From assembly GCF_002831625.1 (NCBI RefSeq), contig NZ_CP025116.1, forward strand, positions 1,936,501-2,000,500: a stretch of DNA of 64,000 nucleotides. The letters are read 5' to 3'. Below are positions 1 to 64,000 of this stretch, piece after piece (within the stretch, counting starts at the first letter, position 1; each line of letters starts with the position of its first letter). The notes under the pieces were generated by a model. That model was given only the letters and a program-made list of their open reading frames with translations, did no database searches and was not told the DNA's origin. The stretch is from Nonlabens sp. MB-3u-79 (GTDB lineage Bacteria > Bacteroidota > Bacteroidia > Flavobacteriales > Flavobacteriaceae). Both the position numbers and the translations under genes were made by a program.

Positions 1-203
1 ATACGTGTGCTTAATTGTGCGCTGTTTGCAGCTTGTACTTTACCGCTTACTGCTAGAAAAGAACTGTTGGTGTTATCGGTAACAGCTTGCACTGTGACAG
101 GAATTGCTTCCGTAAGGTTTTCTATAGTGGAAGCCTTTTTGTCACCACAACTTGTGGCGAGTAAAGCAATAAGTATGCTGCTTATGATATATATGTTTTT
201 CAT
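1..203 (-). CDS. RND efflux periplasmic adaptor (MFP) lipoprotein, N-terminal part
   Basis: Partial gene running off the left edge; about 67 residues are visible from the ATG at 203. It opens with a lipoprotein signal (hydrophobic stretch, then LLATSC followed by G), so the mature protein should be anchored to a membrane by Cys19. The following VTVQAV...SGKVQAANSAQLSTR is the usual first beta strand of HlyD/AcrA-type adaptors, which bridge an inner-membrane RND pump and an outer-membrane TolC channel. It lies 57 nt downstream of a tolC-like gene on the same strand, the common Bacteroidota order tolC-mfp-rnd, so the pump gene is expected further left, outside the window. The substrate cannot be told. 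Confidence 0.8.
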   Translation of the reverse strand, partial: MKNIYIISSILIALLATSCGDKKASTIENLTEAIPVTVQAVTDNTNSSFLAVSGKVQAANSAQLSTR

Positions 204-260
204 TCTTTTTGTTTTATAGTGAGCTAGTATCTAAATGTTTTATGGGATCGTCGATTGATA

Positions 261-1571
261 TTATGTTGTTTTAGTCAAAAAGTTGAGGTAGGCTTGTGCA
301 TAATTGAACTCAAAAATGGTTTGATAGTATTCCATCTGTTTTTGAGCAAATTGTGTTTCGGCACCTAATAAGTCTGAAGTTTTTTCAAGACCTTCTTTAA
401 ATCGATTGGTACGTATGCGCAATGATTCCTGAGACTGTTCTAAAGCGAGTTCAGATAGTTTTAATCTGTTACCGGCATCGGTAAGCATGCGCAGTGCTTT
501 GTTGAGCTCGAGTTTGCTTTGTGATATATATCGCTCATATTCCAGCTTTGATTTCTCTAGTGTGGCTTTACTTTTTTGGGCTTGACCTATGCGTTGAGAT
601 CCTTTAAAAAGATCCCAACTCAATTGTGCCCCAACCACATAGCCATTGGTACTAGCTTGAAAGAGGTTGTCATCATATAATTCGTAAGATCCAAAGGCGT
701 TCAATCTAGGTAGAAAAGCCATTTTATCTGCTTTGTTTGCAGCCTCGTAAGCATTGGTAGCCAGCTGCATTGCTCTGATATCTGATCTGTTTTCTGAGAA
801 GTCATTTTCTTTAACCCTAATGGTTTGCACAGCGAGACTATCGCTAGGTTGATATACGACATAACTTTCATCATTCATTAAAAAGGATAAGTAGTTAGAA
901 GCGTTTTGAACATTGCTTTGCGCGGTTTGTAGCTGGTTTTGAACTTCTGTAACACGCACCTCGACGTTAAGTACATCAGCACGTTGTAAATAACCTTGCT
1001 TAAATCTGTCTTGAGCAAGTTTTAAATTTGCTCTGGCAGCTTCTTCTGCTTTTTCTAAGACTGCGACTCCTTTATAAGCCAATTGCAATTGCATATATGC
1101 TTTTTCGACTTCAAAAGAGAAGTATTCCTCCGTACGTTGTCTTTTTAATGACATGGCTTCCATAGAAGCTCGAGCTGCTTTGCGCTGATACAAGCCGTCT
1201 AAGTTGATCAATGGCTGCTGCACCTCTAATACCGTAGCAAAGTTTTGAACGCGGTCTGGATTGTTTAACAAGTCTGGATTAAAATCATTTTGGGTTAAAA
1301 CCCCTTGATTCAGTTTAGATCCAAATGCCATCAATGGATTGGTTGTTAAAATTCCGGTATGGCTGGCAGTTATATTGGGTAAAAACACCGCCTTGGTCTG
1401 ATTGAAATCAGCTTTTGCCTCCATAAATTCCTGTTGCGAAATTTTAATAGAGCTGTTGTTTTTAGTGACCTTTATAGCAACTTCTTCTTTAGAAATCAAG
1501 ACCGTTTGTTGTGCAAACACTTGTGATACAGTCGCAATACTGACTATTATAAAAACTATAATTTTCTTCAT
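261..1571 (-). CDS. TolC family outer membrane efflux protein
   Basis: 436 residues, a normal length for TolC/OprM proteins. It has a Sec signal peptide (MKKIIVFIIVSIATVSQVFA, cleavage before QQ) and two alpha-helical repeat halves rich in Ala, Gln, Glu and Lys, including NVEVRVTEVQNQLQTAQSN and a second copy near the C terminus. It should form the trimeric outer-membrane channel of the tripartite pump whose adaptor gene follows 57 nt downstream. Its promoter carries a Crp/Fnr-like operator, so expression is probably under an activator of that family. The substrate is unknown. Confidence 0.92.
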   Translation of the reverse strand: MKKIIVFIIVSIATVSQVFAQQTVLISKEEVAIKVTKNNSSIKISQQEFMEAKADFNQTKAVFLPNITASHTGILTTNPLMAFGSKLNQGVLTQNDFNPDLLNNPDRVQNFATVLEVQQPLINLDGLYQRKAARASMEAMSLKRQRTEEYFSFEVEKAYMQLQLAYKGVAVLEKAEEAARANLKLAQDRFKQGYLQRADVLNVEVRVTEVQNQLQTAQSNVQNASNYLSFLMNDESYVVYQPSDSLAVQTIRVKENDFSENRSDIRAMQLATNAYEAANKADKMAFLPRLNAFGSYELYDDNLFQASTNGYVVGAQLSWDLFKGSQRIGQAQKSKATLEKSKLEYERYISQSKLELNKALRMLTDAGNRLKLSELALEQSQESLRIRTNRFKEGLEKTSDLLGAETQFAQKQMEYYQTIFEFNYAQAYLNFLTKTT

Positions 1572-1588
1572 TGTTATAAATTGATAGA

Positions 1589-1633
1589 CAAAAGTAGCTC
1601 ACCTAATTAAAGTTTTATGTGACCTATGTCACA
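1589..1633 (-). promoter_or_regulatory. tolC promoter with Crp/Fnr-type operator
   Basis: On the minus strand a -7 box TACTTTTG (1596-1589) lies 17 nt before the tolC start. Upstream is a perfect inverted repeat TGTGAC-CTAT-GTCACA (1618-1633), which matches the TGTGA-N6-TCACA form bound by Crp-family proteins. The operator centre is 36.5 bp from the downstream end of the -7 box, placing it near -42. Two operators in the sulfur cluster at 5101 and 5959 have the same spacing. No -33 TTG is seen, which fits a promoter that depends on an activator. Confidence 0.7.
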
Positions 1634-1708
1634 CAGCTCTAAAAAAAATAGTCCAATCCCAATTTTATAAGATTCGTTTGAAGTGCATGCCTTAAATTTA
1701 CGGATTCT

Positions 1709-2707
1709 ATGGATTCACTTACTCAAATAGTATTAGGGGCAGCTGTTGGTGAAGCTGTTTTAGGAAAAAAAATAGGGAACAAAGCGATGCTCTATGGAGC
1801 TATTGCTGGAACTATACCGGACTTAGATGTAGCGGCTTCCTACTTTACAGATACGGTAACCGCTCTTTCCATACACCGCGGATTCACACATTCTATTGTG
1901 TTTTCGGTACTTTTTGCACCCATTCTAGGTTGGTTGGTTTCTCGTTATGAGACCTATAAAGATTTTAAAGGTTGGTCGTGGTTGTTTTTTTGGGCATTTG
2001 TAACTCATCCCATATTAGATGCACATACCACTTGGGGAACACAATTGTTTTGGCCATTTGATTTGAGGCTGGCTTTTAAGACCATATTTGTTATCGATCC
2101 GCTGTATACACTCCCGTTTCTAGTGTTTTTAATATTGACGTTAAGACAAAAACGAAGCTCTAAAAAAAGATCTTTTTATAATAGAATCGGGCTCTTAGTT
2201 AGTTCTTTGTATTTACTCACTACCTTCTTTTTAAAAGCCAGTGCTTTTTCCCAATTCGAAGCTGCTTTAAAAAACCAACATATTGATTACTTAAAAATAG
2301 ACACCAGACCAGCTCCATTAAATACGGTACTATGGAGCGCCAATGTAGAAACAGAAAAAGCTTTCTTATTGGGTAATTATTCTTTTTTTGACACCCAACC
2401 CATCACTTTTGAAAGTTATCCTAAGAACCATGAGCTACTAGGGGGCCTCATTGAAAATGAATCTGTACAGCGCATGATTGCTATTACAGAGAATTGGTAT
2501 ACGATCACCAAAAAGAATGACCAGCTTTATTTTAACGATTTGCGATTTGGAACTTTAAGTATGGCACCAAAATCACAAAACTTTGTATTTCAATACAAAA
2601 TAGAGGTTGATCCTACTGGAAACATCAACTTTACGGAGGTAGAAAAAGACACCAGTGACGGTAAAAAGTTGCTAGCTGACTTGTGGAATAGGGTAAAGGG
2701 GAACTAG
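1709..2707 (+). CDS. YdjM-like membrane-bound metal-dependent hydrolase (DUF457)
   Basis: 332 residues. The N-terminal half shows the DUF457/YdjM pattern: DSLTQIVLGAAVGEA at the start, GTIPDLD around residues 35-41, HRGFTHS around 56-62, and a later THPILDAHTTWG motif. These His and Asp residues are the presumed metal ligands. Four or so hydrophobic segments put the first 190 residues in the inner membrane; the C-terminal 140 residues are soluble. The family is annotated as a metal-dependent hydrolase by similarity and its substrate is not established. It is transcribed away from tolC and appears to be a single gene. Confidence 0.85.
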   Translation: MDSLTQIVLGAAVGEAVLGKKIGNKAMLYGAIAGTIPDLDVAASYFTDTVTALSIHRGFTHSIVFSVLFAPILGWLVSRYETYKDFKGWSWLFFWAFVTHPILDAHTTWGTQLFWPFDLRLAFKTIFVIDPLYTLPFLVFLILTLRQKRSSKKRSFYNRIGLLVSSLYLLTTFFLKASAFSQFEAALKNQHIDYLKIDTRPAPLNTVLWSANVETEKAFLLGNYSFFDTQPITFESYPKNHELLGGLIENESVQRMIAITENWYTITKKNDQLYFNDLRFGTLSMAPKSQNFVFQYKIEVDPTGNINFTEVEKDTSDGKKLLADLWNRVKGN

Positions 2708-2795
2708 ATATCAACTGCTTATGCTAGTGATACTAACAAAATCATAAGCATTAAAACGGCAGGCTGATTTATTTCTGTTTTCTTATTTGAGAAAA

Positions 2796-3050
2796 TTAAT
2801 AATATTTCTTAATTCCTTTTTTTACATAAAAAAACCTGAGCAAGCCTATTAAAAATAGGAGCGGAGCTATACTGATCAGTATAAAACCTACCCATCTGAT
2901 ATCTGTTAAAATATCTAGTTCGATTATGGCAAAACCAGAACTTATGAATACGATGAATGTTCTGAAATAGGCTAAAAATGTGCGTTCATTAGCTAGATTT
3001 GTTCTGTCAATAGCTAATTTATCTGTAAGAGATAGGTCTGACTTTTCCAT
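2796..3050 (-). CDS. DUF202 family small membrane protein
   Basis: 84 residues. DRTNLANERTFLAYFRT near the N terminus is the signature of the DUF202/YidH family. Two hydrophobic segments follow (about residues 27-46 and 52-73) and the C terminus is basic (KKGIKKYY). The function of the family is unknown. It is the last gene of the minus-strand group that contains the rhodanese and the persulfide dioxygenase fusion, 38 nt after the rhodanese, and is probably co-transcribed with it. Confidence 0.8.
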   Translation of the reverse strand: MEKSDLSLTDKLAIDRTNLANERTFLAYFRTFIVFISSGFAIIELDILTDIRWVGFILISIAPLLFLIGLLRFFYVKKGIKKYY

Positions 3051-3088
3051 AACATATTTTATTTTTTCTAAGGCGCCACTTCAACTAA

Positions 3089-3460
3089 TTAGTTCCAGCC
3101 TAAGTACCCACCTTTTAAATCATAGATTTCTTGGAACCCAAGACTTATGAGTTGCTTTGCGGCTTTATTGCTGCGACTTCCAGAACGGCAGTACAGGTAT
3201 ACAGGCATTTCTTTGTCCAGTTTATGGATTCCTTCTATAAAAAGCTTAGATTTTAAAAAGTCAATATTTACAGCCCCTTTGATATGGCCGCTCTGAAATT
3301 CAGGTGCGGTTCTAACATCTAGCAATTGAACACTGTCCTTAGAAATAGCTTGTTTAAATTCGGTGGCAGAAAGTATCTTAATAGCAGTGTTATCTTGAGC
3401 TGTTGCACCAAAAAGGCTGCTTAAAAAAGACAATATTAGTAGTGTTTTAGTTAGGGGCAT
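3089..3460 (-). CDS. Exported single-domain rhodanese
   Basis: 123 residues. A signal peptide (MPLTKTLLILSFLSSLFGATA before QDN) sends it to the periplasm. The rest is one rhodanese domain with LLDVRTAPEFQSGHIKGAVNID and the active-site loop YLYCRSGSRS, which contains the catalytic Cys that carries a persulfide during sulfur transfer. It lies 116 nt downstream of the dioxygenase/rhodanese gene and probably handles thiosulfate, sulfite or persulfides outside the inner membrane. It may share the transcript that starts upstream of the dioxygenase gene. Confidence 0.9.
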   Translation of the reverse strand: MPLTKTLLILSFLSSLFGATAQDNTAIKILSATEFKQAISKDSVQLLDVRTAPEFQSGHIKGAVNIDFLKSKLFIEGIHKLDKEMPVYLYCRSGSRSNKAAKQLISLGFQEIYDLKGGYLGWN

Positions 3461-3512
3461 GGAATTATTTTTTTAAATGAAGTGTCTAATTGATACCGCA
3501 GTCTCACAGGTA

Positions 3513-3599
3513 TTACTGCATTAGAAAACGGTCAATTTCTTCTCGCTTGTACCAAAGGGCAATATCATCAATCCTTTTAAAGTGTTGACGGGCATACAT
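3513..3599 (-). CDS. Possible 28-residue peptide overlapping the dioxygenase gene end
   Basis: An ATG at 3599 opens a 28-codon frame ending at 3513 that overlaps the last codons of the persulfide dioxygenase gene in another frame. The product starts MYARQHFKRIDDIALWYKR and is amphipathic and charged, unlike random AT-rich translation. It could be a short accessory peptide or the remnant of a C-terminal extension lost by a frameshift. I do not recognise it. Confidence 0.25.
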   Translation of the reverse strand: MYARQHFKRIDDIALWYKREEIDRFLMQ

Positions 3600-4989
3600 A
3601 ATCTGTTGTTTTTATCCCGGTCTCTTTAATGGCTTTAAAGCCTCCTTTAACATCAATTAAATTATGAACACCTCGACTCTTTAAAATAGAGGCCGCTATC
3701 ATACTTCTATACCCACCAGCACAATGCACAAAAAAGCTTTGTTCAGGAAAGGAAGCTATATGATCATTAAGAAATTCAAGAGGTGTGTTTTTTGCATCTA
3801 CCACATGTTCAGAAAGGTATTCACTCTCGTTACGCACATCAAAGACGGGCAAATGTCTTTCATTTTCTTCTTTTTCAAATTGGCTAGCTGTTATAGATGC
3901 TACTGTATCGTATTCCATCGCAGCTTTTTTCCACGTCTCAAAACCACCATCTAAGTAGCCTATACTATGGTCAAAGCCTACTCGAGAAAGTCGTGTGAGG
4001 GTTTCTTTTTCACGACCTGGTGCAGTAACTAGGAGTAAGGGCTGTTTCACATCGGCAATAAGAGTGCCAACCCAAGGGGCAAAACTACCGTCAAGACCTA
4101 TAAAAATAGACCTAGGAATATGTCCTTGAGCAAACTCATCTTGAGAACGTACGTCTAAAATAACAGCGCCAGTTTCGTTAGCAGCAGCTTCAAAAGCTTT
4201 AGGTGAAAGCGCTTGAGTTCCTCTTTTTAGTATTTGATCAATGTCTTCATAACCCTCCTTATTCATTTGGACGTTAAGCGGGAAATATGGTGGAGGTGCT
4301 ACTAATCCATGCGTAACTTCATCGATGAATTCCTCTTTGGTCATGTCTGCTCTTAAGGCATAATTCATTTGTTTTTGATTGCCCAAAGTGTCTACAGTTT
4401 CCTTCATCATGTTTTTACCACAAGCCGATCCAGCACCGTGGGCAGGATATACAATAACATCATCTGCAAGAGGCATTATTTTATTGCGCAAGCTGTCATA
4501 AAGAAAGCCTGCTAAGTCTTTTTCGGTAAGCACCCCTGTTTTTTGAGCTAAATCTGGTCTGCCCACATCACCTAAAAACAAGGTGTCACCACTAAAAATA
4601 GCATGGTCTTTACCCTGCTCATCCCTCAATAAATAAGTGGTGCTTTCCATGGTATGACCAGGTGTGTGCAGCGCTATAATGCTCACATCGCCTAGTGGGA
4701 ACTCTTGTGCATCCTTTGCAATTATCGCATCAAAAGTTGGGTTTGCATTTGGGCCAAAAACTATAGGAGCACCAGTCTTTTTGGAAAGGGTCACATGACC
4801 ACTAACAAAATCGGCATGGAAATGGGTTTCAAAGATATATTTGATTCTTGCATCATCTTTTTTTGCCCTGTCGAGATAGGGAGTGACCTCTCTTAATGGG
4901 TCAATAATAGCAACCTCTCCATTACTTTCTATATAATAAGCACCTTGTGCTAGACAACCCGTGTAAATTTGCTCTATTTTCATTTTCAT
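3577..4989 (-). CDS. Persulfide dioxygenase-like MBL hydrolase fused to two rhodanese domains
   Basis: 470 residues. Residues 1-250 are a metallo-beta-lactamase fold of the ETHE1/persulfide dioxygenase type: THFHAD at 55-60, HTPGHTMES with His112, and SGDTLF with Asp135 supply the iron ligands. Two rhodanese domains follow. The first (about 265-360) lacks the catalytic Cys, having VTAPGREKE where the loop should be; the second has HCAGGYRS with Cys423. The layout matches CstB of Staphylococcus aureus, which oxidises low-molecular-weight persulfides. It acts in the cytoplasm. Its neighbours (TauE, rhodanese, a Crp/Fnr regulator) support a role in sulfide and persulfide detoxification. The promoter holds a GTAAC-N4-GTTAC operator. 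Confidence 0.9.
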   Translation of the reverse strand: MKMKIEQIYTGCLAQGAYYIESNGEVAIIDPLREVTPYLDRAKKDDARIKYIFETHFHADFVSGHVTLSKKTGAPIVFGPNANPTFDAIIAKDAQEFPLGDVSIIALHTPGHTMESTTYLLRDEQGKDHAIFSGDTLFLGDVGRPDLAQKTGVLTEKDLAGFLYDSLRNKIMPLADDVIVYPAHGAGSACGKNMMKETVDTLGNQKQMNYALRADMTKEEFIDEVTHGLVAPPPYFPLNVQMNKEGYEDIDQILKRGTQALSPKAFEAAANETGAVILDVRSQDEFAQGHIPRSIFIGLDGSFAPWVGTLIADVKQPLLLVTAPGREKETLTRLSRVGFDHSIGYLDGGFETWKKAAMEYDTVASITASQFEKEENERHLPVFDVRNESEYLSEHVVDAKNTPLEFLNDHIASFPEQSFFVHCAGGYRSMIAASILKSRGVHNLIDVKGGFKAIKETGIKTTDYVCPSTL

Positions 4990-5024
4990 TTATTTTAATC
5001 CGTCGCAAGCTGGAGTGTTTTTTC

Positions 5025-5040
5025 ACTTTCGCGAAAGCGA
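5025..5040. repeat. Palindromic element, intergenic copy 1
   Basis: ACTTTCGCGAAAGCGA, with a 12-bp perfect palindromic core (5026-5037). It lies in the predicted 5' untranslated region of the persulfide dioxygenase gene. A half copy (AGAAAGCGAA) follows at 5051-5060. Confidence 0.85.
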
Positions 5041-5070
5041 AACACAACACAGAAAGCGAAAGGAATACTA

Positions 5071-5114
5071 TAAAAGTAGTGCATAGAAGCCTTTTTATCA
5101 GTAACTAATGTTAC
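5071..5114 (-). promoter_or_regulatory. Promoter and Crp/Fnr-type operator of the persulfide dioxygenase gene
   Basis: The perfect inverted repeat GTAAC-TAAT-GTTAC (5101-5114) overlaps the stop codon of tauE (5111-5113). On the minus strand, 22 nt further on, is TACTTTTA (5078-5071), one base off the TAnnTTTG -7 consensus. The operator centre is 36.5 bp from the downstream end of the -7 box, identical to the tauE and tolC promoters. There is no -33 TTG. This is the geometry of a class II activator site. The expected start of transcription is near 5065, giving a leader of about 75 nt. Confidence 0.7.
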
Positions 5115-5911
5115 ATAATGAGCTCTTTATAAATAATATAGAGGCCCATGATGAGGACAAACCAGCCAAAAGCTTTTTTTAGCTTTTTACCGTCAATAAA
5201 TTTATTGAGCCAAATGCCAATAAATATTCCAACAATGGAAATTGCGGTAAAGGAGAGTAAAAAAGTCCAGTCTATTTCTAGGTTTTTCACATCACCTAAA
5301 AAGCCTATAAGTGATTTAATAGCGATGATAAATAGGGAAGTAGCTACTGCTTTTTTCATAGGTAATTTAGCGAGTAACACCAAGGCAGGAATGATTAAAA
5401 AACCACCGCCAGCACCTATAACTCCCGTAATGACCCCTACTACAAGACCTTCTATAATGATGAGTGGGTAATTATAGACAATACTACTTTCTTCCTCAGG
5501 CTCTTTGCGTCTGTTGCGTATCATCGATACAGATGCCAGCAGCATGATGAATGCAAAAAATAGCATTATAGCAATATTTTTGGTGACCAGAAAGTCGTCC
5601 CATGTAAAAAGTTGTTCAGGAATCGCAGGAATTAAATAAGCTCTAGTGAGGTATACCGCTATAAATGCGGGAACTGCAAAAATGATAGCTGTTTTAAAGT
5701 CTACCATTCCTTTCATCATATTTTTAACAGCGCCTACTAGTGATGTAGCTCCTACTACAAAAAGAGAATAGGCGGTGGCTAGCACAGGATTAAATGCTAG
5801 GGCGTAAACTAAAATAGGAACGGTAAGTATGGAACCACCACCACCTATGAGCCCCAAAACAAGTCCTATAAAAAGAGCTCCTATATATCCAAGTATTTCG
5901 ATGCTTTCCAT
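5111..5911 (-). CDS. TauE/SafE family sulfite/sulfur-compound exporter
   Basis: 266 residues with about eight transmembrane segments in two homologous halves, each containing the glycine-rich motif of the family (GLVLGLIGGGGSILTVP near the N terminus and GVITGVIGAGGGFLIIPAL in the middle). TauE/SafE proteins move sulfite, sulfoacetate or related anions across the inner membrane. In Staphylococcus aureus a TauE gene lies beside the cst persulfide genes, and the same partnership is seen here. It lies between the Crp/Fnr gene and the dioxygenase gene, and has its own operator-controlled promoter. Confidence 0.92.
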   Translation of the reverse strand: MESIEILGYIGALFIGLVLGLIGGGGSILTVPILVYALAFNPVLATAYSLFVVGATSLVGAVKNMMKGMVDFKTAIIFAVPAFIAVYLTRAYLIPAIPEQLFTWDDFLVTKNIAIMLFFAFIMLLASVSMIRNRRKEPEEESSIVYNYPLIIIEGLVVGVITGVIGAGGGFLIIPALVLLAKLPMKKAVATSLFIIAIKSLIGFLGDVKNLEIDWTFLLSFTAISIVGIFIGIWLNKFIDGKKLKKAFGWFVLIMGLYIIYKELIM

Positions 5912-5928
5912 TAAAGAAGTTTATTGTT

Positions 5929-5972
5929 TAAAGGTAATGTCTATAAAAGCAATGCTTCGTAACAAAAGTTAC
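5929..5972 (-). promoter_or_regulatory. Promoter and Crp/Fnr-type operator of tauE
   Basis: The perfect inverted repeat GTAAC-AAAA-GTTAC (5959-5972) overlaps the stop codon of the Crp/Fnr gene (5969-5971). On the minus strand, 22 nt further on, is TACCTTTA (5936-5929), one base off the -7 consensus. The distance is the same, to the base, as at 5071-5114. No -33 TTG sits at the right distance, so the promoter probably needs the activator. The likely protein is the Crp/Fnr regulator encoded directly upstream. Confidence 0.72.
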
Positions 5973-6595
5973 AAGACCTCAATAAAACTGCGGTGCAGTT
6001 CTATTTTACCTATATTTTCCATCTTTTTAAGTAACCTGGATATCACGACACGACTGGTGTTCAAGTCTGCAGCTATATCTTTATGGGTGGTGTAAATATG
6101 CTTGCTGTTCAAGATTTTAATTTTATCGTTGAGGTAGTTTTCCAGACGCTCATCCATATTATTAAAGGCAATATTATCTATACTTTCAAGAAGTTCCATC
6201 ATGCGAGTATGGTAGCTAGCAAAAACAAAGTTGCGCCATGTCTTATACTTGCTCGACCATTCTTCCATTTTAGCTACAGGAATCATGAGTAATTTTACAG
6301 GGGTCTCTGTTACTGCGTGTATTTCACTTTTAGTATTTCCTACACAGCAAGTCATTGTCATGGCGCAGGTATTGCCACGTTCTAGATGGTAAAGTAATAG
6401 TTCATTGCCTTCCTTATCTGGTCGCATGATCTTAATGCTTCCAGAAAGTAGTAGGGGCATGGATTTGATATACTGACCTGGCTTCATTAAATCCTGGCCA
6501 GCAGGAACTTCCATAAAGGTAGCTACATTATTAATTTCTTCTATAAGCGGCAGTTCAAACTGTGATCCGTAATATTCTTTAAGCTCTTGTATCAT
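5969..6595 (-). CDS. Crp/Fnr family regulator with a Cys77/Cys83-Cys84 cluster
   Basis: 208 residues. Residues 20-110 form the cyclic-nucleotide-binding-like beta roll (PGQYIKSMPLLLSGSIKIMR), followed by a long dimer helix and a C-terminal winged HTH at about 171-200 (HKDIAADLNTSRVVISRLLK). The only cysteines are Cys77, Cys83 and Cys84, close together at the position where Crp binds its ligand (GNTCAMTMTCCVG). This arrangement is unlike FNR, whose iron-sulfur cysteines are mostly N-terminal. A thiol or persulfide sensor is my inference from these cysteines and the adjacent sulfur genes. The two GTAAC-N4-GTTAC sites downstream are its probable targets. Confidence 0.9.
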   Translation of the reverse strand: MIQELKEYYGSQFELPLIEEINNVATFMEVPAGQDLMKPGQYIKSMPLLLSGSIKIMRPDKEGNELLLYHLERGNTCAMTMTCCVGNTKSEIHAVTETPVKLLMIPVAKMEEWSSKYKTWRNFVFASYHTRMMELLESIDNIAFNNMDERLENYLNDKIKILNSKHIYTTHKDIAADLNTSRVVISRLLKKMENIGKIELHRSFIEVL

Positions 6596-7007
6596 TAGTA
6601 ATTTTCAGCTATCTGCGGGTGGTACTTAAAATTGAGATGTGCTCATACGGATTTGTATACAGCTACTATCGCGATAAAGATAGTCAAAGGAGGATTTGCC
6701 TGCCCTAAAAGAAGTAACATAATCATAAGTAGCCTCTGTCAATACAATGCCTACAGCATAAAAAACCTTGACGGGTTCCATATAGAAACGAAATGCTATA
6801 CTGTATTCCAATTCACACCTTGGGTAGCGTTCTCGTACCTTATTCATCTTTGAAATTTTATAGGTGTGGGTCTCTAGAAAGTTCCGTTTGAGGTATTGTG
6901 GGTATTTATAGAACAGCTTGCTATGTCATATTGATGTTTTGAACATTGCTTCTACTTTAGATAACTTCAAAGATTTAATAATTACTTAAAGTAATTTTGG
7001 TTGCTTA
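6596..7007. other. Gene-poor stretch before the metal operon
   Basis: About 410 bp without a gene I can defend except the doubtful one at 6626-6847. It contains an imperfect inverted repeat CTATC...GATAG at about 6667-6684. The right part (6854-7007) is AT-rich and carries no recognisable feature until the promoter at 7008. Confidence 0.5.
6626..6847 (-). CDS. Hypothetical 73-residue protein, doubtful
   Basis: An open frame beginning MNKVRERYPRCELEYSIAF and ending RDSSCIQIRMSTSQF, 30 nt upstream of the Crp/Fnr start. It has no signal peptide or membrane segment and no domain I recognise. A plus-strand frame of the same length covers the same DNA (6632-6853), which weakens the case for either. 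It could be a decayed gene or part of a dispersed repeat that keeps frames open by chance. Confidence 0.3.
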   Translation of the reverse strand: MNKVRERYPRCELEYSIAFRFYMEPVKVFYAVGIVLTEATYDYVTSFRAGKSSFDYLYRDSSCIQIRMSTSQF

Positions 7008-7035
7008 TTGGAACATTTTAAATTTGTTATATTTG
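7008..7035 (+). promoter_or_regulatory. Promoter of the metal efflux operon
   Basis: TTG (7008-7010), 17 bp spacer, then TATATTTG (7028-7035): a full match to the Bacteroidota consensus. The start codon GTG of the next gene begins only 4 nt after the -7 box, so transcription should begin at or next to the start codon and the mRNA should be leaderless. Confidence 0.75.
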
Positions 7036-7039
7036 TTGA

Positions 7040-7438
7040 GTGACAAAGATATTTTCCTTTTCTATTTCGTTAATCATCCTGATGCAAAGCTTTGGGATTC
7101 ATGCTAATGATATATCTCAGATAGATGAACTTATGGAGCATGCACAATTTCATAACGAGCAATATGGCGACGGGATACTGGTATTTATTGCAAAGCATTA
7201 TGGAGAACTAAAGGCAGACCACGCTATAGATCACCAAGAAGAAAAAGAAGATCACGAGCAATTGCCATTCCAGCACCAATGCCACCTTTCTTCCATTTCC
7301 AGTTTTATTTTAAATTCTTTTAATGAGGAATTTAAAAGTATGGAACTTCCAGAATTTAATGAACATAATTTCTATTACCAAGAACCTTCCTCATCCCTAC
7401 ACTTAGAAGGACTTTTCCAGCCGCCGAGGCTTTCATAA
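7040..7438 (+). CDS. Small exported histidine-rich protein of the metal efflux operon
   Basis: 132 residues from a GTG start; an in-frame stop lies directly upstream and the only other start (ATG 7082) would remove the signal peptide. The N terminus (MTKIFSFSISLIILMQSFG) is a signal peptide ending near HAND. The mature part is rich in His, Glu and Asp (HAQFHNEQYGDG, DHAIDHQEEKEDHEQ, QHQCH), which suggests metal binding in the periplasm. Similar small proteins precede czcA/cusA genes in flavobacteria. It lies 76 nt before the czcA start and belongs to the same operon. A metal chaperone or sensor role is inferred. Confidence 0.75.
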   Translation: MTKIFSFSISLIILMQSFGIHANDISQIDELMEHAQFHNEQYGDGILVFIAKHYGELKADHAIDHQEEKEDHEQLPFQHQCHLSSISSFILNSFNEEFKSMELPEFNEHNFYYQEPSSSLHLEGLFQPPRLS

Positions 7439-7514
7439 ATTATTCTGGATTATTTTTAAGATCCCTAACATCCTCGTGTTATGGTTATATTCATGTGTAT
7501 TATATTATGACAAA

Positions 7515-10500
7515 ATGCTTTCACATATTATTAATTTTAGTTTAAAGAACAAGTTTGTTGTTCTTTTATTTACCGCCTTTATTGTAGGATTTGGGCTGTA
7601 TTCTTTATCACAAATTCCTATAGGTGCCGTGCCAGATGTTACCAACAATCAGGTACAGGTCATCACCACCTCCCGCAATCTTTCTACTCAGGATATGGAG
7701 CAATTCATTACTTATCCTGTAGAACTGGAAATGGCAAACTTACCTGGAGTAAAGGAAATCCGTTCGGTTTCTAAGTTTGGTTTATCAGTGGTTACCATTG
7801 TCTTTGAAGACGATATGGGAACCTATTTACCCAGACAACTCATAGCCGAAAAAATCAAATCGGCTTCAGATAAAATACCTGAAGGTTTTGGAACACCAGA
7901 AATGGGGCCTATCACCACAGGCTTGGGCGAGATATATCAATATATTCTTGATGTAGAACCAGAATTTAAAGATCAATATACCGCCGAAGATCTGAGGACT
8001 ATTCAAGATTGGATCGTAAAACGCCAACTCTCAGGGATACCAGGGGTGGTTGAGGTGAACACTTGGGGCGGACTTTTAAAACAGTACGAAGTCGCTATAG
8101 ATACTGAAAAGTTAAATGCTATGGAGATCTCAGCACGAGATGTTTTTACGGCTTTGGAGATGAATAATAGTGTTTCTGGTGGTGGGTATATTGAAAAGGT
8201 AAATCAAGCTTTTTTTATTCGAGGTGAAGGACTTGTTTCCTCCTTAGAAGACATAAGGAACATCGTTGTGATCAATAAAAACGGCATTCCTATCTATATT
8301 AAAGATGTGGCATCTGTAGGTTTTGGAAATGCCATACGCTTTGGAGCGATTACAGGAAATGGCGAAGGTGAGAAAGTCCTAGGTCAAGTAATGATGCTTA
8401 AGGACGCTAATTCTAAAAAGGTGATCGACGCTGTAAAAGAACGCGTGGCTTCTATTTCAAAATCATTACCAGAAGGTGTTTATATCAATCCCTTTCTAGA
8501 TCGAAGCGAACTTATAGCAAAGACCACTTTTACCGTCAGTGAAAACCTAATCTTAGGTTGTCTGATTGTGATTTTTGTGGTGGTATTACTCTTAGGTAAC
8601 TTCCGTTCGGGACTGGTGGTAGCTTCAGTTATTCCTTTGTGTTTGCTTTTTGCCTTGTCTTTAATGTATGTTTTTGGGGTAGATGCTAACTTGATGAGTC
8701 TGGGCGCTATTGACTTTGGGATCATTATAGATGGCGCGGTGATTATTGTTGAGTTTATAGCTTTTGAAATCACTAGAAAGAAGGCTGAGATTAACGCTTT
8801 CGCGAAAGCGGGACAACAAGAATTAAAAGATAAAATCACATTTAATGGCGCGTCCAAAATGATGAACTCTGCCATTTTTGGACAGCTGATCATTCTGATC
8901 GTATTCATTCCTATTTTATCGTTGGATGGCGTAGAAGGAAAAATGTTCAAGCCTATGGCTTTGACCTTTAGTTTTGCATTGATAGGGGCGATGATTCTTT
9001 GTTTTACTTATGTTCCTGTTGTAGCGTCTATATTCTTAAAACCATCTACGGCAACAGATAAAAATATATCTGTTAGACTAATGAAGTGGCTCAATAAAGT
9101 ATATGAGCCTGTGATCCATTGGGCTTTACAAAGTAAAAAAATAGTAATGGGAATTGCGATAGGTTTATTAGCCTTCTCCATCTTTCTGTATTCGACTATG
9201 GGAGGGGAGTTTGTTCCCACATTAGACGAAGGTGATTTTGTGATTCAGCCCATATTGAAAACAGGAACATCATTGAGCAAAACCATAGAAATAACTACAG
9301 AAATAGAACAGATACTCATCAAACAATTTCCTGAGGTCAAGCAAGTAGTCACCCGTATAGGCGCTGCTGAGGTTCCCACAGACCCTATGTCTATGGAAGA
9401 AAGTGATGTGATTATTGTATTAGAACCTAAATCAGAATGGACCTCTGCTTCTTCAAAAGATGAGTTGGCAGATAAGTTTAAAGAGGCCCTTGCCGTGATT
9501 CCTGGAATGGAAGTAGAATTTACACAGCCTATTGAGATGCGCTTCAATGAATTGATTACAGGAGTGCGAGCAGATATTGCTGTAAAGATTTTTGGTGAAG
9601 ATTTAGAAATTCTTGCTAAAAAAGGAAGTGAAATAGGTGCCTTAATTGAAAATGTGCCAGGTGCAGCAGATGTTTCTGTGGAGAAAGTAGCTGGGTTACC
9701 AGAAATGAGTGTGCAATACGATCGTGCTAAAATCGCCAGATACGGACTTAATATTCAAGAGCTGAATGATATGATATCTATGGGCTTTGCTGGAAAAATA
9801 GCAGGAAGTGTTTTTGAAGGTGAAAAGCGATTTGATCTTGTAGTACGACTTGATAAAAACAAACGTCAAGATATAGACAATCTTAAAAACTTGTATGTAG
9901 ATGTGCCGGCTGGTGGTAAAATACCCTTGAGTGAACTGGCAGATATCAGTTACCAAAAAGGAGCTGCTAAAATATCTAGAGATAATACCAGACGTAGAAT
10001 AGTAGTAGGGATCAATGTGCGTAATCGGGACCTGCAATCTGTAGTTGACGACATACAAAAACTCATCAATGAAAACGTAAAGTTGCCCGTGGGGTATTCT
10101 ATCACTTACGGTGGCCAATTTGAAAACCTTCAAAGTGCTAAATCACGATTAATGATTGCTGTACCTATAGCGCTTGTCTTAATATTTGTGCTTTTATACT
10201 TTGCGTTCAAATCAGTGAAAGAGGCTTTGATGATCTACTCGGCAATACCACTTGCCGCTGTAGGAGGTATTTTATTATTATGGATAAGAGATTTGCCATT
10301 TAGTATCTCTGCTGGAGTTGGTTTTATCGCCTTATTTGGTATTGCGGTATTGAATGGAATTGTACTGATAGAGCATTTTAAAGAATTACAAAAAGAAGGG
10401 TTTGAGAGTATGGAAGCTTTAATAAAACAAGGGACTAAAGATAGGCTTAGAGCAGTATTGTTAACCGCTTCTGCAGCTGCATTAGGATTTTTGCCAATGG

Positions 10501-11849
10501 CAATTTCTACAAACGCCGGTGCTGAGGTACAACGTCCACTAGCCACCGTGGTTATAGGCGGTTTAATAACTGCTACTTTACTCACCTTAGTTGTACTGCC
10601 CGTATTGTACGCCTATCTCTATACACCACCTAAAGAAAAGAAGAAAGGCTCTTCTCAAAAGGCTATCGCTGGTGCAAGTGTCTTGGTTTTATTGTTTTCA
10701 TTGAATGTACAAGCACAGCAACAACCTAAAACTCTAGAAGAGTTGATACCGCTTGCGATTCAAAATAATGAAGGGTTAAAAGCGAGCGCTTTACAGGTAG
10801 AGCAATCTGATGCCTTGATCAATAGCGCTTTTAGTTTTGATAAAACCGAAGTTTATTATCATTTTGATGAGAACAACTTAGCTTTTAATGATCAGCCGTT
10901 ACGAGTTTTTGGAATTCAGCAAAATTTCAGTTTCCCAACGGTTTATTTTTCTGAAAAGAAACGGAACGAAGCCAATTCTACCCTTGTGTTAAACGCATAC
11001 GATATCAAGGAAAAGGGAATGAAACGTCAAGTGACAACGGCTTATTATAATTATCAAATCTCTAAAGAAAAGGAAGATACCTATAAGCAATTAGATAGTT
11101 TATATACTAATTTTTCTAGGATAGCAACCAGACGATTTGAGCTGGGGGAGACCAATTATCTTGAAAAAATTACTGCGACCTCTAAACAAAAGCAAATCCA
11201 TCTGGCTTACACACAAGTTCAAAAAGAGGTCAGTCTTGCCTACCGCAGTTTACTAAAAGTAATTCAAGTAGATGAAGCTATTGCTATCGCTAGAGAGCCC
11301 ACTCTCAAGGTAAGTATGCGTACTCTAGAAATAGGGAAGAGCCCAGAAATCAGTTTTTATGAGAGTAGAATAGCCTTGTTAGAAGCAGAAAGCCGTTTTG
11401 AAAAGCAAAAATTGCTACCTGATATCAGTCTGAATTATTTTCAAGGTTCCAATTCTCAATTGAATGGCAATCTATATGGGTATCAATTTGGTTTGAAAAT
11501 CCCTATACTTTTTAGTGGACAATCTTCTCGAATTCAAGCAGCAAAAATAGCAGAAGATATCGCCACAGCAGAATCTAGCGAATATGAAATCCAATTAAGT
11601 GCCAAGCTGGATGCGTTACAAGTGAATCTCACCCAGCTTCAAGAGGCTTTAGATTATTATGAGAAGGAGGGCAACATGCTTTCTGAAGAAATTTTAAAAA
11701 CAGCTGATGGTAGTTTTAGAAATGGTGAAATAGATTTTTACCAGTACATCCAAAGTTTAGAAAGTGCTTATGATATCAAACTAGGCCATCTCGATAAACT
11801 CAAGGAATACAATCAAACCATTATTGCCATTAATTACCTAACCCTATAA
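7515..11849 (+). CDS. czcA: CzcA/CusA heavy-metal RND pump fused to a TolC-like domain
   Basis: 1444 residues from the ATG at 7515, which begins MLSHIINFSLKNKFVVLL like other CzcA proteins; an upstream ATG at 7476 adds only 13 unconserved residues. Residues 1-1038 are a complete 12-helix RND pump, with GAIDFGIIIDGAV in helix 4 carrying Asp400 and Asp406, the proton-relay acids of CzcA. Residues 1068-1444 are a TolC-type outer-membrane channel protein. The join holds a lysine-rich stretch and a hydrophobic segment ending VQAQQQ (cleavage expected after Ala1067), which looks like an internal signal peptide. It should export divalent or monovalent heavy metals with the CzcB-like adaptor encoded next. 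Confidence 0.93.
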   Translation: MLSHIINFSLKNKFVVLLFTAFIVGFGLYSLSQIPIGAVPDVTNNQVQVITTSRNLSTQDMEQFITYPVELEMANLPGVKEIRSVSKFGLSVVTIVFEDDMGTYLPRQLIAEKIKSASDKIPEGFGTPEMGPITTGLGEIYQYILDVEPEFKDQYTAEDLRTIQDWIVKRQLSGIPGVVEVNTWGGLLKQYEVAIDTEKLNAMEISARDVFTALEMNNSVSGGGYIEKVNQAFFIRGEGLVSSLEDIRNIVVINKNGIPIYIKDVASVGFGNAIRFGAITGNGEGEKVLGQVMMLKDANSKKVIDAVKERVASISKSLPEGVYINPFLDRSELIAKTTFTVSENLILGCLIVIFVVVLLLGNFRSGLVVASVIPLCLLFALSLMYVFGVDANLMSLGAIDFGIIIDGAVIIVEFIAFEITRKKAEINAFAKAGQQELKDKITFNGASKMMNSAIFGQLIILIVFIPILSLDGVEGKMFKPMALTFSFALIGAMILCFTYVPVVASIFLKPSTATDKNISVRLMKWLNKVYEPVIHWALQSKKIVMGIAIGLLAFSIFLYSTMGGEFVPTLDEGDFVIQPILKTGTSLSKTIEITTEIEQILIKQFPEVKQVVTRIGAAEVPTDPMSMEESDVIIVLEPKSEWTSASSKDELADKFKEALAVIPGMEVEFTQPIEMRFNELITGVRADIAVKIFGEDLEILAKKGSEIGALIENVPGAADVSVEKVAGLPEMSVQYDRAKIARYGLNIQELNDMISMGFAGKIAGSVFEGEKRFDLVVRLDKNKRQDIDNLKNLYVDVPAGGKIPLSELADISYQKGAAKISRDNTRRRIVVGINVRNRDLQSVVDDIQKLINENVKLPVGYSITYGGQFENLQSAKSRLMIAVPIALVLIFVLLYFAFKSVKEALMIYSAIPLAAVGGILLLWIRDLPFSISAGVGFIALFGIAVLNGIVLIEHFKELQKEGFESMEALIKQGTKDRLRAVLLTASAAALGFLPMAISTNAGAEVQRPLATVVIGGLITATLLTLVVLPVLYAYLYTPPKEKKKGSSQKAIAGASVLVLLFSLNVQAQQQPKTLEELIPLAIQNNEGLKASALQVEQSDALINSAFSFDKTEVYYHFDENNLAFNDQPLRVFGIQQNFSFPTVYFSEKKRNEANSTLVLNAYDIKEKGMKRQVTTAYYNYQISKEKEDTYKQLDSLYTNFSRIATRRFELGETNYLEKITATSKQKQIHLAYTQVQKEVSLAYRSLLKVIQVDEAIAIAREPTLKVSMRTLEIGKSPEISFYESRIALLEAESRFEKQKLLPDISLNYFQGSNSQLNGNLYGYQFGLKIPILFSGQSSRIQAAKIAEDIATAESSEYEIQLSAKLDALQVNLTQLQEALDYYEKEGNMLSEEILKTADGSFRNGEIDFYQYIQSLESAYDIKLGHLDKLKEYNQTIIAINYLTL
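8795..8810. repeat. Palindromic element, copy 2
   Basis: CGCTTTCGCGAAAGCG inside czcA, read in frame as AFAKA. Confidence 0.9.
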
Positions 11850-11859
11850 ATAACACGTT

Positions 11860-13005
11860 ATGAAACGTCATATATATACCATAATAACTTTTAGTCTAAC
11901 TCTTGCCCTTTACAGTTGTGGCGAGCAAAGTAACCCATCTAACCTAGCAGAAGTCGAAAGCACTGCTGCTATTGATAACCGCATTCAGATCACGCAAGCG
12001 CAATTTGAACAAAGCAACATGATCTTAGGAGTCCTAGAAGAAAAATCATTTCCTAATATTGTTTCTGTCAACGGTATGATTGATGTACCTCCAGAAAATA
12101 GAGCCGTAGTGAACGCTACTATGGGCGGCTATATTAAAACAACCTCTTTATTAGTAGGAGATGTAGTGCGCAAAGGCCAAGTACTCGTAACCTTAGAAAA
12201 TCCAGAGTTTATAAGGTTACAGCAAGAGTATATGGAAGTGAATGAACAACTTTCCTATCTCAAATCGGAGTATGATAGACAAGTACGTATGAAGGCTGAA
12301 AATATTACTTCTCAAAAAAGCTATTTAAAAGCAGAAAGTGAGTACAAAACTGCCGTAGCAAAGCATACAGGCTTAGATAAACAGCTGAGAATGCTGAATA
12401 TCTTACCATCGAGTGTGCGTGCTGGAAACATCAGTTCTGTGGTGAGTATTTATGCGCCTATTTCAGGAAGTATTACTAAGGTGAATATTTCAAAAGGGAG
12501 TTATCTTTCACCAGCCACTGAAATTTTAGAAATCATCGATACAGACCATATTCACTTAGAGCTTTCTGTCTTTGAGAAGGATATCCTGAAGGTAAAAAAA
12601 GGACAAGAAATTGACTTTAAAATTCCTGAAGCATCATCAGATACCTATAAAGCAGAAGTGCATTTAGTAGGTACATCCATTGAAGAAAACAGAACGATTA
12701 AAGTACACGGTCATCTAGATAATGAAGAGAAAACCCATTTTTTAACGGGTATGTTTATAGATGCAAGTATTATTACAGATTCCGCTTTCGCGAAAGCGGT
12801 ACCTAATCAAGCTGTAGTAGAAGTAGATGGCGTGTTTTATGTTTTAGTCTTAGATCAAAAGGAAGGCGACACCTATTATTTCAATCAAGAAGAAGTTGAA
12901 GTAAAAAGCAGTTATAATGGTTTTACGGTAATAGAAAATAAGAGTAGCTTTGATTCAGACACAAAGTTCTTGACCCAAGGCGCTTTTAATTTAATAGGAG
13001 ATTAA
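11860..13005 (+). CDS. czcB: CzcB/CusB-type periplasmic adaptor lipoprotein
   Basis: 381 residues with a lipoprotein signal (LTLALYSCGE, Cys20). It shows the HlyD-type order: beta-barrel start (VNGMIDVPPENRAVVNATMGGYI), first lipoyl half with GDVVRKGQVLVTLENPEF, a coiled-coil hairpin around residues 110-170, second lipoyl half (VSIYAPISGSITKVNISKGSYL), then the barrel and membrane-proximal domains. It links the inner-membrane RND pump to the outer-membrane channel. The gene starts 10 nt after czcA and ends 2 nt before the VIT1-like gene, so the three are one operon. Confidence 0.93.
   Translation: MKRHIYTIITFSLTLALYSCGEQSNPSNLAEVESTAAIDNRIQITQAQFEQSNMILGVLEEKSFPNIVSVNGMIDVPPENRAVVNATMGGYIKTTSLLVGDVVRKGQVLVTLENPEFIRLQQEYMEVNEQLSYLKSEYDRQVRMKAENITSQKSYLKAESEYKTAVAKHTGLDKQLRMLNILPSSVRAGNISSVVSIYAPISGSITKVNISKGSYLSPATEILEIIDTDHIHLELSVFEKDILKVKKGQEIDFKIPEASSDTYKAEVHLVGTSIEENRTIKVHGHLDNEEKTHFLTGMFIDASIITDSAFAKAVPNQAVVEVDGVFYVLVLDQKEGDTYYFNQEEVEVKSSYNGFTVIENKSSFDSDTKFLTQGAFNLIGD
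12783..12798. repeat. Palindromic element, copy 3
   Basis: CGCTTTCGCGAAAGCG inside the czcB-like gene, read as AFAKA; flanking C and G extend the palindrome to 18 bp. Confidence 0.9.
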
Positions 13006-13007
13006 TT

Positions 13008-13706
13008 ATGCATGAGCAAACAATAGAAAAGCATTACATGAATCGCAGCGGCTGGCTAAGAGCAGGAGTCTTAGGAGCTAATGATGGTATACTTTCTACC
13101 GCTAGTATCATAATAGGTGTTGCAGCAGCTAGTAGTGCACGGGATCCTGTTTTACTGGCAGGAGTTGCAGGTTTAGTGGCGGGTGCCTTATCTATGGCAG
13201 CAGGAGAATATGTGTCCGTTAGTTCTCAGACTGATGTAGAAAAATCTGACCTAGCTCGAGAAAAACAAGAACTTATAGATACGCCTGAGGAGGAGCTTGT
13301 AGAACTGGCAAAAATCTACGAGGGAAGAGGCTTAAAGACCGAAACAGCACTGGAAGTCGCTCGACAGTTAACAGCCCATAATGCACTAGAAGCGCATGCA
13401 AGAGATGAACTTGGGATACATGAAATGACTGAAGCAAAACCCTTGCAGGCAGCACTTTCTTCTGGAGTTGCTTTTACAGTAGGCGGCTTTTTACCTGTAC
13501 TAGTAGCTTTTCTAGCACCTTTAAAAGGTATGGAATACATACAGTACGCTTTTGCTATTTTATTCCTAGCAGTGCTCGGCATCGTAGCTGCAAGAGCGGG
13601 GGGATCTAACCCAATAAAAGCAGTACTTCGGATTACCTTTTGGGGAACGCTTGCTATGGGATTAACGGCACTTATAGGTCATTTGTTCCAAGTAAATCTC
13701 GCCTAA
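13008..13706 (+). CDS. VIT1/CCC1 family transporter (Fe/Mn)
   Basis: 232 residues. The N terminus (WLRAGVLGANDGILSTASIIIGVAAA) and the following GALSMAAGEYVSVSSQTDVE are signatures of the VIT1/CCC1 family, with five transmembrane helices and a cytoplasmic helical, acidic metal-binding region between helices 2 and 3. Members move Fe2+ or Mn2+ out of the cytoplasm. It is the last gene of the metal operon, 2 nt after the adaptor gene, which suggests that the operon answers to first-row transition metals; the exact metal cannot be read from the sequence. Confidence 0.92.
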   Translation: MHEQTIEKHYMNRSGWLRAGVLGANDGILSTASIIIGVAAASSARDPVLLAGVAGLVAGALSMAAGEYVSVSSQTDVEKSDLAREKQELIDTPEEELVELAKIYEGRGLKTETALEVARQLTAHNALEAHARDELGIHEMTEAKPLQAALSSGVAFTVGGFLPVLVAFLAPLKGMEYIQYAFAILFLAVLGIVAARAGGSNPIKAVLRITFWGTLAMGLTALIGHLFQVNLA

Positions 13707-13799
13707 AAAGATAAAAGGGATGAGGACTATTGAGATGGACTACCATAACATGTTGTAGTTGGGGTTTCCTGAGGGTTTCATTAAAAGTTTAAAAATTAA

Positions 13800-13829
13800 A
13801 AAAGCTCTATCAATATTGATAGAGCTTTT
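13800..13829 (-). terminator. Intrinsic terminator between convergent genes
   Basis: A perfect 15-bp inverted repeat (AAAAGCTCTATCAAT and its complement). On the minus strand the stem is followed by seven T, so it ends the metalloprotease transcript; the other strand has four T and may stop the metal operon too. Confidence 0.85.
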
Positions 13830-13853
13830 GATTTGAAGAGGTTACTTAAAAAA

Positions 13854-14696
13854 TTAATACATGTTTTGCAATGCAATAACGTCATTGTTATTGAACTCTC
13901 CGCTAGTACTTCCAGAAAAACAAGCATTCATTAAACTAGAAGGATCCCATCCAGTTGCAGTTCCAGGAATATATACAGCACCTGCCGTACCGGCAGCTTC
14001 TCCACTTTGTCCACAAGACTGACGAGAGAAATAATCACTGTGACGGAAACCTATAGAGTGTCCTATCTCATGAGTAATAACATGCTCATTTACATTAGTG
14101 GAAAAACCTTCTAAATTATAAATTTGTACAAATTTATTTGGCACTCCAGAGTTACTAGGAAAACCAGCAACACCACCACTACTAGAATTACTGCTAGAAG
14201 TATCATAAACCACCATATCTGCAGCTTCAAAATTAGTTCCAAAAGTAAGTCTCAGATCTAATGAAACACCACTAAGTCTATTGTAATTAGCTACCGCCCA
14301 TGTCAGTCCAGTTTGTGCCTTACTGGATAATCCGTTGGCGTTATTTGCGGTATATCCTAAGATATCAATAGTTCTATTAGTTCCAGTAACCAGGTTAAAG
14401 GTGCGGTATTGCTTTTCTAAAGTTTGAATTTGTTCCAAACCAAAGAATTGCTCTTCTGTTAATGCAATATCGTCTTCAATAAAGATGCGTTCTCCAGTTT
14501 TTCCGTTAGGAAAATAAAAATCGCGAATTTCAATATCGTCTGGATTGTAACCGATTTTTTCGGCGTGTTCTTTAGCAAGTTCTAAGGTGCTTTTTGTCTG
14601 GTCAACTGTAACTTCTTGATCTTGCTCACAAGAGGTAAGAACTATTGCAATGGATGCAATTCCTAGTAAAGAGACTTTGAATAATGATTTTTTCAT
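13854..14696 (-). CDS. HEIGH-type zinc metalloprotease lipoprotein (M57-like)
   Basis: 280 residues with a lipoprotein signal (IVLTSCEQ, Cys23). The catalytic motif HEIGHSIGFRH (209-219) gives the three zinc ligands HExxHxxGxxH of metzincin-like enzymes, and the family is the 'dual-action HEIGH' peptidases. A pro-region of about 100 residues precedes the catalytic domain. Late cysteines (SCGQSGE, NACFSG) may form a disulfide. It should sit on the cell surface or in the periplasm and cut proteins or peptides. It is a single gene with its own terminator. Confidence 0.9.
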   Translation of the reverse strand: MKKSLFKVSLLGIASIAIVLTSCEQDQEVTVDQTKSTLELAKEHAEKIGYNPDDIEIRDFYFPNGKTGERIFIEDDIALTEEQFFGLEQIQTLEKQYRTFNLVTGTNRTIDILGYTANNANGLSSKAQTGLTWAVANYNRLSGVSLDLRLTFGTNFEAADMVVYDTSSSNSSSGGVAGFPSNSGVPNKFVQIYNLEGFSTNVNEHVITHEIGHSIGFRHSDYFSRQSCGQSGEAAGTAGAVYIPGTATGWDPSSLMNACFSGSTSGEFNNNDVIALQNMY

Positions 14697-15246
14697 AATT
14701 ATAGATTTAGGGTTAATTATTTATTGATTTAAAACTAGAGTAATTTTACAAATTTGTAATAGCGCAAATTATATCATTCAACCATGAATAAGACCATTTA
14801 AAGAGTTAAATCCAGTTGTAGCCGATGTTTATTAAACATTAGTTACTTATATAATATTTTTATTATTCGATGAATTACGTTAAAACAGTCGTTTTTTGAT
14901 GTATTTCACAGATCTGTTTTAACAAATGATAATTAAATAAACGATAAACCCTATCATTTTAATAGGGTTTACGGTCTGGTATTGTAGGAAATAAGCTAGT
15001 GAGAGCTATGGAGTCAATTATTTGGTTACTAGTTGTTTTTTAATACAGCCTATTTTATGGATGTATTTGCTGTTCATAGCATATCTAGTGTATAAATACG
15101 TCAGCACTTTTATTAAAGAGTGCCGTGAAGCCTAAAATCATAAAAAATAAAATTCTCTTAAGTAACTAAGATAAAGTACAGGACTAACTGCAACGGGATC
15201 AGCAGGAAGTTTTAATCCCTTGTATATAGTTTTAAAATTAGGGCAT
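14697..15246. other. Long intergenic region with an orphan hairpin
   Basis: About 550 bp, very AT-rich, between the metalloprotease gene and the tRNA. The one clear structure is a 10-bp stem TAAACCCTAT/ATAGGGTTTA with a 7-nt loop (14945-14971), not next to any gene end. A 24-codon open frame at 15061-15135 is too weak to call. I see no convincing promoter. Confidence 0.6.
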
Positions 15247-15278
15247 AAAAAAAGGTCTTAGTAAAAACTAAGACCTTT
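15247..15278 (-). terminator. Terminator of the tRNA-His transcript
   Basis: Inverted repeat AAAGGTCTTAGT (15251-15262) and its complement (15267-15278) with a 4-nt loop; on the minus strand the stem runs into a T tract. It lies 4 nt after the tRNA end. Confidence 0.9.
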
Positions 15279-15282
15279 AAAG

Positions 15283-15357
15283 GGTGAAGGACGGGGCTCG
15301 AACCCGCGACTTCCGGTACCACAAACCAGCGCTCTAACCAACTGAGCTACAATCACC
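15283..15357 (-). tRNA. tRNA-His (GTG anticodon)
   Basis: Reading the minus strand gives a full cloverleaf: D arm GCTC...GAGC, anticodon stem CTGGT/ACCGG with loop TTGTGGT (anticodon GTG), and T arm GCGGG-TTCGAGC-CCCGT. The extra G at position -1 and C at 73 are the identity marks of tRNA-His. CCA is not encoded. Odd point: the acceptor arms GTGATTG and CCTTCAC mismatch at two inner positions (5-68 T/T and 6-67 T/C). It is followed by a strong terminator and stands alone. Confidence 0.85.
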
Positions 15358-15476
15358 ATATCGATGTGAGTTTTATTTAAGTGGATCTCAAGAATTCAAC
15401 CACTCGCCTTTAGCGATTGCAAATTTAATATATTTCTGAAAACTGGGTGTAAAATTATAGTTTTTTTTCAATTTAT

Positions 15477-16193
15477 TTAAATCAAATCAAAAACACTCTT
15501 TATTGCGGGAGGTCGCTCGCTCGTAAAGCCCTCAGCATGTTCCGTTCCTATAAGTCTACCGAAGTTAGCACTGCGGTATTTTATAGATTCTAAAAAGTTT
15601 TTTGAGTTGATAGGTGTTTGAGGGCCTTTATCTCCTGGTTGATAGAATTGGCTTTTATAAGCCTGTACAGCAGCCATTTTATCATCTATATAGCCAGTAA
15701 TGTCCACCACAAAATCAGGTTCTATATCCAGCCACTGTATGTAATGGTATACTTGTTTAGGCCTCCAAGGTTCCTGAAGTTCCCCGTCTAAACTAGTTTC
15801 TATACGTTGTAGGCCAGATAGAAAACAGCCGACACTAGTTAATTCAGATGCCTTTGCATGATCTGGGTGTCGGTCTTTAATAGCGTTGCACAGAACTATT
15901 TCTGGACGGTACTTTCTGATCATTTTGATCATTTCTAATTGGTGGGCCTCGTCATTTACTATAAAACCATCTTTAAAGGCTAGATTTTCTCTAATAGAAA
16001 GTTTAAGGATTTTTGCAGCAGCAGCAGCTTCCTGATCTCTTATTTCGGCACTACCTCGCGAGCCTAACTCGCCTCTAGTTAAGTCTAGCACTCCAGTTGT
16101 TTTACCTAAGGATTGTTCTTTAAGTAAGACTCCGGCACAGCTCAATTCTATATCGTCTGGATGCGCTCCTACGGCGAGTATGTCTAATTTCAT
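15477..16193 (-). CDS. bshB1: Bacillithiol biosynthesis deacetylase BshB1
   Basis: 238 residues from the ATG at 16193 (MKLDILAVGAHPDDIELS). The AHPDD motif (residues 10-14) and the later DRHPDHAKAS give the zinc ligands of the PIG-L/LmbE fold. DLTRGELGSRGS and FYQPGDKGP are typical of BshB1, which removes the acetyl group from GlcNAc-malate in bacillithiol synthesis. It acts in the cytoplasm. The start lies 1 nt past the stop of the upstream PLP enzyme, so the two are translated together; the upstream enzyme may help supply cysteine for the last step. A longer frame from 16226 would overlap the neighbour by 32 nt and is unlikely. Confidence 0.92.
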   Translation of the reverse strand: MKLDILAVGAHPDDIELSCAGVLLKEQSLGKTTGVLDLTRGELGSRGSAEIRDQEAAAAAKILKLSIRENLAFKDGFIVNDEAHQLEMIKMIRKYRPEIVLCNAIKDRHPDHAKASELTSVGCFLSGLQRIETSLDGELQEPWRPKQVYHYIQWLDIEPDFVVDITGYIDDKMAAVQAYKSQFYQPGDKGPQTPINSKNFLESIKYRSANFGRLIGTEHAEGFTSERPPAIKSVFDLI

Positions 16194-16194
16194 A

Positions 16195-17352
16195 TTAGTT
16201 TTTTTTACGACTTTTTCCGATCGCATTTTCTAAATCAGCGATAAGAATTTCTGTTTCTTCAATACCTACAGAAAACCTTAATAGGCCATCAGAAATACCT
16301 TGTTCTTCTCTTTCTTGTTCAGTCAGCAGGCTGTGTGAAGTGGTGCTAGGGGCAAGAATAGTACTTTCTACACCTGCAAGACTTAAAGCAGGCATAATCA
16401 CTTCTAGTTCTTCTAAGAAAGCAGTGTAATTGATGTGTTTTTTTAGTTCAAAGGACATCATACCACCGTAGGCATTCATTTGCTTTTTAGCGAGTTCGTG
16501 TTGTGGATGCGATTTTAATCCTGGATAATTTACTTTTTCAATATCTGGATGTTGATCTAAGAATTTAGCTAGTTTGTGAGCATTTTTAGACTGTCTTTTT
16601 ACTCTTAAAGCTAGCGTCTTAATACTTCTTTCTAATAGCCATACCGTTTGATCACTTAAGCTACCACCATAATTTTTGGCAGTTTTCCAGAGTCTATCCA
16701 TATGTTCTTGGCTACAACTAACGGTGCCCGCGCAAATATCGCTGTGACCGCCTAAATATTTAGTTGCACTGTGTATAACGATATCAATTCCAAAATCGGC
16801 AGGAGTCTGGTTGATAGGTGAGGCAAATGTATTGTCTATAGCGGTTGTTAAGGAGTTCGCTTTCGCGAAAGCGGAAACCAATTCCATATCCGTAACCTCT
16901 AATAAAGGGTTGCTGGGAGTTTCTATATACACCATTTTGGTGTTGGGTTTCAAACTTGCTTCCAGACTTTCTTGATCTACATGCTCGATCATGGTGTATT
17001 GAATACCTACATTTTCAAACTCTGCTGCTGCAAAATGGGCAGTACCACCGTAAATAGCTCGTTGCATGATCACGTGATCTCCAGTTTTAAGAAAAGCCAT
17101 AAATACCGCGCTAATGGCTGCCATTCCACTACCGAATATCATTCCAGCTTCTGTATGTTCTAAAGCTGCCATCTTTTTACCAAGAGCAACTTGATTAGGC
17201 GTATTAAAATATCGCGGATATAAATTGGTGCCTTCACCTCTGTAATCATAAGCAGTGGATGTGTAAATAGGAGCCGTCGCTCCACCATAAACCTCATCTT
17301 TTAACTGTCCTGCATGTACACAAACATAGTTGGGATTTCTATTTTCTTTCAT
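16195..17352 (-). CDS. Cys/Met metabolism PLP-dependent enzyme (cystathionine gamma-lyase/synthase type)
   Basis: 385 residues, the usual length of the family. VHAGQ near the start, YPRYFNTPNQ, and SATKYLGGHSD, whose Lys binds pyridoxal phosphate, place it among cystathionine gamma-synthase, cystathionine gamma-lyase and methionine gamma-lyase; motif reading alone cannot choose. The end (GLLRFSVGIEETEILIADLENAI) is complete. It forms an operon with bshB1, 1 nt downstream, which favours a role in making cysteine for bacillithiol. It contains one copy of the palindromic element. Confidence 0.9.
   Translation of the reverse strand: MKENRNPNYVCVHAGQLKDEVYGGATAPIYTSTAYDYRGEGTNLYPRYFNTPNQVALGKKMAALEHTEAGMIFGSGMAAISAVFMAFLKTGDHVIMQRAIYGGTAHFAAAEFENVGIQYTMIEHVDQESLEASLKPNTKMVYIETPSNPLLEVTDMELVSAFAKANSLTTAIDNTFASPINQTPADFGIDIVIHSATKYLGGHSDICAGTVSCSQEHMDRLWKTAKNYGGSLSDQTVWLLERSIKTLALRVKRQSKNAHKLAKFLDQHPDIEKVNYPGLKSHPQHELAKKQMNAYGGMMSFELKKHINYTAFLEELEVIMPALSLAGVESTILAPSTTSHSLLTEQEREEQGISDGLLRFSVGIEETEILIADLENAIGKSRKKN
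16858..16873. repeat. Palindromic element, copy 4
   Basis: CGCTTTCGCGAAAGCG in the PLP-enzyme gene, read on the minus strand as AFAKA (VSAFAKANS). Confidence 0.9.
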
Positions 17353-17468
17353 GTTGCCGAAATTAGTAAGATTGTAATGATTAAAAGTAAATTATATGTG
17401 AAATATAACACTTACAAATGCTGGTCTTAATTTCCGTTTATTGTTCAGGAGTTAATTATCTTCACGAT

Positions 17469-18719
17469 ATGAGCAAGCTTTTTACAAATATTAAGGAATT
17501 AATTCAAGTTAGGGAACAAACAAATCAACCATTACGAGGCAAGCAAATGGATGAATTACCATCGATCAAAAACGCTTATTTGTGGCTGGAAGATGGTTTG
17601 ATTAAAGATTACGGCAGTATGGATAATTACCATCCTCATCCCGCCGAGGAGGTTTATGACTGCACAGGTATGATTATCACGCCAGGTTATGTAGATAGTC
17701 ATACCCATCTGGTTTTTGCCGGTACTCGTGAGAAAGAGTTTGAGGATAGGATTCACGGACTTTCTTATGAAGAAATCGCTGCAAGAGGTGGTGGTATATT
17801 AAATAGTGCTGCTGCTTTAGAAAAAATGACGGAAGAGGAGCTCTTTGAACAAGCGCGTTGTCGACTGGATCAAGTAGTTGCTCAAGGGACTACAGCCATT
17901 GAAATAAAAAGTGGCTATGGACTCAGTGTAGAAAGCGAATTAAAAATACTTAGAGTAGTGTCTCGCTTGCGCGAAAGCGGTACAAATAGCCATCATAAAA
18001 TCCCAATAAAGTCGACTTTTCTAGGAGCACATGCTCTTCCAGTGAACTACAAGGAGGATCGGGAAGCCTATATCAACCTCATTATTGATGAGATGTTACC
18101 TAAAATAGCAGAAGAGCATCTTGCAGATTATATAGATGTTTTTTGTGAGCAAAATTATTTTACAGTAAAGGAGATGCTGCGTATTATAGAAGCAGGAAGT
18201 GCTTATGGCCTTAAAGCAAAAGTGCATGTGAATCAGTTCAACTCTATCGGGTCGATAGAAGCTGCAGTTCGAGCAGGAGCGGTAAGTGTAGATCATCTCG
18301 AAGTTATGGAGGCTTCAGATTTTACTGCCCTTTCCGGTTCAACAACCATTGCAACGGCCTTACCTAGTTGTTCTTTCTTTCTGGGACTTGATTATGCGCC
18401 AGTGAATGAAATGATAGATCGGGATATTGCCGTGTCTTTGGCGAGTGACTACAATCCGGGAAGCACGCCTTCTGGTAATTTGAATTTTGTTTTTTCTTTA
18501 GCTTGTATAAAAATGAAGATGACACCACAACGCGCTTTTAATGCCCTTACGATAAATGCTGCTCATGCACTAGAACTTGAAAAGGAGCTGGGAAGTATCA
18601 CTATAGGTAAAAAAGCAAATCTTATGATTTTTAAAAATATAGAGAGTATTGCTGCCATACCATATAACTTTGGTCAAGTTGTTATCGATAAGGTAATTGT
18701 TAATGGTCAATTTATTTAG
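17469..18719 (+). CDS. hutI: Imidazolonepropionase
   Basis: 416 residues from the ATG at 17469 (MSKLFTNIKELIQ); the frame is open further up but those residues are not conserved. HutI opens the imidazolone ring to N-formimino-L-glutamate, the third step of histidine breakdown. Visible marks: GYVDSHTHLVFAGTREKEF with the metal-binding HxH (about residue 78), RIHGLSYEEIAARGGGI, FLGAHALP, and ALPSCSFFLGLDYAP. A short insertion of the palindromic element variant (SRLRESGTNSHH) precedes KSTFLGAH. hutG follows after 6 nt. The first two enzymes, hutH and hutU, are not in the window. Confidence 0.94.
   Translation: MSKLFTNIKELIQVREQTNQPLRGKQMDELPSIKNAYLWLEDGLIKDYGSMDNYHPHPAEEVYDCTGMIITPGYVDSHTHLVFAGTREKEFEDRIHGLSYEEIAARGGGILNSAAALEKMTEEELFEQARCRLDQVVAQGTTAIEIKSGYGLSVESELKILRVVSRLRESGTNSHHKIPIKSTFLGAHALPVNYKEDREAYINLIIDEMLPKIAEEHLADYIDVFCEQNYFTVKEMLRIIEAGSAYGLKAKVHVNQFNSIGSIEAAVRAGAVSVDHLEVMEASDFTALSGSTTIATALPSCSFFLGLDYAPVNEMIDRDIAVSLASDYNPGSTPSGNLNFVFSLACIKMKMTPQRAFNALTINAAHALELEKELGSITIGKKANLMIFKNIESIAAIPYNFGQVVIDKVIVNGQFI
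17964..17979. repeat. Palindromic element, variant copy 5
   Basis: CGCTTGCGCGAAAGCG in hutI, one base from the consensus; read as RLRES. Confidence 0.75.
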
Positions 18720-18725
18720 AAAGAT

Positions 18726-19745
18726 ATGAGGGATCATTTTCAACTATTCACCAAGGAAAAACGAGCGCATTATGTTTCTATTCGCTGCGATTTAAATAAG
18801 GAAAACTTTGTAAAATCTGAAGATGAGGCTGCTTCCTTTGCGCAGTCCATTGAAGTTTGTGAAGATTTAAAGGAACTTGCTAAGTTAAAGGCAAAATACC
18901 TTATTATAGGTATTCCTGAAGATATAGGTGTAAGAGCTAATCTGGGTCGAGCAGGAGCAAGTGAAGCTTGGGAATCCTTTTTAAAATTTTTTTTAAGTTT
19001 ACAACAGACTTCTTTAAATGATGTCAGCCGATTCTGTGTTTTGGGAAATGTCACTACTAAAGATTTAATGTTACAAGCTCAAAATCTGGTAGCATCTTCT
19101 CATAAAGATCGAACGCAGTTGAGCGGTCTAGTAAAATTACTGGATCAACGGGTAAGTGAAATTGCTTCTTTAATAATAGCATCAGGAAAAACACCTATAG
19201 TTATAGGCGGGGGACATAATAATAGTTATCCGCTATTGAGAGCTAGTGGGTATTCTGTTCCAGTAGATTCTATCAATATAGATGCGCATACTGATTTAAG
19301 AGCTACTGCTGGCAGGCATAGTGGTAATGGTTTTAGTCATGCGATTCAAGAAGGCTATTTGAAGTCTTATTATATGATTGGAATTCAAGAGAACTATTTG
19401 AGTCAGCCCATGATTGATTTGATGGAACAAAGTGATGCGATAGATTACAGTCCTTATGATTTTGAAAATTTTGAAATTCAACAAGAAGTTCTAAAAGCTA
19501 TAAAGCATGTAGACACGACCAATTTTGCGCTAGAAATAGATATGGATGTGGTGGCTCATTTCCCTTCCAGTGCGCAAGCGCCAGTGGGTTATTCTTTTCA
19601 AGAACTGAGGAATATGATGAACGGGATTCTTAAAAAGGCTTCCTCATTTCCAAAGTATATTCATATTTGTGAGGCAGCACCAAAATACGGTTATGAAAAC
19701 CAAGTAGGTAAAGCGCTGGCTACTTTAGTAAATGATCTTCCTTAA
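18726..19745 (+). CDS. hutG: Formimidoylglutamase (arginase family)
   Basis: 339 residues of the ureohydrolase fold. GGGHNNSYPLL (about residue 160), NIDAHTDLR (about 187) and EIDMDVV (about 275) supply the binuclear manganese ligands. In operon with hutI the likely reaction is hydrolysis of N-formimino-L-glutamate to glutamate and formamide. The gene starts 6 nt after hutI. Flavobacterial members of this clade are often called arginase; the hut context decides for formimidoylglutamase. Confidence 0.9.
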   Translation: MRDHFQLFTKEKRAHYVSIRCDLNKENFVKSEDEAASFAQSIEVCEDLKELAKLKAKYLIIGIPEDIGVRANLGRAGASEAWESFLKFFLSLQQTSLNDVSRFCVLGNVTTKDLMLQAQNLVASSHKDRTQLSGLVKLLDQRVSEIASLIIASGKTPIVIGGGHNNSYPLLRASGYSVPVDSINIDAHTDLRATAGRHSGNGFSHAIQEGYLKSYYMIGIQENYLSQPMIDLMEQSDAIDYSPYDFENFEIQQEVLKAIKHVDTTNFALEIDMDVVAHFPSSAQAPVGYSFQELRNMMNGILKKASSFPKYIHICEAAPKYGYENQVGKALATLVNDLP

Positions 19746-19746
19746 A

Positions 19747-19986
19747 ATGAGCTGGCAGTTGACTTTTCTTCCTGTTTTTCTAATTGTTTTCTGGTTGCTT
19801 TTGGTGCTTAAGAACCTATCCTCTTTTAGGAAGGAGTTTCAAAAGATGGATAGGAAAGAGCGTTCTACAGAGTTAGGTAAATTATTTATTAAGTATTTAC
19901 AAAAAAAGTATTTATGGAGATCTATACTGGCAATGATCTTTTGTTTTGCAATTTATGTACTTGTTTATTTTATAATAAGAGCCTAA
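19747..19986 (+). CDS. Small two-helix membrane protein
   Basis: 79 residues from the ATG at 19747, 1 nt after the hutG stop. It has two transmembrane segments (about residues 4-22 and 57-76) separated by a basic, charged loop (SFRKEFQKMDRKERS). I do not recognise a family. The tight spacing makes it part of the hut transcript, perhaps only by position. A longer start at 19732 would overlap hutG. Confidence 0.65.
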   Translation: MSWQLTFLPVFLIVFWLLLVLKNLSSFRKEFQKMDRKERSTELGKLFIKYLQKKYLWRSILAMIFCFAIYVLVYFIIRA

Positions 19987-19994
19987 AAAACACT

Positions 19995-20021
19995 AAAGCG
20001 CACCTAAATAAGGTGCGCTTT
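19995..20021. terminator. Bidirectional terminator hairpin
   Basis: An 11-bp stem AAAGCGCACCT/AGGTGCGCTTT with a 5-nt loop between the convergent hut operon and the peroxidase gene. T tracts on both sides are modest. Confidence 0.75.
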
Positions 20022-20055
20022 AAGAATTTTAAACAGTTAGCTGATAAATATTGTC

Positions 20056-21873
20056 TTACTGATTTACAAACTCCGCATCTGTTAAGGTTTTCATGAAATT
20101 AATAAGATCTGTTTTTTCTTGGTCTGTTAAGTTTAAAGGATCTGTTGGTAGTGTTTGGTATTCTTGATTTGTGATCCCTATCCCGTAGCCACCACCTAAA
20201 TTGTAAAACTCAATAACTTCTTCAAGAGTTTTATAAACACCGTTGTGCATGTATGGGCTGGTTAAAGCTATGTTTCTTATGCTAGGTGTTTTAAAGAAGT
20301 GTTTGCGATTCTCTGTTTTGTATATTTCAAACCTACCTAGATCTGTATCAATCCTTGCATTATTTGTTACGGCTGCTTCTGGCACTCCTAAATGCTCCAT
20401 TTCAGTTTCCATAAAATCTGGTGGTACAGTTCCATTAAAAACAGGTGCAAAATGGCATGTAGCACATTTTGCTTTACCGTTAAAAAGGTTAAAACCATTT
20501 ATTTCTGAAGCAGTAAGTGTGTTGATCTCATTTCTGATATTTTGATCCCATTTAGAATTCCAATAGTTGAGACTACGCACATAATCAGCAATAGCATCCC
20601 TAATACTGTTTTGATGAATAGGAGTTGCATAAGCTATTTCAAACTCTTTTATATAAGAAGAGTCTTGGTCTATTAGTGAAGCAAAACTTTTAAGATCAGA
20701 ATGAAACTCCTGTGAGTTGTTAATTACTGAAACGATCTGACCTTCTAGACTACCAGATCTTTTATCATAGAAAAAGCCTTGTTGATAAGCGCTATATGTT
20801 AGACTAGGACTATTGCGGTTCAATCCGTTGGACTTTGTTAACCCATCAGTAAACGCCAGGTTACTTTTATGGCAAGTTGCACAACTTACTGTTTGAGAAG
20901 AAGAAAGACTTTTGTCATGGAACAGTCTTTTTCCTAATTGGATTTTATCCTCACTAAGCGGCGTTACTTTCCTACCTGCAAAAAAATCTAATGACAAAGC
21001 TTCTTTTGAGAACAAGCTGCTTGCATTATTATCTATTGCCATTTGCAAAGGAAAGCTTACTTGCCAATCTTTCGCTGTCTCTACCCATAACACCAGCATG
21101 GGGTCTATGTGTGATTTTATAAACTCGTACCTATTAAAATTTTCAAAATCACCCTCTGTTAGGTAGGATTTTGCTCTGCTAAACTTGTCCTGCCATAAAG
21201 CTTTCAATGGCTCCTTTTTAAAGTTGTGATCGTAGAGGTTTAAGATTTGTTCCGCTTTCGCGAAAGCGGTAACCGCATCCATCAAACTGCTTTCTAAAAC
21301 GGGAGAGTCAAAACCAGTAACACCAGTCGTCGCGGTGCGTATTAATTGTTTGCGTACGATCCAAAGTACGTGATAGGGTTTTAAATAAGCTACATCTGTA
21401 TTTCTTAAAAGCACTTGTAATCTAGAGTGAATTTTACCAGCTGTTTTATGAACAGCATCTATATCTGGCGCATCGCTGAATATATTTTCTTCCAATGTTT
21501 GAAAGCTGCTGGGTTCATTTATCTTGATATCGGTCAAGTCTTCTTCTTCTACTTTAAGAAGGTTAGGTGCATTGAGGAAACTGTAGTTATTCTGGTCTTG
21601 AAAGGAAAGCACTGGTTCTACTTTTTTAAATTGTGTTCGTGCTTTTTTAAAATAGAACTTTAAACTATCCACTTCAGAAGTACGCGTTAACGCACCGACA
21701 TAATCAGCACAACTCTGAAGATCTACTAGGTACATATTCTGTAAAGCGATGGAGGGCTGCAGATCTATTTTTTCGACATATTCTTCAGGACTGCTTTTAC
21801 AAGAGATCAAAAACAAAAGAAGACCTGTAAGGGTACAGATCTTCTTTATTATATTTAAAATAGGCAAGTTCAT
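20056..21873 (-). CDS. Di-haem cytochrome c peroxidase family lipoprotein with an extra N-terminal domain
   Basis: 605 residues; the C-terminal 300 are a complete di-haem peroxidase/MauG-type unit with haem motifs CATCH at 331-335 and 470-474, and the typical ending TPSIRNIALTSPYMHNGVYKTLEEV. A lipoprotein signal (FLISCKSS, Cys25) puts it in the periplasm. Residues 40-300 are helical and not part of the usual enzyme; AYLKPYHVLWIVRKQL and RTQFKKVEP remind me of imelysin-like proteins, but this is a weak impression. It starts 1 nt after the PhoX-like gene and the two are co-translated. Peroxide reduction or a MauG-like oxidation are both possible. Confidence 0.88.
   Translation of the reverse strand: MNLPILNIIKKICTLTGLLLFLISCKSSPEEYVEKIDLQPSIALQNMYLVDLQSCADYVGALTRTSEVDSLKFYFKKARTQFKKVEPVLSFQDQNNYSFLNAPNLLKVEEEDLTDIKINEPSSFQTLEENIFSDAPDIDAVHKTAGKIHSRLQVLLRNTDVAYLKPYHVLWIVRKQLIRTATTGVTGFDSPVLESSLMDAVTAFAKAEQILNLYDHNFKKEPLKALWQDKFSRAKSYLTEGDFENFNRYEFIKSHIDPMLVLWVETAKDWQVSFPLQMAIDNNASSLFSKEALSLDFFAGRKVTPLSEDKIQLGKRLFHDKSLSSSQTVSCATCHKSNLAFTDGLTKSNGLNRNSPSLTYSAYQQGFFYDKRSGSLEGQIVSVINNSQEFHSDLKSFASLIDQDSSYIKEFEIAYATPIHQNSIRDAIADYVRSLNYWNSKWDQNIRNEINTLTASEINGFNLFNGKAKCATCHFAPVFNGTVPPDFMETEMEHLGVPEAAVTNNARIDTDLGRFEIYKTENRKHFFKTPSIRNIALTSPYMHNGVYKTLEEVIEFYNLGGGYGIGITNQEYQTLPTDPLNLTDQEKTDLINFMKTLTDAEFVNQ
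21253..21268. repeat. Palindromic element, copy 6
   Basis: CGCTTTCGCGAAAGCG in the peroxidase gene, read on the minus strand as AFAKA (VTAFAKAEQ). Confidence 0.9.
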
Positions 21874-21874
21874 C

Positions 21875-23341
21875 TTATCTATCTAATCCAGTTAGAACGT
21901 ATAAGATACTTCCTTCTTTTCTGCTGCTTGCTATGTCTATTACTGCATTAGGGTCAGAGAAAGCGCTGCCGTCTGCTGGTTCCCAACCGTGATTTTGTGT
22001 AGCAACCATAAAAGTACCTTCAATCCCTACCTGGTCAGAGATGTCTATCATTCCTGTTATTTCCCAGATACTGGTCTCGCTACCTATTCCCGCTGCTGCT
22101 GCCGCTACTTGGTCACATTCTAGAACAGTTTTTACAACTCCTGTGGTCAAATTGTATTGATACAATCTCGCGTAATGAGTTCTTGCAGGATCGTCAAAAT
22201 AACCGTTAGGATCTTCTTGAATATAAGCATAGTTTTCAGTGACTAGGATATTATCAGGACTGTGAAAACCCCATGCTTTACCACCTATTTTATCTCCATC
22301 TAGTACACAAGTAATTTTTGCAGGTCCTGTTGGGTCATTTTCATTTAATTCGACTTTGTATATACGTCCGTACTGTGCCCCTTTACCAACTAATGCATCT
22401 CTCTTGCGGCCAGTAACTGCAAAATATACTTCTCTTTGGTTGTTGTCACTACCACGTCTCCAGTCGATATCTTCTAGTCTAGAGAAGCCCATAACTCCTT
22501 TAGTTTTAGCTTCAGCATCTAACAGGTCTATGTTTTTTTCATTCAGTTCCACAAAAGAGGCATCATAAGATTGTCCTTCTTGCATGTCCATTTCAAAATT
22601 AATTCCTGCTGAGGTTACTTTTAATCCATAAAGTGTTCCATTATAAAGATCACCTCGATCTCCTACATACATTCCTAATTGTCCAGAAGGGATGTTATTG
22701 TCAGCATGATCATCACCTATAAAAACGACAGTTTTATCGTCATAAGCGTCTTTTCCTATCGCAACAGCATTTTCAGTACTCCACTGTCCCATAGCGGTAA
22801 GCATTTCTGGAAACATTCTAGAAGAAGCATCTTTAGTCACCTCAGTAGCAAAAACTCCTTTTGAAGCGCCACCCCATTCTCCACCAGAAAGATAAAGAGG
22901 TCCAAAGCCATGTTCTTCAGGAGTAATTAACGAACCAGAACATTGAGCTGTGGATCCTGTAGCTTGTTCATTTAAGATATATTCACCTGCAATAGGTTGA
23001 AAGGTTTTGTCTAGTGTAATGCGAGCTATGGAATAATCTGCTTCAAGATTATTGATTACTGTATAGTTTTGTTCATTTGCGTTATAAATCAATCCGCATC
23101 CATCTGCCATGGAACCGTAGACAAAGTTAGGCGTATCTTGCAATTGGTCTTCACTAGAAAGGATAGGGTATACATTTACCGAAGAGAACTCTGAAGTAGT
23201 TTTTAAAAAGTTAGGAGTTATGGAGTGAGCTCTAAGCACCACATCATCTGCTTGTGGATTTAACCTAGGTGACTCGTCATTATTACATGCTGTTAATGTT
23301 AATAAACCAGCTGCAGCAAAAAGTAGAATTTTAGTTTTCAT
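21875..23341 (-). CDS. PhoX-like (DUF839) beta-propeller lipoprotein
   Basis: 488 residues from the ATG at 23341 (MKTKILLFAAAGLLTLTACNN), a lipoprotein signal with Cys19. FSRLEDIDWRRG, REVYFAVTGR, and WGFHSPDNILVTENYAYIQED resemble PhoX phosphatases, in which such Glu/Asp residues bind calcium and iron; the resemblance is partial, so enzymatic activity is uncertain. It should be periplasmic or surface-exposed. It is followed after 1 nt by the di-haem peroxidase gene, an unusual pairing. A frame opening 8 codons earlier lacks a good signal start. Confidence 0.7.
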   Translation of the reverse strand: MKTKILLFAAAGLLTLTACNNDESPRLNPQADDVVLRAHSITPNFLKTTSEFSSVNVYPILSSEDQLQDTPNFVYGSMADGCGLIYNANEQNYTVINNLEADYSIARITLDKTFQPIAGEYILNEQATGSTAQCSGSLITPEEHGFGPLYLSGGEWGGASKGVFATEVTKDASSRMFPEMLTAMGQWSTENAVAIGKDAYDDKTVVFIGDDHADNNIPSGQLGMYVGDRGDLYNGTLYGLKVTSAGINFEMDMQEGQSYDASFVELNEKNIDLLDAEAKTKGVMGFSRLEDIDWRRGSDNNQREVYFAVTGRKRDALVGKGAQYGRIYKVELNENDPTGPAKITCVLDGDKIGGKAWGFHSPDNILVTENYAYIQEDPNGYFDDPARTHYARLYQYNLTTGVVKTVLECDQVAAAAAGIGSETSIWEITGMIDISDQVGIEGTFMVATQNHGWEPADGSAFSDPNAVIDIASSRKEGSILYVLTGLDR

Positions 23342-23362
23342 ATTTGTATTTTTACGTTGTGA

Positions 23363-23391
23363 CAAATCTATTTCTAAGTTCTTTAAACAAA
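23363..23391 (-). promoter_or_regulatory. Promoter of the PhoX-like/peroxidase operon
   Basis: On the minus strand, TTTG (23391-23388), 17 bp spacer and TAGATTTG (23370-23363) match the Bacteroidota consensus. The start codon is 21 nt further on. Confidence 0.8.
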
Positions 23392-23602
23392 GGAAATTAA
23401 AGAATAACCTTGTTTTACAATATTGTTAGTAACGAGGCTTTATAAAGTTAGAGAAAGGTTACCTATTTTAATTTAAGGTTTAGAAACCAAATTCAAGTAA
23501 TTGTATTTAAGATGGTTAACAGTTATTATTAGAGTTTAGTTTTATTTTATGTAAATATAAAATGGAGGTAATTAAATTTAAACACACTTAAAATCAAATA
23601 AA

Positions 23603-24397
23603 ATGAAAAAAGTATTTATTGCCTTATTTGCTATTTCTATGATGAGTATTTCTTGTAAAGACAACAAGGGAGAGACTGTAGAAGAAGAACTATCAACTAC
23701 CGAAACAGTAGAAGAGCAAACATTGCCAGAGCCTAACAATATAAAGGTAACACCTATATCTCACGCGACATTTGTATTGGACTGGAACGGTCAGATTATT
23801 TATGTAGACCCTACAGGAGGAGCTGCTGCTTTTGAAGGTATGCCTGCAGCTGATGTAACTTTGATCACAGATGTACATTATGATCACTTGGATGAAGAAA
23901 CGCTTGCTGCCGTAAAAGGAGCTAGTAAGATAATTACTCCACAAGCTGTAGCAGATAAGATGGTAGGTTTTAAACCTTCTAACATTATCAACAACGGAGA
24001 AACTAAAACGATCTCAGGAATAGAAATTACAGCTGTCCCTATGTACAACCTCACAGAAGGTAGATTAGAGATGCATGTTAAAGGCAGAGGAAACGGTTAT
24101 GTATTAGAGAAAAACGGTTATCGTGTTTACATCTCTGGAGATACAGAAGATATCCCAGAGATGAGAGCATTAAAGAATATAGATAAAGCGTTTTTATGTA
24201 TGAATTTACCTTACACTATGGATATCGACCAAGCGGCAAACGCTGTTCTTGAGTTTCAACCTAAGCAGGTAATCCCTTATCATTACAGAGGTACCGAAGG
24301 GTTTCAAGATGTAGAAAAATTCAAGAAAATGATTGATGATACCAATAGTGGTATTAAGGTAGCCCTTATGGACTGGTATCCTGCTAAGGCAGAATAA
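23603..24397 (+). CDS. UlaG-like metallo-beta-lactamase fold hydrolase, lipoprotein
   Basis: 264 residues. The lipoprotein signal (MSISCKDN, Cys19) is followed by an acidic linker and an MBL domain. Metal-binding motifs are HATFVLDW at about 57, HYDHLD at about 93-98 and SGDTED at about 176-181; the late IPYHYRG provides the last ligand. Such UlaG-like proteins hydrolyse lactones, phosphodiesters or amides; this one's substrate is unknown. It is a single gene with its own terminator. Confidence 0.88.
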   Translation: MKKVFIALFAISMMSISCKDNKGETVEEELSTTETVEEQTLPEPNNIKVTPISHATFVLDWNGQIIYVDPTGGAAAFEGMPAADVTLITDVHYDHLDEETLAAVKGASKIITPQAVADKMVGFKPSNIINNGETKTISGIEITAVPMYNLTEGRLEMHVKGRGNGYVLEKNGYRVYISGDTEDIPEMRALKNIDKAFLCMNLPYTMDIDQAANAVLEFQPKQVIPYHYRGTEGFQDVEKFKKMIDDTNSGIKVALMDWYPAKAE

Positions 24398-24417
24398 TCA
24401 TTCCAGCATCCAAAGTT

Positions 24418-24450
24418 AAAAGGGGAATACTATGATAGTATTCCCCTTTT
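24418..24450 (+). terminator. Intrinsic terminator of the UlaG-like gene
   Basis: A 15-bp stem AAAAGGGGAATACTA and its complement with a 3-nt loop, followed by further T residues. Confidence 0.92.
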
Positions 24451-24582
24451 TTTTATGTGTTAAATTCTTGGTATTATCTCCTTCGTAATGAATCAAATCC
24501 AACATCAACTTTTGTTTTGATAAAAAAGAGAAAACGAGATGTGATTATATGAGGAATACATTTGCCTAAAAGAAGGATAAAA

Positions 24583-24616
24583 AAATTCCCAATATCAGAT
24601 TTGATATTGGGAATTT
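24583..24616 (-). terminator. Intrinsic terminator of icd
   Basis: A 15-bp stem AAATTCCCAATATCA and its complement with a 4-nt loop; on the minus strand it runs into a T tract. Confidence 0.9.
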
Positions 24617-24637
24617 AAATAGTTGATAATTATTTAA

Positions 24638-26908
<2,271 letters not shown>

Positions 26909-26931
26909 CTACGATCTGTTTGATCAGCTCG

Positions 26932-26939
26932 CAAATATA
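26932..26939 (-). promoter_or_regulatory. icd -7 box
   Basis: TATATTTG on the minus strand, 71 nt before the icd start. No clear -33 TTG. Confidence 0.55.
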
Positions 26940-27051
26940 AAGCAACGAGGCTATTTTTAAAAGATTTTCACTAAGGCTTAGCACTTAAAGTGTCAAATTT
27001 TGAAAGAAACACCTATTATCAATATATAAGTTTATAAAATTTTAGCGCATA

Positions 27052-27083
27052 AAAAAAGCTGCCCGATAAAGGGCAGCTTTTTT
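27052..27083 (-). terminator. Intrinsic terminator of rplS
   Basis: A 13-bp stem AAAAAAGCTGCCC/GGGCAGCTTTTTT with a 6-nt loop, ending in a T tract on the minus strand. Confidence 0.93.
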
Positions 27084-27099
27084 ATATAATTGAAAAGGA

Positions 27100-27453
27100 T
27101 TACTTTCTGCGCGCTTCTTTGATACGTGCTTTCTTTCCAGTAAGTTCTCTGAAGTAGAAAATACGTTTTCTACGTACCGCTCCTTGCTTGTTTATTTCGA
27201 TTTTTTGAAGAGCTGGAAGGTTTAAAGGGAAAATACGCTCTACACCTATACCACCAGACATTTTTCTAATAGTGAATGTTTTTGTTAAACCAGTACCTCT
27301 TAATTGAAGAACAACTCCACGGAAGAACTGTGTACGGCTTTTTTCACCTTCTTTGATCTCATAAAATACAGTGATGGTATCTCCAGCTGAGAATTTAGGG
27401 AAATCTTTTTTTTCTATGAATTCGTCTTGTACGAACTTTACTAATTGTTCCAT
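27100..27453 (-). CDS. rplS: 50S ribosomal protein L19
   Basis: 117 residues, full length. FSAGDTITVFYEIKEG, RTQFFRGVVLQLRG, FTIRKMSGGIGVERIFPL and the basic tail KKARIKEARRK are typical of bL19, which sits at the interface of the two ribosomal subunits. In many bacteria rplS follows trmD directly; here a small type IX cargo gene lies between them, and rplS has its own promoter and a leader of about 70 nt. Confidence 0.97.
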   Translation of the reverse strand: MEQLVKFVQDEFIEKKDFPKFSAGDTITVFYEIKEGEKSRTQFFRGVVLQLRGTGLTKTFTIRKMSGGIGVERIFPLNLPALQKIEINKQGAVRRKRIFYFRELTGKKARIKEARRK

Positions 27454-27528
27454 GTTACTAGGAATTATTTTATTTATGTAAGGTACTAACGTTCACGATT
27501 ATCGTCAGAGGTTAATTTTTACGAGTTG

Positions 27529-27559
27529 CAAAAATACAACCTTGTCATCAACTGACAAA
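27529..27559 (-). promoter_or_regulatory. rplS promoter
   Basis: On the minus strand TTTG (27559-27556), 19 bp spacer, TATTTTTG (27536-27529). The leader before rplS contains a short ACGAT/ATCGT inverted repeat; a regulatory leader is possible but not shown. Confidence 0.7.
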
Positions 27560-27584
27560 TAAAATAAGAAGTTTTTAAAGGGAG

Positions 27585-27947
27585 TTACCTAATAATCAAT
27601 TTTTTCACAAAATTGGAGGAGGTAGTACTTACTCTAAGGAAATACATTCCTGTGCTGAGTTTAGATACATCAAAGGTTTGCTCATCACTGTTAATACTTC
27701 TTTTTGCATTATATACTTGCTTACCCAAAGAGTTGATTATGGTTAAATTTAAATCGTTGCTAGTGGAGCTGGAGAAGGTCAGTTTTAAATAACCATCTTT
27801 GACTGGATTCGTAAGGATCGTAAGTTTTTCCTTTTCTTTTTGAATAGGTGTGGTAACAACAGTATCATGACCACTATCTTGTATGATAGCAGCACCTAAG
27901 GAGAACGTAAAAACGCTTAGTAATAAAAAGAGTAAAATTTTTCTCAT
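27585..27947 (-). CDS. Minimal type IX secretion cargo: signal peptide plus sorting domain
   Basis: 120 residues. A signal peptide (MRKILLFLLLSVFTFSLGAA) is followed by only about 25 residues before a complete type A type IX sorting domain (ILTNPVKDGYLKLTFS...LTIINSLGKQVYNAKRS...FDVSKLSTGMYFLRVST...KKLIIR). That domain normally forms the last 80 residues of large secreted proteins. Here there is almost no passenger. It could be a small surface protein, a decoy for the machinery, or the remnant of a larger gene. It sits between trmD and rplS. Confidence 0.85.
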   Translation of the reverse strand: MRKILLFLLLSVFTFSLGAAIIQDSGHDTVVTTPIQKEKEKLTILTNPVKDGYLKLTFSSSTSNDLNLTIINSLGKQVYNAKRSINSDEQTFDVSKLSTGMYFLRVSTTSSNFVKKLIIR

Positions 27948-27994
27948 AATAATATTGTCTTGTAAAGTTAAAACTTTTTAACCAATTATAGGTG

Positions 27995-28675
27995 TTAATC
28001 TTCGCTTAAAAGATCAGGCCTTCTTTCTTCTGTTCTTTCAAAAGCTTTTTCTTCTCTCCATAACTCTATGGCTCCAAGGTTACCACTTAATAATATTTCA
28101 GGAACTTTGTGACCTTTATAGTCTGCCGGACGGGTGTACACAGGTGGGGCCAGTAATCCGTCTTGAAAACTATCGGTCAATGCACTAGTCTCATCACTTA
28201 TCACGCCAGGAATTAATCTGATTAAGGCATCACATAAAACAGCAGCTCCTAGCTCACCTCCAGATAGTACATAATCACCTATAGAGATTTCTTTAGTAAT
28301 ATAAAGATCCCGCACCCGCTGGTCAATTCCTTTATAATGCCCACATACAATCATGATATTTTCTTTGAGCGATAGATGGTTAGCCATTCCTTGATTTAAG
28401 GTTTCACCGTCTGGAGTCATATAAATCACCTCGTCGTAATCCCGCTCCCCTTTCAGTCCATTGATCATCTTATCCAGTGGCTCAATCATCATAACCATTC
28501 CTGCTCCACCACCATACTGATAGTCGTCTACTTGATTGTATTTATTAAGTCCGTACTTTCTTAAATTATGCATGTGCACTTCTACAAGACCCTTCTCGAT
28601 GCTTCTTTTTAAAATGGAGGCTTCAAAAGGACTTTTTATCAATTCTGGTAATAAGGTGATGATATCTATACGCAC
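27995..28675 (-). CDS. trmD: tRNA (guanine-N1-)-methyltransferase
   Basis: 226 residues from a GTG start at 28675; no ATG is available in frame nearby and the first residues [21 protein letters not shown] match the family. TrmD methylates G37 of tRNAs that read codons starting with C, preventing frameshifts. [24 protein letters not shown] and the trefoil-knot motif [14 protein letters not shown] bind S-adenosylmethionine and tRNA. A -7 box (TAACTTTG) lies 16 nt before the start. Confidence 0.96.
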
Positions 28676-28691
28676 AATGCTTGTTTTGAGG

Positions 28692-28699
28692 CAAAGTTA
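28692..28699 (-). promoter_or_regulatory. trmD -7 box
   Basis: TAACTTTG on the minus strand, 16 nt before the GTG start; the leader would be only about 10 nt. Confidence 0.55.
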
Positions 28700-28772
28700 A
28701 AGGAATTGTGCGATGTTAAAAGAAAAAGTAGCAGTTGTTAACTTTAAATAACCGCTATACATTTATTATAAA

Positions 28773-28979
28773 TCAACCCCAGTCACTATCCTCCATCTCA
28801 AATATCTCTAATACGTTTACTTTAAAAACGCTAGCCATTTTTAAGGCTAGTAGGGTAGAGGGTACATATTTTCCTTTTTCTATCGTATTAATGGTCTGAC
28901 GGCTTACTTGTATTTTATCTGCTAGATCTTGCTGTGTGAAATCATGCATGGCTCGCAATACTTTTAATTTATTCTTCAT
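28773..28979 (-). CDS. Small XRE-family HTH regulator
   Basis: 68 residues from the ATG at 28979 (MKNKLKVLRAMHDFTQQDL). Almost the whole protein is one HTH_3 domain (LADKIQVSRQTINTIEKGKYVPS). It overlaps the end of the upstream membrane-protein gene by 11 nt, so the two are translationally coupled. Such pairs of a tiny Xre repressor and a small membrane protein are common in Firmicutes and Bacteroidota; the signal they respond to is unknown. The longer frame from 29051 would overlap the neighbour by 83 nt. Confidence 0.88.
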   Translation of the reverse strand: MKNKLKVLRAMHDFTQQDLADKIQVSRQTINTIEKGKYVPSTLLALKMASVFKVNVLEIFEMEDSDWG

Positions 28980-29439
28980 CGCTCGCCGTTTTAAGTTGAT
29001 ACTTTTTCCACTCCAACCTAATAATGAAAACCAGTATAGGCGTAAAAACATTAATCATAAGTACATTGAAAAAGGAGAATCCATAAATAAATAGGGTAGC
29101 GATTATAAATAGGCCATAATTAACATACATTGCCCATATCAGCGCATCTTTTCTGATAAGACCTATCAATTCATCTTCTATTTTTTCTTTGGAAAAACAC
29201 CATAACATACCAGTTGTAAGAGCAATGACTGTTAAAATCTCATCCAGAATATTATTCTTTTCATATGGGCCAGAAACCGTACCGTTTAAAAAGCCATCGT
29301 CAAATGGAGAAAACACGGTAACATCTAAAGCCTCTGGCGACCAATCAAAAATAATGGCCGCAATTAAACTAGTAAAGCTCAATAAAAACAGAAGCATTCC
29401 TAGCTTCTTGTATTTAAATGGAAACAAATAATTTTTCAT
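28969..29439 (-). CDS. Four-helix membrane protein paired with the HTH regulator
   Basis: 156 residues from the ATG at 29439 (MKNYLFPFKYKKLGMLLFLL); a start 4 codons earlier is also possible. Four transmembrane segments are visible, with LDEILTVIALTTGMLWCFSKEKIEDELI between helices 1 and 3. I do not know a function. It is coupled to the downstream regulator by an 11-nt overlap, which suggests that it is either regulated by it or holds it inactive. Confidence 0.8.
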   Translation of the reverse strand: MKNYLFPFKYKKLGMLLFLLSFTSLIAAIIFDWSPEALDVTVFSPFDDGFLNGTVSGPYEKNNILDEILTVIALTTGMLWCFSKEKIEDELIGLIRKDALIWAMYVNYGLFIIATLFIYGFSFFNVLMINVFTPILVFIIRLEWKKYQLKTASDEE

Positions 29440-29549
29440 AATACAGATCATTTATAAAGCAAATGTAATATAAAATGGACTAAAAGTAAAACAAACTATA
29501 CAAAAAGTAATATAAGATTTACAACATAAGATTTTTAATAACATTAGTT

Positions 29550-29605
29550 AACTAGATCAGTAGTTTAATAACTATAAAAATAGTTTGACAACTACAATAT
29601 TAGTT
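29550..29605. promoter_or_regulatory. Three tandem operators AACTA-N6-TAGTT before the BlaI homologue
   Basis: Perfect 16-bp inverted repeats AACTA-N6-TAGTT at 29550-29565, 29570-29585 and 29590-29605, each starting exactly 20 bp after the last. The third fills the spacer between the -33 and -7 boxes of the promoter and the second overlaps the -33 box, so bound repressor would block transcription. The likely ligand is the BlaI/MecI-family protein encoded 40 bp downstream. Confidence 0.85.
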
Positions 29606-29614
29606 ATACATTTG
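29584..29614 (+). promoter_or_regulatory. Promoter of the blaI-blaR1-like operon
   Basis: TTTG (29584-29587), 19 bp spacer, TACATTTG (29607-29614). TACATTTGTA at 29607-29616 is itself a palindrome. The start codon is 30 nt further on. Confidence 0.8.
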
Positions 29615-29644
29615 TATGAATAAATAAGAACAAATACATTAGTC

Positions 29645-30004
29645 ATGGAGAAATTAACGCAAAAAGAAGAAGAGGTAATGCAGGCACTTTGGAGTCTGGA
29701 GAAAGCCTTTGTTAAAGAAATCGTTCCTGAACTCCAGGGTGCTAATCATTACAATACGGTATCTACTATTGTTCGCAAGCTGGAAGAGAAGGGCTATGTA
29801 GCTCATGAAGCCTTTGGTAAGACGCATCGTTACTTTCCTATTGTTGAAAAAGAAGCCTATCGCAACAAGTTTGTAAATAATGCGATGACCAGCTATTTCA
29901 ATGATTCTTATAAGAATATGGTTTCTTTTTTTGCCAAAGAAGAGAAAATAAGCGCCACAGAATTGAGAGAGATTTTGGAAATGATAGAATCTAAAGAGAA
30001 ATAG
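29645..30004 (+). CDS. BlaI/MecI family transcriptional repressor
   Basis: 119 residues. The N-terminal 80 form the winged HTH of the BlaI/MecI/CopY family (LTQKEEEVMQALWSL, NHYNTVSTIVRKLEEKGYVAHEA), and the C-terminal helices dimerise. In the classic system the repressor is removed when the partner membrane peptidase BlaR1 is activated. The partner gene follows after 1 nt. Three operators lie just upstream, so autorepression is very likely. The genes controlled besides its own operon are unknown; no beta-lactamase is present nearby. Confidence 0.95.
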   Translation: MEKLTQKEEEVMQALWSLEKAFVKEIVPELQGANHYNTVSTIVRKLEEKGYVAHEAFGKTHRYFPIVEKEAYRNKFVNNAMTSYFNDSYKNMVSFFAKEEKISATELREILEMIESKEK

Positions 30005-30005
30005 G

Positions 30006-32675
30006 ATGGAAGCTGTACTAGAATATCTATTAAAAAGCGCTGGAGTACTGAGCCTATTTGTACTCATTTATCATTTTTTATTGCGCCGCCTGACCTTTTT
30101 CAATACCAATCGTTGGTTTTTATTAGCTGGTATTGCAGCAAGCATCCTCTTTCCGTTAATAGAAATTACTCAAACCGTTTACGTGGAGCAGGCAGAGCAA
30201 TTACTTTATCTACCACAGCAAATGGTAACTCCTATGGCTATGATTATGGAGCAACCTCCAGTGGAAGCAACAGCTTTTGACTATGGAATGCTCGCCATTT
30301 ACTTATACCTAGCTATTTCTATATTTTTCCTTGGTAAAATGTTCGTAGAACTAAGCTCGCTGCGCAGTTTGATTCTTTCTGGAACTCAAAAACGAGTTGG
30401 GAAGTTTGTTTTTGTGAAGCTTTCGCGAAAGCTAACCCCCTTCAGTTTCTTTAACTACATATGTTATTCTCTAGAAGATGAAAGCACAGCAGCACTAGAT
30501 TTGATCTTAGAACACGAAAAAGTTCATGCAAAGCAATGGCATTCCATCGATTTACTAGTATCCCATGTCTTTAAAGCTCTTTTTTGGATCAATCCGCTGG
30601 TGTGGGTATTAAAAAGACAGATAGGAGAAAATCTAGAATTTATAGCCGACTCCAAGGCTGCAACACAAAACACCACAGGAATAAGCTATGAGCGCACCTT
30701 GCTCAGTACTGCGGCCAGTCATATGCAGCCTGCACTGGCCAATAATTTCTTCACGCCATTTATTAAAAAACGTATTCTCATGTTACAAAAAGAAGCCTCA
30801 GCCCAGTGGAATGCTTATAAATATGCATTGATACTGCCCGTGATAATCCTTTTCCTTTACAGCTTTAATGTGGTGGAAGAAGTGGAGTATGTGGATAAGG
30901 AGAACCCCCAAATTTCAAATTCTGAAACCTCAGTTGATAGTTACAAAGAATTGGTTTTTGATATTACTGGTGCCACAACTAATGAGCAGTTGGAGATGTA
31001 TAGAATGCAAATTGAGGTTCAAGGGAATTACCAATTGAGATTTGATGATATCATTAGAGATGCAAAAGGGCTGCTGGAAACCATGAGAGTGTCGGCAAAG
31101 TTTCCTGGTAAAGACTGGGAAAAAGGCTTTACAGTAGAGGCTCTGTCAACTAATGGCTTGATGTTGTTAATGGCTTATCCTGATAAGATTTCCTTGCATA
31201 TTCCTAAAGATAAAACCACACTTTCTATAGATCAAAATGGAAGTCAAGTAATTGTTCCAGATACGGTTCTTTATGGAGATACAGCTGGCGTTACAAAAGA
31301 TTCCACAGATCCTATCCTAGATTTTGATCACAGCATTACTTTTACCATAGACGCCACATCTACAAAAGAATACCTCGATGAAAAGAAGGCGTACTTAAAA
31401 AAGGAATACAACGTAGATTTTGACTACAGTAGGTTGAAAATAAAAAATGAAAAGGTCGTAAGAATTAAAATCACACTAGACGATAATGATGGTTATACCA
31501 GTTCCCAATCCTATGCTAATGATGATGGCATCCCTGAAATATGCGTGACAGGAATTATAAAAGAAGATGCTCAGTTATGGAGTATGGGTGCTTGTAAGGC
31601 TAATACTCCTCGTGAATCTTATTCCTTACCTAGTACGGTAAGTTATTCGGTATCCAGAAACGCTATTTCCATTAATATGGATAGTTTGATGAAGCAGGTA
31701 AAGGAGCAAATTAAGAACATCAATTTAGAGGAACTACATCTAGAAATGCAAAATATCAATATGGATAGTATTCTTCGGGAGGCATCTATTCAAATGAAAA
31801 ACCTAGACATAGATTCTTTGCAACATGAATTACAAATTCAATTCAAGAAGATGAACAAGGATTCATTGACGAATACGATAAAGATGATTCAGTTCCAAAA
31901 GCCGCAAACAGCGTATGCGTTTGAAAATGGTATTTCTACTAGACCCACTACAGCGGCTCAATTAAAAGCAGGTTTAGGAAAAAACCCACCTCTTACGATT
32001 GTTGATGGGAAAGAAATGGATAAGGAAGAATGGAAATTAATACCACCATATCTTATTGAAAGTGTAACTGTTTTAAAAGACAGTGCAGCCATCAAAAAAT
32101 ATGGAAAGAAAGGAAAAAACGGCGTACTGATTATCACTACAACTCCATTAAAAAATCAAGAAACTAGATACGAGTTAAGAGGAAAAGCAGAAGCAAAACG
32201 ACAAGAAACACTTCACAAACGTGAAGAATTGAGGTCAGAAAGTCAAGAACGTAGGGATTCTTTGATTCAACAAAGAATCATTCTTACAGAAGGAAAGCAT
32301 GCTATAATGGAAGAGAAAAGAGCCCAGGTTGAAGCTGATAGAGAAGAGACAATGGCTCAAATATTTGAAAATGGTACAAGTGATTTTCTAATGAAGCATA
32401 AAGGTCATGGCCGTCTCACTTTAGGTAACAAGGAAATTTTTTATATCACCAACATATCAAATGAAGGCTTTGAAAATTTTCAAAAAGCCCTGGAAAAAGC
32501 CGGACATAATTTTAAACTGATCACACATCGCATGCAAAGTGATCGATTGGTAAAATTGAAATACGAAATCAACGGTTCCCAGCATACTTATGAAACTAGC
32601 AAAGGAGTCAAGGAACTTCAGATTACATTTATAAAGGGTAAAAAAACTCCTACCATAACTACTATTCCTTATTAG
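30006..32675 (+). CDS. BlaR1-like M56 membrane peptidase with a long periplasmic C-terminal part
   Basis: 889 residues. Residues 1-300 are an M56 unit with four transmembrane helices and the zinc motif HEKVH (170-174) followed by NLEFIADSKA. Instead of the penicillin-binding sensor of BlaR1, the remaining 580 residues include a region of repeated amphipathic helices (IKNINLEELHLEMQNINMD, 560-620), a small domain like a TonB-receptor plug (LTIVDGKEM...IESVTVLKDSAAIKKYG...GVLIITT) at about 660-715, and an Arg/Glu-rich coiled coil. The plug-like segment is frequent in Bacteroidota M56 proteins. It should sense an envelope signal and relieve BlaI repression. What it senses is unknown. Confidence 0.9.
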   Translation: MEAVLEYLLKSAGVLSLFVLIYHFLLRRLTFFNTNRWFLLAGIAASILFPLIEITQTVYVEQAEQLLYLPQQMVTPMAMIMEQPPVEATAFDYGMLAIYLYLAISIFFLGKMFVELSSLRSLILSGTQKRVGKFVFVKLSRKLTPFSFFNYICYSLEDESTAALDLILEHEKVHAKQWHSIDLLVSHVFKALFWINPLVWVLKRQIGENLEFIADSKAATQNTTGISYERTLLSTAASHMQPALANNFFTPFIKKRILMLQKEASAQWNAYKYALILPVIILFLYSFNVVEEVEYVDKENPQISNSETSVDSYKELVFDITGATTNEQLEMYRMQIEVQGNYQLRFDDIIRDAKGLLETMRVSAKFPGKDWEKGFTVEALSTNGLMLLMAYPDKISLHIPKDKTTLSIDQNGSQVIVPDTVLYGDTAGVTKDSTDPILDFDHSITFTIDATSTKEYLDEKKAYLKKEYNVDFDYSRLKIKNEKVVRIKITLDDNDGYTSSQSYANDDGIPEICVTGIIKEDAQLWSMGACKANTPRESYSLPSTVSYSVSRNAISINMDSLMKQVKEQIKNINLEELHLEMQNINMDSILREASIQMKNLDIDSLQHELQIQFKKMNKDSLTNTIKMIQFQKPQTAYAFENGISTRPTTAAQLKAGLGKNPPLTIVDGKEMDKEEWKLIPPYLIESVTVLKDSAAIKKYGKKGKNGVLIITTTPLKNQETRYELRGKAEAKRQETLHKREELRSESQERRDSLIQQRIILTEGKHAIMEEKRAQVEADREETMAQIFENGTSDFLMKHKGHGRLTLGNKEIFYITNISNEGFENFQKALEKAGHNFKLITHRMQSDRLVKLKYEINGSQHTYETSKGVKELQITFIKGKKTPTITTIPY
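30419..30432. repeat. Palindromic element, copy 7
   Basis: GCTTTCGCGAAAGC (AAGCTTTCGCGAAAGCT around it) in the M56 gene, read as LSRK. Confidence 0.88.
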
Positions 32676-32705
32676 AAAATAGAGATTTTTATTAGGATTA
32701 TCCAC

Positions 32706-32736
32706 AAAACCCATTCTAAATTCTAGAATGGGTTTT
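32706..32736 (+). terminator. Terminator of the blaI-blaR1-like operon
   Basis: A 13-bp stem AAAACCCATTCTA and its complement with a 5-nt loop, followed after 3 nt by a run of eight T. Confidence 0.9.
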
Positions 32737-32771
32737 GCGTTTTTTTAATACAGATCGGGCTGCCAAAACCT

Positions 32772-32779
32772 TACATTTG
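32772..32779 (+). promoter_or_regulatory. -7 box placed 4 nt before a start codon
   Basis: TACATTTG, then AGCT, then ATG of the 50-residue protein gene. Transcription should begin at the start codon (leaderless). No clear -33 TTG. Confidence 0.65.
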
Positions 32780-32783
32780 AGCT

Positions 32784-32936
32784 ATGAAGAAAGAAGTATT
32801 CAAACTGCTAGCCCTAATCAATAAAGCGGTCTTACCCAGCTTTACAAAAAGGCGACTGGATCTTGCCAAAGCCAGTAAATGGCAAATGGCACTTTTTGGA
32901 TACAAATTATGGGTAACTAAAAACGCACTAGACTAA
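32784..32936 (+). CDS. Small conserved flavobacterial protein (often labelled SsrA-binding protein)
   Basis: 50 residues, basic: MKKEVFKLLALINKAVLPS, then a Lys/Arg-rich part and the ending KLWVTKNALD. I recognise it as a short conserved flavobacterial protein that annotation pipelines often name SsrA-binding protein, although it lacks the SmpB fold. Its stop codon overlaps the next start (TAATG), so it is coupled to the BtuF-like gene. A -7 box 4 nt before the ATG predicts a leaderless mRNA. The function is unknown. Confidence 0.85.
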   Translation: MKKEVFKLLALINKAVLPSFTKRRLDLAKASKWQMALFGYKLWVTKNALD

Positions 32937-33772
32937 TGTTTTGTAATATACCAGATCAATTAGGTAGAATGATCTCGCTTGATCAACTGCCAGAACGCAT
33001 CATATCTTTAGTACCCTCCCAAACCGAACTATTAATAGACTTAGGTCTAGAAGATAGGCTTGTGGGAGTAACTCGTTATTGTATACATCCAGCTGGATTG
33101 ATCGATAAAAAAAAGGTAGTAGGAGGTACTAAAAAAATAGTAGAATCACGTATTTTAGAGCTACAGCCAGATCTTATTATTTGTAACCGAGAAGAAAACA
33201 CACCTGCCATCGTTTCCTTTTGCGATCATATCGCACCTACTTACGTTTCTGATATAGATACCCTAGAACAAGCTCTAGAAATGATAGCTGATCTCGGGGA
33301 GCTTACAGGATCCAAATTCAAAGCAAAATCATTGATCAGAAATATCTCTAGTTCTTTCAAGACTTTGAAAAAACCAGAGTTAGAACACAAAGCTTTGTAT
33401 CTCATTTGGAAAAAACCTTATATGAGTGTTGGAAAAGGTACTTTTATCAATGACATGCTGGAGAAAGCCGGATTTATAAATGCTGCTGAAGGCTTTGTCA
33501 GATATCCAGAATTAGACGTGGAAGCCATGATCAAGCTCCAGCCAGAGGCTGTGTTTTTATCCTCAGAACCTTATCCGTTTACTGCTGATGATATTGCCGA
33601 TTTGAAACTAGCATTTCTTACAGCACCATCACAAGACCCGATTAAACCTAACGTCATTCCAGAATTTAAGGTAGTAGACGGCGAGTTGTTTTCTTGGTAT
33701 GGGTCTAGATTATTAAAGACACCAGCGTATTTACAGAGTCTACAGCCCAAGAAAAGCGATTTGACTTTTTAA
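32936..33772 (+). CDS. BtuF-like helical-backbone metal/cobalamin-binding protein without signal peptide
   Basis: 278 residues. RIISLVPSQTELLIDLGL, VVGGTKKIVESRILELQPDLIIC, and YMSVGKGTFINDMLEKAGFIN belong to the BtuF/FhuD group of ABC-transporter binding proteins. There is no signal peptide or lipobox at the N terminus (MFCNIPDQLGRMISL), so it would stay in the cytoplasm unless the gene start is wrong; this form is common in flavobacteria. No ABC permease or ATPase gene is near. The ligand may be a corrinoid or haem; this is inference. Confidence 0.85.
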   Translation: MFCNIPDQLGRMISLDQLPERIISLVPSQTELLIDLGLEDRLVGVTRYCIHPAGLIDKKKVVGGTKKIVESRILELQPDLIICNREENTPAIVSFCDHIAPTYVSDIDTLEQALEMIADLGELTGSKFKAKSLIRNISSSFKTLKKPELEHKALYLIWKKPYMSVGKGTFINDMLEKAGFINAAEGFVRYPELDVEAMIKLQPEAVFLSSEPYPFTADDIADLKLAFLTAPSQDPIKPNVIPEFKVVDGELFSWYGSRLLKTPAYLQSLQPKKSDLTF

Positions 33773-33796
33773 GACAACACTTTTCTAAATTTCCTG

Positions 33797-33804
33797 TAAC
33801 TTTG
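33797..33804 (+). promoter_or_regulatory. -7 box of the lemA operon
   Basis: TAACTTTG, 38 nt before the lemA start. No -33 TTG at the right distance. Confidence 0.5.
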
Positions 33805-33842
33805 AGTTTAAAATAGACACAAATCAATTAAAGAATTATAAA

Positions 33843-34445
33843 ATGAGAAAAATAAGCGGATTAGGTATAGCAGGAATTATAGTAGGACTTTTAGTTATTT
33901 ACGGTATCTATTGGTACAACAGTACTATAGGAACCAATGAAGGTGTAACCAGCTCTTGGGCAAATGTAGAAACCACCTATCAAAGGCGTAATGACTTAAT
34001 TCCTAATATTGTAGCAACAGCTAAGAAGTATGCTGAGTTTGAACAAGAAACCTTGATTGGAGTTATTGAAGCGCGCTCAAACGCTACTTCTATCAAAGTG
34101 GATGCCTCTGAACTCACAGAAGAAAATATAGCGGCCTACTCTAAAGCACAAAGTGCCGTAAGTACAGGACTGGGAAGACTTCTAGCCACTTATGAAAATT
34201 ACCCTGACCTCAAGGCAAATGAAAACTTTAAGGAGTTGATCAATGAGTTAAGTCGTTCTGAAAATAGAATTAGTGTTGCCAGAACACGCTACAACGATGC
34301 TGTAAAGATTTACAATGTGAAGATCAAACGCTTTCCAGGAAATATAATGGCAGGTGTTTATGGCTTTGATGAGGCAGCATTTTTTAAAGCAGACGAAGGT
34401 GCAGAAAAAGCCCCTGATGTAGACAACTTATTTGGAAATAATTAA
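33843..34445 (+). CDS. lemA: LemA family protein
   Basis: 200 residues, one N-terminal transmembrane helix (about residues 6-24) and a periplasmic helical bundle. WYNSTIGTNEGVTSSWANVETTYQRRNDLIPNIV is the hallmark of LemA. The protein's job is unknown; in Bacteroidota and other phyla it is almost always followed by two TPM-domain genes, as here (gaps of 2 nt and a 1-nt overlap), so the three probably form one membrane complex. Confidence 0.95.
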   Translation: MRKISGLGIAGIIVGLLVIYGIYWYNSTIGTNEGVTSSWANVETTYQRRNDLIPNIVATAKKYAEFEQETLIGVIEARSNATSIKVDASELTEENIAAYSKAQSAVSTGLGRLLATYENYPDLKANENFKELINELSRSENRISVARTRYNDAVKIYNVKIKRFPGNIMAGVYGFDEAAFFKADEGAEKAPDVDNLFGNN

Positions 34446-34447
34446 GG

Positions 34448-34885
34448 ATGTCAGTTAAAGTAGAGGACTTTCTCAACGCTTCACAAGAGCAAGCAATTAT
34501 AGAAGCCATTCGTCAAGCTGAAATGCGTACGAGTGGAGAAATACGGGTGCATCTAGAATCCGAATGCAGTGAGCCTGTGAAACGCGCCCAAGAATTATTT
34601 CATTTGCTTAAAATGGATAATACTAAAGAAGAAAACGGAATTCTCTTTTACGTCTCCATAGATGATAAAAAGTTTGCTTTAATAGGGGATCGTGGTATTC
34701 ACGCCAGAGTAGGAGATGATTTTTGGAGCGCTGTAAGAGATGAAGTTTTGTCTCGCTTTCGCGAAAGCGAATTCCAAAACGGCCTCATCGCAGGCATAGA
34801 ACTAGTAGGTAAAAAACTTGCGGCCCATTTCCCTTGGGATACGGATGATACCAATGAACTTTCTGACGAAATATCTGTAAGCTGA
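34448..34885 (+). CDS. TPM domain protein, cytoplasmic type
   Basis: 145 residues with a TPM domain (EAIRQAEMRTSGEIRVHLES, NGILFYVSIDDKKFALIGDRGIHARVGDDFW). There is no signal peptide or membrane segment. It is the second gene of the lemA operon and its stop overlaps the next start (TGATG). TPM domains have been reported to have weak phosphatase activity, but the physiological role is not known. One copy of the palindromic element encodes SRFRESEF in it. Confidence 0.9.
   Translation: MSVKVEDFLNASQEQAIIEAIRQAEMRTSGEIRVHLESECSEPVKRAQELFHLLKMDNTKEENGILFYVSIDDKKFALIGDRGIHARVGDDFWSAVRDEVLSRFRESEFQNGLIAGIELVGKKLAAHFPWDTDDTNELSDEISVS
34754..34769. repeat. Palindromic element, copy 8
   Basis: CGCTTTCGCGAAAGCG (18 bp with flanking T and A) in the first TPM gene, read as RFRES. 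Confidence 0.9.
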
Positions 34886-35652
34886 TGAAGTATTTCTTAT
34901 ACATAACCCTAGCTTTTTTAAGCTGTTCTAACTTTGCTCAAGCGCAGTTTGATATTCCTAATCGTCCTTCAGATGGGCAACAAGCTTTTGTTTACGATTA
35001 CGTAGACCTATTGCCCAAAGCACAAAAAGAGGCGCTCAACCTCAAGTTAAAACGCTATGCAGATACGACTTCTACGCAAATTGTATTTGCTATTATTAAC
35101 AGTGCTAATGGAGAAGAACTGGACGGACTTGGAGCAAAGTGGGGTCAAAAATGGGGAATAGGTCAAAAAGATGCCGATAATGGTATTTTATTAATTCTTG
35201 CTGTGAATGATCGTAAAGTAGATATCAATACAGGCTACGGTATCGAGTCGATATTATCGGATTCTGATGCAGAACGTATCGTTAATCGCGTATTGGTTCC
35301 CAATTTTAGGAGCAAAAATTATTATGCAGGACTTGATCAAGGAGCAGATGCTATTTTTCAGGGCCTTCAAGGCGAGTTTAAAGGTTCTGCTGCGGCAAGC
35401 GATGGCATTCCTTGGTCTTTTTTATTGATCATGGGAGTTTTTCTTTTGATCGTTATTCTTAACGTACGCAATAAAAATAAAGGTGGTGGTACAGGGAGCA
35501 GGAATCCTGGAGGCTCTTTACTAGATATTATCGTTTTAAGCAGTTTGGGACGAGGTGGTTTTGGTGGTGGCGGTAGCAGCTCCGGTGGTGGTTTTGGTGG
35601 CGGCTTCGGTGGTGGCGGTTTCGGCGGCGGCGGCGCTGGTGGTAGCTGGTAG
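34885..35652 (+). CDS. YgcG-type TPM domain protein with glycine-rich tail
   Basis: 255 residues: signal peptide (MKYFLYITLAFLSCSNFAQA), periplasmic TPM domain (VYDYVDLLPKAQKEALN...GILLILAVNDRKVDINTGYGIE), one transmembrane helix (about 178-194), and a C-terminal tail of Gly, Ser and Phe repeats (GGGFGGGFGGGGFGGGG). The order is that of YgcG proteins. It closes the lemA operon. The Gly-rich tail probably gives an unstructured end. Confidence 0.93.
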   Translation: MKYFLYITLAFLSCSNFAQAQFDIPNRPSDGQQAFVYDYVDLLPKAQKEALNLKLKRYADTTSTQIVFAIINSANGEELDGLGAKWGQKWGIGQKDADNGILLILAVNDRKVDINTGYGIESILSDSDAERIVNRVLVPNFRSKNYYAGLDQGADAIFQGLQGEFKGSAAASDGIPWSFLLIMGVFLLIVILNVRNKNKGGGTGSRNPGGSLLDIIVLSSLGRGGFGGGGSSSGGGFGGGFGGGGFGGGGAGGSW

Positions 35653-35748
35653 TTATTACTTCTTAAGTGATTGATGCTCTCTAGCCATGGGGTAAGCGGT
35701 CCCAAAAATGCCACAAGACCTAAGAATTGAAATAGTGTAGATGGCCTT

Positions 35749-38700
35749 CTATCGCTTTAAGGAAAAATGGCCTTTCACTTCTATATTACCTCTGGTGTCC
35801 TCTATTTCTAATAAGAACCAATAGTCTGAAGAAGGCATAGGATTGCCATTATATATTCCATCCCAACCGTTACTATCCTTACCGTAGCTTTTTAATAATT
35901 TGCCATACCGGTCAAAAATGTAAAAGGTCGCATTATCAAACGTATCAATCCCTTCCACGTACCAAGTATCATTAAAACTATCATTGTTAGGTGTGAAAAA
36001 CCTAGGGTAATCTATAATCAAAACAAGTTGTGGAGGAGAAGGTGCACAGCCGTTTAGGTCGATGACACTCACCTCGTGAAAACCTCTACTCACATTAGTA
36101 AACAGGTTACTTAATTGCGCTGGACCGTTGTCTAATATAAATCTATAATCTCCCGTACCGTTAACAGTAACCCTAATGGAATTTGGATCTTCAAAGTTAG
36201 TAGAGGCTACAAAGTTTACCATAGGTGTTTCTGATGCTATGACTGTAAAGTTTATAGCGGGGGCTGTACAACCTCTATTACTGGTTACTTGAACGCTATA
36301 GTTTCCGGCTGCGGTGATGTTAATGTTGCTCGTAGTTGCTCCTGTAGACCAGAGGTAGCTTTCTCCAAAGACAGCATTGGAAGCATCTACGTTAACAAAT
36401 GTATTGTTACAAATAATATGTACAGGATCTATCACCAAAATAGGTAATGGATCTACAAACGCTTCAAAGGTACCGGTACTGCTGCAGTTTGTTGTGGTGT
36501 TGGTAACTCTTATATAGAAGGTGTCTGATTGATTAACAGAAACGTTGGTATCTGTGATTTGGTTCGTTTCAGCATCAGCATCTATCAAAGTAGGATAAAA
36601 TTGAACGCTGTGGTTTGTGGGGTCTAAACCGTTTAAGATACTACTGATATTGCTGGATAAATTAAAATTGCGAATTCCATCAAAATTATCATCACAAATT
36701 CTGATGTCATAACTTCCTGCTGAAGCGATTTGTGGTGCTGCCAGGATTCTTAAGTTAAAAGGAGCAGTAGAGAAACAGCCACTAACTCCATTTTCTACTC
36801 TTATAAATAAAGAGGTGTTGTTTGCGGTATAATTATAGTCCGTATTCAATGCGTTTGTTGCGTTGATCGCATCGAGGTTTGTGCTATAAAAGCTGGTGCT
36901 AAAACCGGCAGGTAAAGGATCTATAAACAAAGGAGTGACTTCGTCTAGTTGGGCCGTTTGGGTTGGGTTTTCACAAATGGAGAAGTCACTAACAGTTAAT
37001 AGTTCAGGGGGTAGGTTGACCATTAAATCTAAGGTGCCTATACTAAAACACATAGAAACAGTATTGTAGTACCTTAAATAAACCGATTGCGGATTTGTAG
37101 TGTTGGTAAAAGAAGCATCGTTACTAATAGGGTTGAGATCATTTGTTGCATCAGCAATGCTGGTATGCCATGACAAAGTAGAATTAAAAGGTCGCGAGCC
37201 CACGAGATCTGTTTCTCTTGTTGTCAAATCAAATACAGCAAAACCGTCTAAATCTGTGTCGCATAAAATCGAAGGTGAGATGTCATTAGTTTGTGGACTG
37301 TCGATAACATTATAAACAATATCCTCCACTACAAAACAATTCACATCATTACCTATTCTCGCATAAATAGTCTGAGGGTTTACTGTATTTGTAAAATTAA
37401 GGCCTAATGGATTTGTATTGGACTCTGCCTCTAATATAGATACATGGAAGGATACGTTTAGGTTAGCAGTGATTCCTGCTCTTATTCCATCTATGGATTG
37501 CTGTAAGTCAAACGTAAAAAAACCATCATTATCATCATCACAAATCCTTAAATCTGCTGGAGCATTGTAGGTGGGAGATTCATCTACTTGTATGAGAAAG
37601 GAATCTACTCCATAACAAGAAATATCGGTATCATTTTCTACTCTTGCCCAAATCGTTTGTGGATTGCTTGTATTTTGATAAGCACTGAACTTATCGATTT
37701 CATTGTTTCTTGCGTTGGCATCGGTACTATTTCTATAATAGCGCACTGTTTTACCCATCTGACCATTTAATATTTCAAAATCTTTAATGGAAAAGAAAAA
37801 GTCTTCCACATTATCAGCGTCTGATTCACAAAGTTGATAAGTGCTGATGCTTGGGAATACGGGTAATGTATTGACTATAATAGGTTGTATAACAATAGTT
37901 TCACAGCCGGTTATCGTGTTTTCAACTCGCACAAATATGGATGTTGTTTGTGTGTTATAATTGGTAGGGTTGGAGATAGGGTTGGTTCCTAATTCGGCAT
38001 CCAAAAAATTATTGTGGTACGTAATGGCTCTATTTGCGTCAGTTGTTAGTTGTGTCTCTTGAGAGCTAAGGTTTATCAAGGAAAAACCATCTTGATCGTT
38101 ATCGCAAATTATAAAACCTGCGGGTGTTCCAGATACAGGAGCTGGCAGAATGTTTATTTGCATCGTTTGGTTATCACTGCATCCATTCGGTGCAATTAAC
38201 TCTGCATAAACAGTAAATGGATTGGTCGTATTTACAACACTTGTAACAGCATTAATTCTATCATCTGCATCTGTTTGTGATAAGTAATAAAGAACACTAT
38301 GGTCATTACCAAAAGCCCCTCTTACCGCATTGTCAAATTCATTAAGTGGAATAGTAGTAACAAGATCTTGATCTTCATCACAATAGGTTTGATCAGGAAC
38401 AGCTGCCGATTCAAAATAAGGCTCCACCCTAATCTCAAATTCTGCAAACTCGGTACAAGTAGGACTATTTATTCTTATGTACAATGTTTGAGGATTGGTA
38501 AGATTTGTATAACCTATCAAAGGATCCAGTTGATTTATATCAGAAAGTTGATCCATTTCAGATTCAAAGAATTCAATATCCACATTTGGAATGCCATTGA
38601 TAAATCCCAAGGCAATTTCTTCTAAACTAAAGCTTTCAAACCCGTCATTACTAATATCATCACATTGTGATTGGTCTATAATATTTGTTCTGTCTAATAA

Positions 38701-40590
38701 AAGATTTGTATAAAGGTCCAGAGGGGAAATGGTGGCACAGCCTGTAGTTAATGATTCAAATCTAATATAGACACGTTGTATCCTAGGTGTGATGTTATCA
38801 TAAGAATTAGGATTGGTAATGGCATTTACATTGTTATCTGCGTCTGCTTGAGAGGTATGATAACTAATATTGAAATTACTTGGAGCAGTTGTGAAATCAG
38901 GAATAACACTGGACAGATTAAAGGTAGCAAAACCGTTTTGATCTGTATCACAGGCATCTATTACTTCTAAATCACTATTTAGGGAAGGTGGTAAAACGAT
39001 ATTTATGGTCACTTCGCTTACAGCAAAACAGCCACTAATAGTGTTATAAACTCGAGCAAATATGGTGTCTGGATTTGAAAAATTGGTATACGTACCAGAA
39101 AGAGGTGATGTGTTGTTGAGGGCTTCACTTTCTGTAAGATGATAAGAAATGGCAACATTGGAAGTAGCAGTAGTTACTCCAGAATCTAATGTAGACAGAT
39201 TTATATTTAATATACCATCACTATTGTTATCACAAGTATTGAAAGTGAAGTCTGTGGCTACAAGTGCATCATTAACGATGAGTTGGACTGGTTGTATGCC
39301 TTGACAGCCTGTATTTAAATCATTAATGCGTATGTAGATCGTTTGTGGGCTAATGGTATTTGTATAGTTATCAGGTAGTTGACCCACTTCATTTTGTGCG
39401 TCAGTTTGATCAAAATAAAAGTCTGTAGTATAGTTCCCTGCAGGAAGTTGTGTCAGAGCATTGTTACCCAAGTTGAGTAAATCAAAAGATTCAAAGCCAT
39501 CTGCACTGGAGTCATCACATAGCGATTGATCAGCAATATTAATATTGAGTTGGTTGGGGTCGACAGTGACAAAGACGTCATCTGTGATAATACAATTAGA
39601 ACCAGGAAGGGCGATACTTATTTCTACTCGATAATTTCCAGTAGTGTCAGCAACAAGAGTACTGCTGGTTTGTCCTAGAAGTTCTGTGTTATCTCTGAAC
39701 CATCTAAAAGTGGCTAGATTGTTACCTATGTCTGCATTTAGCGTGGCTTCAATACAAGGAAATAAATCTGGGCCTAGATCTACTTCGGCTTGTAAACTGC
39801 CGGCCTCAATAAAAATAGCACTGTCATATGCGGTTGGATCAAAGTTGGATTGATCTGCTATAACCATTTTAAGGTGATAGACCGTATTAGGAAGAACCGT
39901 TGCTGCAGCAGTTAAAGTTACTGTACGTCCCTCAAAATTAGTATCGCCTAACATCTGACCTGCAAAAAAACTTTGATTTGCGGCGTGACATTGTCCTACC
40001 ACCTCTGGGTGAATGGTGTCTATACCCACTGGAGTACTGGTGTTGGGGAGCACGGCAATATTTTGATAAGTACCGCCTTGTGGTCTTAGTAATAAAGCAA
40101 ACCGATCACCTACGTTGCATGGAAAGTCTAATTGATATTCTTCTGAGGCGAGTAAGTAGTTGAAACTAATTCTATTTGAGCTGCTTATGAGATCAAACTC
40201 TATGACAGTTGCATTCACTGTATTTGTGATTCCTGTAATATTCTCCAGATCATTATCTCCAGTCCAAGCAGCTGTTCCATCACTTAAATCTGTGGTAATT
40301 AGTGTGTTTCCTATACGATTGCCATCACCAGTACTCAAAAAGAAACCATCTGAAAAAGGAAATGAAGAACCACCTTGCGTAAAACTGCCGAAACTATTTA
40401 ATCCATCAACATTGCCATTTATACTTGAGCTAACATTAGATATCTCCATACAGTCATTACCCAATGCTTGCTGTACTAATTGATCCACCGGTAGTGTGGT
40501 AGTGGTATTGATGAGTTGGGAAAAACTTTGACAACTTATCAATAAGAAAATGATCAAGAAGAGCTCTTTATTTAAATGATTGCAGTTCAA
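35749..40590 (-). CDS. Giant type IX-secreted surface protein: choice-of-anchor L, 11 repeats, type B sorting domain
   Basis: 1613 residues. After a signal peptide (FLIIFLLISCQSFS) comes a choice-of-anchor L domain (residues about 35-270: VDQLVQQALGNDCMEISN, YLLASEEYQ) and an Ig-like segment. Then eleven repeats of about 90-95 residues follow, each opening with CDxDxDGFxxFDL and closing with NPQTIYARVEN...GC. The acidic opening resembles a calcium-binding loop, and each repeat has two Cys that may pair. The C terminus (FTPNNDSFNDTWYVEGID...YGKDSNGWDGIYNG...GHFSLKR) is the gliding-motility type B sorting domain. It is probably an adhesin or matrix protein on the cell surface. Confidence 0.93.
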   Translation of the reverse strand: MNCNHLNKELFLIIFLLISCQSFSQLINTTTTLPVDQLVQQALGNDCMEISNVSSSINGNVDGLNSFGSFTQGGSSFPFSDGFFLSTGDGNRIGNTLITTDLSDGTAAWTGDNDLENITGITNTVNATVIEFDLISSSNRISFNYLLASEEYQLDFPCNVGDRFALLLRPQGGTYQNIAVLPNTSTPVGIDTIHPEVVGQCHAANQSFFAGQMLGDTNFEGRTVTLTAAATVLPNTVYHLKMVIADQSNFDPTAYDSAIFIEAGSLQAEVDLGPDLFPCIEATLNADIGNNLATFRWFRDNTELLGQTSSTLVADTTGNYRVEISIALPGSNCIITDDVFVTVDPNQLNINIADQSLCDDSSADGFESFDLLNLGNNALTQLPAGNYTTDFYFDQTDAQNEVGQLPDNYTNTISPQTIYIRINDLNTGCQGIQPVQLIVNDALVATDFTFNTCDNNSDGILNINLSTLDSGVTTATSNVAISYHLTESEALNNTSPLSGTYTNFSNPDTIFARVYNTISGCFAVSEVTINIVLPPSLNSDLEVIDACDTDQNGFATFNLSSVIPDFTTAPSNFNISYHTSQADADNNVNAITNPNSYDNITPRIQRVYIRFESLTTGCATISPLDLYTNLLLDRTNIIDQSQCDDISNDGFESFSLEEIALGFINGIPNVDIEFFESEMDQLSDINQLDPLIGYTNLTNPQTLYIRINSPTCTEFAEFEIRVEPYFESAAVPDQTYCDEDQDLVTTIPLNEFDNAVRGAFGNDHSVLYYLSQTDADDRINAVTSVVNTTNPFTVYAELIAPNGCSDNQTMQINILPAPVSGTPAGFIICDNDQDGFSLINLSSQETQLTTDANRAITYHNNFLDAELGTNPISNPTNYNTQTTSIFVRVENTITGCETIVIQPIIVNTLPVFPSISTYQLCESDADNVEDFFFSIKDFEILNGQMGKTVRYYRNSTDANARNNEIDKFSAYQNTSNPQTIWARVENDTDISCYGVDSFLIQVDESPTYNAPADLRICDDDNDGFFTFDLQQSIDGIRAGITANLNVSFHVSILEAESNTNPLGLNFTNTVNPQTIYARIGNDVNCFVVEDIVYNVIDSPQTNDISPSILCDTDLDGFAVFDLTTRETDLVGSRPFNSTLSWHTSIADATNDLNPISNDASFTNTTNPQSVYLRYYNTVSMCFSIGTLDLMVNLPPELLTVSDFSICENPTQTAQLDEVTPLFIDPLPAGFSTSFYSTNLDAINATNALNTDYNYTANNTSLFIRVENGVSGCFSTAPFNLRILAAPQIASAGSYDIRICDDNFDGIRNFNLSSNISSILNGLDPTNHSVQFYPTLIDADAETNQITDTNVSVNQSDTFYIRVTNTTTNCSSTGTFEAFVDPLPILVIDPVHIICNNTFVNVDASNAVFGESYLWSTGATTSNINITAAGNYSVQVTSNRGCTAPAINFTVIASETPMVNFVASTNFEDPNSIRVTVNGTGDYRFILDNGPAQLSNLFTNVSRGFHEVSVIDLNGCAPSPPQLVLIIDYPRFFTPNNDSFNDTWYVEGIDTFDNATFYIFDRYGKLLKSYGKDSNGWDGIYNGNPMPSSDYWFLLEIEDTRGNIEVKGHFSLKR

Positions 40591-40849
40591 GTTAGCGCGT
40601 TTTTAGGGGAGTTCCAGTTCAGTGTGATAGAGCGCAAAAATATTATTTAACTACTACTTAATACGATAAAATATATCTAAATTTAATTGTGGTTTATTCA
40701 CCTAAACTTTAAAAAGAAGGTCGCACTAGTTAACTGTATGTAAATCAAAATATTAAAAATATATTTAGTACTTTTTTTAATCAAAAAGCCGAATATTTTA
40801 TTGCCGTTAGTCGACTGTCTAAAAGGCGATAAACACGGTTTTAACTGCG
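40591..40849. other. AT-rich intergenic region between divergent genes
   Basis: About 260 bp between the giant cargo gene (minus) and the small membrane protein gene (plus). Apart from the -7 box at 40850 I see no hairpin, repeat or reading frame worth calling. Confidence 0.5.
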
Positions 40850-40857
40850 TATATTTG
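40850..40857 (+). promoter_or_regulatory. -7 box of the small membrane protein operon
   Basis: TATATTTG, 18 nt before the ATG at 40876. No -33 TTG. Confidence 0.6.
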
Positions 40858-40875
40858 CACACCAATTTGAGAATT

Positions 40876-41058
40876 ATGGCATTGAATAAAAATGGAGTTT
40901 TAGGATGGGCAACTTTGATCATGATCATCGTTGGTTTAGGACTTATTGCATTAGGTGCTTTTAAGTATCAAGAAGTTGCAGGTTATGGATTTGCAGCGGT
41001 AGGAGTTGGTTTTTTTGCTATCGCGTGGGTTTTTAATGCGCTTAAAGGAAGAGTATAG
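40876..41058 (+). CDS. CAL67264-type small membrane protein
   Basis: 60 residues from the ATG at 40876 (MALNKNGVLGWATLIMIIV); the longer frame starts before the promoter box. It has two transmembrane helices with the conserved loop GAFKYQEVAGYGFAAVG. I recognise it as a short, strongly conserved protein of the Flavobacteriaceae (the CAL67264 family). The function is unknown. The next gene starts directly after its stop codon, and ettA follows, an arrangement that I think is conserved. Confidence 0.85.
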   Translation: MALNKNGVLGWATLIMIIVGLGLIALGAFKYQEVAGYGFAAVGVGFFAIAWVFNALKGRV

Positions 41059-41478
41059 GTGAAAGAAGTGATCCACTTTAAAGACATGAACACCCTACGC
41101 TTCAAGATCATACTCGTGCTGGCAGTTTTCATGTTGGTAATGGCTGGAGTCTTCTTTTTAAACAATTTTAAACTTTATAGTTCGATCGCTGCCCTTACGG
41201 CAGTAACCTTATTCTATTTTAATAGTTACGAGGGGTTTTCAACACGTAACTCTGCTTCCTACAGCCGTACGTCAATAACCGTTAAATTAGTAGGTAGAAA
41301 AACATTTGGTTTTAGTTTTAAAGAATTAGAAAAACTAGACCTTTCAGATAAAGGTCTTTATATAAAATCAAAGGGGATGGATGCGGTGACGCTTTCGCGA
41401 AAGCGATATGAAGACAACACCCTATCCCAATTACATAATATTTTACAAGTAAAAAGCACATCAAATGAGCGACGATAA
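41059..41478 (+). CDS. Hypothetical membrane protein upstream of ettA
   Basis: 139 residues from a GTG directly after the previous stop; an ATG at 41086 (MNTLRFKIILVLAVF) is an equally good start. Two transmembrane helices (about residues 17-34 and 40-54) are followed by a soluble beta-rich region (SITVKLVGRKTFGFSFKELEKLDLSDKGLYIKS cut short here as one unit). No family is recognised beyond a PH-like impression. The end overlaps ettA by 14 nt. It contains a palindromic element encoding LSRKR. Confidence 0.7.
   Translation: MKEVIHFKDMNTLRFKIILVLAVFMLVMAGVFFLNNFKLYSSIAALTAVTLFYFNSYEGFSTRNSASYSRTSITVKLVGRKTFGFSFKELEKLDLSDKGLYIKSKGMDAVTLSRKRYEDNTLSQLHNILQVKSTSNERR
41390..41405. repeat. Palindromic element, copy 9
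   Basis: CGCTTTCGCGAAAGCG near the end of the membrane protein gene, read as LSRK. Confidence 0.9.
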
Positions 41479-43156
41479 ACAAGTTATTTTTTCCATGTCA
41501 GGTCTTTCAAAGACTTATCAAAGTACTGGAAAACAAGTATTAAAAAACATTCACCTAAGTTTTTTCTACGGTGCAAAAATCGGTATTCTAGGTCTTAACG
41601 GTTCTGGTAAATCTACTTTGATGAAGATCATTGCTGGGATGGAAAAGAACTATCAAGGGGATATCAATTTCTTGCCGGGGTATCATGTAGGTTATCTCGA
41701 GCAAGAGCCACAGCTTGATGAGACAAAAACTGTTATGGAAATTGTACGTGAAGGTGTAGCAGAAACTGTCGCTGTTCTTGATGAATACAATAAAATCAAT
41801 GACGATTTTGGCCTAGAAGAAGTATACACAGATGCCGATAAGATGGAGAAGTTGATGAATCGTCAAGCGATTCTTCAAGATAAAATCGATGCGTTAAACG
41901 CTTGGGAGCTGGACACCAAATTGGAAATAGCAATGGATGCATTGCGCACACCACCAGGGGAAGCTGAGATAAAGAACCTATCTGGTGGAGAACGTCGTCG
42001 TGTAGCACTTTGTAGGCTGTTATTACAGCAGCCAGAAATACTTTTGTTAGATGAACCAACCAACCACTTGGACGCAGAGTCTGTATTATGGCTAGAACAA
42101 CACCTTGCTCAATATAAAGGAACTGTTATCGCTGTAACTCACGATAGGTACTTTTTAGACAATGTTGCTGGATGGATCTTAGAATTAGATCGAGGTGAAG
42201 GAATTCCATGGAAAGGGAATTATTCCAGTTGGTTAGAGCAAAAAGGAGACCGACTAGCAAAAGAAGAAAAAACCGAATCTAAAAGACAGAAAACCCTTCA
42301 ACGAGAGCTGGACTGGGTGCGTCAGGGAGCAAAAGGTAGACAGACCAAACAAAAAGCGCGTTTGAGTAATTATGACAAGCTTTTAAATGAAGATCAAAAG
42401 GCCAAAGAAGAAAATCTAGAGATCTATATTCCTAACGGTCCACGTTTAGGAACTAATGTTATTGAAGCTAATGGAGTGAGTAAGGCATTTGGCGACAAGC
42501 TGCTTTATGAAGATTTGAATTTTGTACTACCTCAAAATGGAATTGTTGGGATTATAGGTCCTAACGGTGCTGGTAAAACCACCATCTTTAAAATGATCAT
42601 GGATCAAGAAAAGCCGGATAAAGGTTCTTTTGCAGTAGGAGAAACGGTACAGCTAGCTTATGTAGATCAAGATCACTCTAACATAGATCCAGAGAAGTCC
42701 ATCTGGGAGAACTTTGCAGACAGTCAGGACATGATCATGATGGGAGGAAAAATGGTGAATTCTAGAGCTTATCTAAGTCGTTTTAATTTTTCGGGTAGTG
42801 AGCAAAATAAAAAGGTATCGGCACTTTCTGGTGGAGAGCGCAACCGTTTGCACCTTGCTATGACACTTAAAGAAGAAGGAAACGTATTACTACTGGATGA
42901 GCCTACTAACGACCTTGATGTAAACACATTAAGAGCACTTGAAGAAGGACTGGATAACTTTGCGGGATGTGCCGTAATTATCTCGCATGACAGGTGGTTT
43001 TTAGATAGAGTTTGTACTCATATCATCGCTTTTGAAGGTGATTCTCAAATCTATTCTTTTGAAGGTAGTTTTACAGAGTATGAAGAAAATAAGAGAAAAC
43101 GACTAGGGGATCATGCTCCTAAGAGAATCCGTTATAAGAAATTGACAAGAGACTAA
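41465..43156 (+). CDS. ettA: Energy-dependent translational throttle protein EttA (ABC-F ATPase)
   Basis: 563 residues with two ABC ATPase units. Walker A motifs are GLNGSGKST and GPNGAGKTT; signature motifs are [15 protein letters not shown] and LSGGERNRLHLAM; Walker B motifs are LLLDEPTNHLD and LLLDEPTNDLD. The linker between the units and the arm (YLEQEPQLDETKTVMEIV) match EttA, which binds the ribosomal E site and slows early elongation when ADP is high. Cytoplasmic. It overlaps the preceding gene by 14 nt and ends in a strong terminator. Confidence 0.96.
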   Translation: MSDDKQVIFSMSGLSKTYQSTGKQVLKNIHLSFFYGAKIGILGLNGSGKSTLMKIIAGMEKNYQGDINFLPGYHVGYLEQEPQLDETKTVMEIVREGVAETVAVLDEYNKINDDFGLEEVYTDADKMEKLMNRQAILQDKIDALNAWELDTKLEIAMDALRTPPGEAEIKNLSGGERRRVALCRLLLQQPEILLLDEPTNHLDAESVLWLEQHLAQYKGTVIAVTHDRYFLDNVAGWILELDRGEGIPWKGNYSSWLEQKGDRLAKEEKTESKRQKTLQRELDWVRQGAKGRQTKQKARLSNYDKLLNEDQKAKEENLEIYIPNGPRLGTNVIEANGVSKAFGDKLLYEDLNFVLPQNGIVGIIGPNGAGKTTIFKMIMDQEKPDKGSFAVGETVQLAYVDQDHSNIDPEKSIWENFADSQDMIMMGGKMVNSRAYLSRFNFSGSEQNKKVSALSGGERNRLHLAMTLKEEGNVLLLDEPTNDLDVNTLRALEEGLDNFAGCAVIISHDRWFLDRVCTHIIAFEGDSQIYSFEGSFTEYEENKRKRLGDHAPKRIRYKKLTRD

Positions 43157-43179
43157 AAAATAGCTTTTTCTAATTATAC

Positions 43180-43210
43180 AATCCCAAAGATTTTTAAAAT
43201 CTTTGGGATT
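43180..43210 (+). terminator. Intrinsic terminator of the ettA operon
   Basis: A 15-bp stem AATCCCAAAGATTTT and its complement around a single T, followed by a T tract. Confidence 0.92.
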
Positions 43211-43317
43211 TTTTATAGGGGTGTTATTGCAGAAAAGAGTCTGATTAGTTGTCAGGGATAGGCTAGTTGTATAGAGGTGTTTATTTAAAAAGAAATATGG
43301 AGTTTCAAAAATAAAAC

Positions 43318-44118
43318 CTACTTCATGATCCATTCTTCCTTAAAAAGCAATGCTTTAGTAAGATGACCATATATTAACGGAAAGGTTGTTTTAAAATCAG
43401 CATTTGATTCAAAAAAGTATTCTGAAAGCACCGCCATGAATTCATACTGATTTGTAAAGGCATAATCTCTAAAGAACTGTGTTTGATCCAGCTTGCTACG
43501 CACGTCTGGTTTCATCAATTCCCGGAGAATTTTATTGGTGTATTTTTTGAATCTTACAGCATCAATATCATTACTACGGTCACTTTCAAAATGCATGACA
43601 TGGGTAAATTCATGTATGCCTAAGTGAAGATTATCATTAGTTATATCCATTCCTTCCTTAAAATCATACCAGGAGATCGCTAGCACTTTAGCTAGTGGAT
43701 TAAATTCGCCTTTATGCAATACCTGATTAGTAGGGCTCATAAAAGCCTCTGGAAATAACAAAATCGTATTCAGCATAGGATACAAATAGTTGCGGCGTCC
43801 AAAACTCAATTGGCAAGCAACACAAGATATCAATACCACTTGATGGTCAGTCACAGTACCTTGATACCTATTCCTAAAATCTTTATCTGCAATAAAGGCA
43901 GCTACTCGATGCTCAAACTGCTTTTTATTTTTAAGGGGAAGTTGCTCGTAGAAGGGGTATGTTTCTAGAACTCGCTTTCGCGAAAGCGGCAACCTGCGAT
44001 AACTTAAGGCTTGTCGGTACCATAAAAAATCACGCTTTCTTTGAATACCTCGCAATATGATGTGGGCAAAAATGGATAAAAATCCAAAGCCTACCACAGC
44101 AAAGGCGTATGGTGCCAT
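43318..44118 (-). CDS. MtfA-like zinc peptidase (M90 family)
   Basis: 266 residues. A transmembrane helix (about residues 5-23) is followed by the MtfA/M90 domain: FLWYRQALSYRRLP, FEHRVAAFIADKDF, and the zinc motif HEFTHVMHFE at 169-178. In E. coli MtfA is a cytosolic peptidase linked to glucose uptake control; the Bacteroidota proteins carry a membrane anchor. It is 40 nt downstream of the Bax-inhibitor-like gene and probably on the same transcript. LSRK at 45-48 comes from a palindromic element. Confidence 0.9.
   Translation of the reverse strand: MAPYAFAVVGFGFLSIFAHIILRGIQRKRDFLWYRQALSYRRLPLSRKRVLETYPFYEQLPLKNKKQFEHRVAAFIADKDFRNRYQGTVTDHQVVLISCVACQLSFGRRNYLYPMLNTILLFPEAFMSPTNQVLHKGEFNPLAKVLAISWYDFKEGMDITNDNLHLGIHEFTHVMHFESDRSNDIDAVRFKKYTNKILRELMKPDVRSKLDQTQFFRDYAFTNQYEFMAVLSEYFFESNADFKTTFPLIYGHLTKALLFKEEWIMK
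43973..43988. repeat. Palindromic element, copy 10
   Basis: CGCTTTCGCGAAAGCG in the MtfA-like gene, read on the minus strand as LSRK (LPLSRKRVL). Confidence 0.9.
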
Positions 44119-44158
44119 CCATTGCGCCTTGTTTTCTATTAATATGGAAGTGATTGTA

Positions 44159-44887
44159 TTAATCGCGAGACATAAATATGCTTAAAACATACCAGAATAA
44201 AAGCATTAAGGAAGAGAATAAGCCTAGAGCCGCTCCTACATATTGATCGGTATGGTATTTATGTACCAAATTTGAAGTTTGATATAAAATGGTTCCTGCC
44301 GCTAGAAGTACCATGGCACCACTAAATAAAAGGCCTAAGTCAAAACCGAAAATCATCCCTGCGATGATTAAACCTATCGCAATTATAAAGCCCACAGCAA
44401 GAATACTCTTAAGAAAGGAAAAATCCTTTTTAGTAATCAAAACTACAGCGCTTAGGGCCGTAAATAAAGACAAGGTGACTACCGCTGCTTGACTTAATAG
44501 ATTACTTTCTTCACCAGCCATGGCCTGATATTGTAGTGCCATTGCAATAAGAGGAAGAAAAATAACAGCTTCAGCTACTACAAAAAGAAGCAAGCCTAGA
44601 TATTGTTGATTGCGATCGTGAGAGGTATGTGCCATCTTCTCTGCATAAGAAGTGGCCCACATAAAAGCACCTAGAACGAGCAACCACGACCAGCCTTGAG
44701 CCAGACTAAACATAAAGTTGACCAGAGGGTCTATTTGTAGTAAAAGAGTTTCAACCACCATAAAAAGGAGCGTTGCTAAAGCAACGTGTCCATAAGTCTT
44801 TTTATAAAAAAGAGCTCTAGTCTCATCGTCTACTCGAGAGAGTGCCTCAAAAGGGCGATCGTATTGTGGAAAATTATCTTGATTCAT
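44159..44887 (-). CDS. Bax inhibitor-1/YccA family membrane protein
   Basis: 242 residues with seven transmembrane helices. RALFYKKTYGHVALATLLFM starts the family domain, and paired acidic residues late in the protein (FGFDLGLLFSGAMVLLAAGTILYQTSNLV) match the pH-sensing calcium-leak centre described for BsYetJ. In bacteria the family interacts with the FtsH protease or leaks calcium; the role here is not known. It is followed by the MtfA-like peptidase gene. Confidence 0.92.
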   Translation of the reverse strand: MNQDNFPQYDRPFEALSRVDDETRALFYKKTYGHVALATLLFMVVETLLLQIDPLVNFMFSLAQGWSWLLVLGAFMWATSYAEKMAHTSHDRNQQYLGLLLFVVAEAVIFLPLIAMALQYQAMAGEESNLLSQAAVVTLSLFTALSAVVLITKKDFSFLKSILAVGFIIAIGLIIAGMIFGFDLGLLFSGAMVLLAAGTILYQTSNLVHKYHTDQYVGAALGLFSSLMLLFWYVLSIFMSRD

Positions 44888-45004
44888 AGTTATTTAAATA
44901 AAACGTGAAGATAATTATTATGTAGATTCCTTAATGTTAATGAAAGATTTAAATTATTTTTAAAAAGATTAAACTTTTCTTGTTTATTAAAGTCCTAGAA
45001 AAAC

Positions 45005-45553
45005 ATGAGTACAACACCAGATAAAGAATTAATTTCTTTGATCCTTGATAAGTCTACGACTAACCAAGGGTTCAGAGCACTGGTAGCTCAACACCAAGAA
45101 CAACTTTACTGGCAAATAAGAAAAATGGTTGTCGTTCACGAAGATGCTGATGATGTGTTGCAAAACGTTTTTATCAAAATATTTAAAGGAGTGAAAAACT
45201 TTAAAGGCGATAGTAAACTGTCTACATGGATGTTTAGAATTGCCTATAATGAAAGTATTACCTTTCTTAATAAAAAAGGGAAAATTCTGCAGTTATCCTC
45301 CCAAGAATTACAAGATTATTTAATTGATAAGTTAGAAGCTGATGTGTATTTTACCAGTGATGAAATACAGCTTGCTTTGAAAAAGGCATTAGCCCAATTA
45401 CCAGATAGACAGCGAGAGGTTTTTAACCTTAGATACTACGACGATCTTAAATTCAAGATCATTGCAGAGCTATTAGACTTAAGTGAAGGAGCTGTAAAAA
45501 GCACCTATCATATAGCAGCAAAAAAAGTAGAGCGATTTATTAAAGAAGATTAA
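45005..45553 (+). CDS. ECF-type RNA polymerase sigma factor
   Basis: 182 residues. Region 2 (YWQIRKMVVVHEDADDVLQNVFIKIFKG...KLSTWMFRIAYNESITFLNKK) and region 4 (ALAQLPDRQREVFNLRYYDDLKFKIIAELLDLSEGAVKSTYHIA) are both complete. It directs RNA polymerase to a stress regulon, probably of the envelope. It forms an operon with a one-helix protein and a Spy-like exported protein, the expected anti-sigma and sensor components. Confidence 0.95.
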   Translation: MSTTPDKELISLILDKSTTNQGFRALVAQHQEQLYWQIRKMVVVHEDADDVLQNVFIKIFKGVKNFKGDSKLSTWMFRIAYNESITFLNKKGKILQLSSQELQDYLIDKLEADVYFTSDEIQLALKKALAQLPDRQREVFNLRYYDDLKFKIIAELLDLSEGAVKSTYHIAAKKVERFIKED

Positions 45554-45583
45554 ACTAATTGACTTTATAACAGTCATAACAAT

Positions 45584-46090
45584 ATGAGAAATAATAACAT
45601 ACATACTCAAGCAGGTTTTAAAGTTCCCGACGGTTACTTTGATCAACTTACTGATCGTGTGTTGGAAAATACTCAGGATCAAGATTTACAAGATCATGCT
45701 GGTTTTATAATGCCAGAGGATTACCTCCTGTCTCTAGAAGATCGAGTAATGAGTAGATTAGAGCAGCAAACAAAAGTGATACCCTTGCAAGTTTCTAAGT
45801 CAAAACAATGGCTGTATCCAGTTCTAGCAATGGCAGCTTTATTTATAGGTTTTATAACCATCAACGGATTATTCACCCAGGACAAAGTTACTTTTGCAGA
45901 TCTAGAAGACCATGAAATTACAGACTTCTTAGTAGATGCTGATTTTATGCAAGACGAGGAGTCTGTAGCATTACTTTTTGCAGATAATACTATTTTGAAG
46001 GAAATAGAAATGGAAGAGAATATAACAGATAAGGAGCTTTTTGACTACCTCATGGAAGACGCTTCTTTGAATCAAATAATCATAGAATGA
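45584..46090 (+). CDS. Putative anti-sigma factor, single membrane helix
   Basis: 168 residues. Residues 1-70 are cytoplasmic and contain two similar motifs (AGFKVPDGYFDQLTDRVL and AGFIMPEDYLLSLEDRVM), a short internal repeat that could clasp the sigma factor. One transmembrane helix follows (WLYPVLAMAALFIGFITI, about 82-100), then an acidic periplasmic tail. The position between an ECF sigma gene and a sensor-like gene supports an anti-sigma role. It overlaps the next gene by 4 nt (ATGA). Confidence 0.8.
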   Translation: MRNNNIHTQAGFKVPDGYFDQLTDRVLENTQDQDLQDHAGFIMPEDYLLSLEDRVMSRLEQQTKVIPLQVSKSKQWLYPVLAMAALFIGFITINGLFTQDKVTFADLEDHEITDFLVDADFMQDEESVALLFADNTILKEIEMEENITDKELFDYLMEDASLNQIIIE

Positions 46091-46560
46091 AATATATATA
46101 TCTAATCTTACTTACAACACTCTGCTCTATAGGCATGAATGCTCAAAATCCAGATCATGCAGATCGTCAGGATCGCAATAAAGAAATGAGAGATCGAATC
46201 AATGCTCTTTCCATTGCTCATATAACTAAAGAGTTAGATCTTACCACTAAAGAAGCGGAGAAGTTCTGGCCGCTATACAATCAGGTAAAAGAGGAGCGCA
46301 ATAGACTGGAGAGAGGTAAGAAAAGTCTAATAAACAAGCTAGAAAGTGAGTTTGAGACCATGAGTGAGAGTCAGGCGATCTCTTATGTGGATCAAATGGT
46401 GGCGCTAGATCAAAAAATAGTGGCTACTCATTTAGATTATAATCATGAAGAAATAATTAAAGTAATAGGCGCAAAGCGATTTCTTAAATTAAAAAAAGCC
46501 GAATTAGATTTTAGACGTAAGATGATTAAAGAATACAGAGACCGCAAACGTAGAAATTAG
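46087..46560 (+). CDS. Spy/CpxP-like exported sensor of the ECF sigma operon
   Basis: 157 residues with a signal peptide (MKYIYLILLTTLCSIGMNAQ). The mature protein is highly charged and helical; IAHITKELDLTTKEAEKFWPLYNQVKEER is the LTxxQ-type motif of Spy/CpxP periplasmic proteins. Flavobacterial homologues are annotated as sensor of ECF-type sigma factor. It is probably a periplasmic chaperone or signal detector that tunes the anti-sigma protein. The gene ends in a strong terminator. Confidence 0.88.
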   Translation: MKYIYLILLTTLCSIGMNAQNPDHADRQDRNKEMRDRINALSIAHITKELDLTTKEAEKFWPLYNQVKEERNRLERGKKSLINKLESEFETMSESQAISYVDQMVALDQKIVATHLDYNHEEIIKVIGAKRFLKLKKAELDFRRKMIKEYRDRKRRN

Positions 46561-46585
46561 CCTGGTTTTATCAAATAGGTCTATT

Positions 46586-46609
46586 CCCTTTCTGTTATTT
46601 CAGAAAGGG
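46586..46609 (+). terminator. Intrinsic terminator of the ECF sigma operon
   Basis: A 9-bp stem CCCTTTCTG/CAGAAAGGG, 6-nt loop, then a T tract. Confidence 0.92.
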
Positions 46610-46629
46610 TTTTTTTATTTTTTCAATTC

Positions 46630-46637
46630 TAGTTTTG
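46630..46637 (+). promoter_or_regulatory. -7 box of the small lipoprotein gene
   Basis: TAGTTTTG, 45 nt before the ATG at 46683; no TTG at -33. Confidence 0.45.
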
Positions 46638-46682
46638 TTTAAAAACTACCAGTGCCTATTTTTAACCCATAAAATTATAATC

Positions 46683-47021
46683 ATGAAAAAAATACTGCTT
46701 ATCCTTTCTATTGTATTGTTTGCGAGTTGTAAACAAACTCCATCAGAAACTGCAACAATTACTGGAGATCCCATTACGAGTAGTGACATCTATAAAAAGT
46801 ATGTGATCGCTTATAATGACTATGCATCATGTAAGATGGAGCGTCCACAGCTTACTACAGATTTTATGGATCAAAAAATCACTCAAGAAGAATTTGCGGC
46901 CGCTCTAGAGCGCAACAATAAAACTTGTAATATCAAAAAGGAAATCTTTAATAAATACTATCAATTACTGGAAGCCGAATTTGATAAAGCTGCGGTAGCT
47001 CATAAAATTATGGAAGAATAG
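46683..47021 (+). CDS. Hypothetical lipoprotein
   Basis: 112 residues from the ATG at 46683 (MKKILLILSIVLFASCKQT), which gives a clean lipoprotein signal with Cys16; the open frame extends 16 codons up without support. The mature protein is helical and has Cys residues in DYASCKMERP and NKTCNIKKEI. It resembles small exported proteins of unknown function in flavobacteria. No operon partner on this strand. Confidence 0.75.
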   Translation: MKKILLILSIVLFASCKQTPSETATITGDPITSSDIYKKYVIAYNDYASCKMERPQLTTDFMDQKITQEEFAAALERNNKTCNIKKEIFNKYYQLLEAEFDKAAVAHKIMEE

Positions 47022-47625
47022 TTAGAATAAAAAGCTGTCCATCTCTTTTGCGCTATTGATCTCCGTCTTTTTATAGATGAGTTTCCAAGCCATAGAATTA
47101 CTTATTATATAAAAGCTGCTCAACTCAGATAGCAATCTGTTTGGAGCAGTTTTCATAACAGCATCTTTTTCAATCTCTTGTTTAAAAGCTGTCTTCACTT
47201 TTTTTTTGTAGTGTTGTAGTCTTTACCTTAAAAACGTTGGAGCATTCCGTTATTCATTTGACAGAGGGTAAGATTAGGACTTATAATCGATTCTGGTTTT
47301 GGAATATGTTTGATAATTATTGTTTTGTTGGAAGTATGATTTCACAGTCTATTTTTTTCAAATCATAGGATACTTGAGCCCTAGTATTAGAAACAATTAA
47401 GGCTGTTTTTGACTCTGGAAAAATCTCAGCTGTAGGACCTGGTATTCTCATAATTGCTAACTTTAGTACACTTTATTTTTTTTATCACAAGTTTACTTAG
47501 GTAGTTGATCTCTTTTTCAATTATTGCAGTTTCCGTAATAAGTTGCTCTTTATCTCGATTGCTTTCTAATAAACTCGAAACAAAATAAAAAATACCAACG
47601 GCTATAAAACCGCTTGAAACACATT
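47022..47625 (-). pseudogene. Decayed gene for a membrane-anchored coiled-coil protein
   Basis: No long open frame, but four pieces of coding-like sequence follow one another in different minus-strand frames. From the right: a membrane helix and coiled coil (FIAVGIFYFVSSLLESNRDK...ITETAIIEKEINYL), then MRIPGPTAEIFPESKTALI (47451-47317), then IIIKHIPKPESIISPNL, then KVKTAFKQEIEKDAVMKTAP running to a stop at 47022. At least three frameshifts, some at A-runs, separate them. Together they would give about 200 residues. I do not recognise the family. Confidence 0.6.
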
Positions 47626-47631
47626 TTTATT

Positions 47632-48549
47632 TTAGAGCTTTATTTGAGGGTATTCGGAAGTTAATTGTTTTTTCATTTTTGCTAATTGTTGTTTGTGTAA
47701 TTCTATGTCGGTTGCTTTATGATGCGATAGTTTTCGATACTTCTCTACTGCTTTTTGTTGAGTTAAGGTGTTGATGTTGATGGCGCTTTCGCGAAAGCGA
47801 GACCATATAAAATCAATACCCAATTCATTGAGATGTATCATGTCACGAGCATAGAATCGATAGTCCCTCAACTCGTCCATCGCAATTTCATAAGCAGGAA
47901 AATAATGGGCGAAAGTGCGCTCCACATGTGATTGAATAGCTTCATGTAGTCTGGCTTTGCTGCGTTGATTTTTAATAAATCCGTCCTTTATATGACGCAC
48001 CGGTGATAGGGTATAGGTAATGGTGATTTCTGTATTCCAGTTGGTAACCAATTCATAGATGCGTTGCAAATCATCATGGATGGTATCAATAGAAAGCAAC
48101 TCTTTGCTGAATAATTGCTGAGGTTGTTTGTGACAGTTGGCAACAATCATATCCTTCTCCACATGCCTATAAACCCAAGAAGTTCCTAAGGTGATGAATA
48201 AATGAGAAGCTTTTTTTAATGATTCTCTTAGGTGTTGTAAAGTAGTGTTGAGGTGGAATACTAACTTTTTAGGATCCATAGAATTCAAATCAGAATGAAC
48301 GAGATAGGAAAAATGATCGGTACAATCTACTATAGTAAAAGCTTGATTTTTAATGGCGCGTTCCACAAGAATTCTCAGACTCGTAGAGTTAAATACAATC
48401 CCAAAAGGATTCACCGTGACATCAAAACCGTAGTAAGCCAATTTAGAACCTATGTTTTCTGTAAAACAGCTGCCTAGTAAAACTACTTTCGAATGGTGAT
48501 CTATAAGAACGGGCAAATTAGAAAGAGGAACTGTTGTAGTAAGTTTCAT
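47632..48549 (-). CDS. GSCFA domain protein
   Basis: 305 residues. VVLLGSCFTENIGSKL gives the family its name, and NPFGIVFN, FITLGTSWVYRH, ITYTLSPVRHIKDG and YRFYARDMIHLNELG are the other blocks. The family belongs to the SGNH hydrolase type, with Ser of GSCF and a late Asp/His pair; its substrate is unknown. No signal peptide. In flavobacteria it commonly lies beside alaS, as here. A palindromic element encodes WSRFRESAI. Confidence 0.93.
   Translation of the reverse strand: MKLTTTVPLSNLPVLIDHHSKVVLLGSCFTENIGSKLAYYGFDVTVNPFGIVFNSTSLRILVERAIKNQAFTIVDCTDHFSYLVHSDLNSMDPKKLVFHLNTTLQHLRESLKKASHLFITLGTSWVYRHVEKDMIVANCHKQPQQLFSKELLSIDTIHDDLQRIYELVTNWNTEITITYTLSPVRHIKDGFIKNQRSKARLHEAIQSHVERTFAHYFPAYEIAMDELRDYRFYARDMIHLNELGIDFIWSRFRESAININTLTQQKAVEKYRKLSHHKATDIELHKQQLAKMKKQLTSEYPQIKL
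47784..47799. repeat. Palindromic element, copy 11
   Basis: CGCTTTCGCGAAAGCG in the GSCFA gene, read on the minus strand as RFRES. Confidence 0.9.
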
Positions 48550-48571
48550 TTTAGACAGAGTTGTTAGGTTT

Positions 48572-48579
48572 CAAAGGTA
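48572..48579 (-). promoter_or_regulatory. -7 box of the GSCFA gene
   Basis: TACCTTTG on the minus strand, 22 nt before the start. Confidence 0.5.
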
Positions 48580-48904
48580 CGGTGTTGCTTTTATACATGA
48601 AAAAGCACATGATATGCAAAACAGCACTACAACTGGTACTTCACCTAATTATTATAGATTATATACATTTCTATAGCTTTTAGGTATTCCAAAAATACAG
48701 CTACGATCTAAAATTAAAATAAACTATAAAGCTTTTATCAATTGGTAATACTTGTAAGAATATGCCTTTCGTGGCATCTGTTGTTGTTATGTAAACAGTT
48801 GAATTAAAGAGGCTTTATCTAACTAGTTATCCCAATAACGTAATGAGTATATATCTTTGATGTGGCAACTATGCAGCTGTTTCAAAAACAGCTGCATTCC
48901 TCGA
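48580..48904. other. Intergenic region with a hairpin after alaS
   Basis: About 325 bp without a gene. Near the alaS end lies an 11-bp stem ATGCAGCTGTT/AACAGCTGCAT with a 5-nt loop (48871-48897); it lacks a T tract, so it may be a weak terminator or an RNA-protecting structure. The rest is AT-rich with nothing recognisable. Confidence 0.55.
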
Positions 48905-51526
48905 TTAAACCAGTTCCTTAGCCGCAGTTAACGCTTCATCTATTCCAGCAGGATTCTTACCTCCGGCAGTAGCAAAATGTGCTTGGCCGCCGCCGCCGCC
49001 TTGAATGTGCTTTCCTAATTCACGCACTATTTTACCGGCATCAAGGCCCTTCTCTTCCACGATGTTTTTACTTAAAATGACAGTAAGGGTTGCTTTATCT
49101 CCATTATCTGCTCCTATGATTAAGAACAGATCCTCCATTTCTCTTTCGATATCAAAAGCCAATTCTTTTACTGACTTGGCATCCAAATCTGTTTTTGTAG
49201 CGATAAAGTTAACTCCATTAATGAGTTGCGCACTAGCTATTAAATCGCCTTTTAGGTTCCCCGCTTTAGCCTTTAATAAGTGCTCAATTTCTTTTTTCAA
49301 AGAAGCATTTTCTTCTTGAAGTGCCGCTATAGATTCGGCCGGATTTTTGGTTGGATTCTTTAAGATGCTTTTGATCTCTTCAAAGCTCTTTGATTGCTCT
49401 GTAAAGAAATCTTTTACCGCATCGCTAGAAATAGCTTCTATACGTCTTATCCCAGAGGCAATGGCACTTTCACTAGTGATCTTAAAGTGCCAGATGTCTG
49501 CCGTGTTTTTTACGTGAGTACCACCACAAAGCTCCTGACTTACACCAAATTTGATCGTACGTACTACATCGCCGTATTTCTCACCAAACAATCCTATCGC
49601 ACCTTCTTCTATAGCTTGGTCATAGGTATTGTTACGGTTTTCTTCTAGAGGTAATTGTTCTCTAATACGAGCGTTTACAAAATTTTCTATCTCGACCAAT
49701 TCTTCCGCACTTACTTTAGAAAAATGTGAAAAATCAAAACGTAAGCTAGCACTTCGTACCATAGAACCTTTCTGTTCTACGTGAGTTCCTAAAACCTTAC
49801 GCAATGCCTGATGAAGCAGGTGAGTAGCCGTGTGATTGGAGGCAGTACGCGCACGCTGATTCACATCCACAGTTACTTTAAATGCGCTGCTTATTTCATT
49901 AGGTAAGTTTTTAGTCAAGTGTACGGTTTGACCGTTTTCTTTTTTGGTATCGATGATGTAAACGGTATCTCCACTTGTATGTTCAAGGTACCCTTTATCC
50001 CCTGTTTGTCCACCACTTTCCCCATAAAAAGGCGTCATGTTAAATACTAATTGGTATAACTCGCCATCTTTTTTACTGATGACTTTACGGTATTTAGAAA
50101 TACGCACATCTGCAGTAAGTCTGTCATAGCCTATAAATTCTTGTGTGTCATCTTCTCTTAAAATGGTCCAGTCGCTTGTTTCTGTAGCACTTGCTTCACG
50201 TGAACTGTCTTGCTGTTTTTTAAGCGCAATAGCAAAGCCTTCTTCATCCATTTCCAGACCTTGCTCACTTAAAATTAATCGAGTCAGTTCTTTTGGAAAA
50301 CCATAAGTATCATTAAGCTCAAAAGCTTTTTTACCATCTAGAGTTTTAGAAGCTTCATTTTTCATTCCGGCTACCATCGAATCCAGTAGCGCTAGGCCAT
50401 TTTCTAAAGTTCGCAAGAAAGAAGCTTCTTCTTCTTTGATGACATTAAGAATCAGATTCTTTTGAGCTTTTAGCTCTGGAAAGGCATCGCCCATTTGCTT
50501 AGAAAGGGTGTTTACCAATTGGTAGATGAACGGCTCTTTTTTATTCAGATAAGTAAATCCATAACGTATTGCACGACGCAAGATCATACGTATCACATAA
50601 CCAGCGCCATTGTTAGAAGGTAGTTGACCATCGGCAATGGAGAAAGAAACTGCTCTCACATGATCTGCAATAACTCTAATGGCTATGTCTTCTTGGGTTG
50701 TTTTACCATAAGAATGACCCGTTATGGTTTCTATTTCTCTGATTAAAGGTGTGAAAACATCTGTATCGTAGCTGGACTTTACGTTTTGTAACACCATAGC
50801 AAGGCGTTCAAAACCCATTCCTGTATCCACGTGTTGATTGGGTAGGTTTTTTAAAGAACCGTTTGCCATACGGTTGTATTGTATAAAGACCAGGTTCCAT
50901 ATTTCTACCACTTGGGGATGATCCATATTGACAAGAGACGCGCCACCTACTTTTGCCTTCTCTTCTTTACTTCTTATATCTACATGAATTTCAGAGCAAG
51001 GTCCACAAGGTCCTTGTGCGCCCATCTCCCAAAAATTATCTGCTTTATTACCATTAAGGATTCGGTCCTCAGCAATGAGCTCTTTCCACAAGTCGTAGGC
51101 TTCTGAATCTCGATCGAGGTTTTCACTTTTGTCACCTTCAAAAATAGTTACATAAAGACAGTCCTTGTCAATTTTGTAGACTTCGGTAAGTAATTCCCAA
51201 GCCCATGCAATAGCTTCTTTCTTAAAATAATCACCAAAACTCCAGTTCCCCAACATTTCAAACATGGTATGGTGGTAGGTGTCTACACCTACTTCTTCCA
51301 GGTCATTGTGTTTACCGCTTACACGCAAACATTTTTGAGAATCGGTAACACGGTTGCTTTTAGGATCAGAATTTCCTAAAAAATATTCCTTAAACTGGTT
51401 CATTCCTGCATTAGTGAACATCAAGGTAGGATCATTTTTGATCACCATAGGCGCACTAGGCACAATTTGGTGTTTTTTATTTTCAAAAAAATCAAGGAAG
51501 GTTTGGCGTATTTGTTTTGACTTCAT
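48905..51526 (-). CDS. alaS: Alanyl-tRNA synthetase
   Basis: 873 residues, full length. The catalytic class II core starts [19 protein letters not shown] and contains [14 protein letters not shown] and GMGFERL. The editing domain has [12 protein letters not shown] and the zinc-binding CGGTHVKNT; the C-Ala domain ends with the glycine-rich [19 protein letters not shown]. It charges tRNA-Ala and clears Ser and Gly mischarges. Single gene. Confidence 0.97.
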
Positions 51527-51589
51527 TCTGGCTGTAGCGGTTAATTCAATTTTCTTATTTTTGCCTTAGGTGATGAAAAAGGGTAGAAG

Positions 51590-51609
51590 TTCGCTTTCGC
51601 GAAAGCGAA
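51590..51609. repeat. Palindromic element, intergenic copy 12
   Basis: A 20-bp perfect palindrome, TTCGCTTTCGCGAAAGCGAA, between the divergent alaS and M23 peptidase genes; the longest copy in the window. A TATTTTTG sequence (51556-51563) upstream could put it in the leader of the peptidase mRNA. Confidence 0.9.
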
Positions 51610-51677
51610 ATAAACACTAACTTTTTTCTACTTATTTTTAGATCCTAAGAACGCACAAAAATAGCATAATAAAACAT

Positions 51678-52658
51678 ATGTCAAAGGTCAAGTATTACTA
51701 CGATTCTGAAACTCTTTCTTACCGAAAAGTAGAGACCAAAAAAAGGAGGTTCTTTTTTAGGAGTTTACTGTTTTTGACAGTGAGTTTTTGTTTTGGACTG
51801 GTGTGTTTCTTTTTTGCAGATATGTTTCTAATCTCCCCACAATTAAAGAAATCTCGTAGTAAAGTAGAGTATTTAGAATTACAACTCGACGAAATGCGAG
51901 AAGATGTAACCCGATTATCCTCAGTGATTGAAAATGTCGAAGATCGGGATAACAACATATATCGTATTTATTTTGATGCCAACCCAATTCCTTCAGAACA
52001 ACGTCAAGCAGGTTTTGGAGGTGTGAATCGTTATAAAGATTATGAAGGTGGCTACAGTGCAAAAAAAATTATTGAACTTAAAGAAGCCATCGATAAACTT
52101 AAAAAAAGAACTGCGATACAATCAAAATCTCTAGATGAAATAGTCACTCTTGCTGAAGATAAAGAGAAGCTGCTTACCTCCATACCTGCGATACAGCCCG
52201 TACGCAATCAAGATCTTACACGTATGGCGAGTGGTTACGGTTACCGTACAGATCCTTTTAATAAAACCAGAAAATTTCATTACGGTATGGACTTTACAGC
52301 CCCTCGAGGCACACCGGTCTTTGCAACTGGTGATGGAACTATCGTTCGAGCAGATGCTAATAGCTCTGGTTATGGAAACCACATTAGAATAGATCACGGA
52401 TTTGGTTATCTATCGCTTTATGCACATTTAAGATCAAACAAACCTTATAATGTGCGTCGAGGGCAAAGGGTGAAACGAGGAGATATTATTGGATACGTAG
52501 GTAGTACAGGGAGGTCTCAAGCGCCACACTTGCATTATGAAGTATTTAAATATGATGATCGCATCAATCCTATTAATTTCTATTACGGTAATTTAACACC
52601 ACAAGAGTTTAATGCGCTATTAAAGAAATCGCAACAAGAAAATATTTCTTTAGATTAA
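51678..52658 (+). CDS. M23 family metallopeptidase
   Basis: 326 residues. One transmembrane helix (about 27-48), a coiled coil (LKKSRSKVEYLELQLDEMR...LSSVIENVED), then a LytM/M23 domain with GMDFTAPRGTPV, the zinc ligand in HYGMD (about 201-206) and HLHYE (about 283-287). It should cut peptidoglycan cross-links in the periplasm or act as a regulator of such enzymes. The MerR-like gene follows after 33 nt, an arrangement I believe is frequent in flavobacteria. Confidence 0.93.
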   Translation: MSKVKYYYDSETLSYRKVETKKRRFFFRSLLFLTVSFCFGLVCFFFADMFLISPQLKKSRSKVEYLELQLDEMREDVTRLSSVIENVEDRDNNIYRIYFDANPIPSEQRQAGFGGVNRYKDYEGGYSAKKIIELKEAIDKLKKRTAIQSKSLDEIVTLAEDKEKLLTSIPAIQPVRNQDLTRMASGYGYRTDPFNKTRKFHYGMDFTAPRGTPVFATGDGTIVRADANSSGYGNHIRIDHGFGYLSLYAHLRSNKPYNVRRGQRVKRGDIIGYVGSTGRSQAPHLHYEVFKYDDRINPINFYYGNLTPQEFNALLKKSQQENISLD

Positions 52659-52691
52659 TTTTAAGTAAAAAATGAACTTATTTCATAAACT

Positions 52692-53018
52692 ATGCATATA
52701 GAACTTCCACAAAAACTATACTACTCCATGGGAGAAGTAACTAAAGCATTTCAAGTGAATGCCTCTTTGGTTCGTTTTTGGGAAAAAGAATTTGATGTCT
52801 TGCAACCCAAGAAGAATTCGCGTGGTAACCGTAAGTTCTCTAAGGATGATATTGAGAACCTTAAAACTATTTATCATTTAGTAAAAGAAAAAGGTTTTAC
52901 ACTAGACGGTGCACAAGATTATATGAAAAATCATAAAAGCCAGCTCCACACTTTTGATATCATTAGTAAGTTGGAACACGTAAAGGCAGAGTTGCTTAAA
53001 ATTAAAGCCCAATTATAA
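52692..53018 (+). CDS. MerR family transcriptional regulator
   Basis: 108 residues. KLYYSMGEVTKAFQVNASLVRFWEKEFDVLQPKKN is the MerR HTH and wing; the C-terminal part is a short dimer helix without the cysteines of metal-binding MerR proteins. In flavobacteria this short form stands beside the M23 peptidase gene and may regulate cell-wall genes. Target and signal are unknown. Confidence 0.9.
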   Translation: MHIELPQKLYYSMGEVTKAFQVNASLVRFWEKEFDVLQPKKNSRGNRKFSKDDIENLKTIYHLVKEKGFTLDGAQDYMKNHKSQLHTFDIISKLEHVKAELLKIKAQL

Positions 53019-53064
53019 TTGCTCTAATACCAAATTATCTGCAGTAGCTTCTTTCTTAAATCAG

Positions 53065-53072
53065 TAGATTTG
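53065..53072 (+). promoter_or_regulatory. -7 box of the polysaccharide operon
   Basis: TAGATTTG, 38 nt before the O-antigen ligase-like gene. No -33 TTG. Confidence 0.5.
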
Positions 53073-53110
53073 CATTTATTAAAATGACCGATTAAATACT
53101 TTAGCTATTA

Positions 53111-54484
53111 ATGATCAAGTTTGAAAAACTGCCTTATTCTTTACTAATTGCTGGACATATTGTGATCACTATTTTTATGATCGCACTTCCATTACTGGTA
53201 AAGGTATTTTTTTATGGAGCTATTATATATTTTATCTTAAGACTTCTTACCAGTGCTGACAAGAATCAAGAGGTGATTCTAGCTTGTGCTTATATCACCT
53301 GTTTAGAAGTATTTTTAAAAATGAATGGCGGCTTGTTATTCTATGAGATGATTAAATATATGGTCATCGCTTTTATGCTGGCAGGTATTCTTTTAAGAGG
53401 ATTTTCTCTTAAGTCCATACCATTTGTATTTTACTTGCTTTTATTGGTCCCCAGTATAGTCATAGCGTCTCAGAATATCCCCATTTCAGAATCACTAAGA
53501 AAGGCGGTAGCTTTTAATTTAAGCGGTCCTGTGACTTTAGGAGTGGTTGCGATATATTGTTTTCAACGCAGGATTACTACTACACGACTGGATGAGATTT
53601 TAAAATTATGTGTAGGCCCCATTGTGATGCTCGCTTTTTATCTATTTGTAGTCACGCCAGATATTAGAGATGTAGTGACTAATACGGGCTCTAACTTTGC
53701 AGCATCTGGTGGATATGGGCCTAATCAAGTAGCAACAGCTTTGGGAATAGGGATGTTTATTTGTTTTATACGTTTCTTGCGTATCAAAAATTTATGGGTA
53801 AATGTACTGGACATTATCTTGTTCTTAGGAATGACCTATCGGGGTTGGATTACCTTTTCCCGGGGAGGTGTTATAACCGCTTTTCTAATGATAGGAGCTG
53901 TTATATTCACCTTGTTTTTCTTAAAACGGTCTGAATTTAGGTTTTCATTTTTACCTAAATTAGGAGTTATCGCCTTGGGGTTAATACTAGCTTGGGGGTA
54001 TACCTCGCTCGCAACTAGTGGTTTGATCGATAAAAGATATGCAAATGAGGATGCTGCTGGTCGCGCAAAGGATGACCTTTCCACAGGTCGAGTAGAACTT
54101 ATCTCAATCGAATTAGAGGCCTTTCTTGAAAATCCTATTGGAGGAATAGGAGCCGGTCAAGTAAAATATTACCGAGCAAAAAAAGACGGTATAGTCGCCG
54201 CCTCTCATAATGAAACGAGTAGATTGCTTTCTGAACATGGAAGTATTGGGATTGTTTCATTGCTCGTACTCATATTTACACCGCTTATTTTTAGACTTAC
54301 TCATAAAGGGAACGTGTATTTCTACGCTTTTTTAATTTTTTGGATAGCCACTATAAATCACAGTGCCATGCGTATTGCTGCACCCGCTTTCTTTTACGGA
54401 ATGGCATTGCTTTATGTCGTAAAACCTAAGGTAAAAAAGAAAGGCGTCCCAGTTGAAACAACGCCAGATTTTGTTACTACTTAA
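53111..54484 (+). CDS. O-antigen ligase/polymerase-like membrane protein
   Basis: 457 residues with about 11-12 transmembrane helices. The Wzy_C-type region (GWITFSRGGVITAFLMIG, then DDLSTGRVELISIELEAFLENPIGGIGAGQVKYY...ASHNETSRLLSEHGSIGI) is typical of O-antigen ligases and polysaccharide polymerases. It should join or polymerise repeat units in the periplasm. The stop overlaps the next start (TAATG). It belongs to a short exopolysaccharide cluster. Confidence 0.88.
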   Translation: MIKFEKLPYSLLIAGHIVITIFMIALPLLVKVFFYGAIIYFILRLLTSADKNQEVILACAYITCLEVFLKMNGGLLFYEMIKYMVIAFMLAGILLRGFSLKSIPFVFYLLLLVPSIVIASQNIPISESLRKAVAFNLSGPVTLGVVAIYCFQRRITTTRLDEILKLCVGPIVMLAFYLFVVTPDIRDVVTNTGSNFAASGGYGPNQVATALGIGMFICFIRFLRIKNLWVNVLDIILFLGMTYRGWITFSRGGVITAFLMIGAVIFTLFFLKRSEFRFSFLPKLGVIALGLILAWGYTSLATSGLIDKRYANEDAAGRAKDDLSTGRVELISIELEAFLENPIGGIGAGQVKYYRAKKDGIVAASHNETSRLLSEHGSIGIVSLLVLIFTPLIFRLTHKGNVYFYAFLIFWIATINHSAMRIAAPAFFYGMALLYVVKPKVKKKGVPVETTPDFVTT

Positions 54485-55494
54485 TGAAGAATATACTATA
54501 CATAGGCAATCAACTGGCTCAAAAAGGTAAGACGGCAACGACTATAGATAGTCTAGGTCCTTTACTGGAAAAAGAAGGTTATCAATTGCGTTATGCCTCT
54601 TCTGTTTCAAATATAGCCGGGCGTATGGTTGACATGATGCGCAAGACTTTCAAGAGCAGAAAATGGGCAGACGTTGTTTTAATTGACACCTATAGTACTA
54701 AAAATTTTTGGTTTGCGATTGTTATCGCACGTATGTGTATATCATTTAATATGAAGTACATTCCTATTCTTCACGGTGGGAATTTGCCTGTTCGATTAGA
54801 TAAAAACCCAAAGGTCACGAGAGCTTTTCTTCACAATGCTCATGCTGTTGTAAGTCCTGGTGATTATTTGCGTGCTGCTTTCGCGAAAGCTGGCTACCAC
54901 AACATCACTAAGATCAATAACTTTATCGAGATAGAAAACTACCCCTTTCTAGAACGATCTGTCTTAGAGCCAAAACTTCTTTGGGTAAGATCATTTGCAG
55001 AGATTTACAATCCGCAAATGGCAGTTCGTGTGCTTCACTTACTTAAAGAGAAATATCCTAAAGCCAGTCTGACCATGGTTGGTCCAGAAAAAGATGGGGC
55101 GCTAGAAGATAGTAAGTTACTGGCTCAAGAATTACAACTAGAAGTGAATTTTACTGGGTTGCTTTCTAAAAAGCAGTGGATAGAAAGAAGCAAAGATCAT
55201 TCTATTTTTATCAATACGACCCACTTTGATAACCTTCCTGTAAGTTTAATCGAAGCGATGGCATTAGGTTTACCGGTGGTTTCAACAGATGTAGGAGGTG
55301 TCCCATACCTAATACAGCACAACGTACATGGCAAATTAGTTCCAGATGCTGATGTAGTAGAAATGGTAGAAAATATTCATCATTTAATACAGCATCCTAA
55401 AGATGTTTTGACTATAATTACAAAAGCCAGAGAAAGATCCCTGAACTACTCTTGGAAGGAAGTAAGCCAGCGATGGAACTCCTTACTTGACTGA
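54484..55494 (+). CDS. Glycosyltransferase family 4 (GT-B fold)
   Basis: 336 residues. The C-terminal GT1-type domain shows LWVRSFAEIYNPQMAVRVLHLLKEKYP, LTMVGPEKDG, and the nucleotide-sugar motif FINTTHFDNLPVSLIEAMALGLPVVSTDVGG. The N-terminal acceptor domain has PILHGGNLP. Cytoplasmic; adds a sugar to a lipid-linked intermediate. It is coupled to the upstream polymerase gene by a 1-nt overlap. A palindromic element encodes AAFAKAGYH. Confidence 0.92.
   Translation: MKNILYIGNQLAQKGKTATTIDSLGPLLEKEGYQLRYASSVSNIAGRMVDMMRKTFKSRKWADVVLIDTYSTKNFWFAIVIARMCISFNMKYIPILHGGNLPVRLDKNPKVTRAFLHNAHAVVSPGDYLRAAFAKAGYHNITKINNFIEIENYPFLERSVLEPKLLWVRSFAEIYNPQMAVRVLHLLKEKYPKASLTMVGPEKDGALEDSKLLAQELQLEVNFTGLLSKKQWIERSKDHSIFINTTHFDNLPVSLIEAMALGLPVVSTDVGGVPYLIQHNVHGKLVPDADVVEMVENIHHLIQHPKDVLTIITKARERSLNYSWKEVSQRWNSLLD
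54877..54890. repeat. Palindromic element, copy 13
   Basis: GCTTTCGCGAAAGC in the glycosyltransferase gene, read as AFAKA. Confidence 0.88.
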
Positions 55495-55528
55495 TAACTT
55501 CTATCTTTACATTTTTTAAAGCTTACTT

Positions 55529-56917
55529 ATGGTGATCTCTCCCATACATTTTGAAATGTCTGAACGCAAAATTTTATTGCGTATTATTGATGTGGTTGTT
55601 GTTTTGGGAGCATTGCATCTGCTAGGAGTGATATTTCATTTTAATTATTTTCTTATCAATGAAGAGCAATGGATGTGGTCTGTTATTCTCGCTGCCTATT
55701 TATTGTTTTTTGCAACTGTTTTTGAATTGTACAATTTACAGCGAGCGAGTCGTATTACTGGCACCTTGAGAAGTGCTGTAACTGCTGGTTCTTTCACTTC
55801 GTTAATTTATTTACTCACCCCATTTTTCACCCCAGAATTACCAGAAAACAGAATCCAGATTTTATATTTTTATCTTGCGATCACTTTACCATTATTGGTT
55901 TGGAGATCTGTTTACATCAAGTTTTTTGCGAGTTCTAGATTTAATAAAAATATTATACTCATCGCAGATGCCAGTGATGCAGTTATGATTGCAAAATCTT
56001 TGCAAGATGTCGATCCTAATTATAAAATAAGCGGTTTTATCAATACGGGACCAGCGTTAGCATCAGAGCATTTTGTTGGGTTGAAAGTCATAGGGATTAA
56101 AGATGCATTCGACTTATTTGAGGATAAATCTGTTACTGAAGTCGTAGTGGCCAGTAATGAAGCTGAAGGAATTACTTCTAATTTATACAGATGGCTCATT
56201 GAACTGGTAGAAAACGGATATTCAGTTAGAGAGTATACTCAGGTCTATGAAGAAATGACAGACCGAGTTCCAGTACAATATGTAGGTAAGGACTTCTATA
56301 AGTACTTTCCTTTTGCTAGAAATAACCAGAACCGACTCTATATAGTATACCATAGGCTTTTTGATATAGTGGCTTCTTTATGTGGCTTGATCCTATTTTT
56401 GGCGATCATACCCTTTGTGTTTTTAGGAAACTTATTCGGTAATCGAGGGCCTTTATTTTACAGCCAAGAACGAGTAGGTATCAATAGAAAATTATTTAAA
56501 ATAATTAAGTTCAGAACTATGGAAAGAGACGCTGAAAAATCAGGCGCTCAATTTGCAGTTAAGAATGATGTGAGAATAACAAAATTCGGTAAGTTTTTAA
56601 GAGCTACGCGTATAGACGAGTTTCCTCAGTTTTGGAATATTTTAAAAGGAGAAATGAGTGTGATCGGTCCACGTCCAGAACGTCAGGTTTTTGTAGAACA
56701 GCTTTCTGAGAAGATTCCATTTTATGAAACACGTCATGTGGTAAAACCTGGCTTAACGGGTTGGGCACAGGTAAAAACTAAATACGGTGTTACCGATGAA
56801 GATCACCTGAGAAAACTTCAATACGATTTGTATTATATTAAAAAGCGCAGCGTTTTTCTAGATATCAGAATCATTGTTAAAACTTTAAGTACGATCATCT
56901 TTTTTAAAGGGCAGTAA
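55529..56917 (+). CDS. Polyprenyl glycosylphosphotransferase (WcaJ/WbaP type)
   Basis: 462 residues. Four transmembrane helices and a CoA-binding-like domain fill the first 280 residues; then comes a fifth membrane helix and the sugar-transferase domain with PLFYSQERVGINRKLFKIIKFRTM, RITKFGKFLRATRIDEFPQFWN, and MSVIGPRPER. It moves a sugar phosphate from UDP-sugar to undecaprenyl phosphate, the first step in exopolysaccharide assembly. A start at Met10 (MSERKILLR) is possible. It closes the cluster of three genes. Confidence 0.93.
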   Translation: MVISPIHFEMSERKILLRIIDVVVVLGALHLLGVIFHFNYFLINEEQWMWSVILAAYLLFFATVFELYNLQRASRITGTLRSAVTAGSFTSLIYLLTPFFTPELPENRIQILYFYLAITLPLLVWRSVYIKFFASSRFNKNIILIADASDAVMIAKSLQDVDPNYKISGFINTGPALASEHFVGLKVIGIKDAFDLFEDKSVTEVVVASNEAEGITSNLYRWLIELVENGYSVREYTQVYEEMTDRVPVQYVGKDFYKYFPFARNNQNRLYIVYHRLFDIVASLCGLILFLAIIPFVFLGNLFGNRGPLFYSQERVGINRKLFKIIKFRTMERDAEKSGAQFAVKNDVRITKFGKFLRATRIDEFPQFWNILKGEMSVIGPRPERQVFVEQLSEKIPFYETRHVVKPGLTGWAQVKTKYGVTDEDHLRKLQYDLYYIKKRSVFLDIRIIVKTLSTIIFFKGQ

Positions 56918-56918
56918 T

Positions 56919-56983
56919 GCCAGTTTTCAGTTCCAGTTTTCAGTGAACAGTGGAACGTCAGTATTTAGCTTTGCTAAATACTG
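56919..56983. repeat. Short direct repeat and hairpin between convergent genes
   Basis: CCAGTTTTCAGT occurs twice in tandem at 56922-56948, followed by an 11-bp perfect stem CAGTATTTAGC/GCTAAATACTG with a 3-nt loop (56959-56983). The hairpin has no T tract. It may stop or protect the two convergent mRNAs. Confidence 0.6.
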
Positions 56984-57008
56984 CAAATTGCGACTGCAAA
57001 CGACCTAC

Positions 57009-58634
57009 TTACTTCCGCTTCATTTTACCACGTCTAAAAACGCCGAAAAGCAATACAAACAATCCCATAAGACTGGCTATTCTTGCTATATAGTCCCCAT
57101 GAGTAGTGTAAAAAGTGACTTTAGTTTTAGGATATACAGTTCCTTTAATAGCTCCTTCTGTTCCGTATTCTAGGGATTCTAAGATGTTCCCACGCTCATC
57201 TATAATAGCACTTATTCCGGTATTGGCACTTCGAGCAATCCACCTTCTGTTTTCTATAGCTCGTAGTCTGGCAAGGCTTAAATGTTGTTGATGACCTTGG
57301 GTGTTTCCCCACCAGGCATCATTAGTAATGATCGCTAAGAATTGGGCTCCATTTTTCACATAATCAGTGACATATTCTCCGTAAACCGATTCATAACAAA
57401 TTATTGGAGCCACTTTAGCTTGGTTTTTAATTTGAAAAACAGAACGTTCTTTTTGAGTTGTTTTAGTAGCTACCGTACCGCCTAAATCCAGCATCGCATC
57501 TCCTAAAATAGGCTGAAGAATATTTTTATAAGGAAAATTTTCAACGCCTACTACTAATTTAGACTTGTGATACACTTGTAACGAGTCCGTAGCAGCTAAA
57601 AACATAGCGCTATTATAGTCATTGTAAAGAGTTCTACCGTCGCGAGCTACATTAGTTTGTGTGGTAATTCTAGTGGTATCTGTAAAAATCTCTGCAATGG
57701 AAATACCTCCTAAATAAGACACATTTGGATAATCGTACAGCGCTGCTCTAATCTGATTCACAGAACGATCGTATGCTAATTGGTCCAGGTCAGACAGTCT
57801 TACATTATCTGCAAGAACTGTTTCTGGTGTAATAATAAGATCTGTGAATTGATCCATTTCAGGTTGTGCCAAGTTCATAATGATCTTTACGATGCTGTCG
57901 TTTGTGGTATAATATTTCTGGCTATACGGATCTATGTTGGGCTGTATGATAACTACATTAGTTCCTTCCCCTTTTTGAAAGGATAGCATATCAAAAACTA
58001 ATATTTGCGAAATAATAATGGGGGTGATGATCAAACTTAGAAGCACAGCAACTCGTTTGATGATAAATTTGCGTTTAGAAATAAGTTCGCTTTCGCGAAA
58101 GCTTAACACACTTAAAAAAATAAATATATTGACCAGCCATATCCATAAAGAACCACCAAATGTCCCTGTGTATTCATACCATTGAATCCAAGACGTCATC
58201 TCGCTGAATCCATTCCCCAAGTTGAGCCATGGCCAGGAGAAATCCCATTCCAAATGCATGCGCTCAAAGCTGATCCACAAACAAGCGAGAAATGTCAAAG
58301 CGGCTCCTTGTGTAGCTTTGCGAGCCAATAAATGATAGCCCAAAAATACCAAACTCATCAAAGCAGCATTAGCTATAACGGCAAACCACATTCCAAAAGG
58401 TGTTGAAAAATACAACCAGTAAGTAGTGGCTATATTCCATATAAAAAAAGTGAGATAGGAGTGAAGGAATACTTTTCCTGCTTTACGCTTTGTAGAAGAA
58501 TTTCTAATGCGTTTTTCAGAAAGGAGTAAGGGGACAAAAGCTATGAGTAATAGTCCAGCAAAGCCATAAGTAGGCCAGCCCAGCCACAATAGAATTGCTG
58601 ATAATAAGGCTAGTAAAATACTGGTGAATTTCAT
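57009..58634 (-). CDS. lnt: Apolipoprotein N-acyltransferase
   Basis: 541 residues with eight membrane helices and a periplasmic nitrilase domain. The catalytic triad is visible: Glu in IITPETVL (about 270), Lys in HKSKLVVG (about 357) and Cys in PIICYESVYGEY (about 412). It adds the third acyl chain to lipoproteins, of which this window encodes many. SWPWLNLGNG is typical of the family. A palindromic element encodes SFRESE in a linker. Confidence 0.95.
   Translation of the reverse strand: MKFTSILLALLSAILLWLGWPTYGFAGLLLIAFVPLLLSEKRIRNSSTKRKAGKVFLHSYLTFFIWNIATTYWLYFSTPFGMWFAVIANAALMSLVFLGYHLLARKATQGAALTFLACLWISFERMHLEWDFSWPWLNLGNGFSEMTSWIQWYEYTGTFGGSLWIWLVNIFIFLSVLSFRESELISKRKFIIKRVAVLLSLIITPIIISQILVFDMLSFQKGEGTNVVIIQPNIDPYSQKYYTTNDSIVKIIMNLAQPEMDQFTDLIITPETVLADNVRLSDLDQLAYDRSVNQIRAALYDYPNVSYLGGISIAEIFTDTTRITTQTNVARDGRTLYNDYNSAMFLAATDSLQVYHKSKLVVGVENFPYKNILQPILGDAMLDLGGTVATKTTQKERSVFQIKNQAKVAPIICYESVYGEYVTDYVKNGAQFLAIITNDAWWGNTQGHQQHLSLARLRAIENRRWIARSANTGISAIIDERGNILESLEYGTEGAIKGTVYPKTKVTFYTTHGDYIARIASLMGLFVLLFGVFRRGKMKRK
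58088..58102. repeat. Palindromic element, copy 14
   Basis: CGCTTTCGCGAAAGC in lnt, read on the minus strand as FRES. Confidence 0.88.
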
Positions 58635-58709
58635 GAAGAAGTAATGAAGTGCTAATTTAAGTTCTTTAGAGTCAATTCTGAATCCTGAGTTCGGAATTCT
58701 GAATTGATT

Positions 58710-59780
58710 TTACTTATTAAAAACAGAAAGATCAATGTTTACGGAGAATACATTAGAATACAAGGCCTCGCTAGAGTCTCCTATATCGGTAAGTGCATAA
58801 TCTACTGAAATGCCTTTGTACTTGAAGCCTATACCTATATTGGGTTGAAAAGTGGTGCTGTCATTACCGTCGAGTTGCTGGATGTTTTGAAAATTACCGA
58901 CTCCTGCACGAACAAATACCAAATCGGTAAAGCCGTATTCCAATCCTAAAGCTGGGGTAGCGCTTACCGCACTGCTAGAAATAATGTCATTGGTCTGTAT
59001 AAAACGCATGTTGAGATCCACCTCTGCGGTCAGTTTATGATCGTAGTGAAAGGTGAACGTTCTTGCGAGTCCTAATTGAAGTTTAGGTAAAGTAATCTCT
59101 GTTGTTTCTGGTAATTCTTGATTTTGATTTTCAACCGCACCGCTTATTTCTGCAAACTTTTCTTCGTTGATCGTCCAGGTGTTATAAGTAGTGGTGATAT
59201 CACGAGCCATCACTCCAACCTCCCAATCGCCGCGTTTAAATTGTAAACCTATGTCAAATCCGAATCCCCAAGAATTAGCAAATTCACCTATGACTCTGCG
59301 TATGACCTTTGCATTGGCACCATAGGAGAAACCGTCTAGTTTTGATTCACGAGCATAGGAGAAGGTAAAGGCCCAGTCTGCAGTAGAAAATGTAGAAATA
59401 CGGTCGTAATTGATATTTCCTTGATCGTCTATTAATTGAGTAGTATTTAAAATATCATCTACAGAAAAACGGATGACTGAGAAGCCAAAAGCACTGACGT
59501 CATCTATAGGCATGGCAAAGGCACCATAATTGTACTGAGCAATATTTGCAAAGTAACTGGAGTGCATCAAAGAAACTTCTTGTTTTTCCATTCTCATCAA
59601 TCCAGCGGGGTTCCAATATACAGAATTGACATTATTACTGCTTGCCACTACGGCATTGCTCATTCCCAAAGCCGCTGCATCCACTCCTATGTTTAGGAAT
59701 TCGTTAGAGTAGGCTCTTGAAGTTTGCGCTTGCGCATAAACAGAACAAAGTAGCATCAGTAAATAAAAGCAGTTTTTCAA
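58710..59780 (-). CDS. PorV/PorQ family outer membrane protein
   Basis: 356 residues with a signal peptide (MKNCFYLLMLLCSVYAQA). FLNIGVDAAALGMSNAVVASSNNVNSVYWNPAGLM is the N-terminal signature shared by PorV, PorQ and FadL-like barrels, and the rest is a run of amphipathic beta strands. PorV shuttles cargo of the type IX secretion system, whose substrates occur in this window at 27585 and 35749. A general PorV/PorQ label is safer than one specific name. Confidence 0.87.
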   Translation of the reverse strand: MKNCFYLLMLLCSVYAQAQTSRAYSNEFLNIGVDAAALGMSNAVVASSNNVNSVYWNPAGLMRMEKQEVSLMHSSYFANIAQYNYGAFAMPIDDVSAFGFSVIRFSVDDILNTTQLIDDQGNINYDRISTFSTADWAFTFSYARESKLDGFSYGANAKVIRRVIGEFANSWGFGFDIGLQFKRGDWEVGVMARDITTTYNTWTINEEKFAEISGAVENQNQELPETTEITLPKLQLGLARTFTFHYDHKLTAEVDLNMRFIQTNDIISSSAVSATPALGLEYGFTDLVFVRAGVGNFQNIQQLDGNDSTTFQPNIGIGFKYKGISVDYALTDIGDSSEALYSNVFSVNIDLSVFNK

Positions 59781-59885
59781 GCAGGAATTTTAATAAGTCA
59801 CAAATATCTAAGTTTCTGAGTTAATAACTATGAAAATCTGTTGATATTGCCTAAAAAGATAGCAAAACACATCATTAAAAAACTG

Positions 59886-59893
59886 CATATTTG
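59886..59893 (+). promoter_or_regulatory. -7-like box 4 nt before pssA
   Basis: CATATTTG, one base from TAnnTTTG, then TAAG and the ATG of pssA. The 4-nt gap is the same as at 7028, 32772 and 61420. Confidence 0.45.
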
Positions 59894-59897
59894 TAAG

Positions 59898-60653
59898 ATG
59901 AAGAATTGGGCACCTAATATCATCACTTTATTGAATCTACTTTGTGGATGTATTGCAGCTATTTATGCGTTTAACGATCAGCTAGTTTTCGCGGCTATTT
60001 TTGTTGCGGCGGGTATATTTTTCGACTTTTTTGACGGTCTTGTGGCACGACTTTTAAAAGTTTCTAGTGATTTAGGAACCCAACTCGACTCCCTTGCAGA
60101 CATGGTCACCAGCGGTCTAGTACCAGGAATAGTGATGTACCAGCTATTGAGTGATGCGATAGGTTTTAATTTGATTGATCAAGAACAAAGTTTTACTTCA
60201 GGGTCTTCAGATTATTGGATCGGTCATCCCTATATACCTATCATGGGTTTCCTTATCACCCTAGGAAGCTGTTACCGCCTGGCAAAATTCAATATAGACA
60301 CCAGACAGACGGACTCTTTTATAGGAGTGCCTACACCTGCTAACGCTATTTTGATCATTTCTTTGGGAATTATAGCTCAGGACACAGATGTAAGTTGGTT
60401 GTATTACGCACTTACCAATCCTTATATTCTCATCGCAATCACCATATTCAGCGTCTACATTCTCAACGCAGAGTTGCCTTTGTTTGCTCTAAAGTTTAAA
60501 AGCTTCGGGTGGAAAGGAAATGAGATACGCTGGATTTTTATAGGGATTTGTATCGCACTAATGATCTCTTTACAGATTTATGCCGTGCCTTGTATCATCA
60601 TCATTTATATTTTGATGAGTGTGTTGAATAATATCAGGAATGGAAGAAAGTAA
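59898..60653 (+). CDS. pssA: CDP-diacylglycerol-serine O-phosphatidyltransferase
   Basis: 251 residues from the ATG at 59898 (MKNWAPNIITLLNLLCGCIA); the frame is open for 19 more codons but the -7-like box lies inside that stretch. The CDP-alcohol phosphotransferase motif is complete: DGLVARLLKVSSDLGTQLD followed by SLAD (DGxxAR-x8-GxxxD-x3-D). About eight transmembrane helices. It makes phosphatidylserine, the precursor of phosphatidylethanolamine. The next gene, lptB, is convergent. Confidence 0.9.
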   Translation: MKNWAPNIITLLNLLCGCIAAIYAFNDQLVFAAIFVAAGIFFDFFDGLVARLLKVSSDLGTQLDSLADMVTSGLVPGIVMYQLLSDAIGFNLIDQEQSFTSGSSDYWIGHPYIPIMGFLITLGSCYRLAKFNIDTRQTDSFIGVPTPANAILIISLGIIAQDTDVSWLYYALTNPYILIAITIFSVYILNAELPLFALKFKSFGWKGNEIRWIFIGICIALMISLQIYAVPCIIIIYILMSVLNNIRNGRK

Positions 60654-60668
60654 TTTTTTCAGTTTAAC

Positions 60669-61415
60669 TTACTCAAAAATCTTCTTCTTTCTCAGTTCAA
60701 AATTCTGTCCTAAATAAACCCGTCGTACCACTTCATCTTCAGAGAGTTCTTCTGGTGAACCGTGCTTTAAGATTTTGCCTTCAAACATGAGATAAGTACG
60801 GTCGGTAATAGCAAGTGTTTCTTGTACGTTATGATCGGTAATCAGAATACCTATATTTTTTTTGGTTAGTTGTGCTACAATTCTTTGAATATCTTCTACG
60901 GCCACTGGATCTACCCCTGCAAAAGGCTCATCCAGTAATATAAAAGTAGGGTCTGTAGCCAGTGCGCGAGCGATTTCTGTACGCCTACGTTCTCCACCAC
61001 TTAATAAATCACCGTTTCTATGGCGTCGGTCTTGTAAACTGAATTCTTCCAACAACTTCTCACAACGTTCTTTTTGTTCTTTTTTAGATAGCTTGGTCAA
61101 TTGTAAAACGCCTAATATGTTTTCTTCTACAGTGAGTTTTCTAAAGATAGAAGCCTCCTGTGCGAGATAACCTATACCAATCTGTGCACGTTTGTACATG
61201 GGGTATTGAGTGATTTTTGTATCATCCAGCCATACATCACCTCCTGTCGGTTTTACAAGCCCCACAGTCATATAGAAAGAAGTGGTTTTACCGGCACCAT
61301 TTGGTCCTAGAAGACCAACGATCTCCCCCTGATTCACTTCGTATGAAACGCCTTTTACAACTGGGCGACCTTTATAGGATTTCTGTAAATTATCAGCTCT
61401 TAATTTCTTTCGCAT
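60669..61415 (-). CDS. lptB: LPS export ABC transporter ATP-binding protein
   Basis: 248 residues. Walker [11 protein letters not shown]-loop [18 protein letters not shown], signature [17 protein letters not shown], Walker [14 protein letters not shown], and switch His in [10 protein letters not shown]. The [18 protein letters not shown] stretch is characteristic of LptB, which powers lipopolysaccharide export with LptF and LptG. Cytoplasmic face of the inner membrane. The start codon lies 4 nt after a -7 box, predicting a leaderless mRNA. Confidence 0.95.
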
Positions 61416-61419
61416 GGAA

Positions 61420-61427
61420 CAAATTTA
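61420..61427 (-). promoter_or_regulatory. -7 box placed 4 nt before lptB
   Basis: TAAATTTG on the minus strand, then TTCC, then the lptB ATG. This predicts a transcript beginning at the start codon. Confidence 0.65.
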
Positions 61428-61705
61428 ATGGTTTTGAATTCAATTTTGCACTAGTAATGACATCTTAGATTGGGCAATTGCATTTGCAATTTGAATTTAA
61501 TCGAATAAAAGGCTCTTTTCTCTTTTTTACTTCGGTAATTTCAGTGCAAGTATTTCCGTATAATAAGAATCATAGGTTAAGCTGTGATTGATTTTTATGC
61601 TTCACAGAAACAAAAAAAAACTCGTTTTCTTTTCCAATAAATTCAAGCTTCAACTGGTATAATGATTAAATTGCGTGGTATTATAGAAATTCAATTACTC
61701 AATTT
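61428..61705. other. Intergenic region between lptB and the PAP2 operon
   Basis: About 280 bp between divergent genes. It contains a ten-A run (61612-61621 region) and no clear promoter consensus for the plus-strand operon, nor any hairpin or frame worth calling. Confidence 0.5.
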
Positions 61706-61933
61706 ATGGAACTTCCTAGATTTCTTATGGGCGATAACGTTCATTATCCTGAAGATATTTTTGTCATTCACTTAGAATATCCGCGTTTTATAATCAATTT
61801 AAAAGATGATGAAGTGGAGTTTCTAGAAGAAGTTACAAAAGAAGATGTGGAAGAACTGGAAGAAGAGACTAAAAATTTGATAGAAGAAGCCAGTCGTTTT
61901 TACGATGAGCAAATGAAATTATACGAGCAATAA
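61706..61933 (+). CDS. Small acidic protein upstream of the PAP2 gene
   Basis: 75 residues: MELPRFLMGDNVHYPEDIF, then a very acidic helical part (EEVTKEDVEELEEETKN). No signal peptide or membrane segment. I do not recognise a named family, but the gene is translationally coupled to the PAP2 phosphatase gene by a TAATG overlap, and the sequence is too ordered to be chance. Possibly a cytoplasmic partner of the phosphatase. Confidence 0.8.
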   Translation: MELPRFLMGDNVHYPEDIFVIHLEYPRFIINLKDDEVEFLEEVTKEDVEELEEETKNLIEEASRFYDEQMKLYEQ

Positions 61934-62511
61934 TGGAAAACATTAAAGAATTAGACTGGGACGCCACCTTATTTCTTAACGATTGGGGAGGGGAGACGAT
62001 AGATCTGTTCTTTAATATCATCACGCATAAATTTTATGCGATCCCCTTGTATTTATTTGTCCTTTTTATTCTTTATAGAAAACTGGGTATTCGCAATTTA
62101 GCAATCGCATTGATTGCTATAGCTTTATTAATTGCTTGTAGCGATCAACTAGCAAATCTTTTTAAAAATGGTTTTGAACGTTTGAGACCTTTTCGAGAGC
62201 CAGCTTTAGAAGGATTGATTTCCAAAGTCGGTAAAAGTGGTGGTACTTATGGTTTTTATAGTGGTCATGCGAGTAGTGCTGTTGCCCTTGCTACTTTCCT
62301 TTGGTTTATTTTGAGAAGAAAGCATAAAGGCCTTGCTGTGATTATGATTGTTTGGGCTGTTCTGGTTGCTTATAGTCGTGTTTACCTGGGCGTTCACTAT
62401 CTAGGTGATGTGCTCATGGGAGCGTTTATAGGAACTTTATTAGGTTTGTTTTTTGCTTGGGTGTACGCTTTCGCGAAAGCGAGATACGGAGTCTCCACCA
62501 CCATAAATTAA
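61933..62511 (+). CDS. PAP2 family lipid phosphatase
   Basis: 192 residues with about six membrane helices. The three PAP2 motifs are FKNGFERLRPF (KxxxxxxRP), GFYSGHASSAVALATF (SGH) and SRVYLGVHYLGDVLMG (SRxxxxxHxxxD). Such enzymes dephosphorylate undecaprenyl pyrophosphate, phosphatidic acid or lipid A in the periplasm. It is coupled to the small acidic protein gene upstream, and the OsmC gene follows after 6 nt. Near its end a palindromic element encodes YAFAKARYG. Confidence 0.93.
   Translation: MENIKELDWDATLFLNDWGGETIDLFFNIITHKFYAIPLYLFVLFILYRKLGIRNLAIALIAIALLIACSDQLANLFKNGFERLRPFREPALEGLISKVGKSGGTYGFYSGHASSAVALATFLWFILRRKHKGLAVIMIVWAVLVAYSRVYLGVHYLGDVLMGAFIGTLLGLFFAWVYAFAKARYGVSTTIN
62466..62481. 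repeat. Palindromic element, copy 15
   Basis: CGCTTTCGCGAAAGCG near the end of the PAP2 gene, read as AFAKA. Confidence 0.9.
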
Positions 62512-62517
62512 ACCTTG

Positions 62518-62970
62518 ATGAATAAGCAATTTCGTTTTGAAGTCTCTACTCAGTGGAAAAAAGGCGACTATAAAAACTCCAAAACACATCTTTCTAAAAT
62601 TGCTGGAAAACCAGATTTGAATATTTCTGCAGCAAAGGAGTTTAAAGGTCAGGAAGACCAATACAATCCTGAAGATTTATTATTAAGTGCGCTATCCTCT
62701 TGCCATATGATGTCTTATTTTTATGTATGCCAGCAACAGGGAATTGAGATTGTAGATTACAAGGATAAGGCTGTAGGAACGCTAGAGCTTCGCCCTGACT
62801 TCAGTGGTGGTTTTACCAAAGTACAATTGAACCCTGTGGTCACTATTTCAAATGCTTCCCAAGAAAGACAGTCTATAGATTTGCATAGAAAGGCACACGA
62901 GCTTTGTTTTATAGCCAATTCTGTGAATTTTGAGATTTCTATTGTTCCAATTGTCTCGATTAAAAGTTAA
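62518..62970 (+). CDS. OsmC family peroxiredoxin-like protein
   Basis: 150 residues from the ATG at 62518. The two reactive cysteines of the family are present in ALSSCHMMSYFYVC (first) and AHELCFIANSVN (second). OsmC/Ohr proteins reduce organic hydroperoxides in the cytoplasm; EDLLLSALSSCHM places it nearer OsmC/YhfA than Ohr. It follows the PAP2 gene by 6 nt and is probably the last gene of that transcript. Confidence 0.9.
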   Translation: MNKQFRFEVSTQWKKGDYKNSKTHLSKIAGKPDLNISAAKEFKGQEDQYNPEDLLLSALSSCHMMSYFYVCQQQGIEIVDYKDKAVGTLELRPDFSGGFTKVQLNPVVTISNASQERQSIDLHRKAHELCFIANSVNFEISIVPIVSIKS

Positions 62971-63087
62971 CTTATTTAATTATTTAAGTTTTTTTTAGGA
63001 AAGGTGAAACCTTTTGATCTTTTCATAGTCCTAATTTTTATTAAGTGTGAATGACCACTATACAATGGTCTTAAAATTTAGTACCCT

Positions 63088-63936
63088 ATGAATTTACTAA
63101 AAAACAAATCAATCTTTAAATCGCTAACAATTGTAGCCATTGCTTCTTGCTTATTTATAAGCTGTGACTCTGATGACGATTCAGGAGGTACCACAGATGG
63201 TGATGGATCTGGAACTGTGATACTACACGCTGCTTTTGCTGATTTTGATCTAAACAATGTAACTGCGATGGTTAGCGGTACAAACTTTGTTATTGAGACT
63301 AACGGTTTACCTAATCATACTTCTCCTTATTGGTCCAATACCAACACGAGAACAATTACCGGACCTATGGGAAACACCATGACTACAGGTCCAGCAGCTG
63401 TTGACCATCCTTTATATATAGATCCTACGGTTACTTCTAGTGCAAATATGGCACCAGGAAATATTGATGATTTTAATGGTTCTTATTCCTTAACTGTTCC
63501 TGCTTCTCCAGCATTAGCTTCTAACTCTTCTGCAACTGGATTAGGTGCTATAGGAATTGCGGTAAGTGGTTCAGTTATTTATAATGATGAAGAAGGTCCT
63601 AACATACCTCTTGATGGCGCTGTTGGTTCTTTAGATTATACTGCTGCACATACAGGTCCACAGAGTTACCATTATCACTTAGAACCTAAAGCGTTTTCAA
63701 ATGATGATACTGCTCTGATCGGAATTATTTCTGACGGTTTCTTTATCTATGGTAGAAAATGTAACTTTACAGGAACTTATCCTACAGATCTTGATGTCTC
63801 CGGAGGTCATACTTCTACAACGCAGCATACAACGACTGCTGAGTATCACTATCATATTCAAAATGAATTGTACCTAAGTCAGTATTACATCATATTCCCT
63901 GGAAATTATCAAGGCACGCCTCATAACATACAGTAG
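63088..63936 (+). CDS. YHYH domain lipoprotein
   Basis: 282 residues with a lipoprotein signal (ASCLFISCDSDDD) and an acidic, Gly-rich linker. The YHYH domain shows both marks: GPQSYHYHLEPKAF (about 189-202) and EYHYHIQNELYL (about 252-263), with GIISDGFFIYGRKC between. The histidines suggest metal binding. Surface or periplasmic; function unknown, sometimes found with genes for exported copper or haem proteins. A second lipoprotein gene overlaps its end. Confidence 0.9.
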   Translation: MNLLKNKSIFKSLTIVAIASCLFISCDSDDDSGGTTDGDGSGTVILHAAFADFDLNNVTAMVSGTNFVIETNGLPNHTSPYWSNTNTRTITGPMGNTMTTGPAAVDHPLYIDPTVTSSANMAPGNIDDFNGSYSLTVPASPALASNSSATGLGAIGIAVSGSVIYNDEEGPNIPLDGAVGSLDYTAAHTGPQSYHYHLEPKAFSNDDTALIGIISDGFFIYGRKCNFTGTYPTDLDVSGGHTSTTQHTTTAEYHYHIQNELYLSQYYIIFPGNYQGTPHNIQ

Positions 63937-64000
63937 TATATTTATCCTATTGCTTCTCTCAAGTTGTAAGAAAGACTTGACTAAATCTTTTACAACAAAA
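63899..64000 (+). CDS. Start of a further lipoprotein gene, cut by the window edge
   Basis: In another frame over the end of the YHYH gene the translation reads ...LITYSSIFILLLLSSCKKD, a good lipoprotein signal with lipobox LSSC. The frame is open from 63878 to the window end but contains no ATG, GTG or TTG in the upstream part, so the start may be CTG (63899) or ATT (63905). The overlap suggests coupling to the YHYH gene. Only about 34 residues are visible and the family cannot be told. Confidence 0.45.
   Translation, partial: MEIIKARLITYSSIFILLLLSSCKKDLTKSFTTK

Follow-up and report, generated by a model that had tools for sequence, protein, structure and literature searches.

A strict 14-bp palindrome in Nonlabens and two further flavobacterial genera is a candidate DNA uptake sequence

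Known uptake sequences and the Nonlabens palindrome

The best-known DNA uptake sequences belong to two families of proteobacteria, the Pasteurellaceae (USS) and the Neisseriaceae (DUS), and both systems use type IV pili. A strong consensus is named as a hallmark of USS and DUS in a passage of PMC1626085, and excerpts from the literature also describe regular spacing, enrichment outside genes, and a density of about one per kb. The known sequences are non-palindromic according to a passage of PMC1939737, which cites Karlin as having taken the regular spacing of USS to reflect replication, repair or compaction. DUS of Neisseriaceae occur as genus dialects (PMC3630211), which help to spot integrative elements (PMC7371117). 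For Riemerella columbina, a section of PMC7965970 reports that the species favours its own DNA and that no motif was found, only A-rich k-mers of up to 10 bp.

The 14-bp palindrome GCTTTCGCGAAAGC recurred throughout the window, the whole 64-kb stretch of the Nonlabens sp. MB-3u-79 genome that was analyzed. Thirteen exact and two one-mismatch copies were present (15 places at two or fewer mismatches; mean 0.14 and maximum 2 in 100 shuffles), and sub-words of the palindrome ranked first in a blind k-mer scan of the window. Thirteen copies lay in ORFs and two were intergenic (5025 and 51593; Table 1). The original prediction was correct in its count of 15, but the copy at 5025 also carries a mismatch, which had been marked only for that at 17964, and several starts are shifted by 1–3 bases. 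The predicted reading frames were recovered in the 13 ORF copies, with AFAKA six times, FRES four times and LSRK three times, one FRES becoming RLRES through the mismatch.

Table 1. Copies of the palindrome in the window; (s), start shifted by 1–3 bases relative to the original prediction; (-), reverse strand; G242 and G010, genomes compared
Position	Copy	Context	Translation	Conservation
5025..5038	one mismatch (ACTTTCGCGAAAGC)	intergenic		
8796..8809 (s)	exact	CusA/CzcA-family efflux gene 7476-11849	AFAKA	
12784..12797 (s)	exact	efflux adaptor gene 11860-13005	AFAKA	
16859..16872 (s)	exact	trans-sulfuration-enzyme-like gene 16195-17352 (-), matches below equivalog cut-offs	AFAKA	G242
17965..17978 (s)	one mismatch (GCTTGCGCGAAAGC)	hutI 17418-18719	RLRES	
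21254..21267 (s)	exact	ORF 20056-21873 (-)	AFAKA	G242
30419..30432	exact	ORF 30006-32675, BlaR1 and SusC/RagA matches only, both weak	LSRK	G242, G010
34755..34768 (s)	exact	ORF 34448-34885	FRES	G242, G010
41391..41404 (s)	exact	ORF 41059-41478	LSRK	G242, G010
43974..43987 (s)	exact	ORF 43318-44118 (-)	LSRK	G242, G010
47785..47798 (s)	exact	ORF 47632-48549 (-)	FRES	G242, G010
51593..51606 (s)	exact	intergenic, between divergent alaS (48905-51526, -) and ORF 51678-52658 (+)		G242, G010
54877..54890	exact	ORF 54484-55494	AFAKA	absent from both G242 and G010 (different bases, no gap)
58089..58102 (s)	exact	lnt 57009-58634 (-)	FRES	G242, G010
62467..62480 (s)	exact	phosphatase-like ORF 61933-62511, matches below cut-offs	AFAKA	G242, G010

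The whole genome contained 563 exact copies against 0 for the reversed control, a density of one per 5.7 kb, and the element is not confined to the window. Copies with 0, 1 and 2 mismatches stood at 85 : 13 : 2 in 464 kb of this genome, while 48 control palindromes averaged 0 : 0 : 0.8. Perfect and one-mismatch copies numbered 26/0, 34/8, 16/0 and 15/7 in four other samples, and strictness was weaker in other genera (0/1/2 mismatches, 34/8/10 in G206 and 15/7/3 in G190). The palindrome is perfect, has no strand orientation and carries symmetric flanks, whose bases are conserved per genus dialect in coding and intergenic copies alike; position -2 is C/T in Nonlabens, whereas A predominates there in the G206 genus, and the core is identical. 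Identity is limited to 14 bp, the flanks showing base preferences and no longer repeat unit, and the bases flanking on the 5' side favour G/T in a 3-base phase. Left-right complementarity of the flanks gave p < 0.03 in two of 16 tests (own genome, position -7, 0.004; genus of G206, position -1, 0.025); because the other 14 lay above this value, a folded strand or DNA hairpin is unsupported. On sequence evidence, recognition apparently comes close to all-or-none across the 14 bp; the flanks are symmetric and vary between genera as dialects.

The first 100 sites were spaced more regularly than chance (CV 0.69 vs 0.99 for random placement; equally low in 0 of 20,000 simulations), with 11 gaps below 2 kb where 32 were expected. 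By crude ORF calls covering 87.3% of the sequence, 62 of 85 copies lay in ORFs and 23 outside, which indicates intergenic enrichment since non-ORF sequence makes up 12.7%. Sampled density was flat relative to origin and terminus, except for a copy-free hole of ~100 kb near the terminus (~2.57–2.69 Mb) that looks like an integron cassette array. A matS-type terminus site was rejected on these observations, as was a SlmA/Noc-like depletion of the terminus, the hole looking like the integron array and not like the effect of a terminus rule. As originally proposed, the element appears to be selected, or driven, as DNA and to be tolerated in three reading frames.

The palindrome resembles the USS of Pasteurellaceae (AAGTGCGGT / ACAAGCGGT) in its hundreds of perfect and fewer one-off copies, its conserved flanks and clade dialects, its enrichment outside genes together with frequent occurrence inside them, and its above-random regularity of spacing. 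However, the USS core is 9 bp and directional with one-sided flanks, whereas the palindrome is a 14-mer with symmetric flanks, is several-fold sparser, and occurs in a different phylum. From the DUS and its ComP receptor in Neisseriaceae it differs in sequence, symmetry and machinery.

Distribution among genomes, islands and phages

Among 299 family genomes, hundreds of copies were found in three genera only, namely Nonlabens (23/23), Dokdonia (name inferred; 18/18) and a third genus (1/1), and the remaining sampled genomes had 0–19 copies. Synteny in orthologues, which the original prediction had named as a check, was observed within the genus: 10 of 11 positions were kept between Nonlabens species, against a baseline of 5% to 16% of all 14-base windows being identical. 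No shared positions with other genera were seen in inter-genus alignments, which were often gapped and poor. A blind 8/10/12-mer scan of 50–70 kb in seven non-site genera revealed no comparable motif in five; the other two gave a weak CTTCGGAA/TTCCGAAGAA family (G078) and probably a local repeat (G023).

In islands now residing in non-site genera, both copies were kept in 41 of 93 aligned pairs, compared to 28 of 30 in Nonlabens. This greater decay outside the site-bearing genera suggests that a genus-specific factor maintains the palindrome. The copies in low-copy relatives were clustered, and seven cluster proteins (G101, G078 and G087) were metal-efflux or related proteins; these clusters probably represent DNA derived from site-bearing genera. 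The palindrome helps to spot integrative elements, as DUS dialects do in Neisseriaceae.

Seven phage records (188 kb in total), chosen for having several copies, contained 24 exact copies. Integrase or transposase genes were present in three of four scanned site-bearing records, and copies in phage relatives were mostly conserved (5/7 pairs). The Nonlabens phages P12024S and P12024L, both integrase-less and with recombination genes of ERF and YqaJ type in their annotation, had 0 copies. This split resembles that of USS, for which calibration gave 17, 6 and 6 cognate sites in temperate HP1, F108 and PHL101 (0 of the other dialect) and 0 in the T7-like phage PHB02. The terminase of a site-bearing phage, sought as a sign of its putative host, had no match in any of the 80 genomes searched. 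When the phage collection was searched by terminase, P12024S and P12024L, with two records each, were the only hits at 99% or more, and the next match stood at 44%.

Competence machinery and competing roles

A DUF5689/choice-of-anchor-J gene adjoins a 961-aa carboxypeptidase-regulatory-domain gene in the Nonlabens sp. MB-3u-79 genome, with a nuclease gene adjacent; the pair corresponds to the operon for a surface protein and an outer-membrane protein on which competence in Riemerella depends. A passage of PMC8459023 reports the same domains for Riemerella proteins essential to natural transformation, and the pair is common to both systems. They differ in that no motif was found for the own-DNA preference of R. 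columbina. This operon is family-wide and therefore does not explain a motif found in only three genera. The three site-bearing genera did not cluster in trees of the two operon proteins, and a receptor swap was rejected on this result; since, in addition, the DUF5689 protein occurs in two types within Nonlabens with the same motif in both, neither protein is established as the reader. No T2SSE/PilB ATPase (PF00437) scored over the cut-off in this genome, a further difference from the USS system. Across the genomes searched, PF00437 was over the cut-off in 4/11 site-bearing genomes and 7/42 others, and a type IV pilus link was rejected. In the open-access literature searched, we found no report of competence in Nonlabens or Dokdonia, nor of the 14-mer or such a motif in these genera.

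We consider it probable that the palindrome serves as a DNA uptake (self-recognition) sequence, pilus-independent and maintained by transformation drive. Among the roles listed in the original prediction this is now the best supported, by strictness and spacing, gene versus intergenic distribution, conservation, islands and the phage split. Weighing against it are the palindromic form, the lack of an over-cut-off pilus ATPase in this genome, the sparser copies, the weaker strictness in other genera and the family-wide spread of the operon. A nucleoid-binding or Chi-like role would produce many of the same patterns. An intracellular symmetric-dimer protein organizing, looping or anchoring the nucleoid at about one site per 5 kb, under ordinary selection, would fit the perfect dyad symmetry (the flanks of the two sides show no consistent covariation), the even spacing, the kept positions and the flat sampled density, and Karlin's reading of even spacing could by analogy be applied here too. 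We regard this as unlikely, given that the ~100-kb hole is tolerated, positions are unrelated between genera, phage copies are mostly conserved, which is not required of a chromosome scaffold, and no ParB/Noc paralogue accompanies the site. parS/ParB, Noc and matS are palindromic protein sites of similar length, and a parS/Noc site had been suspected from the clustered copies in low-copy relatives, G101 and G215 having a second ParB (598–616 aa) some 13–32 kb from such copies. It was rejected, the cluster proteins being as described above and no ParB-family reader being tied to the palindrome: one canonical ParB was present in 26/26 genomes, with an extra one in 1/12 site-bearing genomes and 3/14 others, and the canonical parS of this genome lies separately at the origin (0.96 Mb), whereas the sampled copies of the palindrome favour neither origin nor terminus. 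The predicted role in chromosome segregation or replication is accordingly disfavoured.

Known Chi sites are one-strand, non-palindromic sequences of 5–8 bp, helicase-nucleases are widespread, and RecA prefers G/T-rich composition. If the palindrome were Chi-like, it would halt a helicase-nuclease and trigger recombination, and DNA without it would be destroyed. Its density is near that of Chi in E. coli, which has 1008 sites in about 4.64 Mb (PMC1939737), its 5' flanks have the phased G/T richness noted above, and P12024S and P12024L lack the site while some phage records have it. However, the same phage split is seen for USS, 14 bp with symmetric flanks is unlike the known Chi sites, and restriction to three genera does not suit so widespread an enzyme, which makes this role improbable. 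A mark linked to an orphan DNA methyltransferase was suggested by HIP1 of cyanobacteria (GCGATCGC; PMC4390886, with no passage on Bacteroidetes found), likewise an abundant palindrome lying mostly in genes, and the element here is also CG-containing and spread through genes. As the original prediction stated, the sequences differ; in addition, HIP1 is 8 bp with inner methyltransferase words, whereas the palindrome is near all-or-none at 14 bp, seen here in three genera and kept in position. With the 14-mers masked, TCGCGA (40 vs 37.8 expected) and CGCG (356 vs 462) were not over-represented, and the excesses of TTCGCGAA (6 vs 2.0) and GCGAAA (89 vs 65) were small. A HIP1-like inner word was therefore rejected and the methylation mark allowed for in the original prediction disfavoured; we know of no methyltransferases that read 14 bp plus flanks, and consider such a role very unlikely. 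The many near-identical copies might also recall a short REP/MITE-like mobile repeat spreading via insertion, but this is scarcely credible: only 14 bp are identical, with flanking base preferences instead of a longer unit, copies stand in frame within genes, positions are retained within the genus, and one-sided rows align without core gaps (5/6 rows, or 3/4 distinct places, a small number of cases).

Proposed mechanism and biological meaning

Under the uptake reading, Nonlabens, Dokdonia and the third genus are probably naturally competent, with an uptake that favours the palindrome and a reader that is presumably a dimer or otherwise symmetric; transformation drive, and not an intracellular function, would maintain the copies. 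The DNA receptor of these bacteria would prefer double-stranded DNA carrying GCTTTCGCGAAAGC and its flanks, and motif-bearing DNA would more often be taken up and recombined. Through this bias, point mutations making or restoring the motif would spread (molecular drive), giving rise to hundreds of near-perfect, spaced copies whose positions are fixed within each genus. Copies would be expected in DNA long resident in the chromosome, such as core genes, integrative islands and prophages, and would be absent from non-integrating phages and fast-moving integron cassettes.

To our knowledge, this would be the first uptake sequence in Bacteroidota and the first palindromic one. That it represents a third independent origin of bacterial DNA self-recognition, palindromic, symmetric and pilus-independent in Bacteroidota, with the three genera forming one gene-exchange club whose dialects differ only in the flanks, has in our view slightly less than an even chance. 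Should the uptake reading fail, there would still be a factor to find that reads 14 bp at several hundred sites in each genome, and this would be no less interesting. Copies in foreign genomes, for example in metal-efflux islands, are a footprint of DNA from these genera. If the uptake reading is true, a palindromic uptake sequence in Bacteroidota would mean that DNA self-tagging evolves repeatedly, would provide a way into the specificity of the Riemerella-type machine, and would open marine flavobacteria to tests of sex-like exchange.

Copies of the palindrome and the genomes that carry it

The original prediction placed 15 copies of a palindrome in the window. The positions of GCTTTCGCGAAAGC were borne out, 13 copies being exact and two (5025 and 17965) having one mismatch, against a chance level of 0.14 (shuffles) in 64 kb at up to two mismatches. 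The 13 copies inside open reading frames were translated as AFAKA (6), FRES (4) or LSRK (3), as claimed. The genome of Nonlabens sp. MB-3u-79, a single contig of 3,184,776 bp, contained 563 exact copies, extending beyond the window, and none of the reversed word used as a control. Its blastn matches to named Nonlabens loci, at 70–84%, agree with this genus.

At least one copy was present in 61 of 299 genomes of the family, this genome included. Only five carried hundreds: three Nonlabens, G206 (genus inferred to be Dokdonia) and G190 (a third site-bearing genus); the others had 0–19, with intermediate numbers of exact copies in G076 (16), G287 (19) and G051 (17), which may be relics, islands or an early stage. 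All 23 Nonlabens genomes (288–857 copies each), all 18 of the G206 genus (369–905 each) and the single genome of the G190 genus (408) were site-bearing. In an evenly drawn phylum sample of 395 genomes, 22 had a copy; apart from MB-3u-79 the maximum was 6, and outside the family no genome had more than one.

Core, flanks and spacing

In 464 kb of the MB-3u-79 genome, we found 85, 13 and 2 copies at 0, 1 and 2 mismatches, compared to averages of 0, 0 and 0.8 for 48 shuffled palindromes. Smaller samples gave 26/0/0 (Nonlabens genomes G242 and G010), 34/8/10 (G206), 16/0/1 (genome G319) and 15/7/3 (G190), so core strictness is weaker in some of them. After the 14-mers were masked, TCGCGA was at background (40 vs 37.8 expected), CGCG was rarer than expected (356 vs 462), and small excesses were seen for TTCGCGAA (6 vs 2.0) and GCGAAA (89 vs 65). 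In both 5' flanks position -1 favored C, positions -4, -7, -10 and -13 favored T, and C was avoided to about -18, alike for coding and intergenic copies; T occupied these four positions in 77%, 66%, 74% and 63% of 54 intergenic MB-3u-79 copies, respectively. This 3-base phase, present on each strand's 5' flank in MB-3u-79 and G206-genus copies, is a signal of moderate strength (p 0.01–0.03 for G/T in each of four sets; 0.03–0.22 for T alone). The inner flank showed a dialect: Nonlabens copies had C or T at position -2, and those of G206 and G319 mostly had A there, together with T at -3 in 85–94% of copies. Because opposite flank bases had no consistent covariation, the site looks, from its sequence, as if it is read in double-stranded form, as a pair of half-sites. 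In stretches L345–L347 and L306 of G078, a low-copy relative, TTCTGAAA, TTCAGAAA and CTTCGGAA/TTCCGAAGAA were over-represented, possibly as the motif of another genus.

The first 100 sites were evenly spaced (mean 5,068 bp, CV 0.69 vs 0.99 for random placement; none of 20,000 simulations was as low), with 11 gaps below 2 kb vs 32 expected. A 1.024-Mb sample of the genome held 166 sites, at 1–8 per 20 kb and with no trend in density toward origin or terminus. The exception was 2,580,001–2,680,000, with one site in 100 kb, which looks like an integron cassette array (Table). Two further gaps of about 19 kb hold ordinary genes, e.g. rho and pyruvate-dehydrogenase-type genes, so the gaps are not solely foreign DNA. 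In the IntegronFinder 2.0 paper (PMC9024848), Salinibacter ruber is named as its complete integron in Bacteroidetes.

Coordinates and gene content of features and scanned viral records
Feature	Position	Content
Integron-like array (L038, L241–L246)	G000 (MB-3u-79):C1, about 2,571,800–2,690,000, near replication terminus	Small genes over about 100 kb, mostly one strand, GC about 0.33; attC-like repeats between genes in both 20-kb stretches checked (L241, L243)
Tyrosine recombinase, array left end	L038:11834–12988	TIGR02249, 168 bits, below cut-off 265
L19 ribosomal protein leader, Flavobacteria type	Window 27487–27514, minus strand	RF03130
DUF5689 gene and larger gene	G000 1,253,273–1,257,607	Beside endonuclease/exonuclease/phosphatase gene
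Viral record 1		Terminase, portal, capsid, tape-measure, integrase genes
Viral record 2		Terminase and MuA-type transposase-family gene
Viral record 3		Integrase and primase
Viral record 4		Tape-measure gene

Positional conservation and decay

Copies were compared with G242 and G010 at loci picked by alaS synteny, the motif not being used. An orthologue could be aligned for 11 of the window sites, and 10 of these were intact, in flanks 72–86% identical; three further MB-3u-79 sites, at aligned loci chosen by motif, were intact too. Identical 14-base windows made up 5.1% (5,014/97,881) of the window-site and motif-chosen alignments, and 15.9% of the window–G242–G010 set in the island-decay comparison. 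The site was present in only one aligned member in six rows (four distinct places), with the core ungapped in five (three places), which are few cases. No shared position was seen when Nonlabens was compared with G206, with G190, or with G051 and G076; the cross-genus one-sided rows, several per site, were 3 vs 7 for G206, 1 vs 9 for G190 and 0 vs 6 for G051 with G076.

The clusters of copies in three low-copy relatives included OEP, AcrB-type, CusA-like, CusB-like and P-type ATPase genes. Metal-efflux islands bearing the palindrome (L003–L020; G101, G078, G087, G201, G215, G012 and G111) occurred in genera otherwise nearly site-free and look like footprints of transfer out of the site-bearing genera; in five genomes two copies lay 933 bp apart within a 405-aa gene, and the single example scanned encodes an outer-membrane efflux protein. 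Both copies were kept in 41 of 93 aligned pairs from 18 island loci of the seven non-site genomes (core identity 0.85, flank 0.77) and in 28 of 30 pairs of the Nonlabens comparison set (0.97, 0.83); a pair was counted if either member, or both, had the motif, and the pairs are non-independent and include paralogues. Island cores were still better kept than their own flanks. The difference between the two sets argues for a factor in the site-bearing genera that preserves the word, and we conclude that this genus-level factor maintains it as DNA.

Phages, putative competence genes and the proposed role of the word

The word was found in at least 120 viral stretches; among the matches listed, most were single hits and about half had a GC near 0.6–0.7. 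Seven viral records, selected for having several hits, held 24 exact copies in 188 kb vs 0.0005 expected, and five single-hit records held one exact copy each. Four of the seven were scanned for genes (Table). Sites were present in two new phage relatives with 84–88% terminase identity and absent from 48 kb of four relatives at 51–60%; related phage records kept both copies in 5 of 7 pairs. In a search for hosts, the terminase of one site-bearing record had no match in 80 genomes. The Nonlabens phages P12024S and P12024L, with no integrase annotated, had no site even at two mismatches. For comparison, phages whose hosts have proven uptake sequences were counted: the temperate HP1, F108 and PHL101 carried 17, 6 and 6 right-dialect uptake words and no wrong-dialect word (about 0.2 expected), whereas T7-like PHB02 carried none. 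P12024S and P12024L each hold two copies of one USS word, so small 9-mer counts may be chance.

Among the roles originally proposed for the palindrome, that of an uptake signal fits its strictness, evenness, conservation and phage split. A chromosome-organising site, with a nucleoid-binding role, is possible, as is a Chi-like role. Canonical parS occurred as one exact copy and, 1.9 kb away, one copy with a single mismatch, both at 0.96 Mb next to the skew switch; the sample contained no further 16-base match within two mismatches, so origin and palindrome are different things. A tie to an extra ParB was rejected: one canonical ParB was present in each of 26 genomes tested, and an extra one in 1 of 12 site-bearing vs 3 of 14 others. 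Among the fitting mechanisms, a candidate uptake sequence accounts at once for the strictness and dialects of the site, its even spacing and enrichment outside genes, the retention of positions, the decay in other genera and the phage split. The last, an unplanned feature matching the USS phages, is the strongest single reason for favoring the uptake reading.

The USS and DUS systems use type IV pili, whereas no type IV pilus ATPase scored over the cut-off in the MB-3u-79 genome. In Riemerella, then in Flavobacteriaceae, a transposon screen for transformation loss yielded a DUF5689 surface protein, an outer-membrane carboxypeptidase-regulatory-domain protein, an HhH protein, a DUF1343 protein, ComEC, DprA, ComF and RecA, none of the eight being a pilus protein (PMC8459023). 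MB-3u-79 has a gene pair with the domains of the first two (Table). DUF5689 occurred in 29 of 30 genomes tested, including all 12 site-bearing ones; at 26 of 27 loci it was adjoined by a gene of about 850–970 aa, which encoded the carboxypeptidase regulatory domain in 3 of 3 scanned and whose product is taken to be an outer-membrane barrel after the same paper (PMC8459023). A simple receptor story is disfavored: the three genera are not grouped together by either protein, and DUF5689 is of two types inside Nonlabens. The DUF5689 protein was strongly diversified (L287–L313; at least two types in Nonlabens) and may be under diversifying selection, e.g. by phages; the larger neighbor tracks genus. 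According to another study, Riemerella columbina prefers its own DNA though a motif was not found (PMC7965970). If the uptake reading is true, a palindromic site, its occurrence in this phylum and the missing pilus link would all be new.
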